Notes under the pieces: generated by a model
Database searches by the model: none
What the model saw: only the letters and a program-made list of their open reading frames with translations
Told to the model about the DNA's origin: nothing
Part shown: positions 1 through 64,000 of the stretch, piece after piece
Layout: every line of letters begins with the position of its first letter
Position numbering within the stretch: the stretch's first letter is position 1
Made by a program: the position numbers and the translations under genes
NCBI GenBank assembly: GCA_963969365.1
Contig: OZ017755.1
Coordinates: forward strand, 1,364,001 to 1,428,000
Direction of reading: 5' to 3'
From: Asterochloris sp. CNOR1
Lineage: Eukaryota > Chlorophyta > Trebouxiophyceae > Trebouxiales > Trebouxiaceae
Length of the DNA: 64,000 nt

Positions 1-607
1 CGGAGCCTATTGGCCAGCAGGAGGCGCAGGCTTGGCCGCAGTTGGGATCCAAGTGGGAGACAGCTGCAGCAGGCAGACTAGGCACCAGGCTGGGCAAACA
101 GATGAGTGCATTAGTGGGTGTGGGGCCACAGTGTGGCTGCCAGCAGCAGGGCCCTTCCGCACGATGCTTGCCTCATGGTGCCTCGCAGTGCTCGGTGGCT
201 AGGAATCAGAGCTGCATGGCTAGCAGACAGGCTGCTCATGACAATCTTGTCCTCAGAGAGAGCCAGGTTGTGCAGCAGGTGGCTTGGCGAATCTGCTGGC
301 CACTCAGAGGTCCCTGGTGGGTTATGACCTGGCAGCTGCTATGAAGTTGAATCCTGCGAGGGCTGCCCGGGAAGGCTTAGTGCCGGAGCCATTTCTTTAC
401 TGCACTAAACTGCCTGCATTCCTCATTTGCAGGTGGAAGTGCTGTGTGCTGTATCTCCAATGACAGCAGTGTCCTGAAGCAATTCAGGTCCAGTCACGAG
501 CATTGACTGCTCTCTGCAGGTCAAGATGCGGCATCCAAGATATGAAGCACTAGGCAGAAGCAAGGCCCAGGAATCAGCTTGAAGCATTTACATAAATTAT
601 GCTACAG
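1..607. other. 5' flank or intron of the phosphodiesterase gene
   Basis: No exon could be fixed here. The segment precedes the first recognised phosphodiesterase exon, which begins in phase 0 at 608, so upstream exons of that gene must exist either here or before the window. Two stretches (about 430-490 and 518-560) look like decayed copies of the start of the 608 exon rather than exons of their own. Nothing else is recognisable. Confidence 0.5.
430..560 (+). repeat. two decayed copies of the 608 exon start inside the upstream intron
   Basis: Around 430-490 the bases follow the pattern of the true exon start at 600-665: an acceptor-like TTGCAG, then a match running through CAATGACAGCAGTGTCCTGA against CAATGACTCTGGCGTCCTCG in the exon. 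A second, shorter match begins at CTGCAGGTCAAGATG near 518, against CTACAGGTGAAGATG. Both copies contain mismatches and stops, so they look like decayed tandem duplicates. Confidence 0.6.
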
Positions 608-3600
608 GTGAAGATGGTGTATGACATCTTCAATGACTCTGGCGTCCTCGAGCACTTCAAGATTGAGGACAGGAAACTGATGGCCTTCATCGCAGCGGTG
701 TGCAGCCACTACCACGAAAACCCCTACCACAACTTCTGCCACGTCGTCTACGTCCTGCACTGCGCCTACATGATAATGTCCTGCTCTGAGGCTGCCAGCT
801 GCCTCACCAGGACTGACCAGCTGGTGCTGCTCATCGCTGCGCTGTGCCACGACATCGACCATGATGGTGAGGGCCATTCTAGCAGGCTTGACACTAGAAG
901 ACAAGCCTGAGGGCTATGCGCAATGACAGCTGATGATGCTCTGTGTCGACTGCCCTGTGCCACAACATTTGGCCATGACAGTGGACCTTTTGAAGGCTAC
1001 ACCCAGCTCAGCTTGCGTCAGTGGTTCTTCAGCTCTGCTGTTTGCCTGACGAGGCAGTGGCAATGCAAGGGCTGCATGATGGAGACACAGGCTGCCTGCT
1101 TCTTGAGGGGGCATAGGTCTTACTTGACCTGGGCCTGAGGCATGCATCATGCTGCTCCATGTTGCTGCAGATGGAGCAGGCCAACAGCTTACTTCAGCAC
1201 CTAAGTCTGTGGCCTGCAGGGCCACCAGAAGCTCTGCATTTGGATGCAGAAGCACCTCCCCCTTGGTGCCTGCTTGGCCACAGTGCTTGCGCATGCTACC
1301 TGCCAGGCCACACTAGTGACATGCAGCAGCTGACTGGCCATGCGTAGTTTCATTCACCTCCCAAATTGTGCCCTGCCAAGCACAGCAAAGGGAGCCACAT
1401 CCAGACTCAGATGTCTCAAGGTGGTTTTCTGGCTTCGGAAATTGCTCCGTCAGGCCCAACCTAGCATGCCCCAGCATGTGCTGCTGCCTGCAGGCACCAT
1501 CAACGGCTGCCATGTCCAGACTCAGACCCTTGTGGTGCTTGTTTGGCTCCAGCGCTTGCTTGCATAAGCTCACAGTTGGCATGCCGAGAGCACATGGTCT
1601 CTCTGCAGGGCACACCAACAACTTCCACATCCAGACCCAGACCCCCCTGGCGCAGCGGTACAATGACATTAGTGTGATGGAGAACCACCACTGCGCCATC
1701 ACCTTTGCCATCCTGGCCAAGAGGGATTGCGCCATCTTGGAGCACCTGGAGAGGCCACGACGGCAGGTGATGTCACTCGAGCACTTTGACAGACCAGAGG
1801 AGCCACCTCTTCAAGTCTGGGGCAGGGTGTAAAGGCATGCTCTGCTCTGGAAAGGTGGCCTCTGGGCAGGGACTACACGGCCGTTGCCATGGAATGCACC
1901 TGGGGTGTGCTTCTCATTAGCTGCACTGTGCACCAGCCTAGGTCAGTGGGTGTTTTGCCCATAAGATGAGAGAGGCCTGTGCCTCTTCCAAGATTGTGAC
2001 CTCCATTCAGATCATCCTGCTATTGACTGCTGCAAGCTGTGCTCAGCAAGCAGCCTAAGCAGTGCTGACACCTTGGAACTCCGGTGGACTGAGCCTGCTG
2101 CATACCTCCTGCTGCAGGAGTTGAGAAAGTTGATTATCAGCGCCATCCTCGCGACGGACATGTCCTACCATTTCAGTTTGACCACGGAATTCAAAAACCA
2201 TGGTGAGCATGGAGGGTGTCCCATGATGCCCCTACGCTGCCTGCAGCTTTGCAGCTCATCATCGATCAGGCAGAGCAGCCACCAGGAGGAGCATGCTTGA
2301 AAGAAAAGAATATGCATCCTGTGGCTCACAGTTCTGCCTGAGACCTATGAGTGTGCAGGATCTGCATCTTATGGAGGCAGGAGCCATAAACTAGGGGTTG
2401 CTCCTGGCATGCCCAGGCTCTGATTGGTTGACTACTGTGCCACAGGGACACTAGATTAGCTTCTGCAGACCAATTGCCCTGTGAAGCGGGAGGTTGCAAT
2501 TAGCAAGAGGCTGGCAGTTGATGAATGAGCAGACCTCTCGCAAGTGCGACCCTCAGGGTTTTGTGTGCAGAACCCTGTGCACCTGCAGGCGCCTTCAGCA
2601 TTGAGAAGGAGGAGGACCGCCTGCTGCTAATCAAGGCCATCATCCATGCGGCCGACATCAGCAACCCTGTGCGCCCCTTCCACGTCAATTGTGTCCTGTC
2701 CAGCGGGGTCCACAGGGAGTTCAGGTGGATCTCACCTTCAGCTGTGGAACGTTCAGTGGTACACAAGTTGCAACAGGCACAGGCCAATTGGTAGCCAAAG
2801 CTGGGACATGTAGTAGGCCTGGGTTGCAGCTATGCTTCTATGTGGCAGACACCTTCACTGCAGCTGGAAGCAAACCGTGTGCACCCCGGCGATGCCAGTT
2901 GCGCCTGCCCTGCCGTGTTCTGACACCGTATGGTCGTGCGGTGAGGCGGGATAGGTGGGGCTGGGGGTGTTGGAGCCAGCCTGTTGGCAACGCGCAGTAC
3001 ACAGTGACCCTGTCCAGCAGATCCCACAGGGATCCAGGTATGCCGGGGTTGCAGCTGGGGCTCCACCACTTAGATAAAATGTTTGCGCGAGGGCAGGGCA
3101 GACTGCGCATGATCCACACATGGTGCTCTGCCCATTGAGAGGGTCCATGGCACAGTCCCACGGCCACACTGCTCCAGGCAAGCCCTGGCTTCCTGGCTTG
3201 GACTCGTTACTGCCAGACTCTGACATGAGCACCATCCTCTCTTGCTTTGTGCTCAGTGCGGCGCCATGCTGCTGTCAACGGCCAACCCAACCCTGGCACG
3301 GGACATGCAGGCCAAACCCCAGACGCTATGTTGCAAACTGCTTTCAAGTGTACAGCAGAGAGTGAGCAAGGTGTCTTGCAGAACTCTGCGGCAGACCTCT
3401 GAGTAGTTCAGAGCTGTGGCTGGACATAAAAGGTGTTTTGGGTTTTGCAATCGGCAAAAGCTACTGTTTGCAAGTCCACTTGGTTGCAGGGCCCATGTGT
3501 CAAGGCTGCAGCTGAGCCAGGTGCTTGTTTTGGAGACTGCAACTTGGCACCGGCACTGCTCCCTGCAGGGCCTTGGTGGCAGTGAGGCTGGCGCTGGGGC

Positions 3601-4962
3601 CGTCAGACTGTGCCGCTTGCAGAATACACTAAGAGGTTCTGTGGCGACCCTTCTGCAGGGCCCAGGTGGCGGAGGAGCTGCGACTGGGCCTGACGCCCAT
3701 GCCGCACATGAACGCGAAGGACGAACACGTGCAGTGCAGCCTGGAGATGAACTTCATCGACTGCGTCGTCTCGCCCCTGTGGGAGCACATGACGCACATT
3801 TTCCCCAAGCTGAAGGCCTGCAACCTCAATGTGCGCAAGAACCGGGCAGCCTACCAGGCGCTGGCGGAGTGCAGCAACGAGGAGATTGCAGCAGTGAGCT
3901 GGGTCCCAGAGTTTGATGCCACATTTCTTCTGTTCACAGGGCTTGCTGCGTAGTGTTCACAGGGCTTGCTGCGTAGTGGCAAGCTGCACCAGCAAGCTGG
4001 CTGGCAGGGCACACACCTGCATCGTCTGCTCCTGGGAGGCAGTCAGTTGTCTGCAATGAGTGCTGCCCATGTGCAGCAACAAGGATATCACTGCAGCAAC
4101 TTGCTTTTGGCAGGGTTGGTCACGCCATGCTGCTGCTTGACGGGCGCCGCTCAGGCTGCAGCAGCATATTTTGGAAGGCCGCCCAGCATTAGAGTCCTGG
4201 TCTCTGCCTCTTGCATCGGAAGGCACCTTCTGGCCGCCGAGCTGCATGCTGTGCTTCTGGTAGCTGGGCAGGCCCTGCCTTCAGGCTACAACGCTATTGA
4301 TGGACACCCCTGGGTGCTGCATACTTTGTAGATAGCTGAGGCTGTGTATAAGTATGCCACCCTCTGGTCCTTCACGTGCATTGCAGACACTTTCAGTACT
4401 AGACCCTGTCAGCAGGCAGTTGGAGGCTGCCAGGTCTGTGCTGCAGGCTCTTCAAGCGGCTGAGGCTGGGGACAAGGACCCGCTGGGGCGCACCTCCAGC
4501 AAGATGCAGATGCATGACCTTGTGGAGATTGCCGTTCAGCAAGCCGCTGCAGCTGCCGGGGTGCAGATGCGCTCGACAGCCTCCTTCAAGCAGAGAGAGG
4601 CAGCCACTGCCCAGCAGCAGCTAGATGTAGCCCAGAAGCAGGGGCAGCTGCCCAACATCCACCCTGTGAAGCAGGCTGCTCAGCCTGTCAGCCCTGTCAG
4701 CGATGGTGGTGGGGACGGCGCCTCAACCTCAGGGGCTGCCCATGGTGCAGCAACCGGCAGGCGGGGGAGCTGGGATGTGGCCAGGGGGGCGGCCATGGGG
4801 CTGGCTGCCAAGAGGGAGCTGGGCCATGTAAAGTTCGAGGACGGCCCAGAGCCCCTGGTGCGCCTGGGCTCTGGCGACCTCTCGCGCCTGGGCAAGCACC
4901 CAGCTCCAGCTGTAGATCTCAATGCCGTGAAGTTGCAGCTGAAGGCCACTAGCGCATTGTAG
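608..4962 (+). CDS. 3',5'-cyclic nucleotide phosphodiesterase (PDEase I), C-terminal part
   Basis: Class I cyclic nucleotide phosphodiesterase, which hydrolyses cAMP and/or cGMP. Proposed exons are 608-866, 1609-1766, 2118-2202, 2589-~2697, 3659-3893 and 4387-4962 (stop TAG). The catalytic HD fold is clear: HNFCH metal motif near the start, CHDIDHDG split across the first intron, then GHTNNFHIQTQTPLAQRY, YNDISVMENHHC, ILATDMSYHF, the second metal aspartate in IIHAADISNP, and the final helices in 3659-3893. All five metal and hinge elements are present, so it is probably active. The tail (4387-4962) is low-complexity Ala/Ser/Gly and not family-specific. The donor of the fourth exon is the only weak junction. 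The 5' part (regulatory domain or membrane anchor) is not found in the window. Substrate preference cannot be read from the sequence. Confidence 0.85.
1385..1550 (+). repeat. two decayed copies of the 1609 exon start
   Basis: The true exon reads GGCACACCAACAACTTCCAC then ATCCAGACCCAGACCCC. Copy A near 1390 has GAGCCACATCCAGACTCAGA. Copy B near 1489 has CTGCAGGCACCATCAACGGC then ATGTCCAGACTCAGACCC. Both lie in the intron directly upstream and keep an acceptor-like sequence, but reading frames differ or are interrupted. Confidence 0.65.
3480..3615 (+). repeat. two decayed copies of the 3659 exon start
   Basis: The true acceptor region is CTGCAGGGCCCAGGTGGCGG, followed by AGGAGCTGCGACTGGGCC. 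Near 3487 there is TTGCAGGGCCCATGTGTCAA, and near 3563 CTGCAGGGCCTTGGTGGCAG, followed by TGAGGCTGGCGCTGGGGCC. The same arrangement as in the two preceding introns of this gene. Confidence 0.65.
3932..3977 (+). repeat. 23-bp direct tandem repeat, two copies
   Basis: Two head-to-tail copies of a 23-base unit beginning GTTCACAGGGCTTGCTGCGT, at 3932-3954 and 3955-3977, in the last phosphodiesterase intron. The copies are identical as read. Confidence 0.85.
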
Positions 4963-5720
4963 GCACGGGGCTATTTCCTCCAGTGCTTGATGTAGGGATT
5001 TTTCCGCCGAAGTGTCCGTCACAATGTAGAGTAGGGGAGTTGGTGCACATATGATTGCCAGGGAAGTGTTTACATGGACATCTGCAGTGCATAGTTTGAA
5101 AGGCCGTTGTGTAGATGTTTGACATGTCCTTTCACTCATATAGTTCAAGTCGACGCCCAGCTTTTGAGTGCCTGTGATAATGGTACCTGGCAGGAATGCT
5201 GCTGATGTCAGCATGTTCAGGTACAGTACTCAATGTAACCTGTGTGTTCAGCGCTTGGCTCCTTCTGCACTGCTGCCGCAGGTACTACTAGACAGGGGTT
5301 GTGCTCTTTTTGTCTGCATGCATGTTAGCCCTCCAATGAGGTAACCAACACATGGAGGCAATCCCTGGTGAGCTGTTTCGTTCAGGCAGCATGCTGCTCC
5401 CACAGCTCCTCAAACTCAAGATCGATTTTTTCACAGCTTCAACATGTGCATATGTTTCAGACGGTGGAGCAGTGTGAGTCCCACACATGCTTGTTTCTCG
5501 ATCTGCTGCATGTAGACCACCACTACCTTCATCAGAGTATGTTTAGTTGCTATGCTGTGCTGTGGATCTTCATGATCTTCGATGCAGCAGCTTGCAAAGG
5601 TCCACAAGCTTGTGGATGCTTGGCTAATCACGAAAGTGGTATGGATTAACAGTGGTGTGACAATATTGATATTTGTACAGCATTGACTGATCTCATGTGG
5701 TAAGGAGGGCTAAGGTCCTC
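4963..5720. other. intergenic region between phosphodiesterase and HAD hydrolase
   Basis: Begins with the phosphodiesterase 3' UTR and should contain the HAD gene promoter and 5' UTR. Open frames here are short and show no family resemblance. The stretch is less GC-rich than the genes. Confidence 0.5.
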
Positions 5721-7916
5721 ATGCATCATTTGCACAGCCTTGCTGGAAGATACAGCCCACTTTACAGTGCCTCAGCCAGGAGGCACACCCCCTGCATGGC
5801 AGCCAGCACCATGCCCCAGCGCCTTTACAGCATCCTGGAGCTGCCACACAAGCACAAAGCAGTGCTGATGGACCAGTTTGGCGTCAGCCTGCCGCCTTGA
5901 AGATTTGCATTCTGCATGCACAGGCTGCTGCCCTCAACCCCGCCAGTGCTGCACGCACGCTTCCCGCGTGAGGCCATGAAGTCCCCTGAACTGAACTGCC
6001 CATGCCTGCTTGCAGGTGCTGCACGATGGCTCCCAGCCCTACCCCCGCGCTGTGGAGGCTGTGCGGCAGCTGGCAGCCTCAGGCAGGCAGATCCTGATTC
6101 TCAGCAATAGCTCGCGGCGAGCTGATGGCATCCTGCGCAAGCTGCAGCCGATGGGGTTCGATCCTGCCTGGTTTGCGGGTGCTGTCACCAGCGGCGAGCT
6201 GGCCCACAGGTGCCTGCAAGCCTCCATGTGCTGCATCATGCTTTGACTGCAAGTTTACAGGGGCCACGCATGCTGCTTCATGGGACGGGCCTAGCCCAGC
6301 CTGATGTCTTCAGCAGGCCACTACCATGACAGCCCTCGTACAAGAAAGAGGGGCACTTTGGGGCTGCCGCTTGGCACCCCGTACGTACTGCTCCCAGATC
6401 CTCCAGCAGCTTCCTTTGAGGTCTACTAGCCATGATGCTGAATTGAGAGCAGCAATCCTGCACACTAGTACTGGTCTGTTCCTTCAGGTGCTTGGAGAAC
6501 CGGCCCAGTGTCTTTTGGCAGGGCCTGGGACGGAGGTGCCTCCATTTCACCTGGGGAGGCCGGGGGAGCATTGATTTGGATGGGCTGGGCCTGCAGGTGA
6601 CAGGTGTTTCCTGCACTAAGCTGCTGCTCTGCATGGGAGTCTGTGAGGCCTGCAGACAATTCTGTACAGGGTGAAACTGTGCCTTGCACTGACCGCTGCA
6701 AATTGCTGCTCTGCAGTGGGCATGCTGTCTCACAGACTCGGCAGAGCACCTTTGTGAAAGGTGTGCTGGCATGGAGCAGCAAATTTGCCTCTCTAGCTGC
6801 CTGCAAGTCTTAAAATTGCTGCTGCCGTTGGACAGCCTGTATCAGAGCCTGCCTGCACTGCCCCTGCCGAGCACCAGCAAAGCGAGCATTGCCTCCCGCA
6901 GCCACAGCAGCTAGGGTCAGCAATCAACACACAGGACCTGGGCGGGATCCTGACCTGCCTGCCATTCTGCGCTAGGCTTGCATGCCAGGCTTGCATGTCA
7001 GGCTTGCAGGCCAGCCTGAGCAAGCTTCTCTCTGCCTGCAGGTGGTGTCGGACCCAACGGATGCTGAATTTTTGCTGGCCCATGGCACCGAGTGCATGGG
7101 ACGAGGCGATGGGAAGGACCCTGTGCCCACCAGCCTCCCGGAGATGCGCAGCCTTCTTCAGACATGCGCAGACCTTGGGGGAAAGCCCCTGGTTGTTGCC
7201 AATCCTGACGTTGTCACTGTCAGTGGCAAGGGGTTGATTGAGATGCCTGGCACACTGGCAAAGTGGTAGGTCCAGGTGTGGGCAATGATGTCCTCAAAAC
7301 TTGCTGCATGCTGAAGTGCATTGCGCTTCACTGTGCACCTCTCTGCCTCCCTGCACTCCAGGCCATACTCTGCAGCTGGCATGCACAGCTTAGAGCTGCA
7401 CTGGAATGGTGCTTCCACTGTCTGCTTGAAAACATCTGCATGACAGGTTGCCTTGAGGATATGTGCTACTGCTGCAGGTATCACAATATGGGCGGGGAGG
7501 TGGAGTTGCTGGGCAAGCCTGGGATTGCCATCTATGAAGCTGCAATGGAAATGCTGGGGCTGACACCTGAGCAGCTAGTGGCTGTGGGGGACTCCTTGCA
7601 GCATGACATTGCAGGTGCGCTGCTAGCATCATGTCTAGCGCTGCCTGCCACTCTGCCCAACTATCACTCTGCATCCTGGCAGTCCGTGAAAGTGCAGTGC
7701 AGCACCTTTAGCTGTGGTGTGCGAGACTCTCACCTCGATCTGCGTGCAGGTGCCTGCCAGGCTGGCATCGATTCCGTGCTCATCGGGGATGGCATACATG
7801 CAGCAGAGCTGGCGGTTCCCTGCGACATTATGTTGCCTGCTGCTGAAACGCTTGAAGCGCTGCTGAAGACATACAGCTGCCATGCTACCTATTTCATGCC
7901 GCAACTTTGCAGCTGA
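5721..7916 (+). CDS. HAD-superfamily class IIA hydrolase (TIGR01459-like)
   Basis: Predicted phosphatase of the haloacid dehalogenase superfamily, subfamily IIA, closest to the plant TIGR01459-type proteins. Exons 5721-5882, 6016-6209, 6488-6596, 7042-7265, 7478-7614 and 7750-7916 join in consistent phase. HAD motif I (DQFG then VLHDG) spans the first intron. Motif II is QILILSNSS, the motif III lysine lies in LLGKPG, and motif IV is AVGDSLQHDI. The cap region contains RRCLHFTWGGRGSIDLDGL and LLAHGTEC, both typical. The first 25 residues are Arg/Ser/His-rich and could be an organelle transit peptide. If translation starts at the ATG at 5796 instead, this extension is lost. Substrate unknown; family members are sugar- or nucleotide-phosphate phosphatases. 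Confidence 0.85.
6974..7012 (+). repeat. 13-bp tandem repeat, three copies
   Basis: Three near-identical 13-mers of the form AGGCTTGCATGCC in the intron just upstream of the 7042 acceptor. A short minisatellite. Confidence 0.8.
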
Positions 7917-8165
7917 TTGGTGCTGCAACATGACTCCACCTGGCAGTTGCTGACTGCTCCAACGCTGAGCACTGTGCACAGGTTGAAGTCAGACTCATCA
8001 ACATAGCCAAAAGATATGGTGAACTGACTGTAGAGACTCACAGGCAGCTTTGGCGTGTTGCAAAAAGTTGTGAGACATCTCATACTGTTGTTGTGCCTGA
8101 AAAGATTGTTTTATGGGAAAAGGTGGGTCATGACAAGCACTGGTACATCATGTGCTGCAATCGGG

Positions 8166-11100
8166 TCAAGAAACATTCAGGTTATTGAGTAATTGCGAGA
8201 TAGCCTTGACGCGTTCAAGGATGGTGACCTTGTCAGCCTCAGCCAGGCGCCTTCCAAATTTGGCAGTGAATTTGTCAGGGTGCCAGCGCATAAGCTCCAA
8301 GCGCAGGCGCTTCTTTCTTTCTGTCGCTTCGACAGCGCCATACAGAATGAAGGCAGACAGCCTCTCAGGGTCCTCTGAGAGATCATCTACCAGCCAGGGC
8401 ACACTGGCATAGCTGATGCAGGCACCCGCTGAAGCCGAGGCAAATGTATGCCACCGTGCCTCATACTTGCTGCGCCTGGCTCCCAGGTCACCCTGCAGAC
8501 AGGTAGGTGGCACAGCCATGCTCATGGCTCTGGAAAGCCACAAGCAGTGTGGCAAAGACACTGTGTGATGACCATACCCCTGGCCCCCCACTTGAGCTCG
8601 AAGCTGCCACCTCCAGAGCAGCACCTGTCAAGAGTGAGCCTGAACATTATCAATGCAGCAGTGCAGGTGACTTCCTGATGAGACAACCACAGATCCCTGC
8701 CTTGAGTACAGCGTCCCGCCAGGCCTGGTCCTTGGCGCGCTCGTCTCCCAGGATTCTGCGCGAGTTCTGAGCAGCCTCGAATGCAGCCTGCTCCTTTGCT
8801 TGCTGCGCCTCCCGCTGCAGGCGGAAGTGCTCTCGCCCAGCGGCCGCGCCGTCCATGCCCATCCGTCGTTTGCGCTCCATCTCCTGCACCCAGGTGCTAG
8901 TCAATTGAGACTGGTGCTGCAAATATGCTAAAATTAAACTCATAATTGCTTGTTCTGCTGCTGTCTCTGTCTGCAGCCACAGCAAGAAAGCTTTAGCGTG
9001 CCCAGCACCTGGATTGCTCAACACATTTGTGACGCCCTGCTTATCTGATCTACCGCCCGCAGTCACTTCCAGGGGCTGTCTTCAGTCGGTGACTAACACT
9101 GTTGTATCGAGCACCTGTTTTGTTGGCACTGTCTGTAGTGGCCGTCCAGACCCTGCAGCCAGGCAGGCAGACCCTTGAAGTGTGCACAGCTCAGCTCCTG
9201 CAGCTAGAAAACACCTCCTCTACGTGCACTGCTGCGCCGTCACATGTCTGCAGCCACATTGTGTCAGTGTCATGGCATGCAACTGACAGACAGCACAAAA
9301 CATGTATGCAGCCGCCACCTGTGATGCAGCGCCTTCTTTGGCCAGGCCGTCAGCTGCTTGAACATCAACGAGAATCGGGGGCACAATTGCATTAAAGTGC
9401 CGCACCACTGTGCGAGACACCTACTGTGCTCAGTCATGGTGACCTTGTGGCTTGAGCAGTGCAGAGGCAGGCGGCCAAGGATGGGTTGAGGAGGGCAAGG
9501 GGGGCCATATACACACATCAGCTGCTGGGTAGTGGGCAGTGCTCTGCACTGAGCAGCAGCCAGAACAAGCTGCAGCCAGCAGGTCTGGCAGCAGCAGCAG
9601 CAGCACTGTATATGCAACAGCAGCAGAGGTGAGGCCTTGCAGATATGACACGCTGGCCCAAAGGTAGGGCAACTTATGGTTTATTGTGGCCATCAGCAGA
9701 AGCTGAGGACCAGCTCAGCCAATTGTCTCACCCGCCAGATACGTGCAGCATAGGCGTCCTCGTCTTCTGTGGGGTCAGGGTGCCCGAAGAAGCCTCCTGA
9801 GCTGCACAGCACCAAAGGGTTACCGCAGCAGCCAGCATATGCACTTCAACTGACTTGCTGGCAAACAGCAGCCATTCAGCATGCAGATGGGAGGCTTGCC
9901 AGCATGCTGCCATAGACAGCAGAAGCCCCACACGAACCTGGCATACTGGTCACTCAGATCCTTATCAAAGCCGTCCTCCACCCCCATCTCTTCCCGTAGC
10001 CTGGTCTGCCACTCAGCTTCAGGATCTAGCTCATCATCTGCTGAAGTGGGCCCCATATCAGCCGCAGCAGCATCCCTGTAGGCTTGCAGATGTTGTGCGT
10101 CAAGGTTCACACTGTACAACCTCTTCTTTTAGGCAAGACCGGCCGGGATGGTGTGGCTTGCCTGCATGGCTTGCCCCGCTGCTGAGACCAGACATGTGTT
10201 CATGCGCTCTGACACCAGCGAAGACAGGGAGTGAACTCCTGGGTTGTGCTGCTGGAGGCGCAAGACAGGCCTCCTGCAGGCGGTGTCAGCAGCAAAGCAG
10301 CACACCTGACGTGTCCAGGGTCGTCTTCCTCAATGCATGGCCTCTATCCTTGAACACTGCTTTAGGCATCAAACTCAGCCGTGCCAGCAGCAGAGCAGTG
10401 CACCTGAAGGTATCAGGGTCATCCTCCTGCATAGCCTCCAGTGCCAAGTCTTGCACTGACCTCCCAGCAGAATTGGGGGTGGCAATGTTCGGCGGTCGTG
10501 GTTGCTGCAGCAGTGTCAAGGCCAGTCAATATAGGGGTGGCAGCTGCAGCAGGGGTGAAGGGACAGGATGCGTGGGCACACCATGGCATCTGGCCAACTG
10601 GCACAGCTGAACTTTAGCAGGTAGAAGTCATGAGACACAGGAGGAATAGCAGCACCCCGCCAGTGACCAAGACTTGCAGCGGGGCAGACAAGACAAGCTT
10701 CCTGCTGTGCAAAGGTTGCACACAGTCTGGAAACTGACTTGCAGGAGAATGGTGAGGATGTCAAGATGTCCATGCTGTGCTGCTAGGTGTGCAGGGGTGT
10801 TGCCCCTGAAGTCCTCAGCGCGGGCATCTGCACCACAACTGGAGGCAGGCAGCATCAGCACACAGGTGCTGGGGTCCCAATGCCGATGCAGTTCAGGAGA
10901 CAGAGCTATGTGACATTTACCTCAAAAGCAGCTCTGCTGCTTCTGTGTGGCCATGGCGGCAGGCCTGCAGGGGAGGTGAACCTTCAGGCAGAGCTGAGAG
11001 ACTTTCAAAGCTTTCGCTGATGCAAGTCTACCTGATGCAGTGCAGTGGACCCTTCTGCATCGAAGAGGTTGATGTCTGCACCCTCCAAATGCCTCAACAG

Positions 11101-11214
11101 CTTCCTTAGCTTCCTGGTGTTGCCAGTGGTAGCATGCACTTGCAGTTGAAAGGGTGCGGTTTCAGTCAGGTCTCTCTTGCGTTTCTTGCTCCTTTTGGAA
11201 TGCTTGGCAGACAT
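8166..11214 (-). CDS. NFKBIL1: NF-kappa-B inhibitor-like protein 1 (IkBL) homologue
   Basis: Ankyrin and J-like protein of the NFKBIL1 family, associated in animals with nuclear and mRNA-processing roles. Exons from 5' to 3': 11214-11032, 10964-10921, 10838-10739, 10504-10404, 10120-9938, 9801-9732, 8883-8701 and 8492-8166. The N-terminus is Lys/Arg-rich (SAKHSKRSKKRKRDL). Two ankyrin repeats follow: ALHQ-ACRHGHTEAAELLL and CGADARAEDFRGNTPAHLAA. Then come an acidic linker with WQTRLREEM, an Arg/Glu coiled coil (EMERKRRMG to RILGDERAKDQAWRD), and a C-terminal domain ending LELMRWHPDKF. HPDKF is the family's degenerate J-domain signature. The order matches human NFKBIL1. The intron between 8883-8701 and 8492-8166 seems to use a GC donor. 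A start at 11253 is also possible. Confidence 0.85.
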
Positions 11215-12956
11215 GCTGTGCAAGTAAGTTGTGCTGCGATCTACATGAAACACTTGTATATATCATATCAGTATATTCTGATCACTAATTAGAAGGGGAC
11301 TAGAGAGTAATCAGCATGTGTTGTGAGCTGGAAGCTGACTCTGCTGGCCTCCTGTTAGTGGTCTGCGCCATGATCTGGCCACCTGGTGTCCCATGCCACA
11401 GGAAGGCTGCCATGACTTCACTGGCACTGCCGCTGCACCAGCACAGCCATGTGAATTGGTCACGCACAGGTCAGAACATCTGCACCTGGCAGCAGCGCTT
11501 TGCTGGACTGCTACAGCATGCGGCATAGGTCCGCAAAGGTGGCGATGTCTAGGATGTCCACCATCATGTCCTGGAGACAAGACACAGGAAGAAAGCTGCC
11601 CATTTGGCCATCAGACTGCACAGGCTGAAATGTGCCTTGGTAGCTGCTTGCTGAGTCTGGCATTGAACAACTTATGTGACTGGCTTTTCACAGGTGAATG
11701 AGCAGCCTGTTCTGTGCCTCTTGACTGGCCCTGTGGTGTCACTGTTGGTATGCAACAGTCTGGGAGTGCCCTGCAAGGCTGCAAACAGCCGTGCGTACAG
11801 GCCTGATGACACGCAGGCAGACATGATGAAATCATTTTGAGGCAGAAGCAGCGGGCCCTATCTAAACACAACCAGGACCCTGCTGTCCCATGCTGCCCAA
11901 ATGACACTGCTTTCAGTACCGCCGTGCCTCCTAATTGGAATCTGCGGCCTTGGCATTGTATAACTGCCTTTTGTTGAGGTAAAGCGCTGCTGCCATACAC
12001 ATTCTGGCAATAGTGGCTTGGTAGGTGCACGCTTGATATGAGGATGCAGTGCAGCATCAATCAGGTGCTGTCATCACCATGCTACAGCCTGCATTCATTC
12101 CGCCAACCGCAGCAGCTGCACTAGCTGCGGACTGCATGGGAGCACCCCCTGACTTCACAGCATCTGTTGAAGTGCCTGGCCAATCCCCCAGCGCTGGCTC
12201 GCAAGATCCACTCCTAGCTGGCTCGCTGATCCATTGGGCTTGGTGGCATCCCAACTACGGCAGTGGAATTGTATTGAGCTGGCTGGCGGCATCCACACCG
12301 CGGGCTGTCATTGTACAGAGATGCAACTGAGGCCTTGGGGCTCCAGCGCGGCTGACTGCTGTGCTGCCATGCTGCCAGTCCGGGAAGACAGTGCGCTTGC
12401 AATTTCTGCACTGACTCCTCCATGGTCACGTGAGTGGCTGCCACATGAACGCCGCCTGACAAAGAGGCCATGCAGCTTGTCATGTCTGACTGAAGTCCAA
12501 AAGCTCAGCTTCATTCCTGTTTTCAGCAAGTGATTGGCACAGCAGACGGCTGCAACTGCATACCGGAAGTTTGAATTACATCTGAAAAGGAAGTGAAAGG
12601 AAGGGGTTCTCCCGAAGAGTCAGGTGAACCTGCTGGGTCTTGCCCAGAAAGTTACTCGTTCTCTCTGCCGCTATGAGGCAGAGGGCGGCTTCCTGATCAA
12701 ATGGGCAGCAGTCTCCGCATGCCTGTTGTCTGACCTGCGCACGCAGGCTGCACGCAGGATGGAGTCTCATGCCATGTGTACTGTACCCAACGCCCACAGC
12801 AGCAGGCAGAAGTGTGGGCTTTTCAGGCAAGGGCCCTGGTCCAAGACAGCTGAATGATGAGGCCTTCTTTGCCCAATCTCATAACAATGAGACAACTGTA
12901 ACGCGGAGAGCGTCTCTGCTCTTGCAAAGCTTAGCTCAGAGCCAGCAGGCAAGGAG
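11215..12956. other. divergent intergenic region between NFKBIL1-like and DUF3431 genes
   Basis: About 1.7 kb between two genes transcribed away from each other, so it should hold both promoters and 5' UTRs. There is an AT-richer stretch at about 11240-11310. Open frames of 90-150 codons on both strands (about 11611-12060, 12049-12330) lack splice-consistent continuation or recognisable motifs, and I do not call them genes. Confidence 0.5.
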
Positions 12957-15900
12957 ATGAGGAGGCCGCGGAAGCACCGCATGTTTGCTGCCCTCAGCAC
13001 AGCAGCTTTTGTGGTAGGCTGCCTGGCAGGTGAGCAGCGTATTGCAGCAGGGAGCATGGCAGCACAGTGTACCTTCTTGCAAGTTGGGGTGGGTCATGCT
13101 GCTCACTCAGATCTCGGAGGGAATCTCCACCCATATTGCCTGCTGTGGCCCTGGCCTGCTGCATAGTCACCATGCACATTGCTTGCAGAGACCCACATGT
13201 CCCAGTTGCTTGGAGTTTGGGCAGTTTCATAATGGTTATGATCCATAATGGTCATGATCCATTGCAGAATCTGAAGCTGCTGGCCCATGCCATGCCTGAG
13301 TGCATGCGAGCTTGCAGTGCACATGTCCTTCCATGTTGCTGCTTGTCTCGAGGAGCCCTCCACTTTCTGGGAGGGTGCCCCAGGCCGATCAACAACACCT
13401 TGAGTCACCTGAGGCAGCCATGACAGAGTGTGACACAGGCCTGGAATCTGTTGTCTTGCCACCTGGACACCTGGGGTGGCTTTTGTGCAGATGCTGCTCT
13501 GCCCTGCTGCAGGCGTGGTCTGGATCTCAAGTCTCCACGCAGCCACGCAGGCAGCCGTGTCTGCCAACCTGCGGGAGCTGGGGCTGCGCAGCGCAGTGGC
13601 TGCCCAGCAGGACCTGCGGGAGCTGGGGCTGCGCAGCGCAGTGGCTGCCCAGCAGGACCTGCGGGAGCTGGGGCTGCGCAGCGCAGTGGCTGCCCAGCAG
13701 GACTTGCGCGAGCAGCAGGCGACGCAGCAGCAGCAGGCGATGGCTCTGGGGTTCAATTACAGGCAGCCGCCGGTGCCGCGGCCGCAGAATCGCAAGCTGG
13801 ACATTGTCATGGCTTACACCAGCGGGCAGAGCACGCAGGAGACTGTGCGGGTGTGGCGGCAGGTGAGGGGCTGCCTGGTATTGCCAGCAACATGAACGTG
13901 CTGAGGGTCATATCAGCAGAGCAGACTTTGTGTGCGCCATGGCTGGTGAGGGAGCTGCAGGAAGCAGAGGGGCAGGCGCTCGCAGCCATTGCCACTGTCC
14001 GCAGCACTCTGGGAGGGTGGCAACAGGTGCCGGCACAGGGCTGGACACCCTGCCTGGCAGAGGCAGATGCAGGGGCAGAGTAATTTTCACTGTCTGCATG
14101 TGGTGTGCTATGGGGGGACAGATGTCAGCAGGTGCAGTGCAGACTGGAGTTGGGGGGGGCTCAGGCTGAGGACCCACTTCATGACAGGTCAAGCCATCAC
14201 TGTGCTGCCTGCGGCTGCCAGCAGGAACTGTTTGCCATGGCTCACATCATTGGGCAGAGCACCCACAAGACTGTGCCCAGGTGGTGGCCAGGTCCCCAGC
14301 ATGGATGACTCACAGCTAGCAGGCATCGTGAGAGCAGGCAGGGCAGCTGCAGCGTGCTGCTTGGCTTTGCAAGCCGTCAACATAAGCAGTTCTGGCAGCA
14401 CTTTCCCTGCCTGATCACTCAGGAAACGCATGTCATGCTGCAGGTGCTGCAGCTGCCCAGTATCCTTGTGTGCTCAGCCCCACACCTTGCTCTACTATGC
14501 TCAGCTGCGCCTTTCCATGTTGTAGGTGCTGCAGCTGCCCAACATCCGGGTGCTAAGCCCCTACATCTTCCTCTACTGCAAGGACCGTGACACCACTGCT
14601 GCCGAGCAATTTTTCCTGGCCTTGGGGCGCCCGGGGGAGGTCAGTGCCTGCTCGTAGTCCTACAGCCCTTTGCTGCTGTTCTAGGCCAAGCATACCCCCA
14701 TGTGCTGCCTGACACTGTGAGCACAAAGGGCCCTCTCCAGCTGGTCGGTGCCTGGCTCGGCTTGCCCACTACGGCAGGGGCTCATTGCTGCCAGCGTCAC
14801 AGATGCTGGTGCACATATGCCTCATGGCTTTGGTCGAGGAACGGCTTTCCTGTGCGCTCTGCAGCTCTTTATCCTTAAATCATGAGACATGAACGACGGG
14901 CTACCTTGCTTCATACAGGTTATAAAGCTCGAGAACATTGGGCGTGAACAGCACACCTACCTGATGCACCTCATCTTCCACTGGAGCGATTTGGCAAGGT
15001 GGGTGCTCTGCACCGCATGCAGGGGTCTCTTGCTGGCACTCCGGGGTTGCAAGACGGCAACGACATGGGCAGTCACCTGGACCGGCATGCAAGCAGCTGG
15101 CTGCGTGTGCCAGTAGTGTCTGCCCTTTATCAGCAGCCTCTAAGGAGCCATGACGCAGAAGTTGACGAATCTGGGCAGCAGCAATCAGCAGGCCCAGGCG
15201 GGGAAAAGGAGTCACGTCTCAAGGGGTGGCTGCAAGCTGAGCTGATAGAGGCGGTTGTTACTGACCGATACTGTTTGTGGACGCACATCCGCTGAAACCC
15301 TTTTAGCAATTGGCACCTTACTGCCCTGCCTGCAGGCACACCTTCTTCACGCAGGCGCTGCCCCTGCACAGGAAGGGGCTGACAATCATTCCAGGGCTGC
15401 GTGAGATCATCGTTCGCATACCCTGTTTCTCCTATTTGGATGAGCCTGCCAAGTGAGCTCTCCTCTTCACCCTGAGCTGAGTCATGTGGGGGCCACATGT
15501 GTGAGGCAAAACGCCTTGGGCCATGGCGCTGTCCCTGCCTGCTGGGTACAAGGGTTATCAATAAGGTGGGTTACCAATGAGCCAGGCAGGCTGCTATGTC
15601 CTGCCACTCCGGGCATCTGCACCGAAGAGCTCTGCCTGCCTGGTGTGAGGGCTTCTCTGCCTGGCTGGCAGCTGCAGCAGCACACAGCTGAGATGCTTTC
15701 AGCCCTCCTGTTGGACTGAGGTGTCAGTGCCAGTCCTGCACTGCCTGTGGCTGGAGTCGATGAGCATACTCAATTTCCCGCTGCTGCAGGCTGCTGCACC
15801 GCGCCAGCTTGCTGCATCCCAACACAGGCCTGCTGGCCATTGACCGTGTTGACCACAGCACCTGCACCAGCCGCCAGGTGGGGCTGACCCGGTCCCACTG

Positions 15901-16312
15901 GGGCGAGACGCTGGGCCCTCTGTGCCCGCCCAACAATGCAAGCTTCCTCGTGTTCTGGAAGGGAGAGTTTGTAGCCTCCCGCAAGCGGCTGCAGAGCCGC
16001 AGCCTCCAGTTCTACACGAGCCTGCTTGAGCATATCTCAGCCCCGGATGACAGCCTGCTGCACCAGCTGCCGGGAACGCCGCGGTACCTGAGATCCGCAG
16101 ACAACCCAATCTTTGGTCATGTCATGGAGAGGGCATGGAATTTGATCCTGAATTGCTTGGACGACGATGCAAGGCGGGAGGCAGCTCTGGTGCCCAAGCG
16201 CAGTCCCTTCAGGCCGCTGGATAGCAAGGCAAAGTGCAGCCTCTGCGACAAGCAGGGCGTGTGCCCAATTGATGCATGCCAGTGCCTGGACGTGCCCCCT
16301 GTCAGGACGTGA
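12957..16312 (+). CDS. DUF3431-domain protein, predicted type II membrane protein
   Basis: Exons 12957-13029, 13513-13862, 14526-14639, 14919-14998, 15336-15452 and 15790-16312 give 418 residues. A basic start (MRRPRKHR) is followed by one hydrophobic segment split by the first intron (MFAALSTAAFVVGCLAG), so it is probably a signal anchor. Next is a three-fold 15-residue repeat (LRELGLRSAVAAQQD) and the DUF3431 core: KLDIVMAYTSGQS, then VLSPYIFLYCKDRD, then ENIGREQHTYLMHLIFHW. The GREQHTYL element is the family hallmark (GRE-x-HTYL-x-H). DUF3431 proteins are thought to be glycosyltransferase-like, but no reaction is established. The C-terminus carries a cysteine cluster (CSLCDKQGVCPIDACQC) that could bind metal. 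Intron 2 contains dead copies of parts of exons 2 and 3. Confidence 0.85.
13568..13702 (+). repeat. 45-bp in-frame tandem repeat, three copies
   Basis: Three identical 45-base units (13568, 13613, 13658) in exon 2 of the DUF3431 gene, each encoding a 15-residue heptad-like unit LRELGLRSAVAAQQD, followed by a diverged partial unit. Identity at DNA level points to recent expansion or gene conversion. The encoded stretch would be an alpha-helical stalk between membrane anchor and catalytic-type domain. Confidence 0.95.
14230..14510 (+). repeat. decayed copies of DUF3431 exon 2 end and exon 3 start within intron 2
   Basis: At about 14234-14290 the bases CCATGGCTCACATCATTGGG and GCAGAGCACCCACAAGACTG parallel the exon 2 end (TCATGGCTTACACCAGCGGG, GCAGAGCACGCAGGAGACTG). 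At about 14433-14505 CATGCTGCAGGTGCTGCAGC and TGCCCAGTATCC parallel exon 3's acceptor and start (CATGTTGTAGGTGCTGCAGC, TGCCCAACATCC). The order exon 2-like then exon 3-like suggests one block was duplicated and then decayed. Confidence 0.8.
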
Positions 16313-17634
16313 AACATGAACACAGCCCTGCCCCCTCTCTTTTAGCAGACTCTTCAGTGCAGAGTGGCCTTCTGCCGCAGTGCCAACCTCCACTGCCCCT
16401 GCCTAGGGCCAATTTTGAAAGCCCTGCCTGCGAGATGCGCCCCAGGCGCCTCGATAATTAACTTTTGCTGCTCTGAAGGGAAATGACTTTAAATGATTGC
16501 TGCCTGCAGCAACCATGTCCAGAATTGCAGAGCTGGGATGAACCAATTCATTGAAGAAGTTGCTGTTTAAGCCATATATGCTTCAGCGTGTCTTGACAAG
16601 TGCTCTCTTGTTGGTCTCTTGTTGGGCAAGGACTCTGGTCAGGTTGCATACCGGGGCAGGTGCCATCAGTGGTCCAGCTGAGAGCCTGTTTTGCCATAGC
16701 ACGCCTCGCACTAGGCATTCCAGTGCACTAGCACCCAGCACAGAACACACTCTAGTGTCAGTCTTCCTTGTCAGACAGAGAGTGTACCTGTGGCTGCAGC
16801 AGTCCTCTCTGCAGGCAGACAGCAGCAGCTCTCCAGCGTGGTGGGCTGAGGATAGCAGCAGCACTTTGTTTGATGGTGATAGCAGCCTAGTCAGCTGGCT
16901 GGAGCAACAAGCTTTTGCTCTTGCAGTGATGAATGCTGTTAAACAGGCCCTGCAATAGAGCTGTAGACATGTTGCAGTGGCTGGCTGCCCAAGCAATAGA
17001 GATGATTATGTAAGTGGGCCACAGGCAATGTGTGGTGGCTGTCCAAGCGGCAGGGTTGGCCTGCACAGCTTGGGCAGGGATGTGTCTTGTTGATCAGAAA
17101 ACTCTCATCATCAAGCCAGGAGCCAATCGCACTTGATGCCAGACGGCCCAGGGCCGAACATGGGGCACCTTGAGCTGCAGCAGGCAGCCCTGCGCGTGAC
17201 AGCATCACCAGGAAGGCTATCAGCCAGGCAGCTGCATTTCCTGCAGGCTTGACTTTGGCCGTGACCTTGTAAGGTAGTTCATGAATGTCAGGGGAACGCC
17301 ATGGCCGGCAGCTGCATCACTCAGGTGTGTGTGCCGACGGCAGTACAGCAGCCCTTCAACTCCTACGCCTCTCCAGAACAGCGATGCATGATATTGGCAG
17401 ACTTGCATAATGTGTAGTGAGCATGAGGTGCCCCCGTGAGTACATGCCATGCATTGTGTCAGGCCAATTACGCTTTCCTGTGGCATAAGCTTGCAGCAAT
17501 CGGCTTGCCATGCTCACCACACGCATTGCTCTCAAACGCAGTTCCGTGTCAATTTGTCATGAAAGGCAGTGCCTGTATTTTCACTGTGACATAGGACTGG
17601 ATACTGATCAGAAGTTTGGTTTTGTGGACACAAC
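16313..17634. other. intergenic region between DUF3431 and TFIIA gamma genes
   Basis: Contains the 3' UTR of the DUF3431 gene and the upstream region of TFIIA gamma. A 135-codon frame at 16551-16958 (+) has a mirror frame on the other strand. Neither shows a recognisable domain. Confidence 0.45.
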
Positions 17635-18381
17635 ATGGGAGAAGCAGGCCCTGGAACAGATCTATACAGGTGTGCAGTGGGTCGAGCACTTGAGCTCCCA
17701 ATCCTGGCAGTATCGAGTCTTTGCACCCATGGCTTGCTGTGCTGCGTAGGCGAGGCAAGCTTGGAGACTCCCTTGTATCTGCCCTGGAGCACTTCATAGA
17801 TAATGAGCGCATCAGTCCTGACCTGGCTCTCAAGGTCTTGGCTGAGGTGCGCTGCCACCTGCCTGCATGCTGTGGGTCACTGCTGCCCCATGGCCCCTGC
17901 TATGAGCTGAGCGTGTTGTGCTGCTGTGTGCAGTTTGACAAGGTGAGGAGGAGCAGGGCTGGTTTTGCATTGTGCCTTTCATAAACGCGTGCTTGATGCC
18001 TGTCAGCTGCCTCAACAGGCCATCAGGCGCCACCTTGAGATGTCAGACAAGCCAAGCGGGACCTTCAAGGGCAACCTGGAGTCCTACAGGTTCTGTGACA
18101 GCGTGAGTCTAAAGATCGACGGTGCAATGCAAGGCATTTGGTGCTCAGCACCTGCGCAGCATAGCGACTACAACAGCAGCTGTTGTCGCATGCCCCAGTT
18201 GGCAAATTGTACTACACGTCTGGTCCTGCGCCTGCAGGTCTGGAACTTTGTTGTGCAAAACGCCGAGTTCAAGCTGCACGTCCCTGGCGAAAGCATGAAC
18301 ATCATGGTGGACGTGCCCAAGCTACACGTGGTTGCTTTGGATCAGAAGACACTAGACCCCTCAGTGCCTGGCAATGGTTGA
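17635..18381 (+). CDS. TOA2: Transcription initiation factor IIA, gamma (small) subunit
   Basis: Small subunit of TFIIA, which stabilises TBP on the TATA box during RNA polymerase II pre-initiation complex assembly. Five exons (17635-17669, 17750-17846, 17934-17942, 18019-18102, 18238-18381) give 122 residues with no frame break. The N-terminal four-helix part reads DLYRRGKLGDSLVSAL, then IDNERISPDLALKVL, then FDK from a 9-base exon. The C-terminal beta-barrel has GTFKGNLESYRFCD and VWNFVVQNAEFK, closely matching the eukaryotic family in order and spacing. The start MGEAGPGTDLYRR is the only ATG that splices to the conserved LYRR. A C-terminal extension of about 10 residues beyond the usual end is present. 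Confidence 0.93.
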
Positions 18382-18546
18382 TGTGGACACTCAGCATGCC
18401 TATTGAAAGGGGCACCTGCTGATCATGCAGTGCGCGCATCAGCATACTTTCCCATTGAACGTTTGAACTTGTCATGCATTAGCTACCTCCAGTGGCAGGC
18501 AAACTGTGCACGTGCTGAGCATTGAACTGAATACTGGCTCCATCAT

Positions 18547-21500
18547 TCAAGTCCTGCCATTGCCCCTCCTCTGGGAGCCCCTACAATTGCCACGGCCGTT
18601 TGGGGTGCGCTGCTGCTGCTGCTGCTGAGGCTGCTGCTGGGGCTGCTGCATCCAATTGGCGCTGGCAGGTTGCATGGAGGGTGATGCAGGCATGATGCTC
18701 ATGTCATACGCGGGCTGCCACGCCTGCTGCTGAGGCTGGGAGTACAGAGGCTGCGCCTGGGCAGCCTGCACCCCGTAGTAAGGCGACATTCCTGCCACGG
18801 GAGCCTGTCCCATGAAGTAGCCTGGCATGCTGGTGGGTGGAGGCCCTGGGGCCGGTCCAACAGGTACCAGAGCATACTGCTGCCCATCAGGAGCAGTGTA
18901 GAACGATGAAGGGGGGGCGTGCTGGTGCTGGGGTGGTGCTGGGGCCTGGTGCTGAGGCATGGTGGCATACTGTGGGGTCATCAGGCTGGGGCCTCCTCCA
19001 TTTGAGCGTGGCAGCTGGTGTGCAGCAGGGGGCGCCCCTGCAGTATGTAAGGAACCATCAACTGTGCGTTCACTGTGTGTGTGCGTGTGTTGCATGACCA
19101 ACATCCGCACGCACGGCACCTGCACGCTAAGCGTGCTGTGTCCAGCCAGCCAGAGCCCTGACATGCAGTGGGCAAGCAGCCTCTGCCAGCATCCAGTGGA
19201 CCTGACTTTGAGGGATCAGGCAGATCTGCCATTGTGACAACAGTAGGGACAGCAGGGCAGGGTAAGACAGCAAGGCGGGTGGCAGGCCGCTGCACCTGGG
19301 CTCCCAAGCTGCATGCTCTGCATCTGCCCGGCCGTTGCATTTGCATAAAATGCCATGGTGCTGGCCTGGCGAGGGCTGCTCTGCCTGCCGCGCCCCCGGC
19401 TGCCACCCCCACGAGGGATCTTGCGCCCACGCCCGCCACTGCCACCTGCAGTGGCAGCAGCTCTCTTCTCAGGTGCCTGCAGCTTGTGACCACTGCTTGA
19501 AGCAATGGCTGAGGGGCACCTTCTGCTCACGCCCGCCTGCAGCAGCGCCGCCCTGGGGGCTGACCTCCTCTGCAGCATTGACAGGAAACTACATGCAAAA
19601 GCCGGAAACAGCTCAAAAGGAAAGGCAGCAGGTGAGGGGGGAGCCCTGCAGGCAAAGGAGCTGTTGGCGCAGCCTGCTATGCCTCTGCTGTGCCCTGGTG
19701 CCCGTGAGGAGTCCTGACTGCCAAGGCGGGCCACTGGCTCCTTGTGACAGGTGCAGCCTGGCCTTGGCACTGACCAGTTGCCCAGGTTCAATTCGCAGAC
19801 CACGAGCCTGCACAAACGGGCTGGGAGGAGACTCTGCAGCATGTGGTGCAGCAGGCCGGACATGCACTTCATGCCATGGCAGATGCCGCAAGCCCCCGGT
19901 GCAACATGCTGGCTCGATGAGTACCCCAGCAACTCCCATGCAGCCGCCCTGCAGGACATGAGCCCTGGCTGCATTGCAGCCAGATGGTTCCCTCTGCCAA
20001 GTTGAGTGAGCCAGTGCAGCACCACAGCCACCTGACTGGTCCATGCGGCCTCCCTGCAAGCCCTGGGGGCTGTCCCTTCGAATGAAGCCCCGCCCCTGCG
20101 GTCCCAACGCCGTCCCGTCCCCATCTGCAGTGTCGTGCTGCTTGCGCTTGGAGGGGCCACGCTGCCGACGCCACGCCTTCTCCTGCAGCGCGGAGGGCAT
20201 GCCTGAGAAGAGAGTGGGTGCAGTGGAGTGCGTTCGTTTGCAGGGGTTCCGGGTGCAGGCTGGGCTGTTGACGCCATGGCTGCTGTTTCAGGCTCCACTA
20301 CTGTGACATGATGCTTCCTGCACATGCATATGGCAGGCCGCCTGCACCACGCCGAGAGATGAAAGGGGTGCACTACAAGCACAGGCCGGGCTTGAGGTGC
20401 TCCGCCAGACAGTAGCAGCCAGGCCACAGCACACAGGGCTGGTGTCTGCGGTGGAACCATGCACATGCAGGGCCTGTCATGTGCCCCAGTTTCAAGCATA
20501 CGCCTAGAAGCTTTAGCCACTTGAGGAGCAGGAGCACAGACACAGGGCCTGGCCCTGTGCTCTCAGCACTTGCTTGCAGCTCAGCAGGGCAAGCAGCAGC
20601 AGCGCCACCCCACCTGCTCATCATCTGAGAACTCTGGCTCCTCCTCTTCTTCCTGCTGGTCCAGGCCGTGATCGTAGGCCTGCAGCAGATGTGAAGGCAG
20701 CTCACACATGTTCAAACATCCAGGCTTCGGGCTGTAAAGGGCAGCCATGGCAGACCATGCTGTGCAGGAGTTGGTCGGACGGACTGGGCCCAGCATGCTG
20801 CATGCCACACGCGCCGCTGACACGCTGGATGTCAGTCCCTGTGCCGCAGCATGCAGAGGCGACACGCGCTGCACCTGTGATGCGCAGAGGCTGTGCAGGG
20901 CAGGCGCCAGGCCTTGCACTCCCTTCTTCTGCAGGGACATGCGGCCACGCCAAATGTCCTAAGCTAGGAACAGAGACCTGCCCCAGACGAAGCAGAGCAG
21001 CCAACTGTTGTCCTCCAGGCTGAGCACTCACCTTGGTCTGCAGGGACTCCTCGGCAACATAGTGAGCCAGCCTGGCAGTCGTAAAAACCCGCGTTCCAGC
21101 CGCAACCTCGGCAGCCTGCTGGCCCCTGCCAGCCCAGCGGAACGCGTACAGCGGGGACAGGATCGGCCCAAAAACCTCCTCGACTGCCCCCACCACACGG
21201 CGATCCTCCATACACAGCACTGTGCCCTCGCTGAGAGCACGCCCATGGTCGGGGACCTGCAGCATAGGATTTTTGCATCCAGATTTGTTTGTGCCGGCTT
21301 GGTGGCAAGTGGGGGGGGGGAAGGGGGGGGGGGGGGGAAGGAGAATGGGCCCCGAACGGCAGCTGGAGAGGCATTGGAACAGTGAGCTGGACAGACTCTA
21401 CAGGGACTCGAGACTGATGGCGCCTGCGTCTTCCAATGTGGAGACATGCACATGCAGCCCACCCAGGTGCCAGCGACCTTGACTGTCCAGGAACGGCAAC

Positions 21501-24218
21501 AGGGTGCTGCACAGCGCAGTGTCAGGAAAGCAGCACATCCTGCACAATGCTCCGGCTGCATTGCTGGACACAGCTGCCGGAAGGAGCAGCTGTCAGCAAG
21601 GATAGAGTCAGCCCCAGCATCTTGCTTGCCTGGGCGATGTAGCTGTGCAGATCATGGCCACCTGCACCACCTCGAGCACGCTGCTGGTGCATCACCCAGC
21701 AGAAGACAGATATCCTCGAACACCAGGCAGCAGACCTACCAGGAGCAACATGCCCCGGGAACGATTTGGCTGTTTTGCAGCGCATCTACTCGCGTCCTCC
21801 TACAAACCCACCTGCACCACAATCATGTCCTCCAGCACGCTGCTGATGCTGCCAGCTGGCAGCAGCTCCTCATCAGGCATGACCTCTGCATCTATGGGGA
21901 CCACTGGCGGCAGAGGCTCCACCCTGCATGCCAGACCGGCAACGCTTCAGGGACACGCGCACAGCATTGCGGTGCAGTCGGCACTGCTTGTCCTCTGCCC
22001 ATCCTTGGACAGGTCGGAGTGGCTGGCATACCTGCGAACATGTCACCCTGCTGCCTGAGACCAGTGCCTGGGCCCACCCGCAGCACCTGCCGAAGGGCTC
22101 GCCCTCTGCTGCAGCAGCACACTGAAGGACAAGCAGAGCTGATCAGCAGGCTACAGCTGGAAGGCAACACCTGCCAGGACTCGCTCTGTTGCCTGGGTCA
22201 GCAGTCAGCACCCTGTTGCTGACTCCCTCTGCTGCAGCAGCAGTCAGTCAGCATTTGTGCTGGCACCTCTAGAATCCACTCCCCAAAAGCAGGCACACAG
22301 CACCTGTCAGAGCTCACTCTGCTGCTGCATCTCGCCCCAGAGTGTCATCACGGTCCATGTCAGCAATGACAGCCCTGATCTCTTCCAGGGAGGCCACATC
22401 GCTGCTGCTGGCGCTATCAGAGGCGTCGTCGACAGGTGCTGCCAGGTCTGAGGGCGGCAGCTGCCCTGGCAGGGGGGTGGCTGGCTCTGATGGCCCCTGC
22501 AGGGCATCCGCAAGAGGTTCTTGGCACAGAGGTCCCAGCACAGGTGGCCTGGGTGAAGCTGTCAGCACACTTGCTTCCAAACGCAGTGCATGACTGGGGG
22601 CCTGCATCAACAAAACATCTAAAGCCTTTGTGAGTGCTGGGGAACACTGCTGCATCGAGGCGCCATCACGCCTGCAAAAGAGTTGAGCCAGATTGGGCAC
22701 CTGCCAAGCCACATCTAGGCGGGTGGAGCTGGTTTGGTTGCAGCCTGCATGGCTGATTCCCCAGATGGCAATGCTGGATGCACAGGGCGGGTGTGGCAGG
22801 GACAGGTGTGCCACCCTGTTATCTGCAGCTTGGTGACTTGGGGAGCGTCGCGACCCACCTGCTTTCGCCCAAGCTTGCCCACGGGCTGCTGGCCTCTCAC
22901 ACCCTTCTGAGCAGCTGGGGGTGTCTCCAGGCGCAGCCTCACACTGCCATCACCTGCTCGGAAGGCAAGGGAGTCAGTGGCAGACAGGCCACAGATCACC
23001 GTTCGGCGATTGCTTGACAGTGACACACACATACACAGGAAAAGGCAGCGGGGGTGCAGATGGTGCAGAATGGCTTCCTCTGCAACCGCAGACAACGGAA
23101 GCAGCAAGCCTGTCACCTTGCAGGTCAAGGTGAACAGCTAGCAAGCTGCTGCCTGACAGGCGCCCTGGTGCGGCCACCGTCATTGAGTCCCTTTCACTGT
23201 CATCTGAGGTGGTTTCCTTATCCTCAGAGTCCTCTTCCAAGTCATCACTGCTGTCCTCCTGCAGCAACGCAGGCAGCATGCCGTATTGCAAGGAGTTGCA
23301 GCAGAGTTGAGCTGTTTGGTCCTTGCTGCTGTTGGTCAATGTGGGCACCAACCTTACAACGAAGCATGGAGATGCAGCACAGCTAGAGACCACATGTCCT
23401 CCAGCGGGTGAGCTGAGACAACCAGCTCAAGGGGTCTCACTTACCTGAAAGGGCAAGGGTTCAAATGCAGCAGCAGCCTGGCACATGAGTCCGGCATGCC
23501 ACAACCAGCCGGGGCAGTTACCAGGCATCCTGCTGCTTGGGGAGTCTGTCAGCTGCAGCAAGTTCTCACTTTGTCCCTCCAGCGTCTCCATGGCAAGGCC
23601 TGACGCTTGGATCTGTTGCCACTCAGAGGCTGACCAGAAGGTGAGGAGGCCACACAGCAAGGGTGGTGCGCACCTCACTGCTGGAGTGAATCGCACGCAC
23701 TGCAATTCCCCTGGCTTGCTCCTCCAGTGCCTCCATAGCAGCCGCAGCTGCCGCGGCCGCCACCTCCAGGTCATCCACAGAGGGGAGCTCACCCACACTC
23801 ATGTCCTCAAAGTCAAAGTCGCCTGCAGAGCACCGCCAGGCAACGCCCATGAAGACAGGCATCTGGGCAGAGTTGTTCACAGCATGGCTGTCACATCCCT
23901 GGCAGGGGCCCGGTAACTGATGAGTAGCAGTAAGGCTTACAAGGTGGGGCTAGCACTGACGCTGTATCTGCCTTGTCACCGCCTGCAGTTCGCCTGGCCC
24001 CACACAGCAGCGCAGCACTGTCGCAGGTCACCTGTGTCCTCAGGTGACATTGCAGCAGGGGCAGCTTGGTGCACTGCACTGGTGCGTTGCGCCTTGGGTG
24101 GACGCCCATCGCCCTGCCGGGGGTACTGCCCGCCGCGACCTCTACGCTGCTGCTGGGGCGCCCTATAGTGGCCGGAGTTGCCTGCCGCCTGGGCAGCTGC
24201 AAACTCCATGTCCGCCAT
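18547..24218 (-). CDS. NAF1: H/ACA ribonucleoprotein assembly factor NAF1
   Basis: Nuclear assembly factor for H/ACA snoRNPs, replaced by GAR1 in the mature particle. Eleven exons, 5' to 3': 24218-24032, 23822-23674, 23258-23117, 22953-22859, 22700-22318, 21923-21812, 21256-21032, 20679-20614, 20182-20032, 19445-19296, 19037-18547. They sum to 2151 nt (716 residues) in frame. The Gar1/Naf1 core spans PLPPVVPIDAEVMPDEELL, SISSVLEDMIVVQ and LSEGTVLCMEDRRVVGAVEE then VFGPILSPLYAFRW. It is followed by the diagnostic YDHGLDQQEEEEEPEFSDDE and a basic KAWRRQRGPSKRKQ. N-terminal acidic clusters (SSDDLEEDSEDKE) and an RGG-type patch (QQQRRGRGGQYPRQGDGR) flank it. The tail has GGRGRK and SRGRGR, then a Pro/Gln/Tyr-rich low-complexity end. 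The start at 24218 is inferred. Confidence 0.88.
21311..21337 (+). repeat. poly-G tract (G10 AA G15)
   Basis: Runs of ten and fifteen G residues in the NAF1 intron upstream of exon 21256-21032. On the transcribed sense strand this is a poly-C tract just upstream of an acceptor, so it may work as a polypyrimidine tract. The G strand could form a quadruplex. Confidence 0.9.
21655..21705 (-). repeat. decayed copy of the 3' edge of NAF1 exon 21923-21812
   Basis: CACCTGCACCACCTCGAGCA then CGCTGCTGGTGC on the + strand matches the true exon edge CACCTGCACCACAATCATGT, CCTCCAGCACGCTGCTGATGC with an internal deletion. It lies downstream of that exon in the direction of transcription and keeps the donor-side bases. 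Confidence 0.55.
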
Positions 24219-24648
24219 TGCCAGCACCTGCTGAGGCTTGAGTGCCACCCAAGCAGATGGAGCCTTGCTGGGTGCTCGGGTGCAATGAGGAGCCCGCTGA
24301 TCCAGGTGATGCCCACAAATGCTGCTAGACTCTGCAGCGCCTAGACCTGTGTTTAGTGGTCTGCTGCTGCGCTGCCAGCAGGCGGATCTGCGCAGGAACT
24401 GGAGAGGGACGTTTGACCTATCTGTCTTGAGACATACATACAACAAGTTTAGCATCCTGAAGAGCAGGTCCTAATTTGATCAGGGCTCAGACACTGTCTT
24501 TCTGCGGCAGTCTTAGTGACCGACCAAACAGAAAGCATCACAGTGTGACCTGGAGAGGTCAACAGCTTGATACTGTTGACAGGCTGCAACTGGGCACAGC
24601 AACATGTGCCTCCCCTGCTGCCTGGCAGGCTGCGCGGCAGCTCCCATC
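24219..24648. promoter_or_regulatory. divergent upstream region of NAF1 and the 82-residue protein gene
   Basis: 430 bases separate the NAF1 start (minus) from the small gene's start (plus), so both promoters should lie here. No TATA box could be assigned with confidence. Confidence 0.35.
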
Positions 24649-25201
24649 ATGGGCTGGTTTGCCAAGTAAGGCTGTCTCATCGCTGTATGCTGTCTGCTGC
24701 GGTTGCTGTCTACATGTTTGTCTCTTGTGCCAGACAGTCATTGGCCATGCCACTGCAGAAAGCAAGTGGGGGCTGCCTTCAGCAAGGACGACCCCACCCC
24801 AGGTATTTTCCAAGATCATGCCGAGGAGCTGACTCCTGAGGAGGAGCTTGCAGGTGAGCTGGCAGGTGGTGGCAGCCTCACAATGCACAGCCAGCTGCCA
24901 CAGGTTGCAGAGGCTCCGGCCGTATTGAGCTTTTCGTACGGCAGACATTTGGATGCTTGAGCTTGGCAATGTCACCAGCTGGGGAGAACTTATTTGCTGA
25001 CAGGTGTCCAAGAGCCTGCGCTATCCTACCAGAGCTGCTGGGCCATGCTTACGCTTTGCTGCAGAGAAACAGGAGCGCCTGGATCGGCAGTTTGCACGCA
25101 TGAAGAAGCAGCAGGCTGCACAGAGCGTAGCAGACAAGTACAGGCTCCAGAAAGCAAAGGAGCTAGAGATGCCTTCCCGCGTCCCTGGTCGCAAAAGATG
25201 A
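24649..25201 (+). CDS. 82-residue hypothetical protein, highly charged
   Basis: Not recognised. Three exons (24649-24665, 24759-24853, 25065-25201) join in phase to give MGWFAKKQVGAAFSKDDPTP..., then an acidic stretch EELTPEEELAEKQERLD, a basic amphipathic helix RQFARMKKQQAAQSVADKYR and a basic end SRVPGRKR. No membrane segment is evident. It is probably one or two long helices with a short N-terminal motif. The MG start could allow N-myristoylation, although Trp at position 3 is unusual. The first coding exon is only 17 bases. Supported by clean splice sites at both introns, but no family name can be given. It could be a small organelle or membrane-associated assembly factor. Confidence 0.55.
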
Positions 25202-25808
25202 CATTGGGCACCCTGCGGACCAGTGACAGCACCAGCATTACAAGCGATAATGCTGGGTCAGGCCTGCTGACCCGCAGCAGCATGGATGACAGACAGCAGC
25301 TTGGCCCCTGTGCTGGGCTGCAGCGAGGCCATGCCCTCCCCCCTGCGTCTTTGGCCACGCAGGCGAAGCAGGCCAACCTGCTGGCCTCCGGCGGCACCAC
25401 TCTCTACTGGCTCTGTCTGGAAGATGATGCTGGGCACCCTGCTGCAACTCAGCAGCAGGGCCATGTTTGCAGCACCCCACATAGCCCAGCCAGGAACACC
25501 TATGTAAATTATTTCTGCTGAAGCACCTGCAGCTGCCCTTTCAGTTCCCCGCTCAGCAGCACTCGCCTGTTGGACCGTCACAGTCACAACACTCTTGCCA
25601 TTCATTTCATGCATATTATTGGTCTCTTGAGTCGTCATCGCGAGGGAGAGGCAGAAGATGGTGCACTCCAGGACTGGACAAACAGGAGGTAAGGGCAGGG
25701 AGACAATGTTCTGCATCACACTGCACGCAAGTTCCACACATCTGTGTTCACTTGTAATGGACATATTGAACAAGCTAGCCCAAAGGCAGGCAACAAGATT
25801 CAGCTAAT
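25202..25808. other. convergent 3' region between the 82-residue gene and the hydrolase gene
   Basis: Two genes end towards each other here. Both 3' UTRs should fall in this stretch. No coding signature seen. Confidence 0.5.
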
Positions 25809-28800
25809 TTAGCGCCTGCCAGCAGCTTGCTTGGCAGCCTGCTCGCGAAGCTGAGCCATCTTCTGCTCGCGGGTCAATGGGGTTGAGGATGGATAGTCAG
25901 AAGAGGCTGGAGCTGCTCCACTGCTGTCTGCTCCTTCCTGGCCACCAGAACCCAGCCGGGCTAGGCTGCTGCCGTCAGGCTCTGCAACGCGTTCCTCTTT
26001 ATTGGCAGATGCAGGCAAACACTGCTCAGGGAAGCCGCACCGCTCTAAGCTTGTGAAGGGCCCATTCACAGCTGGTGGCACATGCTGACGCGCAGAGGGG
26101 TAGGCTGAGCCACCAGGCATGGACCAACCTGCAGTTGAAGACCAGGTTACATATGCAGGCCACAGTGCAGTCCAGCCTATGGTCACCAAGACATGATCTG
26201 GGTGTCAAAGGAGGCTGCTGAATGGGCTTCATTCAACTGCATTCCTTCCTGGCCTGTACAACAACCTGGAATGGAATCTCTGCCACCCTGAGTGTCCCCT
26301 CACCCCACCTTCAAAGCTGCAGTGAGGGGGTCCTGTGCTCTCACATGAATAGTGTTGCATGTCTTGCCCTGGCGCCCTGCTGCGGCATTGAGGCCTAGGG
26401 CAGCCGACTTGGACAGTCAGCAGCACAGCTTCGATAAGTCACACACCTGCAGCACTGCCGGCTCTGGGTGCTGGCGGCGGCTGTGAGGCCTGCGGCGCCC
26501 CAAATACCGGCCACTCTCCCTGGTGCCCACTGCTGCTGCTGTTTGTGCTGCTGCCACCAGCGGACGTCCACGTCGGAGCCTTGTCGCCGCTCTGATAGGT
26601 TGCTGGTGGTTGCGGAATGTGATCTTGGGTTTCGCCGCCCTGGTGCTGCGCGCTGGTGCCAGCCTGGGGGTGAAGCAGTGGCTCCTGAGGGGGCAGGGAC
26701 GAGGGAGGCAGGTCCTGGGGCCGCTGGGGGCGCCCCCGCGGCTGCTGGGGCTCCTGCTGCGGCTGTCCGTGCCCCAAAAAATCGACGAGCTGGCGGGCAG
26801 GCTCCGTGGGGTGTGCTTCACGCAGGGAGGCCTGGATGGCAGCCTCCATGGCGGCCTCATTGAAGTGCCTAGGGGAGCAAAAGAAACAGAGGCTTTTGCG
26901 CAGGGACGAGATGTGGCCAACAAGAAGATGTCAGGTCATGGTGGTGTCGTCACCACTTTATTTGGCTGCAGTGTCAGGATGAAGCCAATGCATGGGCAGG
27001 CGCTTACAGTCTCAGACATCAAGCAAAGACGAGACACAACGCAGCTGTTATGGCAGCCATGCTGACTGGCATCCCACACTCTGCATGCAGCCAGCAATGA
27101 CCAGATGCACTCTCAGGGGCTGCAACAGCCTGCAGTGGCAAAAGTGCAGCCAGCAGTGACCAGAGGCGGCCTGACTGGAGTAGCTGTAGCAGCAGCATAT
27201 GCGGCGCGAGATACTCTGTGAGTGCGCTCAGCCCACATAGTGAGAAGCTCCGATGGCAGCCACATGAGGATGGCTGCAGGGGCACTTGGTCCCAGCTGCC
27301 AGACTCAGGCACAGGCAGCATAACGCTGCTCTGTGCCCAGCCACAGAGCTCCCACTCGCTATAGTATGCTATGGAACACATGCAAGCTGCTGCATCCTTC
27401 AAGCTACTTTGGGTCCCCAGTCTGGCACCATCAATGCAGACCTGCATCGTGCAGGACACTAAGCCTACCGTCATGTGCTGCATATCAGCCTGCACAAAGT
27501 CAGCTGCCTCAGGTCTATCAGCCGAGGCAGGCAGAGCAGCAGCCTTTGCATCGTGCAGCTCACTTACTCTGCCGTCATGTGCTGCATGTCGGCCGGAACG
27601 AAGTCCACCGCCTCCGGCCCCCAAAGCTCTGCAGGAGCTGCCCCCTGCCCACAGGGCACAGCCTTCATGTCCTGGGCAGCTGCATCAGCGGCTGCTACGT
27701 TCTGGGCTGGCTGGCGCTCCTGCTGCTGGGCGTCTCTGAGCGAGGATTCTAGCGCAGCTGCCAGCATGCGCTGGTCACGCTCCAGCTCTTCCTGAGTCAT
27801 GCCGTCCTGGAAAGAAGGGAAATGCCTGTGCGTGAGGAGGGTTGATGCTTGCAGTCCAACCTGGGGCTGCTGAAGTCTGCCTCAGCGTCTCACTGACGAC
27901 TCCATGTTGCCATTGTGAGCATGCACGCATGCTGCAACACCTTTGGCGGGCTGAGTCCTGGAGGCCAGTGCTTCAAGCTGACAACAGGGGCACGCTAAGA
28001 ATAAGGGTGCCCTGCCAAGTTGTTCACCAGGACTTACACTGGTCGCACCGCTTCTCACCTCATGCATGCGACTGCTCGCCCTGACACTGCAGCTGCTCGG
28101 GGCGGCCAACTGCCTGCACACACAGCAGCAAGGACCTGGATGCTCTGAATCAAAGTCCTGCATGAAAGCCAGCTTGTGAAAGCGCACAAACCGGCTGAAA
28201 CCCCAGCCCAGCCAAGAGGCAGCCATGATTTGCTTGACTGGCAGCAGCTGCACAACACCCCAGACCAATAGGCATGCAGCCATGCGTGCTGCACAGCACT
28301 GGGCGCGGATACCTACAAGCACCCGGGGGACATGTAGCAGGTGATGCACAGTATCTGGCGTCTCTTGCCACTTGCATCCTCTGTGGGCAGCATGAGCGTC
28401 ACAGGACCAGGCACTCACCTGCCCTGCTCCCCTCTGGCCCGCTGCGAGGTGTGGCTGCCGCTGTCTGAGGCCTCACCCTGCTGCAGGTTCCTGCGGGTCA
28501 GCAAACGAGACAGCATCAGCAAGATGGCCATTGATGTGTAGTGCAAAGCAGCCACCCTTGTAGGCCAACAATGGTGCACTGACAGCATTCAGAGGGCATT
28601 GGTCCCCGTCAAGGCCATGCATGGTCTGGCCAATCAAGCGCCAAACAAGTTACAATGTCTTGACCACACGCCAAGTGCTGTTGGTACACCAGCTAGCCGG
28701 GTGGGGCCTGGCTGCCATTTTGGCATGCTGACTGGATCCAAAGACACCGCAGCCCTCAACCTGTCCAGCCACATGCAATGCGCTGCACACAGTGCAACTA

Positions 28801-31800
28801 CATGCAGGCAAAGGGCTGGCTGAGTCACGTTGTACCTGGCATGCCCACTGAAACCACATGCGGAATGCAGCTCACAACCTCTCCACTGGTCAGGCAGTGT
28901 GAGGGCAGGTCTGGGAGGCTCATTGACGAACAACGCGGACTGCACCTCCAGCCGCGGCCTGCCCGGCCACACAAGCCTGCTTGATAAATCATGCCTGTGG
29001 GGTCAGTCATGCCCACCTGGCTCGCTCATCATCAAGCTGCTCCACCACAGACTCTGCGGTGCCAGTGAAGGCGTCTGGCCTGTTCCAAGGCGGGCTGGTG
29101 GGACGCCCAGGGGCGGCAGGTGACTGCGTTCGTGCAGCTGCGTGTGGAGCCCTGCAGCAACAGTCAGCACCCTAAGCCTTGATGTCAGACAGGTATGCTG
29201 TGGGTGTCTCAAGGTGTGCAGGGAACCGCATCTGTGTGCAGACCTGCAGCAGCAGGTAGCAACTGGATCTTTGGCATCAGTCATGCCAGCTGTGCATGCA
29301 GGGGGTGGCATCAGACCGCCTGCAGTAGCAGCCCTGCGGCAACAAGCAGTACCTTGGGCCTGAATGTCAGCACTGCACGATGCGAGGGCAGTTATCTGCG
29401 ACCGCATGCCTGCATTGGAGCCCTGCTGCAGCCAGCAATGCTTGATTGCCTCAGTGCCAATGCCTGGCTGCACAGGGATGCCGGGGATTGCCTTTGCCCA
29501 CCTGCAGGTGGAACTTGCAGGTCGGCAACCTGCACCTTGTGCAGCAACAGACAGTGCATGAAGCCTCAAAGTCAGTTCTGCATGCCTAGGGAAGCAGGGG
29601 CCTGCCTCTGTGTATCTGCAGGTGACTCCCTGCAGGGACAACAGGGGCCTGCCTTATGTGCCAGCATGTGCACATGTGGAGTGGGTAACACAATCTTCTG
29701 CAGCAGAGGATATATTTCGTCATGGTCCCTTGCTTGAACAGGCAGGTATATAGGCTTGTCGACAGCTGAGAGACATGCAGGGACCATGGGGCTGGAACAG
29801 CACTGAGAGGCTGCCAGGTGCAGCAGGCCCCACCTGCTGCCAGGCCGGGGTTCTGTGAAGAGAATCTCAAAGCGCCCGGGATGGTGCTCGTCAGGCACCA
29901 GCACACCCTGGCACTGCAGGGCTGAGTGAAACAGCCCCAACACCTGCAGCAGTGCAGTTGGAATTATGTAAGAACCGGTGAGCTGCTCAGGTGCAAGATC
30001 TGGCCGACAGAGGCCCACCGGTGCAGGCTTATGCTGGTGCAGACAGGTCCATATGCTGGCAGAAGATTGTTCTGCCGGCAGCTGAGCTGCTGCTGGGTCT
30101 AAGGATGCTTGCCTGGGGCAGCTGCATGCAGCCATGCAGCAGACATGTGCACGTCTTAGAAGCCTATGCCCAAAAGAGGCCCCCTGGATAATTGAACAGC
30201 TGATAGCCTCGAAGATGCTTGATACATGTCCCCGCGGCCCTGATTGTTGCTGCTTGCTCAGAGGCCGGCCTGATCATAGCAAGTCCTCGATCCTGAGCTG
30301 GGAACTCAAGCTGTGCAGCATGCATGATCTGGCATGCCCTGCAATGCACTCGGCCTGCATGTCAGATAAAGCTGGCAGCTGCCCACTGCGGAACCTGTGT
30401 AATCAGAAAGAGGGGTCCAGGCCAGAGCCTGGGTACTCGCCTTAGTGTAAAAGTCCCGTGACCGCCCGCTGTTGTGGTCGCCAGGAAACATCTCCAAAGT
30501 CTTGTCTGGCTTCTCTGTGCCAGTGGCCTCAAACAGCTTCTGAGAGTGCGCGGGCTTCACGAAGGTGTCGCCTGTGGCATGGCCTGCAGGCCAGCAGCGA
30601 AAGCTGTTTACGTGGCAGCAGCAGGCCCTGCCACTTACTGTATGTAAGCCATCTCGCCCCCAAGCAGTGGGGGCAATGACTAGCCTGCCGCTGCAATTGT
30701 GAGGATGCTGAGCAATTGAATGCTCCCCTTTGCTCCGCAGCACACGATGCAGCCACGGGGCCTCTGACATGCCAGGCAGCCAGAAGGCAAGCCATCGCCT
30801 TCAAATACAAAGGCCTGAAGATAATCCAGATCACTGCAGGGGCAGACCTGGTTGGCAGGTGCCATCGTAACTCACACAGAAGAGGCTGTAGTCTTTGCCC
30901 TACATGAAGCCCTAATTCCAGCCCTGGCTGGCCAAAAACAAGTGTTGGTCTTCAGCAAGTGCACTAGCAACACTCCATCGAAGGTTTGTTCCCCTGAACT
31001 GATGCACAGGGCTGCTGCCCACAGCCAGGGGATGGAGTGTCTTCTGCCAAGCGCCGCTGACCACCCACTGTAGCCAGGGCACTCACCATACAGAATGGGG
31101 ATCTGCAGCTGGGGAACCACAGCCAGGGGCGCCACGTCGTCAATGTTGAACTTGGCCCTCTTGCGCACAGAGCGGCGCATCATGGAGAGGGCCACCTTCA
31201 TCAGGTAGCGTGGGATGGGGATCTTCTGCTCCTCCACCAGCTCCAGCATCAGGTCTGTCAGCCGGGAGAAGGGGCTGTCCACCACCTGCAGGCACTGGCT
31301 AAGCTGGGTGTTCTTGTGAAGGGATGCCAAATGAGGGCTGTCTCCTCACCCTCCAGATGTGCTTGCTGCCGGAGCTGGTGCAAGAGGGGGCTGTGCAACT
31401 GCAGTCGCAGAGGTTGACTGTTTGTCTCTTGCAGGGATGCGGGTTGTGGTCCAGCTGTAGGAACACCCTCCTGGAGCCAGCGCCTGCAGGTGCAGATGCG
31501 CAAAGGCTGCTCCAGCATCAGGACTGTCAGCCAAGAGAATGCCCAGGCGGTGGGGCGAGTCACGCAGCTGCCTTGGCCAGGAGATGGCAGTACGAGCTGA
31601 GGTGATGTCTTGCAGTGACCCAGCCTTTTACACTCGCTGGCCAGCTGCTGCGGAGCAGCTCCTGGGGTTTTCCTGCCCTACTCCCATGCTTGGTATCATA
31701 GCCGCTTATAATTCAGTGACCTCGGTGTCCACACGCCATGTTGAGATCCTCCACAGACCAGCACCAGAAGCTCATCATCTTCCACAGGTTGCCAGGCCAG

Positions 31801-33755
31801 CCATGCCAAGGTACTTGTGCACATACAAATTGGCTGCGACAGCATTCATATGGCCACCCCACAGACCCAACACAGCTCCATGCTAGGTTGCTCATCCTTG
31901 CTTACAGGTGTTTCAGCTGGGGTTTGTATGTGTGTGTTTGTGTGTGTGTGTGGTGTTTTTACAGGACGGCTGTCACGTGCTCATGCACCATCCTGTGAGC
32001 TGATGCACAGGTCAACCAGTCCCACTGCTCACCAGGAGGGACTGTACAGTATCGGCTGTCACATGTCCCATGCACCATCATGACTGCTGAGCCCGAGTCA
32101 ACAGCTCCCACTGCTCACCAGGCAGGCCATGCTGGGGTCCTTATGCGCATACAGGATGGCTGTCACTGCGCCCATGGAGCGGCCCCACAGACCAATAGTG
32201 GTCACTGTGCCTGAGCTGCGCAGGTACTGGATGGCCACCTCCAGGTCGTCCTGCTCCCGCTTGCCCAGCGTCACGTAATCCCCCTCAGACCAGCCAGAGC
32301 CCTGCAGGAGGGCATGGCGGTGATGGGCGGCAGCGCAGGCGATGGGCCGCAGCGCAGACACTGTGCGCTGTGGACACAGGCTGACATGCGCCTCAGATAA
32401 GGGTTGCGTAGAAGTCAACCTGCACATCACCCAAGAAAATCTAGGACCCAAAAAGTAGAGAACAACAGCCTGAGAATTTCAAAACATGTGCCAGTCATTA
32501 GACACGGCTCTGCCTGGGGGCAGCTCGGTTTGCAAAGCTTAACATGATGCTGCCCAAAACCTCACGATCAGCCACATGGCAACATGAAAGCTGCTTAGAG
32601 ACCGCTGAGCAGCATCAAAGCCTTTGCCTCCCAGCACTCACTGCAGAGTTGAGGTAGCGAACAGTGAATGGGGGCCAGCACAACAAAGAGGACGCCTGGC
32701 CTGAGCTATAGTACATGCCACTGTCAGGGTAGAAGACAGCGTGTTGTCAGGCAACCCTTCGAGCAAGACTCACCGCAAAGTCAAGGTAGAAGACTGTAAT
32801 GTTATGGGGCAGCAAGAGATGCAAGGCCTCCTCTGCATCACGCCGGCTGCCGCTGTTGCAGTGGCAGTAGACGACGCAGGGCAGCACACCGTCAGGAGCA
32901 AAGCTGGGGGGGTTCTTCGGTACTGTGTGACTGCATTCTAAGCGCTGACCCAGCTTGTTGATCTGCAAAGAAGATGACACGAAACAATTCTGTGTGGTGC
33001 ATCCCAGCTGATGTGTGTGCAGCGCATGGCCCTGCTCTTCAGGAGGCAGTGCAGGGCCCAGCTGGCTGTGCGCAGCACGCTCAGAGACTCAGTCAGAGGA
33101 ATCTTGCTAGTCGCTTCAGCAAAAATCAGCCCAGATGACAACTTTGGCAAATGCTTGGTTTGGGTCCCCGTGCCTGCTGCTAAAAGCACCTGCTCAAGTG
33201 ACACGCAATGCTTGCAGCCAGTAAGTCCAGCCTGTTGGAGCCTCAGCCCCAGAAGCAGCATGGTTTTTCAGGTTCACGCTAGCACTTTGGCAGCGATGCT
33301 GCCCAGTCTGCAGTGCTGCTCACTGTGCTGCTGAAGTGTTCCTCAGTCGCAACCCATGCGGCTCTTGAGCCAACACTGCTCCATGCAGAGCCAGCTTGCT
33401 TAAACAACATCCAGCTTCCTCACCAGCCGTATGTCTTTACGCAGGTACTCCTTGCCATGCAGTCTGATCACTGCCCGCTCTCCTCCCAGCAGGTCCACCT
33501 TTGTGTAATTGTCCCTGTACTGACATGTGAGAGCCCGTGACTGCAGGACGCAGGCATGGCTGGCATGTAGCTGATGCAGGATGTTTGTCTATAGAAGTTG
33601 TCTGTTAGAGCAGCAGCTGAATCTGCTTCAGAAAGCTGCTTCTCACAGGACCAGGGGTACCTTCATGCATGTCTTGACAAAGTGTAAAGCTGAGCTAACC
33701 TTGGGGGACGGCAGATGCAGTCCACCAGCTGATCCCAAAGGTGAGCTAGGTTCAT
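25809..33755 (-). CDS. Alpha/beta hydrolase (plant At3g23540/At4g14290-like) with two UIM-like helices
   Basis: Serine hydrolase of the alpha/beta fold. Thirteen exons 5' to 3': 33755-33700, 33514-33424, 32962-32774, 32301-32119, 31285-31087, 30583-30441, 29943-29834, 29151-29017, 28578-28477, 28157-28136, 27806-27568, 26868-26447, 26128-25809; total 736 residues in frame. Start MNLAHLWDQLVDCICRPPR is family-typical. The strand before the oxyanion region is LPCVVYCHCNSGSR. The nucleophile elbow is GLWGRSMGAVTA (GRSMG), the acid is in HATGDTFVKP, and the histidine in MFPGDHNSGR, so the triad is complete. The tail after about residue 400 is disordered and carries two helices resembling ubiquitin-interacting motifs: RDQRMLAAALESSLRDA and FNEAAMEAAIQASLREA. 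The intron after 30583-30441 appears to start with GC. Substrate unknown. Confidence 0.8.
27465..27560 (-). repeat. copy of the 3' edge of hydrolase exon 27806-27568
   Basis: On the minus strand the exon edge encodes PEAVDFVPADMQHMT. Directly downstream, in the intron, a second stretch would encode PEAADFVQADMQHMT, with shared flanking bases after it (VSELHDA versus VSCTMQ region). A tandem partial duplication that kept coding resemblance. Confidence 0.8.
29150..29440 (-). repeat. two decayed copies of the 5' edge of hydrolase exon 29151-29017
   Basis: Reading the + strand, the true edge GTGTGGAGCCCTGCAGCAAC followed by AGTCAGCACC recurs as GTAGCAGCCCTGCGGCAACA then AGCAGTACC near 29325, and as CATTGGAGCCCTGCTGCAGC near 29412. 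All lie upstream of the acceptor in the direction of transcription. Confidence 0.6.
31921..31955 (+). repeat. GT-rich microsatellite
   Basis: A run of GT/TG dinucleotides with a single TTT interruption, inside a hydrolase intron. Confidence 0.8.
31955..32065 (-). repeat. two decayed copies of the 3' half of hydrolase exon 32301-32119
   Basis: On the + strand the exon has ACAGGATGGCTGTCACTGCG and, at its edge, CCCACTGCTCACCAGG. Intron copies near 31960-32035 (ACAGGACGGCTGTCACGTGC, then CCCACTGCTCACCAGGAGGG) and near 32048 (ATCGGCTGTCACATGTCCCA) repeat both pieces. They are downstream of the exon in the sense direction and include the donor bases. Confidence 0.65.
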
Positions 33756-34574
33756 GAAAGCTTTGATGGGGGCCTCAGAGTGCTTGTAGAGGCTCGGCTT
33801 GGCCAGTTTAAAATATCAGGAAAAGAAAAATCTAGGTCACACAACATTTCCAAACGCCAGTAGTCTCACTGCAGAGCACAGCCAGTGTGTTTGTTGTGTG
33901 GCCCGAGCAGCCAAGTGACCATTTTGTCTCTGCACAGTTGAGGAGGGCCGACCTCAGCGTGCATTTTCAACACGTTGTCGTTGTAGAAGCCAAAGCTCAT
34001 TGGTTGGGCAGCTTGGGATGCAGCAGACTTTCCAGCTGCAGTTGTTGCCCACAAGGAGGGCAGCTGCGCCTGCAGCCACTCCAGGCTGCCTGCAGGTCCA
34101 GTACATCTGCACATGCAGGGTTCAATGGCTGCCCACAGAAGGTTATTTGCCACGCTCACAAGGTCCCAAGATGTTGGTTGCTGGCAGCGCCTGCAAACAT
34201 CAGGGGCCAGCATTCCCACTGGCCCCCATTTGCTGGAATTTTCTAACCAGTACAAAGGCTTCCTCATGTCCCCTCCACTGAGTGCACAGGTGGATGGCCC
34301 ATGGCACCCCTCCACTCCTTGCAATCAAAACAGGCCCCCACTTCATGGCCCGCTGTTCATCAGATCTGCCAATACAGACCTTATGCAGCCTCCTCAGCTG
34401 TGGTGATCACCACATCTGTTCCAGCAGATCTGATGCTCTGTCAAGGATATTTGCCATGCCTTGGCTTGGTGAATGTCAACACAGACCTTGAGCAGCCTGA
34501 AATTCGTTGGAATGCAGCACTGAAGGAGATGGGGCTAGGTCAAACTTTCGCACCCCCACAGCTTGTCGATCGCA
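33756..34574. promoter_or_regulatory. divergent upstream region of hydrolase and APEM9 genes
   Basis: 819 bases between two genes transcribed away from each other. Presumably contains both promoters. Open frames of up to 152 codons (about 33866-34324 minus) lack supporting motifs. No clear core promoter element assigned. Confidence 0.35.
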
Positions 34575-37500
34575 ATGGCTGCTGCAGCTCTGGAGAGAGC
34601 TCTGCAGACACCAGTCAAGCCTGCACGCAAAAGCGAGTTATCATATGGGTGGAATCAGCTTAGCCAGGCCATCAACTCTGCTGAGCTGCAGCTGCTTAGT
34701 GCACAGTTCGCAGCTGCTGCAGATCAGGCAGCTTTGGTCCTCAGCAAAACTCTGTATCTCCCAGAGTCAGGCCTGGTGCAGACGAGGGCAGCCTTTGTGC
34801 TGCTGCAGGCACTGTATGAACACCACAGGTGTTGATCTGCATCTTGGGTGCCTTTCACAAGTGTTGCAAATGTGGAAGCCATAGCCTGCTGTGCAGGTTC
34901 GAGCAGGCTTGGCCAGCCCTAGAGCAGCACTACGGCAGTCTGCAGGCAGTGAACTCAGAGGTGTTCCTGCTCTGGTGAGGCCAGAAACATGTACGAAGCA
35001 CTAAGATGTGCTGTGTGCATGAGGCGCCATGACAGGCGATGCTGCAGCTGTGCAGAGGCACCATGCAATGCCAGGAGGCAGAGGACAATCAGACACAGAG
35101 CCACCTTGCACAGCAGAATGCCATGAGCAGCATGAGGCCTGCGGCAGTCAATGGCCATGACCACTACCACTCGGGGCTGCAGGGCGGCATTGTCTCTAGA
35201 CACAGAAGAGGCGGCTCCCGCGCAGCAGCGGGTGGCAGAATATCTTGAGGGGGCACAGCTGGTAGCCTCCTCTGGCACGAGCATGCCCAAGACCCCTGCC
35301 AAGGGCCTGCCGCAGCCAGGGGCACAGCTGCGTGCGGAGCAGTATGAAGCTGCTGCACGGCTGTATGCTGTTGTGGTGAGCCATCGCTGCATGCTTTGGT
35401 GCTGAGCATTGTCAGAGTTTGCCGGGGGCCTCTGATGTTAGGTTGATGTGGCTGGTAGTGTGGCAGTCGGGCAGTATGTTGTCGTGGCAAGGCCACTGCC
35501 CAGGCCCCAGTGCAGCCAGGGCGCAGCTGATTGCAGACCATCATGAGGTTGCTCTTGTGGCAAGCCATGGCTGCATATGTCAGTGCTGGACACCAAAAAG
35601 GTCTGCCTGCATGCACCTTCAATGTCTGGCTGATGTGCACTGTACCTTGCCATTGCAAATCCCTTGCCCGAGGGCCTGCTGTAGCCAGGGTGCAGCCCAT
35701 TGCGGAGCAGTATGTGGCTGCACAGTGTCTAGTGCTCTTGTGGTGAGCTGAAGCCAACAATCTTAGCTGTCTGCTTCACGTCTGGGATTGAGATGCATGT
35801 TTGCCCAGTGGGGCCGCAGCAAAGCTGCATGCTGGTGTGACGAGCCAGTCTGCCCGCCGATCAAGACGTCAAATTTGCCACAGGAGGCTGCTGCCAGCTG
35901 CAAGCATCAGGGCAGGTGGTGGCTGCCTGCCCCTGCTGCTGGCCGGTCGTGCAGGCATTACGGCTTGAACCCCCCGCAAAATTCAGTGCCCAAAGTGCGG
36001 CGTGAGGGGGCCTGCATTGTTGCTGTCATTCTGTCATCGTAGCACAGCGCATAGCGATGGTCCCTCAACCTGCCTGGTGAAAGCCAGGTGTGCGGTCTGG
36101 AGACTCTCGCTGGTGCCTTAACTGCCTGCCAAGCATCAGGAGTGAGGCCGTGGGACTCAATACAGCGCTGTGTGCGGTGCAGATGCTGAGTGAGGCTCAG
36201 AAACAGTTTGGGGAGGCACGCCGCTGGGTGGAGCAAGGCGCCCACCTGCTTGCATCGCCCCAGAGGAAGGTAAGGCAGCATCATGCCGGCAAGCAGAGCC
36301 CAAGCATGACGTGTAACCTCACAGAATCATGCCACAGCCTTGGTCTACTCTGCTGCTGCATCTTCAAAGTCACCGAGGCAGTGCACAGTTGTTTGCACAT
36401 TGAGCCATGCTGGCCGGCACTTCTCAACAAGCAGCAGCTCTCACTGCATCTTGCCGCTCTCAGACCAAGTGTGGATGCAGCCATCCATTCCCACTGTGCT
36501 GATCTTTGTGCTGGCTCATGCGCGTTATCAAAGCATGTGTGACAGGATGCCTGGGGCTGTTACACGATGCTGGTCCTGCTCGGGCAGTTGTTGCTTCATG
36601 GACAGTTCCTGCAAGGTTTCATAGGGACCGCCACATAGAGTCTGCACTGCTCGCAGTGTCTCTGCCAAGCAGAATTTCAGGGAGGGGTAGAAGCAGTTGG
36701 GGCTGCGCGCACTGCTGTGTTGTGCGCCAAACGTCCAGGGTGAAACAGAGACTCTCACTTAGGGACTGCTCTGCTGCCACCCTATCTCTGCCATGCAGGT
36801 CCTCCTAGGGGAGATTGGTGCTGCAGAAGACAAAGACAAGCAGGACTCTGCACCCCTCAACACCAGCATGCGGGGCAAGGGCCGGGGTCCCCTCACGCAG
36901 GCAAGCCTGGGCGGCGCTGAGTGGGCGTTTGATCAGGGCACCGTCCAGGGGTTAGGTGTGGGGCGGCGCCCGCATGTGCAGGCAGCCCACCCCCCGAGGC
37001 AGCCCCCCCAGGCGCAGGGGCCCTCCTTGTGGACTGTGGGCGCTGTCATGGCAGCCGTGCACACCTTCCTGCAGCTGAAGGTCAGGCCCCCAGCTGCTGC
37101 ACCCTGCCACCCCTCGTTCTTGCAGTAACACATCCAGCCCACCCTTCAGCTCAGGTGCTACAGACATGGTCACCTGCTGGCACACCTCCCTGCCTTGCAC
37201 CCACCCTTGACCTTGCACTGTGCGATGTGGTGGCAGGTGATGGTCAGCCCGCACTGCTGCACTGTCCCTGGTCCTGCAGCCCACTGCTGTAGACCCAGAA
37301 GTTCAGTCCCCCAGCTCCAGCGGCCCTAATGCTGGGGAGTCCCAATGGGTGCTGCTGAGGCTGGGCAGGGCAGCTGCTGCACATGCCCCTGCCTGCAATA
37401 TTCCTGAAGCGCAGCAGATCTGGCTCGCTGTGCATATCATGTGATGCTCTTGGGCTATCTCTGGAACCCGAAAGTACCCTGGGCGAGGACCGCTCAAACG

Positions 37501-38111
37501 ACGCAGTGTGTCCAGCATCGCCCTGTAGTCAACCTGCAGCTGGATGTCTGGGCATAGAGTTGGCAGTGGATGAAGTCTTGTCTGCCATGAAACTTACCAG
37601 GCTTGCTGCATGCAGGGTGGACAGATTGCCAACGCACAGCTCAGCGTCTGGCAGACCTATGCGCTCCTGGCAGCGTGTACCTTGCTCGCTTATGTTGTGA
37701 TGGTAGATCGCACCATTCCTGCTAGGTAAGGCTGCACTGCTGCACTGCTTGACGTGCTGAAGCCATGCATGAAATCATCAGCAGCTGGCCAAGTCATCGA
37801 AGTGGTCAGTGTTAGCACATCAGGCTTGCACTGCATTTGGTAGGTCACTGTTCACTGCTGCAGCCCTGCTTGGCTGCGTGGTCTGTTCGATGGCTCCATC
37901 TTGCAGGAGTAGGTAGCACCTGACACTGCCAGTATGACATTGAGTCACCTGTAGAGCCTTCACCCCACGCATGTGCCGGCAGTCTTGCCACTATATTGCT
38001 GTCATTTGCAGGGTCATCAGGCGCACCAGAGCATGGCTTTCTGATGAAGTTGGCGGCCTGCTTCGCACTGGATTCTCATTGAATCCCAATCCCCTAGGCG
38101 CTGGCAGGTGA
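34575..38111 (+). CDS. APEM9: APEM9-like peroxisomal tail-anchored protein (PEX26/PEX15 equivalent)
   Basis: APEM9 anchors the PEX1-PEX6 complex to the peroxisome membrane in plants, so that the import receptor PEX5 is recycled. Exons 34575-34828, 34897-34974, 35183-35375, 36183-36269, 36799-37080, 37616-37725 and 38012-38111 give 367 residues. Features in order: an N-terminal helical region (AALERAL to LYLPESGLVQTRAAFVLLQ), FEQAWPALEQHYG, a TPR-like block RVAEYLEGAQLVASS, and EQYEAAARLYAVVV followed by EARRWVEQGAHLLASPQRK. The latter corresponds to the ELY..V...ISWVEKAALPEEKR region of Arabidopsis APEM9. Then come a disordered stretch, a single hydrophobic segment (SVWQTYALLAACTLLAYVV), and the basic tail RTIPARVIRRTRAW ending in NPLGAGR, which resembles the plant C-terminus (NPLAAIQ). 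Confidence 0.75.
35480..35755 (+). repeat. two decayed copies of the 3' edge of APEM9 exon 35183-35375
   Basis: The true edge is CCGCAGCCAGGGGCACAGCT, GCGGAGCAGTATGAAGCTGC, TTGTGGTGAGCC. Near 35505-35575 the intron has TGCAGCCAGGGCGCAGCTGA, CATCATGAGGTTGCTCTTGT. Near 35680-35748 it has TGTAGCCAGGGTGCAGCCCA, GCGGAGCAGTATGTGGCTGC, CTTGTGGTGAGCTG. The second copy keeps the GTGAGC donor. Confidence 0.85.
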
Positions 38112-38233
38112 CAGTCCCTACTTGATATGTATAGTTCAGATGGTGGCTCAGCTCATGTCATGAACGCATGCCGTCAGGGTCAATAACCAGCTCTAGACAC
38201 TCTACCTTCGGACTGACCTCATGCGGTGTTGCT

Positions 38234-39450
38234 TTAGCAACTGTGAGGGGTGCCAATCTTGTTGATACCTGGACACTCAAAGGAGACAGTGGCTGGAATG
38301 GCTTGTAGCTCATTGACAGACAAGCTGTGGTCTAACTTCATGGGTCTTCGACTCGTGAATTGCCGGCCTAGCAGCAGCACTGGGGTGGGGGCAGTCAGGA
38401 AAGCCCTGCAAGGTGTCCAGTGTGGTGACAGCCCACCTGCACAGGGGTCTGTCAGCAGCCATCAAGAGGTGCAGTGGGTGGCTATAGCTAGCTAGCTGAA
38501 GATCCTCACCTCTTGGTCTTGATGTGCTTGCTCCAGGGGCTTTCATGATGCGTGCTTGCTCAATCCTGCCAGGCATGGTATATTTGAAGCACACAATCTT
38601 ATACCTCACAATAACATTGGGGTCCGCCATCTTCCACAACCTCAGTGTTGGCAGGTTGAACACCGGGCTGAGGTAAAGTTCAGAGCAGCAGATTTGGCCT
38701 TCTAAACAGTACAACTTGAACTGAGTTAGTGCAAAACTTGTGCAAAGCAAAATGAAGCACAGGGCAGGGGTCACACTTGGGCGTGCAAGTTAACGATCTC
38801 TGCCATGGCAGGGTCTGAGATGTTCATGTTGCAAGCCAGAGCAGCGAGGTGCGCCTACTGTGATGGTGACTGTCAAGTCTAGAAGAATGTTGGTCTGAAG
38901 GGGTGGTGCAGTTGCCAGATAAACCTGCAGCCTTTGTGGTTGGTCATCTTGATGGCAGCGCAATTGCTTGCTCACTATGTCATGCTGTCAAGATGGACAG
39001 GAGGCCGCCAGTTGGCAGCAAGCCTCCTGTTGGGCAAGCCTGCTGCAGCAGATCCGGCAGCCAGCACCGCCTGAGGCCCTGCAAGTGACGTGTACAGCCG
39101 GGCTCCTGCAGTCTCAGCAGCAGGGCTGTGGAGTGCAACCTTGCTGCTGATCAGCTCTGGTGAGCCCAGCAGGCGGGCTTGCTGTATGAGCCTGAAGGCT
39201 GCAGCACCTGCAGGGCAGGCTCCATACCTCAGAAAGCTGGTGCAGACAGTGCAGCTCTGATGCCTACAGCAGTGAAGTCTCTGCACTACACAAGCTGCCA
39301 GGCACCAGCCTGGTCAGATATGTTGCTTGTCTAGGACCCAAGCATGCAGTCGCCTATGATACAAGCTTGCCGCGCCAACGCTGCCTCAGGCAATCAACCC
39401 TCCTCACCAGCATGGGTGTGGTACTTGGACCCTAGAGACCACTGCCTCAT
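38234..39450 (-). CDS. Unrecognised 196-residue protein with beta-rich core
   Basis: Not recognised. Five exons 5' to 3' (39450-39408, 39207-39140, 38924-38859, 38720-38510, 38436-38234) join in phase: MRQWSLGSKYHTHAG, AAAFRLIQQARLLGSPELI, VYLATAPPLQTNILLDLTV, TFKLYCLEGQICCSELYLSP, then FNLPTLRLWKMADPNVIVRY, KIVCFKYTMPGR and ARIMKAPGASTSRPR. The alternating hydrophobic pattern suggests a beta-sandwich after a short helix. The first four exons have good splice sites and look coding. The last exon, ending NKIGTPHSC, is less sure. It ends 122 bases from the convergent APEM9 stop. No signal peptide or membrane segment is seen. Confidence 0.5.
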
Positions 39451-39641
39451 GCCACCATCTGTCAGGCGGCCAGGCCTGCTGAGGCCTGCAGAGCCTGGCC
39501 GGCTGGATGCTGTGCTGGTTGTGGTTCCTGCATGCCAGGCACAGCAGTTCAGACTGCGGCTGCCATGTTTTCCCAACAACAGCTGCAGCTAGCTGGACTG
39601 TTGGAATCAATGCTGCGCTGGCCGTAATGCCTGCAGGCTAG

Positions 39642-42600
39642 TCACGGCAGTAAGCATGAGCAAATGGCTGCCACAGCCTGCAGATACCTGCGCAGTGGCT
39701 GCTGCACATGGTTGAGCCAGGCCAGGCGGATGCTGGTGGTGGCTTTCTGCAGCCATGAGCAGCAAGCGTCGCGTGAGCAGCAAGCAGCATGACACACGGT
39801 GCACGATGCAACCCAGAGCCTGCTGCTGGCCAGCTGAGCATCTCAATTGATCTCCAAAGCCAGTCACCACCATCACTCGGCATGGCCTTTCACATCTTGC
39901 ACAGCCCAACTTGCACAGCCCAACTTGCACAGCCATGGCTCTGCTCAGGAATCAACAAGGGGAGCCAGAGGCTCAAAAAGCTGTTTGCTGGCAAGCAGAC
40001 TCGCCACAGCGCTGCCATGCAAGCTGCAGATCAGGCAAGAAGGGCTTCGGATTGGTTGCTGTTTGTGAGCACAGTGTGACAGCCGTGCCTTGCAGGCTGC
40101 CACCTCACCGGTGCCCTGCAGGGGGTCCGAGAGATCAATCCTGTGCACGTCCCTGGGCCCTGCCAGGTCCAGCCCGCTCAGCGGCACTGCGCTGCTCAGC
40201 GCCTGCAGGTCGGCTACGAGACTGCTGCGGCCCATGCCACCCCCTGCCAAGCAGATGCTTGCTTCCGGCAGCTCCCACAGCACGCTGAGTCTGCGGCCGC
40301 CGCGCCGACGCGCCCAGGCGCTGGCTGCCTCTGAGCTGTGGGCATCAGGCCTCCCTGGGGCCCCCTGGTGCCCGTGGCCGCACACACCCGGCCCCTGCCT
40401 GTGCCCAGGGGGAGCGGCGTCCTGTTCGCGCCCAAGCACGTCAGCCTCAGCCCTCCGCCTGTTGCGGCGGGGGCGGGACGTGCGGGGGCCCTGGTCCCCC
40501 CCCCGCCAGGCCTGCGGCCCCCAGCTGTGCACGCCTGCCGCTGTGCTGCTGGACTCACTGGCGCCATCAATGTGCCTGGCCAGCAGGGGCCGTGGCCCAC
40601 CAGCTTCAGCAGCAGCCGAGTTGGCTGCAGCCTGTGCAGCTCTGGGGCTGACATGGTTGGTGTCACCCCCAGGGCAGCTTCTGGCACCCTCAGCAGCCTG
40701 GCTCGGCGCAGACCTGCATGGCAAGTGCTGCACTGGCCGACGGGTGTCTTTTTTGGCTGCATGCCATGCAGCCGGCCCAAGCTTTGTGGCGAATGACCCA
40801 GAAGGTGCTGTGCAACACCCTGAACATGTGCAGCACAAGGCTCCAGGAGGGCCACACCAGCCTCAGCACCTGGCACAGGTGCAGCCTGGCAGGCAGCTCA
40901 CCTGGAGCACTTGGCCAGCAGGGCCTCCCTCTTCCTGTGAGGGAGGGCGGCCAGCAGATGCCGGATTCCCACGTCCACCAGGCCAGACGGCAGGTGGGCC
41001 CCTGCCACCGCCCGGGCTGCGCTGCGGGGGCTGCAGGGCGCAGACTGGGCAGCCGTACCCCTGCTGCCCCGCCTGCCTGCTTCCCTGTCCGCCCTGGGCG
41101 CTGCTGCAGGTGCCACAGTCCGGGCCTCCCAAGCACCAACTATCGGGGCTGTAGTGTTTGGCGCCTGGGCCATGGCGGTGCACGGGGAACGGACGGCTGC
41201 AGCCATGTCTGGCGCCACTGCTGAGTCAGGCACTGAAGCAGCTGGCCGCGAGACGACCGGTTTCTTGCTGTCCAGCCGCCGCGACTGCTGCTGCAGAGAG
41301 CTGGGGCCCAGCCTGGGAGAGGTGGCATGCTGCTGGGTGGCAGCCTGAATATGAGAGTGCCCTGCAACTGAGCCTGAGGCATGTGCTGCCGCTGGAGCTT
41401 TGCTGCCGGATGGCAACTGCGGTCCCTGAGAGCTCAGCCCTGCTGCAAGGTGGCTGATGGCTGAAAGCGGGCGAACAGGGCGGGCAGCTGTGGCAGGCGT
41501 TACAGGCGCAGGTACAGCTGCAGATGGCGTGCCGTGCAGGCCTGCAGGTCAGGGAGGCACCCAGTCTGGTCCAAGAGTCAGCAGCTTTTCACTGTGGTGG
41601 CCATTGCAACTCTCGGCACATGAAGCGCATGTGAAGGGCGGGCATGACTCCTCCCAGCATCCCTTTGAACCTGACTTTGCACAAAGGCCACCCAGGCACC
41701 TGTGCAGGTGTCATGCACAGCCCTCACCAGCAGCAGATGTCATCTCACTCTGGATGGTCATGCACAGCGCCCGCCTAGCCCTTCTGCCATGCTGCATGGT
41801 TGCTTCCAGAGCAGATGCAGACCACCCAAGCAGCTGTGCAGGTGTTGTGCTCACCAGCAGCAGCAGTCATCTCATCCAGAAGGCCTGACAGCGCCTGCCT
41901 GGCATGCTGGCGCTCCTCCAGTGGCCGCCCTGGCTGCAGTGCAGCAGCGTGCAGGGCCAGGCGCCGTGCCAGGGGACTGCTCAGCACAGCTGCCATGGCT
42001 GCAGCTGGCTCCTCCACAGCGTGGCCTGTCCCCCCCCCACTCATGGGGGGTGGTGCCTGGCTGGCATCATGCTGATCCTTCTTGGAGCCCCCTGCCACGC
42101 CACTGCCGTACGCAAACCTGCAGCCATGGCCATGTGCTGTGTTGCTGGCCGACTGTCATCACATGTGGGCCCCAGCTGCAGCTCCTCAGTGAGGAGGTCA
42201 TTCTCAATAGCACAATTGTGAAACTGCTGCTGTTTCCCACTTTTGAGGGCGCGTCATGCTGAGTGCTCACCTCTCCTCATGGCGAGGTGCCTCCAAAGCC
42301 GCCTGCAGTGCTGAATGAGCACCCAACCCCAGCTCAGCTGTGCCGTCCAGCAGCTGCAATCCCCCAGACGCTGCCTGGTCCACCTCATCAGGCACCAGCA
42401 GCTGCTCTAGCAGGCTCAGCGCTTGAGCCACTTCTGTGCCTGGGTAGGCCTCCCTGATCTCAGCAGCTGCAGCCTGCAGACTGTATGCTCTCTGCTCCTG
42501 ACTTTGCAGCGCGCTGCTGCACACCCTCTGCTGCTGGATCTGCAGAGCGCTGCTGTGCGCCCCCTGCAGCTGAACGTGCGGCGCGCTGCTGCTTCCCCTT

Positions 42601-45600
42601 TGCTGCTGCTGCAACTGTTGCACCTCTGCCTCCAGCTGGCTCAGCTCATCTGCAGCCTCACCACCAGGCTGCTGCTGGCCCTCCAAGGCATCAGCCCAGT
42701 CCTCATCAGTGCTGCAATGTCGCCGCTGTACCTGCTCAGCCCCGATGAGGCTGTCTGGTGAGCGCTCCCCAGCCTTTTCGAACGCCCCTTCTCCCGCCCC
42801 TGCCATGCCAGAGGGTGGGTGGTCCCCTGCCTCTGCCAGGTCAGCAGGCTCCCCGTCCCTTACATCTGCCATGCAAGCAGAGGCGCCTTGCTGCTGCTGC
42901 TGCAGCAGCATCGTCAGAACGTGAGCCACCTCTGTCTCAGGGTAGTCCTGCAGCACCTGGGCTGCTGCAGCCCACAGCTGCTGGTTGCTCTGCAGCCGGC
43001 GTGCATAGGGGCTGCCTGCAGCCCCCAGCACTGGACTGTCCTGGGTTGTCAGCGCCTGCTGCAGGGCAGCCAAAGCTGCAGCCACTTGCGTGCCAGGGTG
43101 TCTGCCAGCCATCCCATCAGCCGTCACCAGCACCTGGCCTCGCAGAGGCACAGCAGGTACAGGGCGTGCACCGTCATGGCCAGCAGCGACGGCGTCTGGC
43201 CTGCAGTCTGCTGCTGCAGCTGTGAGCGGGCCAGCGGCGCCCCGCGGCCGCTCCTGTGGGCGCTGCTCAACGCTGCGCTCCTGCCGCTGAGATGCAGCAG
43301 GCTGGGCAGCAGGCTGGGCAGCAGCTTTAGGCGGCGACCTCTGCAGCTTGGCAGCCTCATGGCGAGGCTGAGTCATGATGGCCTGCTCTCGGTCCGACTG
43401 GAATGCCGGGTCCTGCATCAGGGCCCTCCGGACAGGCCGGCCACTGCCCTGCCAGCCTGCAGGCGCCTGGGTGCCAGGCTCAGGGTGTCCCCTCTGCTGA
43501 GCAGCACTGGGGGCTGCCTGAGCGGTGTCTGCCTCTTGGCAGTCAGCCTGGGCACCCTGGGCAGAGGCGAGGTCCTGCTGAGGCGCTCCCAGCCCCTGCT
43601 CAGAGCGAGTGGAGCAGATGGCCGCTGCAGGCAGGGCTGTGCGGCTGGGGGCCCGCCGGGCCAGAGCCCTGACAGCCGCCTTGGCGCGCCTGCTGCTGGG
43701 GGGCCTGTGCGCTATGGGGTCCCGCGCTGCAGCTGCTGCTGCTGGCAGGGCCGTGCTGGGCTGCTGGCGGGCAGCTGGGCCCTGCATGGTGACCTGCAGT
43801 CCGTGTGATCCTGGCAGCAGCCTCTGTGGGGAGGCAGCTGCATCCAGGGCTGCCTCTCCCATAACCTGCCGCGCCAGGCTGCACACCATTGCAGCTTTTG
43901 GGCTGGCGTGCCTGAACCACAGCAGCAGGCAATGCTGGAGGTGCATGCGAGGGGAGGTGGCTCTGATGGTTCACTGTTGCAGGGGGAAGTGCATCGAAAG
44001 CGGTGCGCAATGTGTCAGTGCAGTCAGTGCGTACCAACGAGATGGCAAACCGGCGCGGCAGACTCAGTTCAAGTGTTGCTTGGCAGTGCAGCTCTGACGT
44101 CAAATGGCGACTGGCAACAGCCCGCGCTCAACCTGATTGATCGCAGGAGTTGCTTGTCTTCACCTGACTGGCCCACTGCGCTGAGCGACAGCTCTCCAGA
44201 CATCAAAGGGGCCCCGCATGCATGCCCAGCGCTGCAGTGTGCGCTGCTGGTCAGCCAGGGTGAAGGCATTGTCTGCCCACAGCCCGAATGTATGTGTCAA
44301 GCGTGCAGAGGCTCCCAGCCTTCCAGCTTCTGCCACCTGCAATGCAGCAGCTGCTGTGAGCAACATCACTTAGGCTGGTGGCTGCTGTGCTCAGGAAATG
44401 TTGTGAAGATAGCTCTGCCAACATCACAAGGGCATTCTGCATGGCGTGCAGTGCTCACTGCACATCGCTGCTTGACAATGGCATACAGCACGAGACCGGG
44501 TTTGCGCAGTCCACAGCAATGGCAGAAAGCTTACCTGCAAAATTTGCTGGTGCAACTGCCTCTTCAGCACATGCTGGCGCATCACTCCTGACACAGCTGC
44601 CCTGGCAGCTGCTGCCCATCGCAGCAGGCAGCGCCGCTGCAGGCAGTGACCGCCCAGCTGCTGCACATCAGCCAGCGTGTCAGGCACTTCCACTGTGCTG
44701 TCCGCCATCCGCTGCTGCCAGCATGCACCATGCAATGCCATGGACTCTGCTGTGCAGGCTGCTGGGTGAAGCCTAGCGCTCAATGCCTGTTGCACCTCCT
44801 GTTGCTGATTGGCAGGGAGGGAGGTGCTTTCCAAAGGCGTCCAGCAGGGCTCTGCAGGACTGGCTGGCCGCTCCAATGTCTCAGCCTGCTGCAGATGGTG
44901 CGCCTGTCTCCAATGTGTTCCATCAGCAGGCAGGGGACTGCCCCCAGCTCGCCCTGGCATGCCAGCAGCAACCCTTGGCAGGAGGGCAGGGCTCTGCAGA
45001 GCCGCTGCCAGCGATGCTTCTGAGCTGCATGCAACGGGCAGAGCCTCCATGCTTCCACCCCCAGGACCCTCATGGGACTGGCTCTGCCAAGCCGCCGGGG
45101 GCAACCCTGCGCCTGCAGCCTCAGCGCTGGACCCTGCCCTCTGAGGGATGCCCTGCCAAGCCTGGAACGTCCGGCGCAGCATGCGCTGCTCCGCGAAGCC
45201 CTGTGCTGCCAGACGCAGCTGCAGGCGCTGCCTGGCCAGTGCAAGCAGTCGCACAGCCCACCCATAGAAACAGCGCTGCAGCAGGCGCCGGCTGCAGTGT
45301 GCAAGGGCCTTGTGCATGTGTTGCGCTGTCAGGTAGGCTGCCTCAAGCGCAGCCTCCTGCCAGGCTGTCAGCACTTGCCTCGCCTGATCACCCTGCATGC
45401 ATGGTGATGATGTCAAGTAAATAGCTGCATGGCAGCACTCCCTGAGTCAGCCAATTGATGTTCGTGATGTGCGGTTTGCACCACTATTGTCAGCAGGCTC
45501 GCAGGACAGTAGTAGGGTCTTGAGTCAGCCCTGGTGGGATTGCTCAACATTCAATGCTCAGGGTGCCCCATCAGGCTTGGCAGCACTGTGCTGTATGATG

Positions 45601-48600
45601 CTGCTGCAGAGGCTGTCGTGTTGTGAGTACTGCTTGAAGTGGCTGCGAGGTGCTGTCCACAGAAGAACCCTGCTGACCTTCTTCAGAGCTAGCAGGGTCT
45701 CCAGACTCTGGCGCAGCGCGCTCTGCCGAGCAGCCCAGGCGTGCCATGTCAGCAAACAGCAGCCAAGTCTCCAAGTCCGGTGGTGCACCTGCGCTGCGCT
45801 GACAGCCTGCCAAGCCACCAGGCAGGCCTGCTGCTGGCGCCAGCCCTGCACAGCAGGAGAGGGCAGGAGACTCCCATACAGATGCGGGACAGAGGATCTG
45901 GAGCAGTTAGCCTTGACATGGCTGCAGGATGGTTTGAGCCAGAGCACAGTGCATAAGGCATGTGCAACATGGCCAGTAAGCTTCTCAGTGCAGCTGCTCC
46001 ATGAACATGCCATAGCTGCACGCTGGATTCTCTGGTCAAGGCTTGATGCCGCGCTCTTCTCCTGCTGCATCACATCCTCTGCCAAGCCTTTGTATGTGCA
46101 CATGCAACAGGCTTGCGCTTGGCCTCACTGACTGCTGCAGAGGTGCTCACCCAGTGCAACTGTGCCTTCTGCATGCCCAGGCTGTGCAACGCCCACTCCT
46201 GGAAGGTTGGCAGCAGCACTGCCTGACGCCCTTTCTGTGCAGCTCTCTGCTTAGTCAGCTGCCAGCGGTGGCTCTGCAGCCATCCCATAAGAGCCCTGCC
46301 TGCCAGCCACTGATGGTGATGCCGCCATGCAGCCACCTGCAGCAAAGCCATCAGTTGCTGAGACCTGCGTTCCAGACCTCCCCAGTCCGGGCATCCAGAA
46401 AGCTGGATGCCCGATGATGCTGCGCTGACTTATGCAACTACATTTGTTGCTTTGGCAGCTCTGAGCAGAGGGAGCGCTCACTGTGGCCTGCCGCTTCCAG
46501 AAACACTGCTGCTGGTGCTGGTAAAAGGCTGCCAGGCCTGCCCGGGCCAACTGCTGCCAGTGCAGGGCATGCGCCGCATCCTTCATGTGCCGCTTCCTCT
46601 GCACCACCGCACAACCCCTGCAGAGAGCAACTGTCAGTCAGTGTGATGCTCTGCATGGGGCATCACCAACTGAGTCCCAAGCACAGCCAAGCTGCTGAGC
46701 CAGTGTCTTTGCCTGAGTACATGTGTATCAACTGAGGGCTGACATGCTGGGGCGGCCAGCAGCTTGGTGGCGGCATGCAGCAGTGGCCAAGCCAAATACT
46801 CATGTTGTGAACACTGTCTGCACACCTGGCAAAGGCCAGCAGCCGGCTGCGGAGGAGGTGGTGCCCTGCAGCCCAGTGATTGCTGCGTTCGCGGCAGCGG
46901 CGCTGAGCGTGCTCAGCCAGCAAGCTGAAGCTCATGCAGAGCACCCGCCTGGCATGCTGTGCAGCCACCACCCGGCAGGCTGCCTTCCGACAGTACCATG
47001 CCGTCCAGGCTTCCAGTCCCCTCCTCAGCAACCTGCAGCCAGAGCACACTCAAGAGCGTGCCTGTGCAGCTCGATTGAATGTCCCACCTGAAAGGTCATC
47101 AAGCTGTCAAAGGATGCAGGGGCGGTCTGTGGGCAGCATCAGGGCCAGCCCTGTCTGTGAATGCCAGCGCCATGTCTCTCTCACTCATTGGCCCAACATG
47201 CTGTTGTAGCTCCTGAATATCCAGCACCAGGCAGGCACACCCTAACGGGATCCTTGAGCAACATGGCCAGGGCAGGCATATAGTGCAGGCTGACCTCAGG
47301 TAGTAGGCCCGATAGGCAGTCATCAGCATCTCAGGCACTGCCTGACGCCAGTGCACATACTCCTGCCACTGCGCCCAGGCCGCAGCCCTGCAGCGCCTGC
47401 AGTCCAGAGCAGCCATGTGCCAGCTGCGCAGCAGCTGCTGCAGGCGCACGCGCTGAAGCTGTGCGACAAAGCTGGCACGGGCTATGCTGTTGGTGGCGGC
47501 CAGGCAGCTCCAAACGCGCAGGACTCTGCACAGGCGGTCCTTGTCCCAGCGCAGTTGCAGGTACTCTGCCTGCAAAGCATGGGATGGGGAGCATGCTGGC
47601 GAGATGCTCACGAAACTCCGCACAGGACGCACAGGACGCAGGGGAAGCATGCTGAAGGGAGAGCTCACACGGCTCTGCACAGGCAGGCCCTACGTCCCTG
47701 GTTAGAGGACCTGCCATGGATGGCAGGAGAGGCATATTGAAAGGATGCTGGCAGGACTCAGGCATTCCCAACAGCCCTTGTAGGTTGCATCAACGTCTGA
47801 CCATGCAGGAGCACACCATGCTGGCCCACCGCATATTCTGCGTATGCAGCGCGATTCAAGAGGGGCAGCATTGATGCAAACTCTGAGCACGCCTTGCTGT
47901 TGCTGCCACCCTGTCAGATGACATGCAATCTGAGGCGTTTCAACCGGCAATGCCAGACAGCACTGGCAGCCACAGTAGCAAAGCCCGCCTCGACTTCAGC
48001 AGGCCCCAGACAGGGGAATGCTGGGCAGCACACCTTTAGCCAGAGCGCCTGCAGGTGCCTGCAACGAATTTTTGCTTGGGGAATGAACTGGTACCTCCAT
48101 GCGTCCACCACACGCTGGCGCGTATGCTTCACCCACAGCGCACATGCTGCTGCTGCTTGGTAACGCCTGAACAGGCACCACTGTCGCCAGTGTACAACCA
48201 CACGAAGGCGCATAGAAGCCTTATGACGCTGACTGCAGGCAGTCAAATTTTGTGACCAGCAGAAGGTTGCATACGGTGGGGCAAGCGTATCTCTCAGGCC
48301 AAAAGATAGCAGCTGAGCAGCTGAAAGTTTGACCAGAAGCACAAAAACCCAACCATGCTCTACATATGTTCCACTTCCAGCCTTGGTAAGAAAGGGCAGC
48401 TGGCCTCACACGGCAACACTGTACTTACATTCTGCAGGCTGAGCCTTTCATGCCATGCCCAGAGCCATGCCTTGCGCAAAGACACCCACAGCCAAGCTTG
48501 ACGCAGAGGCTGCGCCAAAACAGCGAGCACACCTGAGCCACTGTGCACGGCAGCATCTGTCCACCACGCCAGCCCAGGCTGCTAGCACCCGCCGCAGCAG

Positions 48601-51600
48601 CCGCTTGTCAGCTGAGGGCAGCGCCTGGACCATGCAGAAAGTCTTGGCTCGCCCCACATCTGTGACCTGCATGCAGCAGCCTGGCATCTCAGAGATGAGC
48701 ATCCTTTCCCTGCATGCCCTTCATGCACGTAGAGTGCAGAAGGCTCCATGCCGCGCGTGGTCTCCTGCTGTGTAGCAGGGCGATGGCGGCCACCCACAGC
48801 CAGCACCTGACATCGCATATGCTTCTGGCTGACGGCAGACTGCCGCTGCCACTCAAGCCGCGAGAGGCACAGCAAAGATGTCCAATGAACACGTCAGCAG
48901 GACCAGACTTTGTCGACATCATATGTTTGTGACTGTCCTTACATGTTGCCAGATGTGGAGGGCACGCTCCAGGACGCCCAAGTCATGCTGCTCTGCAAGC
49001 GTGGTGCTGAGGAGGTGCAAGCGTCTCGCCTGAGTGACAATTGCATGGCGCCAGCCTTTCAGCACACGCCACAGCTGGCGGGCGGCCAGCTTCTGCAGCA
49101 TGCCACTCAGCAGGCTGGAGTGGGCCACGCTTGACAGGGCAAGGCTGCCTTGAACAGGCACGCAGCAGCAGCAGCCTGTCTGAACACCTGCCCCAAGCAT
49201 ATGCAGCCTGCTCAGGCACCCCTGTCTAAACAAAGCGGCACAGGAAAGGCACCACTGAGACTGGACACTGCTGCTGCCCAGGCACCATGCAGCACACCAG
49301 GGCCCTGTGCATGCCAATTGCACCTGCTGCAGCTGCCTGCCATGCTGCAGCGTCCAGGCAGTCCTCCGCCACGCCCTGACAACCCCTCGCAGCCATGCCT
49401 CTGGCACGGTCAGGCTGCAGAACTTCCCAATGATCTGCCAGTCCTGCTGACTGCTGCGCAGAGCAGCACCTTGATGACCAGCAGCAAGCGTCATCTCCAC
49501 AGCAGGTGTCTGGCCAGGTTGCCGGCCTCTCTCTTGCAAATCGCCTGCAATGTCTGCTGTGGCGTCAGCAGCACCAGCCCACACTGCCTGGGTATGATCA
49601 CCTGGCCTGGCATTCCTCTCAGGCAGACTGCCTGCTGTGGCACCAGCAGCGGCAGCCACCCGGACTGCCTGGTGGTGAGCAAGGCAGCAGTCGCTGCTGT
49701 CTGTGCGATGCTCCACAACTTCAGTCGCCTCAAGCGGGTCGGAGGAGGCCAGCGCTGCCAGGAGAGTCACTGACGTTGGGCTCATGCTGGCCTGCTGCCC
49801 TGCAGCAGCTGTGTGACGCTCTGGCCTGGCTGCTGCAGCGGACTGCGGCCTGCCCTGCATGGTGTGCTGCTGCTGCCGCTGCACACCTAGTGCTGCTGAA
49901 CGGCCAGAAGGCGACCTCTGCTGCAGCTGGATCTGTGGCAGTGGAGGCCATGTGGCGCCAGCCCCATTTCTCAAAGTTGATGCGCCAGAGGGTGGTGATG
50001 CATCCCCTACAGCCAGCATTAGTCATGAAGCTCAGGGCTATGCGGCTGCAGCTGCACTCTAAGCAACAGATGCAGCAGACGGGCCAGGTTGGTATCAGCG
50101 CGCAATGCGGGCATGCATAGGTGCCTGCTCAGTCACCACACCACTGTCCACCTTGTTGTGACTTCAAGAACAGTTGACGCGCCAATGCTGAGGAGGCTGT
50201 TCATGCACCCTGCCTCACCTGCGATGGGGGAGCAGGCACCACTTATTGACTGGTTTTCTCCAGCCCCCTTCTGCCTTGCTGCTCCAGCTGCCAGGTCTGC
50301 ATTCCCAGCACCATTTAGCCCGCCGCCTCTGGGCATGAGCTGGCTTGTGACATCAGAAGTTGCCTCACCACAGGCAGCCACCCTGGCCTTCTGGTCTTGC
50401 TTGGGGAGCTGGCTGCGGCTCTTGCTGCGTGCCATGGACGGCTGTGCAGGCTGCCCTGCAGCCGCCTGCTGAGCAGCAAGCCGACACGCAGCTGCCGCTG
50501 CTCTCTGCCTCAGATCCTGACGCCACTGCTCCCGGCTGTGGCTGCTGGCGCCCTGCCTGCTGCCACTGTCTGCTGCCTGCCTTGTGCTTGTAGCGGAGCA
50601 TGCATCTGACAGGCTGGTTGCAGAGTGTGCCCCATGGATGGCAGGAATGACGCGCAATTGCATGGGAGCACCCTCCTGCTGTAGCGCCTTCTGTGACAGC
50701 AGAGCAGGTCCATGGCTGCCCCGTTTTGCCACCTTCCCCGCACCAAGACCTGCACATCTATTGACTTGCTGTCGCTGCCCGCAAAGCAACTCCCAGCTCT
50801 TGCCAAGAATTTGGAGCACCCAGGCTGCGGTTGCTGCCTGGAGAGGAGTGTCCCTGCCTTGCCAACGCTTGGCGTGCACTGAGGCTGCCAGCAGGGCTGC
50901 AGAGAGATGCAGATTGCAGGCCCCGCACTGCACCTGTGCAATTTTTGCAATGTCTGGGAGACACCTGTGTCTGCTGTCAATCTGCAGCTCAGCTCACGGC
51001 AGTGGCGCCTTACCTGTCAGGAAGGCCTGGCTCGTCTGCCTGAGGCCATCCCACTCGGTGAGTACTGTTTGGTAGCTGCTGGTGGGCCGCGCATCTGCCT
51101 GCTGTGGACTGCTGTTTCGGCTGGGGCCCCGGCTCGTCCCAGCTGATGCACTGCGCAGCTGCCGGGGCCTGCCTGGCAACTGCTGCTTCCTGCCAGCCTG
51201 CAACAGGAAGCAGCCATGTTGGGTGGTGGCCGGGAAGAGTGCAGCCCTGCAAGAGCTCTTCTGATACAACACCCACGTAAATGCTGCACTGCTCAAATCA
51301 CGTATTGTGTAAAGACATCTGCAAGGACAGCTGCAGCTGTTACAGCAACAGGCAATGCTGTCTTCGTCTGAGCGTACCTAGGAACAGCGTCCTGGCTATG
51401 TGATCACCTGAGTGCCGGCCTCGCTGTGCTGCTCCCAGACGCTGTCCAGCTCTTGGTGCACTTGCCACTCAGAGCGATTCTGATTGCCTTCAAAGCTGGC
51501 AGGCAACTGCAGGGGCTGCGCTGCCTGTTGCCTGCGGAAAGCATTGTCCCCTCTGAGCTGTCTGTTCATCTGGCCAGCCTCCTTGTGGACAGCAGTGCTA

Positions 51601-51934
51601 TCGATCCCATCACCACTCCCGCTGGTGCGAAGTGACAGATCTGCAGGGAGGCTGGCCATATGAGTCGCTACTTGAGGGCGGTGCAGCCTGTCCATTAGAG
51701 CCTGCAAGGCGCCCTGCTGCAGACAAGCAACAAACAGCAACGCATGCATCACACTTCTGCTGGAGGCTGAGGAAACTCACCTGTGCGGTGCATCTGTTGT
51801 CGGCCCTGGTGATGGAGGAGGTCCAGCTCCTGTAAGGTCAAAGGCCCTTCCTTGCTGCGCATGTATCTCTGGGAACTTTCATGTGCTGTCAGTGGGTCTG
51901 CGTGACCCCAGTCCCGAATGAGTTCGCATGCCAT
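39642..51934 (-). CDS. Giant SFI1-like centrin-binding repeat protein
   Basis: A roughly 12-kb multi-exon gene rich in SFI1-type helical repeats, each with a central Trp and flanking Leu/Phe/Arg. SFI1 repeats bind centrin in spindle-pole, centrosome or basal-body fibres. Exons placed with some confidence: 51934-51781 (start MACELIRDWGHADPL), 51640-51408, 51197-51014, 50896-50219, 50006-48943, then many between 48.9 and 44.1 kb. The 3' exons are about 43946-42271, about 42120-41855, an exon ending near 40902, one ending near 40104, and the last 39746-39642 (ending CSCLLP). About twenty repeats are visible, e.g. RLLRRVLAAWAGVVDRCCR, RVVVHWRQWCLFRRYQ, CRVLRVWSCLAATN, LLQRCFYGWAVRLLALARQR, RRTFQAWQGI, LWRVLKGWRHAIVTQAR, ERALHIWQH. 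Both ends are disordered and Gln/Ala/Pro-rich. Whether all exons form one transcript is inferred from strand and style. Two adjacent genes cannot be ruled out. Confidence 0.65.
39896..39935 (+). repeat. 14-bp tandem repeat, nearly three copies
   Basis: Unit CTTGCACAGCCCAA at 39896, 39910 and 39924 in the last intron of the SFI1-like gene. Confidence 0.85.
41690..41800 (-). repeat. decayed copy of the 3' edge of the SFI1-like exon ending at 41855
   Basis: The exon edge on the + strand (GCAGGTGTTGTGCTCACCAG, CAGCAGCAGTCATCTCATCC, GACAGCGCCTGCCTGGCATG) is repeated about 140 bases lower as GCAGGTGTCATGCACAGCCC, CACCAGCAGCAGATGTCATC, CACAGCGCCCGCCTAGCCCT. It sits in the following intron. Confidence 0.75.
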
Positions 51935-52203
51935 TCATGAAAGGCGGCAGCTGTGTTGCCCACCGCATGGAGCAAAGGAGCGCGCCTGACCATCAGCTCT
52001 CAGGCAGCCTGGCAACATCTGACATCGGACATGCCCATGCAGAAGGTCAAAGATACTTTCAGTCGTAAAAGGCCAGACCTGGGAAGCTTCTGGCTTCGGA
52101 CAAGCCTGCCGCTAGTCAAGTCAACGTATGATGAAAGCAGGATAATAAATCCAGGCTAGTCGTTTGCAGAGACAGCCTTGTTTGCAGCTCCTTCCAATCA
52201 GCA
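51935..52203. promoter_or_regulatory. short divergent promoter region, SFI1-like and EF-hand genes
   Basis: Only 269 bases separate the proposed starts of the two divergent genes, so a bidirectional promoter is likely. No TATA-like box seen. Confidence 0.35.
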
Positions 52204-53285
52204 ATGGGTGTCCAGAACAGCAATTTGCGGAACAACTTACACGAGGAATTTGCCCGCGTCTGCAAAGGCTCGAAGGGCCACCTTGTGCTAGATGATCTCA
52301 TGGGCCTGCATGTTGACAGGATCTCCACAAATCCCTGGCTGCTGGATCCCCTCCACCTAGGCGTCCTCTGGGTGCTTGACAGGTGAGCTGCTGACAGCTG
52401 TGCGCCCCTATCAATGCTGACATGTTTGCCGAATTTCCTGCTGCTTGCCACAGCAACCATGATGGCAGAGTGTCACTGGAGGAGTTGGAAACTCTGGCGG
52501 ACCTGGCACGCAAACGTTCACGCTGCTACCAGCCTCATGAGTTCCAGTCGCAGATGCAGGGTTACTGCACACTCAAGCTGTGGCAGGCCATGTCGCGTGA
52601 GGGCGGCAAGGAAGCCTTTGTGGACTGGTGAACGCACAGCCTGCCACCTGATTGCTTGAAGGGTGCCAGCTCTATAGCTGCAATGAGCAGCTTTTTTTTG
52701 GTCAACCAGCCTGTTAGCACGGGCCCCATCACTCCTTCCAGTACTGTGCAGATCATGCAGCACTGCAGCATCGCAGACATGATTACCCGGAGCCAACAAC
52801 GATGCGCGACTTCCAGCTCACAGCTGTTTGGAAATATCTGTCCTCATGCAAAGCTCTCCCGATGCACAGGATGTGCGACCTACTGATGGCCAATCAGGCT
52901 GGCACAGAGCTGGGGCCCCGCAGTTTCAATGGTGTCGCACACAATCTGTACATCAACAGAGACAGCGTGGAGTCCTTGCACCACTTGCTAAATGTGCAGG
53001 TAGGGCACAGTGCAGCAACACCTGCTTGGCAAGTGGCCACCGGATTGCTAATAAACAGATGCCTACTGGCCTCTGCAGGAAACTCAGGGGCTGGACTTCC
53101 AGTCCTTTCTGGATCTGCTGCAGCGTGTGGGAGAGGAGCAAGGAATGTTGGATTTGGATGATGAAATTCTCGATGATTGGCTGCCGATGCCTGTCATCCG
53201 AGATCTTCTGGGCAACATGAATTCTGGTGCAATGAAAGTGATGGCAGATATTGTGCCTGTCAGTGAGGTGGACAGGATTCAATAG
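52204..53285 (+). CDS. EF-hand calcium-binding protein, possibly N-myristoylated
   Basis: Exons 52204-52382 and 52454-52627, a third of uncertain start (about 52800) ending at 52999, and 53079-53285 (stop TAG). The N-terminus MGVQNSNLRNN is a plausible myristoylation signal. A canonical EF loop DSNHDGRVSLEE (acidic at 1, 3, 5 and 12, Gly at 6) spans the first intron. The third exon encodes RDFQLTAVWKYLSSC to LYINRDSVESLHHLL, and the last FQSFLDLLQRV, LDLDDEILDDWLPMP and NMNSGAMKVMADIVP. The second exon ends with two bases (TG). None of the acceptors tested gives the coding frame of exon 3 without a stop, so an additional small exon or an unusual junction is likely. The family is a general calcium sensor; no specific partner is evident. 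Confidence 0.65.
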
Positions 53286-53478
53286 CATGATAGGAGGATT
53301 ACACTGTGCACTTTCTTGCTGGGCCTAGACATCCGGCAGGCATTGACAAGACTTGCCCTGCAAGTAGGCAAGTCTTCAGCAGGAAAGGTCAAGCTGAAAG
53401 AGACCAGCAGCTGAACGACACCTGTCAGCTGATGAATCGGGCATGCTTACCTCCGGCTTGAGGTAGCTTACGCAGCAC

Positions 53479-54706
53479 ATGGGTTGCTGTGGCAGCAGGG
53501 ATGCCCCCCATGCAGGCAGGCGCAAATCAGACAAAGGCAGGAAGGGCATTGGCAGACCAGTCTGGGCTTCCACACCCCCAATGACCCGGCAGGAGCTGGA
53601 GGTGACCTCATGCATGTGCTAATAACTGTCACGCTAACAAGCAAGCAAAGTGTCTACTCTGTGCTCTGTCTGGTCTGTGCTCCCATCAGGCCACAAACCA
53701 ATGTTTTGTCTGGTCATGACAGGCCAAGAGGCTTGAGTTCTGGGAAACCCAGCCCCACTATGGAGGCTATGCAGGTATGAAGCCCCATTCTGCTGGGTAT
53801 TGCATTGCTCTGAGCTGAGCTTTAGCTTGCAGGTGCTAGTGTACACTGCGCAGCACCATTCGACTCGCGACGTCCTGCCAGCACTCAGTCATTGCAGCAG
53901 GCCCATTCGGAGCCCAAGGCATGACTGCTGCCCCTTGCAGAGATCTGGGACGCTCTGAGGGCAGCCTGTGAGACAGATGATGCCACAGCCAATGCTATCC
54001 TCGAAAGTGCAGGGGTCATTGTCCAATCCTCTGACATGTCTGTGGTCTGGGATGAGAGAGGTGAGACCATATGCTGGCTGGCATGAGCTGAGATCATATG
54101 CTGGCTGGCCCCACCTCACAAGAAGGCTGTCTCCCGCTCTGGCTTGCCTGCCTGCAGAGATAGTGGCCATGTTGATACTGGCTGCACTCCTTCACTGGGG
54201 CACTGTTGCCTGCCTGCAGGGTCCAAGTACGAGCTGCCCAAGTTTGTGCTTGCAGACCCCACCAACCTGATCAAGGAGGTATGAGCCTCCTGAAACAGCA
54301 GCACATTTCAGCTGCTCATATGTGCAGGTCCCTTGACAATGCAGGACCCTGCCTGAGACGCATACTGAACACCAGCCATGTTTACGCCCTGTAGGAGGCT
54401 GGGGCAGACCCATTTGGCAGTAACATGTACGCTCAGCCAGGTGGTCATGCCTCTGAGCTGGAGCTACAGTCTCACCACTGACCTTTGACCTACCTCGTTG
54501 CTCAACAACGCAGCAGCATGTGTTGCCTCTCTGTCTGCCCATTTGTCCCTGCCCCCTGCATTCTAGCAGTGTTTCAAACCTCACCACAGCTGCCGCCACA
54601 GCTGAAAGGTTCTCTTCGAACCCCAGTGCTCACAGGAACAGCTTCCGCACCACTTTCTGATTCCGTGAAGGCCCTACAAGCAACGCCAGACTTGAAGAGA
54701 CGGTGA
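53479..54706 (+). CDS. Ubiquitin-domain-containing UBTD1/2-like (DC-UbP) protein, N-terminal ubiquitin-binding domain
   Basis: Six exons (53479-53601, 53723-53774, 53941-54060, 54220-54278, 54395-54440, 54570-54706) give 178 residues in frame. It begins MGCCGSR, a myristoylation/palmitoylation-type start also seen in UBTD proteins. The DC-UbP N-terminal domain is clear: RLEFWETQPHYGGYAEIWDA, then ACETDDATANAILESAG, then SSDMSVVWDERGSKYELPKF and VLADPTNLIKE. In UBTD family members this region binds ubiquitin and E2 enzymes, and a ubiquitin-like domain usually follows. Here it is replaced by a short Ser/Pro-rich tail (TSPQLPPQLKG to TPDLKRR), so the ubiquitin-like fold seems absent. It lies 87 bases before the RING gene start, in the same orientation. 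Confidence 0.82.
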
Positions 54707-54793
54707 CACAGCTGCGTGGGCACTGCCATTGGGCAAGTTTACGCAACGTAGCGCAAACCTGACTTGCGGGGACGTGAAGCGGGGGGTGCTGGC

Positions 54794-57700
54794 ATGGGAG
54801 ATGCCTGGGGAGCTAAGGCGCAGCTGCAGGGCAGCGCTGCCGAGGTTCCAGGACTTGGAGAGCCCCCAACTGGACAGCAGCACACTCTGGGCCACCGTCC
54901 AGCCAGCTCGGTAAGCCCAGTGATGGTCAGGGTTTGACATGGGCACACTTATCACCACAACACGGCATGTGCTCGCTGTAGCCAGCAGCATTACACTGCT
55001 GCCCAAGCTGGATAGCCTGGCAAAACATGAAGCGCACTTTCAGGCAGGAACCCTGCCTTGCATGCAATCCACTCCATCCCCTGTGTCCCTTTGGCGCAGG
55101 CAGGCAAGGAGGTGGCAGGGCAGGGGTCAGAGAATGCAGTGGCATTCCCACACAGCCTGGGGGGAGGAGACTCTGAGCCAGACGAGGGCACCTGCGCCAT
55201 CTGCCTGGACAGAACTCCAGTCGAGGAGGTAGCACTGGTGAAGGGCTGTGAGCACTCCTACTGCGGTGAGCCACCACTCTATCCAGCCAGATGCTGCCCT
55301 GGAGCCAGGGTCTCCTCCGCCTGCCTCCCCACGGGGGAGTCACTGTGGTGCGCACGATCACACCAGTATCACCTGACCTCTGGTGGGTGCCAGCATGTCT
55401 GGTGGTTGGTGCCAATACTCCGGCTGTCTCCAGCTCCTGCAGGGGCCATTGTCTGGTTGCAAGGTGTGCTATGCCCCAGTGGACCCTGCCCAGCCATCAA
55501 CAGCCCCTGCCCTGCAGCCACTACTCTCCTGCTGTGGCTGCTCACAGCTGCTGCTCAGCGAGTGCACCTCCAGGTGGACGACCAGCTGCGACAGCCAGGA
55601 CACGCGATGGTGCCCCCCCAGCACCACCCTCACTGGCCTGCCCCTGCTGCCTGCAGCCAAGTGCATCCTGAAATGGGCGGTCCAGCGGGACAACTGCCGG
55701 TGCCCCCAGTGCAAGGCCCCCTTCCAGTACCTGTTCACCTACCGCAACCTGGACGGAACTCTGAATGACTTCCCCCAGGAGGAGAGCGTGGTGCTGCTGA
55801 AGCGGGCAGAGTGGTTCGTGGCCACACTCAAGGTCAGCCTGGGAGTAAACAGCACTGAGCCCTGCTGATCTGCCTGATTGGCTGTGGCAAGCGTGCTGAA
55901 GCAGGCTGAGTAATGTGTGGCCACACTCAGGGTCAGTCTCGAAGCACAAAGCACCAAGGTGGTCTGCTCCTCTGGCAGGGGTCCTGCTGAAGCAGGCAGC
56001 GTAGGTGTGGCCGCACAATGTCTGGTCAGAACATAAAGCGCTGAATGCTGCCAATGCACTGGACTGGCTGTGATGCTGCTGCCTGCTTGGCCACGGAAGG
56101 CCTCACAAGGCAGGACACCCAGTGTGGCTTGTTGCTGGCTAGGGAGCTTGCTCTGTGCAACGTCTCTCAGGGGTGATCAGGCTTCATTGTAGTCCTCTAC
56201 CTAGGAATGGTGCAGCACATGTTGAAGCACTTGGTGCCGCAGTCAGCTGAACTGCTGTGTCGCTGGCCTGGAGGGGGCGCTGCGCCATCAGAAGATTGGC
56301 AGTTTATCAAGATGACGCAGATCTCACAACAGAATGTTTCTGGCGCAGGCCACAGCACGAAAGGTGTCTGCGCATGCCTTGTGCAGGATAGCGAGAAAGG
56401 CAAGGAGGTGGAGACTTCAGAGCCCACACATGACTACGATCGGTACTATGCCGAATATGACGACGATGAAGAGGTGGGCATGCTGGCATGGCCTCTGGGT
56501 CTATGACATCACTCCAATGTGCCACGGCAGGGCATGGTGTGGTGTGGCTGTTTGCTGGGTCTTGGGCAGTTTGACGCTGGGCTGGTCACTCGCCACAATG
56601 TCTTGCTGCAGTTCTCGCCTTTGCATGCCTTTGCATGGTGCTGACCCCTGACTGTGGTTGTGCCATCTTGACCTGGACCAGAGGGGTGCGTTGCGACACT
56701 GATGATGCCAGCTCCACAGCGTCTCCCCTGGACCACAGCCGACATGGGCTGGGTCAGCACCCACTGTGGCGCATGAGGCGTACGGCTGGTCAGTGTGCCA
56801 GTGGCCGCCACCACATTCCAAGGCATGCTGGATAATGTGCAAGGCCTTCACACTGTGCCTGCAGGTGGAGGACTACTACTTCAGTGCGGCCGCTGGCAGG
56901 GCTCGCATTGTGGTGGGGAACAGGCGTTGGGGGGAGAGCGGATACGTGGCCTCGGGGCGTATGCAGGCGCGCCCAGTGGGACCCCCGGGCAAGAAGAAGG
57001 CAAGCTGCTGCCGCCTTTGCGCCCATGGCTGCATGTGCAGCAGGCCTGCAACCCTTCAAGCGCGTGCAAGCACGGCTGATGGCCCTGAACCGGTTGCTGC
57101 GCGCGCGGTACCTACGGTCGACAAAGTGTCAGGGCCGGGGCCAGGCCGGCTGCAGCCTGGCACAGTCCAGTCTTGGCAAACTAGCCCCTCCCCTGCAAAC
57201 CCTAGTGTGTGTTTGCGCCTTGTCACACTGCTTGAGGGTGCTGCAGATGCACGCAGCTCCACAAGGCTACATGCCTTAGCAATACACAGCAGCTGACGTC
57301 TGGGGTTTGAGCGTGCTGCCTGACATGTGTAAGCGCAGGAGAGCTGTGGCTGTGCTGTCAAGGTGCAGCGCTCTGCAATTTGTAGGCCCCTCTCATAGGT
57401 TGATGCCTGCTGCTGCTGGGGCCCCAGCCTCATGCTGCATGCTGTTGATGCATGCATTACATATGCTTGCTACAAACCGGCAGGTGTGTGCAGCCCTGCA
57501 GCCCCTTGCTCATTGCAAGTACAGCACAACACATTGAAACTGATCTAGAAATTCACAAGAGTGCAGGGTGGCATGGGCAGAAGCTCTGTGTGGCCATTTC
57601 CATTGGCCGCTACCATATGCTTTGCGTGGCCCATCTTTGATCTGCACTGGGCCCAGCTGCTGCAGGGTGGCAAGGACAAGAAGCCTGGGCCCAGTCCCTC

Positions 57701-59148
57701 AGCAGCAGCTGCAGGGAGCAGCAATGCAGCGCGCAGGGGCAAGAAGGGGAAGGGCAAGGCTCCAAACGCCGCACCCACCGGCGCCCAGGAATCCCCAGGC
57801 CCAGCGGGAGGGGCACAGCTGGCTGCTGCTTCTGCCGCACAGGGCAGCAGCAGTGTGCAGCCAGCTGCTGTGGCTGCACACACGGCAGCCAAGGGCAAGG
57901 CTCCGGCAGATGCTGTGCCTGGGGGCGACATCACCAGTGCTGAGGGGCCCTCACCTGCGCTGGCACAGGCCAGCAGGGGTGCCAGGGGCAAGGCGCCCGC
58001 ATCTCCAGGGCAAAGCACCAGCAGCAGCACAGCTGCTCCTGCCACCCCTGAGCAGGCACCTGCGAAGGAGGCTTCCAGCGGTCTTGCGTCTCAAGCAGCC
58101 AGCGGCGGGCTGAGTGCTGCCCTGGCAGCTGCCAGTGGCAGCGGTCCTGCCTCCCAAGCTCCCCAGCTCGCTAAGACGCCTGGCAGAGTATTCGGCTACA
58201 AGAGCAACAACGTAGAGCACGCCTGCAACTCTCCTGGTGAGAAGGCTGCCTGTATGATGCAGCCCTGTGCTGTCTATCAGAAGCCGCCTGAGGCAGGCCA
58301 AGCTTGATGACACCCGGCCTCCAGACGTGGCGTGCGGGATCAGCTCCCTTGACTATGCTGGCCAGGCCCTTGCTACCGCGTCTGTGTTGTTGGCAACAAC
58401 ACGCAGATACACTTCTGAGCGCCACGCTTGACTTCACAGGTGCTGGCAGCTCGAGCGCTGCCACCGCCATCCCAGCTACGGTGGTGGGGGCTGCCACATC
58501 ACTTGGAGGCAGTGCACCAGTGAACATCAGCCACCAAAACGCAGGTCCTGACCCTCCCCAGCTGTATGGGAGCAGCTGGGAACACGGCAGCTGGGGGCGC
58601 AATAAGGCCAAGCGCGGCCAGGTAAGGCTTGGCTGGTTCAGTGGACCTCCCATCTCTCCATCACTCAATCAGAGCAGCATGGCCTGGTGAGGCTGATTGA
58701 GGTGCAATTGCCCCGCCAACACTGCACAACAAATCAGAGCATGGCTAGGTGTCGGTTTGTCTGTGGCCCTGCCATCTCTTTGCTTGCCTGGAAATCTGCT
58801 GCAGTTTGGGGGTCACTCATTTTGTCTGGTAGCTGACTGCACTAGCATAAAGTCTTGCACAGCAGGCGTCTGTGTGCAGAAGGTAAATGCCTCCGTTCTG
58901 CGCAGCATTTGATTGCGGCTGCAATGTTGATGGGAGCTCTTGAGCAGCAGTCCCAGTGGCAGTGATGGTGCTGTCGCCCACAATTGCCCTGTGCAGGCGC
59001 TGACTCAAGTTATTGTCTGCAGGTCGATGGCAGCCCCTTGGGCAGCAGCCCTGGCAGCGACGGTGGGAAGGGCATAGCTGGGCGCCGTGCCCGCAGGGCA
59101 GCCAAGCGTGCTGCAGCTGATGCCAGGGGAGCCACATACGACTTTTGA
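54794..59148 (+). CDS. RING-finger E3 ubiquitin ligase of plant type
   Basis: Eight exons (54794-54910, 55100-55265, 55657-55832, 56387-56473, 56865-56999, 57666-58236, 58440-58621, 59023-59148) give 519 residues. A C3HC4 RING is assembled across the second intron: CAICLDRTPVEEVALVKGC, EHSYC, AKC, CPQC. It is followed by the conserved FTYRNLDGTLNDF and EESVVLLKRAEWF, which characterise a plant and algal RING family. Next are an acidic Tyr-rich stretch (DYDRYYAEYDDDEE) and the GNRRWGESGYVASGRMQARP motif, also family-typical. A 190-residue Ala/Ser/Gly/Pro-rich linker leads to a basic end (GRRARRAAKRAAADARG). The intron after 56999 begins GCAAG and is probably a GC-AG intron. Substrates unknown. 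Confidence 0.85.
55833..56045 (+). repeat. two decayed copies of the 3' edge of RING exon 55657-55832
   Basis: The exon edge and donor read GTGCTGCTGAAGCGGGCAGA, GTGGCCACACTCAAGGTCAG. Copy A near 55888-55940 reads CGTGCTGAAGCAGGCTGAGT, GTGGCCACACTCAGGGTCAG. Copy B near 55980-56030 reads GTCCTGCTGAAGCAGGCAGC, GTGGCCGCACAATGTCTGGT. Downstream intron bases (AAGCACAAAGCACC versus AACAGCACTGAGCC, AACATAAAGCGCTG) are also shared, so exon edge and intron start moved as one unit. Confidence 0.92.
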
Positions 59149-60693
59149 TTAGCCCGCCACTGTCCCTGCTGTTCCAAGATGTTTCACAAGTGAGCTTCAT
59201 GATGTTTTAAGTCAAGGAGAATGATGCCTATGCCACCCCCTTATGAGTGTGTGAGCACCTTCTGTTTGCAACCTTGGCTGAGAAGGCGTGCATTATCTCG
59301 TCTCATGTTTGCCCAAGCGTGCAGTTTGTACGACATGATCAAATCCACTGTAACATATCAAGAGTCTCACATGCTGCCCTGCAGCTTCAAACATGCATCA
59401 TTTGTTAAGCGACTCCATCTGGGTGAAAAACTGGAAGACCAAAAACAGAATAGCCAGAGCGAGGGCCCCTTGTATCAAGTCCTGCAGGCACATATGGGAG
59501 CACCAACCTTAGTGCACATGCAGGGTGGTCTCAGCAGCTGTCAAATGTGCAGAACTCAGCGCACACTGTTGCCCTGGTCTGGCTGCTGGAAGAAGCGAGT
59601 GGGGTCATCAGGATTCTGAGACAAGCCCTGCAGGCATTTCAAGCAGGACTGAGTTATCCCAAGAAGGCAGCAGACGGCTGAGAGCCTTGTAAAACCCCAA
59701 GTGGGCTGCTGCTACTGGCAATGCTGCGCATGGTCTTCGGTGAGCACGGCATGACAGGCACGACACGCAGCCCTGGCAGGGAGCACGTCTGCTGATCAGC
59801 TCAAGAGCAGGCAGGTGGCAACAATGTCTCCTCAGCATGCAGCTTCTGGCAGAGCAAACCTGTTGCTGTTCGCCCTCAACTCCAGCCTTGACCTTCTCGA
59901 CCAGGCCTCGGCCACCATCCTGGACGTCTTTGGCTCTCTGCAGTGCACACAGCAGCTGATCTTAGAGCGCATGCACTGGGGTGGGCCGGGGGAGGCAAGG
60001 CAGGCATCAGCAGGTGTCAGCAGCACAGTGAGGTGGGCCGGGGGAGGCAAGGCAGGCATCAGCAGGTGTCAGCAGCACAGTGAGGCGGGCCAGGTCCACT
60101 TAGGCAATGAGCGACATAGAAGTGCCCCAGAATGCCGCTCACAGCACAGTGAGGGGAGCCAAGCAACGGCATGAGGTAAAACAGGTTGCCCTGCCCAGGT
60201 CGCTTTTGACAAGAGGCAATGCTTCAGGGCAGCGTGTGCAACAGGCCCACTCCCAGCATGCTTTACATTGAGCTGACAACACGAGGGGAAGGCCTCAGCC
60301 CAAAGGTGGCCACACATGGCATCAGCACGTCCAGCATCAAGGTGCACTTACCTGTTGCACAGACCAGAGGCCACGTGTCAGATTGAAGAGCAGTTTCCCG
60401 GGCAGGGATGTGCGTGACAGGTCCCAGCGCTCCCTGCGACCAGGCACAGCCTCTCAACTGCTGCCCATGACGCATCTTCTGAACATGGCCAAAGAGGCAT
60501 ATCCAGACTGGTGCTGCAAGACATTGTTGCCAGTCAAGCCCCAATGTGAGCTATAGGTGCCCTGAGTAGCAGCCTCCCTGAGGCCTATCATGATGTACAC
60601 CTCCCTTGCATGTTCCCAGTGAAGTCTGAGCAGCCAGGCACTTGGGCAGCAGGCACTTGTGCCAAAGCACCCCGCCCGCCAGATGCAGGTGAC
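59149..60693. other. Unresolved region; possible small minus-strand gene
   Basis: No gene could be assembled. On the minus strand 59615-59556 is preceded by a good acceptor and encodes NPDDPTRFFQQPDQGNSVR then a stop, which looks like a real C-terminus. 59937 downwards, after CTGCAG, encodes RAKDVQDGGRGLVEK followed by a possible GT donor. They could belong to one short protein, but connecting exons and a start were not found. A 132-codon plus-strand frame (59221-59619) opposes them. Confidence 0.25.
59981..60084 (+). repeat. 52-bp tandem repeat, two full copies
   Basis: Unit beginning GTGGGCCGGGGGAGGCAAGG at 59981 and again at 60033, identical as read, with diverged partial units after 60085 and near 60140. 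Confidence 0.9.
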
Positions 60694-62005
60694 TCAATCA
60701 CAACTCGCAGGCAGGCCTGCAGTGGGGCCTAAGCAGCTGGCATTGTAACAGTCCCACTTGTGCTTGAGCACTCTGCCTGTGAGCAGGTTGAGCTCAAACT
60801 CCGACTCCAGGTCCACATCGATGGGAACAGCTGCAATGCTGCCCCGCAATCTGTAGTTGACCCTGCCTGTGTCCTTGCTCTGGAGATTTAGCCGGGTAAC
60901 AAGCTGCAGGCAGCACAACAAATGTCAATGGCGTGACCCCTGTTGGGGGGCAAGAATGTGGCAAAAAGGCCTGCAACACTAGCGCGGTCTGTAATAGGGG
61001 GCTGTCCAGAACACAGGACTCACCACTTTCGGACTCTGTACATATGAGGCTGCATAGCTTTTCCGCAAGTAAGGCGCCGTGCCAGTGTAGGACAGAAATG
61101 GGTCCTGCAGGCAAGGCATGCCCAGACGCTCAAGCTGTGTCAGCCACAGCCAGGCGGGGCATGTGCGGCTAGAGCTGTGCTAGCTATGGCAGTCAGGTCG
61201 AGTCTGGCATGTTGGGCATGAAAAGCGGACAGCAAGGCTGGCCATTGCCACCGCATGCTCAGCATGCCAGGATTGTCCAGCAACCACATACTCCTGGGCT
61301 TCATGGCTTGCACACCTGGCAAGATGGCTGCTGTGCATGTTCACTGACCTGATACTGCACATCCTTTGCAAAGAGGCTGATGGTCCAGGTGTTGAGCCTG
61401 GTGAGGTCGCGCGACAGCGACCGCAGATTCTGCTCTACAGCCGGGCTGGAGGTGCACACGAAGTCGTCGCAGTAGTCTGAAGTGAGGCCTGCAGCACGGT
61501 GGACAACTTGGGATGTGCTTTTCATGCCAGGTGTGGGGTCTTGCCACAAGGTGCAGGCGCAATGTATGTGAGCTGTGGCACGACCTGATGCCATGCAGCA
61601 GTCCTGAACTCAGTCCTACCACAGATGTGGACTGGCAACAGACTTGACGGCCATCAGCATGACTGCAGCTTTTGTGATGCATGCTTTGTCCTGCATCTTT
61701 GTTTGACTAGCTCGATCAATGCATGGCTTGCCATTGCCCTTCCTTGGAGCGGAATGAGCACCATGCAACATGCCACTGACTGCACCTGTAAGTGGCAGCT
61801 CTTCCGCCTGTGATTCAACAGCTCTATCAGGCATGTCCACTTTGCTGGTGGCAAGCCCAAGCGCTCCAATGCATGCATCCCAGGCTGAGAACAATGGACA
61901 ACGCACCTTCAATCTGAATGTCAGTCTCTGTATCTGTCTGCGCTGCAGATCTCCTTGTGTGCCGCTTGTTTGTGTTTCGGCAGCCTGCAACAGCATGGCT
62001 TGCAT
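60694..62005 (-). CDS. DUF2358-domain protein (NTF2-like fold, probably plastid)
   Basis: Exons 5' to 3': 62005-61786, 61488-61349, 61104-61024, 60903-60694; 216 residues in frame. The DUF2358 core is LRSLSRDLTRLNTWTISLFA, KDVQYQDPFLSYTGTAPYL, LNLQSKDTGRVNYRLRGSIA and LLTGRVLKHKWD, matching the family pattern of a short N-terminal helix, YADDV-x(3)-DP, then curved beta strands. In plants such proteins are mostly predicted chloroplast proteins of unknown function. The first 70 residues (MQAMLLQAAETQTSG onward) are Gln/Arg/Ala-rich and may include a transit peptide, although this exon is the least certain. Starts 466 bases from the divergent CFAP96-like gene. Confidence 0.7.
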
Positions 62006-62471
62006 TCAGGACAGGACTTCTGTGCTTCAAGGAAACACAAGCGACAGCCAAATGCCATGGCACCTTTTGTCTGCTGGTGACAGCTCCACCGCCTGCTGGT
62101 GCTGGGGTCTGCTGCCAGGTTCTGCAAGCCAACATATCTTTGCAAGGTACTGTGCATTGAGTGCTGCATTGCGAAAACAGTTGCCGAGGCACTGGTGCGA
62201 AAGGGTTGCTAGCTGCAGAGTAGGCGCAATTCTGATGGGACGCTGCCACCGCTGAACTAGCGGTGGAGATAGGTCAAGCTGGACCGGTACAGCATTGTCG
62301 CGTTGTTGCAGCCCCTCTGTTGCCGAAGCAATCTTGGAAAAGCTGTCATTAGTTGACAGCATCTGCGCTGCAGGCTGCCCAGCCCTTGGTACCCAGCTTG
62401 AGGTTTGGCATTCTAGTGCACAGCCTCAGGAGCAGGCAGTGGTGCAAGCTCCTGTGGGCTGACCTGTAATC
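62006..62471. promoter_or_regulatory. divergent upstream region of DUF2358 and CFAP96-like genes
   Basis: 466 bases between two divergent starts. No specific element identified. Confidence 0.3.
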
Positions 62472-63733
62472 ATGAACAACAACAAAACAGACGAGGTGGG
62501 CTGCCCCCCTCAGACTGGCATCCAGCTGACATGCCTGCCGTTGGGTTCAGCGTATGCACTGGCTATCTGGTCCTTCAGGCTGCACTGCTGGCCGGCGGAA
62601 AGGGCGTTTTTGCCAAGACATCGTATATCACACACTCCGGCTCCAAAGAGTGAGGCTGGGAATGCTTGATGCCCAACCAGCGAATGCGCTACTCTGACAT
62701 GAGGACTTTAAAAGCAGGCTGCTGCCTTGCGCGCAGTCCTTTGCATGTCCCAGAGGCACATGTAAGGGCAGGCCAGCTCAACTGTGTCTCGCATCTGGCA
62801 GCGTCAGCAGCGGTTGCCTGCAGCAACCCTTAGGGAGCCTTCAGGATAATGCGTGATTGAGTTGCTTCCAAGCAGGTGCAGCAAAGGTTGCTCTGTTCCT
62901 GTAGGAAGCCAGAGGATTGCTCAAAGAAAAGCTCTCTACTTGAACAGTCATGTGCCTGCAGGAAGCCGGAGGAATACTCAAGGCGGCCCCCGGAGAGGGA
63001 CAGCTACAAGGGCAAACAGATGTACACACGCCCTGCAAAGCAGGGGCGCACGCCGGACACTTACTTTGACAAAAAGCACCTTTGGGTCTCAGAGGTGCGC
63101 CAGCGCTGCCCTTGCGATAGCACCCCAAGGTGCTGGCTAGCAATGTGCCTGGCATGTGGTTCAAGACGAAGCATCTGTACGTCTCAGAGGAGCGCCAGCT
63201 GTGCCCTTGCAGTTTACAAATTTCTGTCAGCATTGCGAATGGGCAGGCAGTGGTCTGCTGCTCAATTTTGTCCTCATCAGTGTGCCTCAGACTGCTGAGG
63301 CCATCAGCCATGATTGTGGCTCCACCGTGGAGGCAGTGTGATCTCTGCTCAGTCATGCACTCCACTTTGTGCTTCTAGCTGCTAGCCAACACTGCGTCTT
63401 GGCCGCTGACATCACATTGAATTCAGCCACTGAGAGCATCTTTGGTTTCGCCACTTATACTAAGCTCTGCATATCTTTGAACGAGCACAGTGGGAGCCAG
63501 GGTGAACTGCATGGCCATCTGGCCCTACTGCCTGACAGATGACCTGGAAGTGCTGTCAACGCTGCGGTCTCATATCTGGCTGCTGCTTGCAGGGGGCGCT
63601 GTACAGAGATAGGTTGAAGTACCAAGACACACAGCCAGTCAAAAAGAAGGGCTTCCTGACTAGCGACTTCAGCAAGAGGGACGAGTTCTCCATGACCTTC
63701 AGAACCGAGCAGTACAGGACACTGCTGCAGCAG
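62472..63733 (+). CDS. CFAP96 (C4orf47/UPF0602)-like cilia- and flagella-associated protein, continues past 63733
   Basis: Exons 62472-62495, 62579-62649, 62962-63094 and 63593-63733 join in phase: MNNNKTDE, then GGKGVFAKTSYITHSGSKE, PPERDSYKGKQMYTRPAKQG, TPDTYFDKKHLWVSE, LYRDRLKYQDTQPVKKKG, FLTSDFSKRDEFSMTFRTEQ. The order of a short YI-x-H motif, YKGKQ-x-YT-x-P-x-KQG, and a C-terminal KKGFLTSDFSKRDEF block fits my recollection of the CFAP96 family, a ciliary microtubule-associated protein. A further exon may begin at 63893 (GAG TCG...), but it soon meets a stop, so the true 3' end may lie beyond the window. The assignment was made without alignment. Confidence 0.6.
62895..62945 (+). repeat. 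decayed copy of the 5' edge of exon 62962-63094
   Basis: TTCCTGTAGGAAGCCAGAGG then ATTGCTCAAAGAAAAGC parallels the true edge TGCCTGCAGGAAGCCGGAGG, AATACTCAAGGCGGCCC about 55 bases later. The copied acceptor is TGTAG. Confidence 0.85.
63155..63215 (+). repeat. decayed copy of the 3' edge of exon 62962-63094
   Basis: True edge: AAGCACCTTTGGGTCTCAGA, GGTGCGCCAGCGCTGCCCTT. Intron copy: AAGCATCTGTACGTCTCAGA, GGAGCGCCAGCTGTGCCCTT. In the copy the donor GT has become GA, so it cannot act as a donor. Confidence 0.9.
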
Positions 63734-64000
63734 GTTAGTGTGCCATGTTCCCTGTGCTTCAGTGCAGCTCTGTGTATATCTGTGCTGCCGCGGCAGAGCA
63801 GGGTTGATGAGGTGTGAGGTTAGGTGCCCTCTCAGGACACAGCAACTGATAGCACTTGATATGCATGAGAAGTCTGCATAGAAGACCTGCAGGAGTCGCT
63901 GACCGCATACCTGTGTGGCGTTCTCACCCTGCTGCAGCTGTAAGAGTTGGACTGCTTTCAGATGATGGCAACTCTTGCTGCAACCTGAGCAGGCTGCCGC
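63734..64000 (+). other. intron and possible next exon of the CFAP96-like gene
   Basis: A donor (GTTAGT) follows 63733. A candidate acceptor CTGCAG ends at 63892, but the frame beyond it closes after about 17 codons. Nothing else recognised up to the window edge. Confidence 0.35.

Follow-up and report, generated by a model that had tools for sequence, protein, structure and literature searches.

In 2016 Schiml et al. reportedly described small tandem duplications that arise by break repair, and a patch-mediated model of small tandem duplication is said to exist for rice. Where introns are known to have been gained by tandem duplication, the copied segment runs across an intron-exon boundary and its splice signals matter. 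About 10 of the pairs described below are alike in this respect; in the known cases, however, a new intron arose, whereas the bulk of our pairs look like existing introns that were lengthened. The relevant passages of PMC8355091 report that break repair with fill-in yields small tandem duplications in plants and animals. Our copies resemble these in being short segments repeated in direct orientation, adjacent at least in the longer arrays, but the published duplications are fresh events, seen in experiments or between genomes, whereas the record found here is dense and decayed, and its preferred spacing is 80-119 bp.

Among green algae, the introns of Chlamydomonas and Volvox are rich in tandem repeats, more so toward the intron ends (passages of PMC3887541). 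Those repeats are recognisable motifs, with GT/AC the most abundant in introns, and a splicing role has been proposed for them; unlike our finding, decayed exon-edge copies go unmentioned in the same passages. Internal gene duplication, which takes place within genes and includes introns (Gao and Lynch 2009, as cited in part of PMC4974935), is similar by description only. A literature search by title, mainly among openly readable papers, returned no report of decayed exon-edge copies as a genome-wide feature of introns.

Exon-edge copies in adjacent introns

We analysed 304 kb of DNA, made up of the window (the 64,000-nucleotide stretch presented here), 200 kb of its flanks and 20 kb from each of two further contigs, C4 and C1; contig C10 accounts for 264 kb of this sample. 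Gene models are ab initio predictions from a self-trained HMM, and all exons and introns are predicted, without RNA support. The HMM used is a constrained version, which replaced a first training that was dropped because it drifted to tiny exons. A separate search for chlorophyll a/b-binding protein returned 31 pieces, which indicates a photosynthetic eukaryote.

Local direct repeats are abundant. The window holds 59 ungapped direct pairs (score at least 17, spacing 12-500), whereas three block shuffles that preserve dinucleotides yield 4, 1 and 1; in 50 kb of E. coli the same search found 3 direct pairs and no inverted ones. At this threshold the 304 kb contain, at spacings of 12-499, 263 pairs in direct and 15 in inverted orientation, and beyond 500 bp the two orientations are alike in number. 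The complexity filter was corrected so that overlapping (young) arms stay in the repeat set. Gapped self-alignment of C10 (score at least 90) found 215 pairs versus 4 in one shuffle; more lenient gap costs were dropped for this step, as a shuffle then gave 107 pairs at score 100. The copies are thus in direct orientation and at short distance, as small tandem duplications are.

The first-pass annotation had claimed that introns carry partial copies of neighbouring exon edges and had named random introns of similar composition as the comparison that could refute it. The claim withstood this test. We aligned 70-base exon-edge queries to their own introns (score at least 90, lenient gap costs, empirical null), taking in the 449 of 608 predicted introns that are at least 140 bp long. 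Donor edges match the adjacent intron in 50/449 cases and acceptor edges in 53/449, versus 7/4490 and 17/4490 when introns of matched length are taken from other genes. Within a gene, distant introns give 1/421 donor and 0/421 acceptor matches, and the reverse-complement control gives 0/449 on either side. With both sides pooled, the adjacent rate is 11.5% (gene bootstrap 8.6-14.7%) and the null 0.27%; where the two splice sites are both of above-median score, 22/121 donor and 18/121 acceptor edges match. Below the threshold, donor-side match scores show a shift (p 0.015) and acceptor-side scores none (p 0.55). Exon-edge copies in adjacent introns are confirmed.

Pairs that join an arm on a junction to an intron-only copy tell the same story: the gapped C10 set contains 85, against 37.3 +- 5.7 under rotated annotation, a number reached by 0/1000 rotations, and the earlier ungapped set of 199 pairs contains 66 versus 26.5. 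A chance or compositional origin would draw on the acceptor consensus CTGCAG, on the over-representation of CA, TG and GC, and on low complexity; nulls that carry such bias fail to reproduce the signal, and we give this explanation practically no weight.

The size and frequency first proposed from the window also hold. At least eight genes were said to be affected, and junction-type pairs occur in 9 of the 17 predicted genes that overlap the window. The median arm of junction-to-intron pairs is 52 bases, within the 30-80 described, and the 103 introns with pairs fall largely in the described range of one to three copies (69 with one pair, 26 with two, 7 with three and 1 with four). The claim of genome-wide extent fared less evenly across the three contigs sampled. 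It holds on C10 (donor 13/90 and acceptor 6/90 in the window, 34/300 and 42/300 in the flanks) and on C4 (2/30, 5/30), but C1 is nearly negative (1/29, 0/29).

One array lies in a UBD/RING protein gene (55795..56072, plus strand), where the donor edge of exon 55657-55832 is followed by two decayed tandem copies (~55894 and 55980-56072) that align in three rows: 55795-55926 with 55894-56016 at 76% identity, and 55790-55886 with 55980-56072 at 71%. At 29111..29640 (minus strand) the acceptor edge of exon 29017-29151 recurs in intron 29152-29833 at ~29234, 29330, 29540 and 29589 with 62-75% identity, and at 35288..35847 (plus) the donor edge of exon 35183-35375, whose gene model has no match in a Pfam search, is copied at ~35488, 35667 and 35813. 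In a genome search that skipped very common words, these three arrays (the second as 29142-29640) each matched a single place, their own. For the arrays searched, this bears out the earlier statement that transposons are not the explanation. Introner elements (the subject of PMC9860276) likewise shape introns through repeated sequence, but they place copies in many genes. An introner or transposon origin was rejected on the single matches of these three arrays and on the null-level matching of other genes' introns.

Further donor-edge copies on the plus strand are found downstream of exon 62962-63094 in a gene with a sub-cut-off CFAP96 match (63074..63210; copy 63169-63210, spacing 95, 83% identity, with a junction arm of 21 exon and 21 intron bases) and downstream of exon 608-866 of a PDEase gene (818..983; copy 927-983, 83% over 52 bases). 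The end of exon 13513-13862 recurs past the next predicted exon (13804..14288; copy 14232-14288, 77% over 57 bases). Acceptor-side copies on this strand precede exon 1609-1766 (1383..1653; two copies, ~1383 and ~1498, at a period of 115, 68% identity, score 190), the same exon 62962-63094 (62894..62981; copy 62894-62924, spacing 57, 84% over 31 bases) and the start of exon 59023-59148 (58926..59065; copy 58926-58970, 83% over 42 bases, at the threshold score of 90).

On the minus strand, donor edges are copied from exon 27568-27806 of an abhydrolase gene model (27443..27617; copy 27443-27513, spacing 104, 79% over 71 bases, score 205), exon 41855-42117 (41685..41903; copy 41685-41779, spacing ~129, 85% over 85 bases, score 185), exon 32119-32301 (31772..32193; intronic copy 31772-31867, 70% over 96 bases, score 190), short exon 10404-10432 of a weak gene model (10280..10438; copy 10280-10344, 79% over 61 bases) and exon 22318-22496 of a Gar1/Naf1 gene (22155..22325; copy 22155-22192, 74% over 38 bases, again at the threshold score of 90). 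The donor-side end of exon 49602-49832 has an intronic copy at 49551-49600 (49551..49681; 78% over 50 bases), and part of exon 31087-31285 recurs at 31509-31539 in intron 31286-32118 (31240..31539; 90% over 31 bases). By contrast, a young intronic tandem duplication at 59974..60094 (minus; unit 52, 94% identity) lies away from any exon edge.

Spacing and neutral decay of the copies

Exon-intron similarity over the 304 kb peaks at a lag of 80-119 bp, on donor and acceptor sides alike. This spacing is new relative to the first-pass annotation. At these lags there are 521 7-mer matches versus 317 expected on the donor side and 507 versus 327 on the acceptor side, compared with 637 versus 649 for the reverse complement. 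With all detected arms masked, a weak residual persists (ratios of 1.38 and 1.30 versus 0.98 in the control). The intron-intron curve falls from short lags without a peak at 80-120, a shape consistent with copies that endure only beside an anchoring exon, though no positive evidence for this.

In several arrays the alignment is longer than the period, as at exon 1609-1766 (154 aligned bases against 115), so that these run head to tail. This layout is plain in the longer arrays; elsewhere it is inferred, since the alignment of most junction-to-intron pairs covers under half of their spacing (median aligned length/spacing 0.42). Flanks of ungapped arms match at 7.17/16 inside the expected unit, 7.08 outside and 7.04 in the null, hardly above background, and the copies are too decayed for base-level placement of breakpoints. 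By the minisatellite criterion of array size and unit similarity, most introns hold one pair and a few up to four, with units mostly 65-85% alike.

The repeats on both sides take in splice bases, as had been claimed, and the pseudo-splice sites also proposed are present at least as sequence. In alignments made with lenient gap costs, GT is kept in 28/43 copies and AG in 34/44, in line with a flanking per-base identity near 0.8. Mismatch between exon and copy is 17.4, 18.7 and 25.5% at codon positions 1, 2 and 3, as for a constrained exon that faces an unconstrained copy, and spacings are spread modulo 3 (34/31/27). Selection might instead keep the copies, whether as alternative exons or as decoy or poison splice sites, and many do retain GT or AG (62/87). 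Yet these dinucleotides survive no better than the bases around them, spacings fall in every class modulo 3 and the codon-position pattern is that of a neutral copy, which makes such selection very improbable. Tandem exon duplication was rejected for the set as a whole because splice bases decay like their neighbours and spacings spread modulo 3; among individual copies, exceptions that act as alternative exons may exist.

Differences between copies comprise 350 transitions and 351 transversions, with 281 GC-to-AT and 234 AT-to-GC changes. C-to-T or G-to-A differences affect 65/258 bases at CpG versus 132/1840 at other C or G. Repeat-induced mutation was dropped on the balance of transitions and transversions and of GC-to-AT and AT-to-GC changes.

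Proposed origin and age of the copies

We hypothesize that each event was a small tandem duplication whose unit straddled a splice junction. The splice-site copy adjoining the intact exon would stay in use, leaving the protein unchanged, and the outer exon edge with its splice site would become intronic, add one unit to intron length and then decay. A speculative molecular source is the repair of breaks whose staggered ends are filled in. The best-supported reading, and the best survivor of the tests run, is local and mostly old tandem duplication over junctions with neutral decay afterwards; it agrees with the origin first suggested for the window, and we put its probability at about 0.8.

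Selection would hold the exon half of a pair, so that junction-crossing duplications would outlast purely intronic ones in visibility and look concentrated at junctions. In a simulation with random placement, 51/146 junction copies and 3/73 intronic ones are detected at ages of 0.2-0.3; the observed pairs at a spacing of at least 60 number 163 and 28, respectively. Because the exon half of a pair stays recognisable, the junction enrichment is explicable by survivorship under this model, and the specificity need not be mechanistic. A duplication mechanism aimed at junctions, through transcription- or splicing-linked breaks, would account for the excess of 85 pairs over 37.3 and for the spacing peak shared by donor and acceptor sides. 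However, the excess on C10 is confined to diverged pairs (82 versus 35.4 at identity below 0.88; 3 versus 2.4 at 0.88 or above, where n=22 gives little power), and random placement already favours junctions in the simulation, so we consider aimed duplication unlikely.

Some pairs have another geometry, which differs from that of the main class. Among the 19 pairs whose arms both lie on junctions, 10 placements have one arm at either end of a single predicted intron, as intron gain between two copies of a segment (the Rogers model and its variants) would. The class is mildly above rotation on C10 (17 versus 11.1, reached by 56/1000 rotations), but this enrichment is borderline, the ungapped set gives 5 versus 3.7, and the ab initio model may wrongly place an intron between two copies. 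Such gain, compatible with junction-crossing duplication as the main process, is an unlikely explanation even for a minority of pairs.

The age of the copies is a further point that the first-pass annotation did not raise. Junction copies are mostly 65-85% identical, and the young class looks to be missing when set against simulation: among junction pairs with at least 60 aligned bases, 3/61 reach an identity of 0.80, versus 264/491 in a constant-rate simulation and 219/265 and 157/189 in two others. The youngest age bin is 0 in all three age fits, which match the observed length/identity table only roughly. This scarcity makes most duplication look old rather than ongoing, and we infer that most events date from an older period, after which the rate per substitution dropped.

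If duplication were instead steady and ongoing, constant input should leave young copies at least as numerous as old ones. Four young tandem units do occur in the 304 kb (45, 52, 72 and 75 bp; unit at least 40, identity at least 0.88, full-length), but 0/4 reach more than 1 base past an exon edge into the intron. Junction pairs at an identity of at least 0.85 make up 16/170, versus 202/572 simulated, and 15 of those 16 have at most 36 aligned bases; a steady process is thus quite improbable. The gap at high identity would also follow if copies were made or diverged abnormally fast, by error-prone repair or repeat-triggered mutation, and would then not reflect age. The balanced spectrum lacks the signature of a repeat-triggered C-to-T process but leaves room for error-prone synthesis with a balanced spectrum, and we hold fast divergence to be improbable.

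Possible consequences for intron length

For the 608 introns, three model fits place ~200 to 1,100 junction-crossing events in the age range 0.2-0.4 substitutions/site, with older events unconstrained. A bolder reading, which we offer tentatively and regard as doubtful, is that serial tandem duplication, copying an intron's own exon edges and flanks ~80-120 bp at a time, largely built the introns of this lineage during an ancient and nearly closed period. The visible copies would then be the tail of a hidden population, to which these fits and the 80-119 bp residual left after masking would point, and a few events may have made new introns.

Passages of PMC8226300 describe conspicuously long introns in six species of the Chlamydomonas group, without the usual 60-110 bp peak, and an intron-length driver that its authors consider likely ancient and leave unexplained. 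The introns predicted here have a small peak at 60-100 bp, and the pattern is therefore not identical. A step-like record of tandem duplication at exon edges provides a testable mechanism for long green-algal introns, and the serial-duplication reading, if true, would supply the missing one. Exon-edge duplication could also explain, with no need of a splicing role, why green-algal tandem repeats lean to intron ends, as far as these are described in the passages of PMC3887541. The duplicated splice sites would offer many natural cases for how the spliceosome picks the right copy, and the finding as a whole suggests one way in which introns grew longer.

Sample and gene models

We analysed 304 kb from the 56.4 Mb, 21-contig assembly: 264 kb contiguous on C10, the contig that holds the window (window included), and 20 kb from each of two others, C1 and C4. 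Chlorophyll a/b-binding proteins are found in 31 pieces across the assembly. Gene models were made ab initio by a simple gene finder trained on the sample itself, which returned 72 genes and 608 introns (median length 270 for introns and 130 for exons), with donor consensus CAG/GTGAG and acceptor consensus CTGCAG/G. In length, the predicted introns form a small peak at 60-100 bp, followed by a wide spread up to about 450 bp, as if many introns grew out of a short base length.

Seventeen predicted genes overlap the window, and eight of their proteins were compared with Pfam. Seven match a family at E <= 0.001, and five of these pass the curated cut-off (PDEase, HAD hydrolase, Gar1/Naf1, abhydrolase, and UBD plus RING); the CFAP96 and DUF3431 matches fall under it, and one of the eight proteins has no Pfam match. 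The CFAP96-like model (62472-65804) extends past the window end; CFAP96 is a ciliary protein, a hint that flagellar genes are retained in this organism.

Copies of exon edges within introns

Decayed copies of exon edges in introns are real. Across the 304 kb, repeat pairs at a spacing of 12-499 comprise 263 direct and 15 inverted pairs, and the window alone holds 59 direct repeats within 500 bp, versus 4, 1 and 1 in shuffles. Exon edges match their own introns in 50 of 449 and 53 of 449 cases, versus 7 of 4490 and 17 of 4490 for non-adjacent introns. The direct-repeat excess and this adjacency test bear out the first-pass annotation, which had itself proposed the adjacency test as its refuting check and had described 30-80 base decayed copies in the window's introns. 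It had also placed them in at least eight genes, and junction-type pairs indeed occur in 9 of the 17; the aligned stretches extend over the splice junction and include the splice bases, again as described.

Gapped self-alignment gave 215 pairs on C10 (4 in one shuffle) and 239 in the whole sample. The largest class pairs a junction-spanning arm with an intron copy (97), followed by exon-intron (47), intron-intron (40), exon-exon (24), junction-junction (19), exon-junction (7) and other (5). When the annotation is rotated against the pair positions on C10, 37.3 junction-to-intron pairs are expected and 85 are seen; intron-intron pairs show a deficit (38 versus 70.7), and plain exon-intron pairs are near expectation (42 versus 37.6). 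C10 and C4 both carry the signal, and C1 has almost none. Junction-type pairs overlap 136 of the 608 introns, in 39 of the 72 genes. Introns overlapped in this way have a greater median length (388.5 versus 241.5), which is partly a matter of opportunity.

At some exon edges two to four decayed copies form an array (1383-1653, 29111-29640, 35288-35847 and 55795-56072); a whole-genome search with three arrays found no match beyond each array itself. Words shared by exon and intron are most in excess at a lag of 80-119 bp, reaching 1.64 times expectation on the donor side and 1.55 on the acceptor side (0.98 for the reverse-complement control). Because this peak outlasts masking of all detected arms (1.38 and 1.30; control 0.98), it suggests further copies too faint to be called. 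Among sub-threshold scores, a significant shift is seen on the donor side (p 0.015) but not on the acceptor side (p 0.55). At lag 30-79, a weak test since the words overlap, matches stand at 1.26 on the donor side and 1.00 on the acceptor side, a shortage hinting that a copied AG too near the real AG is not tolerated.

Repeats also occur within coding sequence. A near-perfect, in-frame 45-base tandem repeat of about 3.3 copies (13567-13728) lies within a predicted exon and encodes a 15-residue unit around LRELGLRSAVAAQQD. On the right flank on C10, 24.5-24.9 kb past the window end (88547-88860 in window coordinates), lies a coding array with a period of about 54, with 260 bases aligned.

Age, junction bias and decay

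A steady duplication process is expected to leave young copies. Among junction pairs of at least 60 aligned bases, 3 of 61 reach an identity of 0.80, versus 264 of 491, 219 of 265 and 157 of 189 in three simulation runs; at least 0.85 is reached by 16 of 170 observed and 202 of 572 simulated junction pairs. Young full-length units of at least 40 bp number four in 304 kb (45, 52, 72 and 75), and shorter young units are also present. Age was fitted three times, with different settings for exon constraint and indel rate. The fits are rough, with the youngest bin (0-0.1) at zero in all three and the bulk of the mass above 0.2 substitutions per site; they place about 200 to 1,100 events at 0.2-0.4 and leave older bins unconstrained.

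At spacings of at least 60, we observed 163 junction and 28 intron pairs. In the model this ratio does not need a targeted mechanism, because duplications placed at random already favour junction-crossing copies, which stay detectable long past the loss of intronic ones (51 of 146 versus 3 of 73 at age 0.2-0.3; 23 of 182 versus 0 of 80 at 0.3-0.4). Real pairs behave in the same way: the junction excess is limited to pairs below 0.88 identity (82 versus 35.4) and is missing above it (3 versus 2.4, in a class of only 22 pairs).

The copies retain the donor GT in 28 of 43 cases and the acceptor AG in 34 of 44, about as predicted from a flanking identity near 0.8 per base. Exon and copy differ at 17.4% of first, 18.7% of second and 25.5% of third codon positions, and spacings represent all three residues modulo 3 (34, 31 and 27). 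Selection on the copies was set aside, as all three patterns fit ordinary decay. Repeat-triggered mutation was likewise set aside: substitutions are balanced (350 transitions, 351 transversions). The CpG effect is strong (25% versus 7%), with CpG in the copies decaying about 3.5 times as fast as other C or G. CpG is also strongly depleted in the window and flanks (observed/expected 0.47 in predicted exons, 0.31 in introns), together suggesting CpG methylation. Decay thus looks ordinary, probably under CpG methylation.

Possible intron gain and proposed origin

At sequence level, the pairs show duplication and decay. To judge from the intact exon, the proximal splice site would stay in use. Our guess is that the duplications come from break repair filling in staggered ends, which is known to make small tandem duplications (PMC8355091).

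Both arms lie on splice junctions in four window pairs (3563-3705, 14434-14577, 20907-21047 and 39152-39563). The sample's 19 junction-junction pairs include ten placements with arms at opposite ends of a single predicted intron; this is the arrangement of intron gain by tandem duplication, and these placements are candidates for such gain. Junction-junction pairs as a class are only mildly in excess on C10 (17 versus 11.1, reached in 56 of 1000 rotations); the ungapped set gave 5 versus 3.7.

In a potato gene, a single tandem duplication over an intron-exon boundary gave a new intron (PMC4974935). In Chlamydomonas and Volvox, tandem repeats reach their highest density in introns and are biased to intron ends (PMC3887541), and relatives of Chlamydomonas have long introns without explanation (PMC8226300). 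Our literature search, which covered few subscription papers, found no account of introns that carry decayed exon-edge copies genome-wide. Mutations of this kind are already known; what seems new is the density with which they occur at exon edges, together with their spacing and age structure there.
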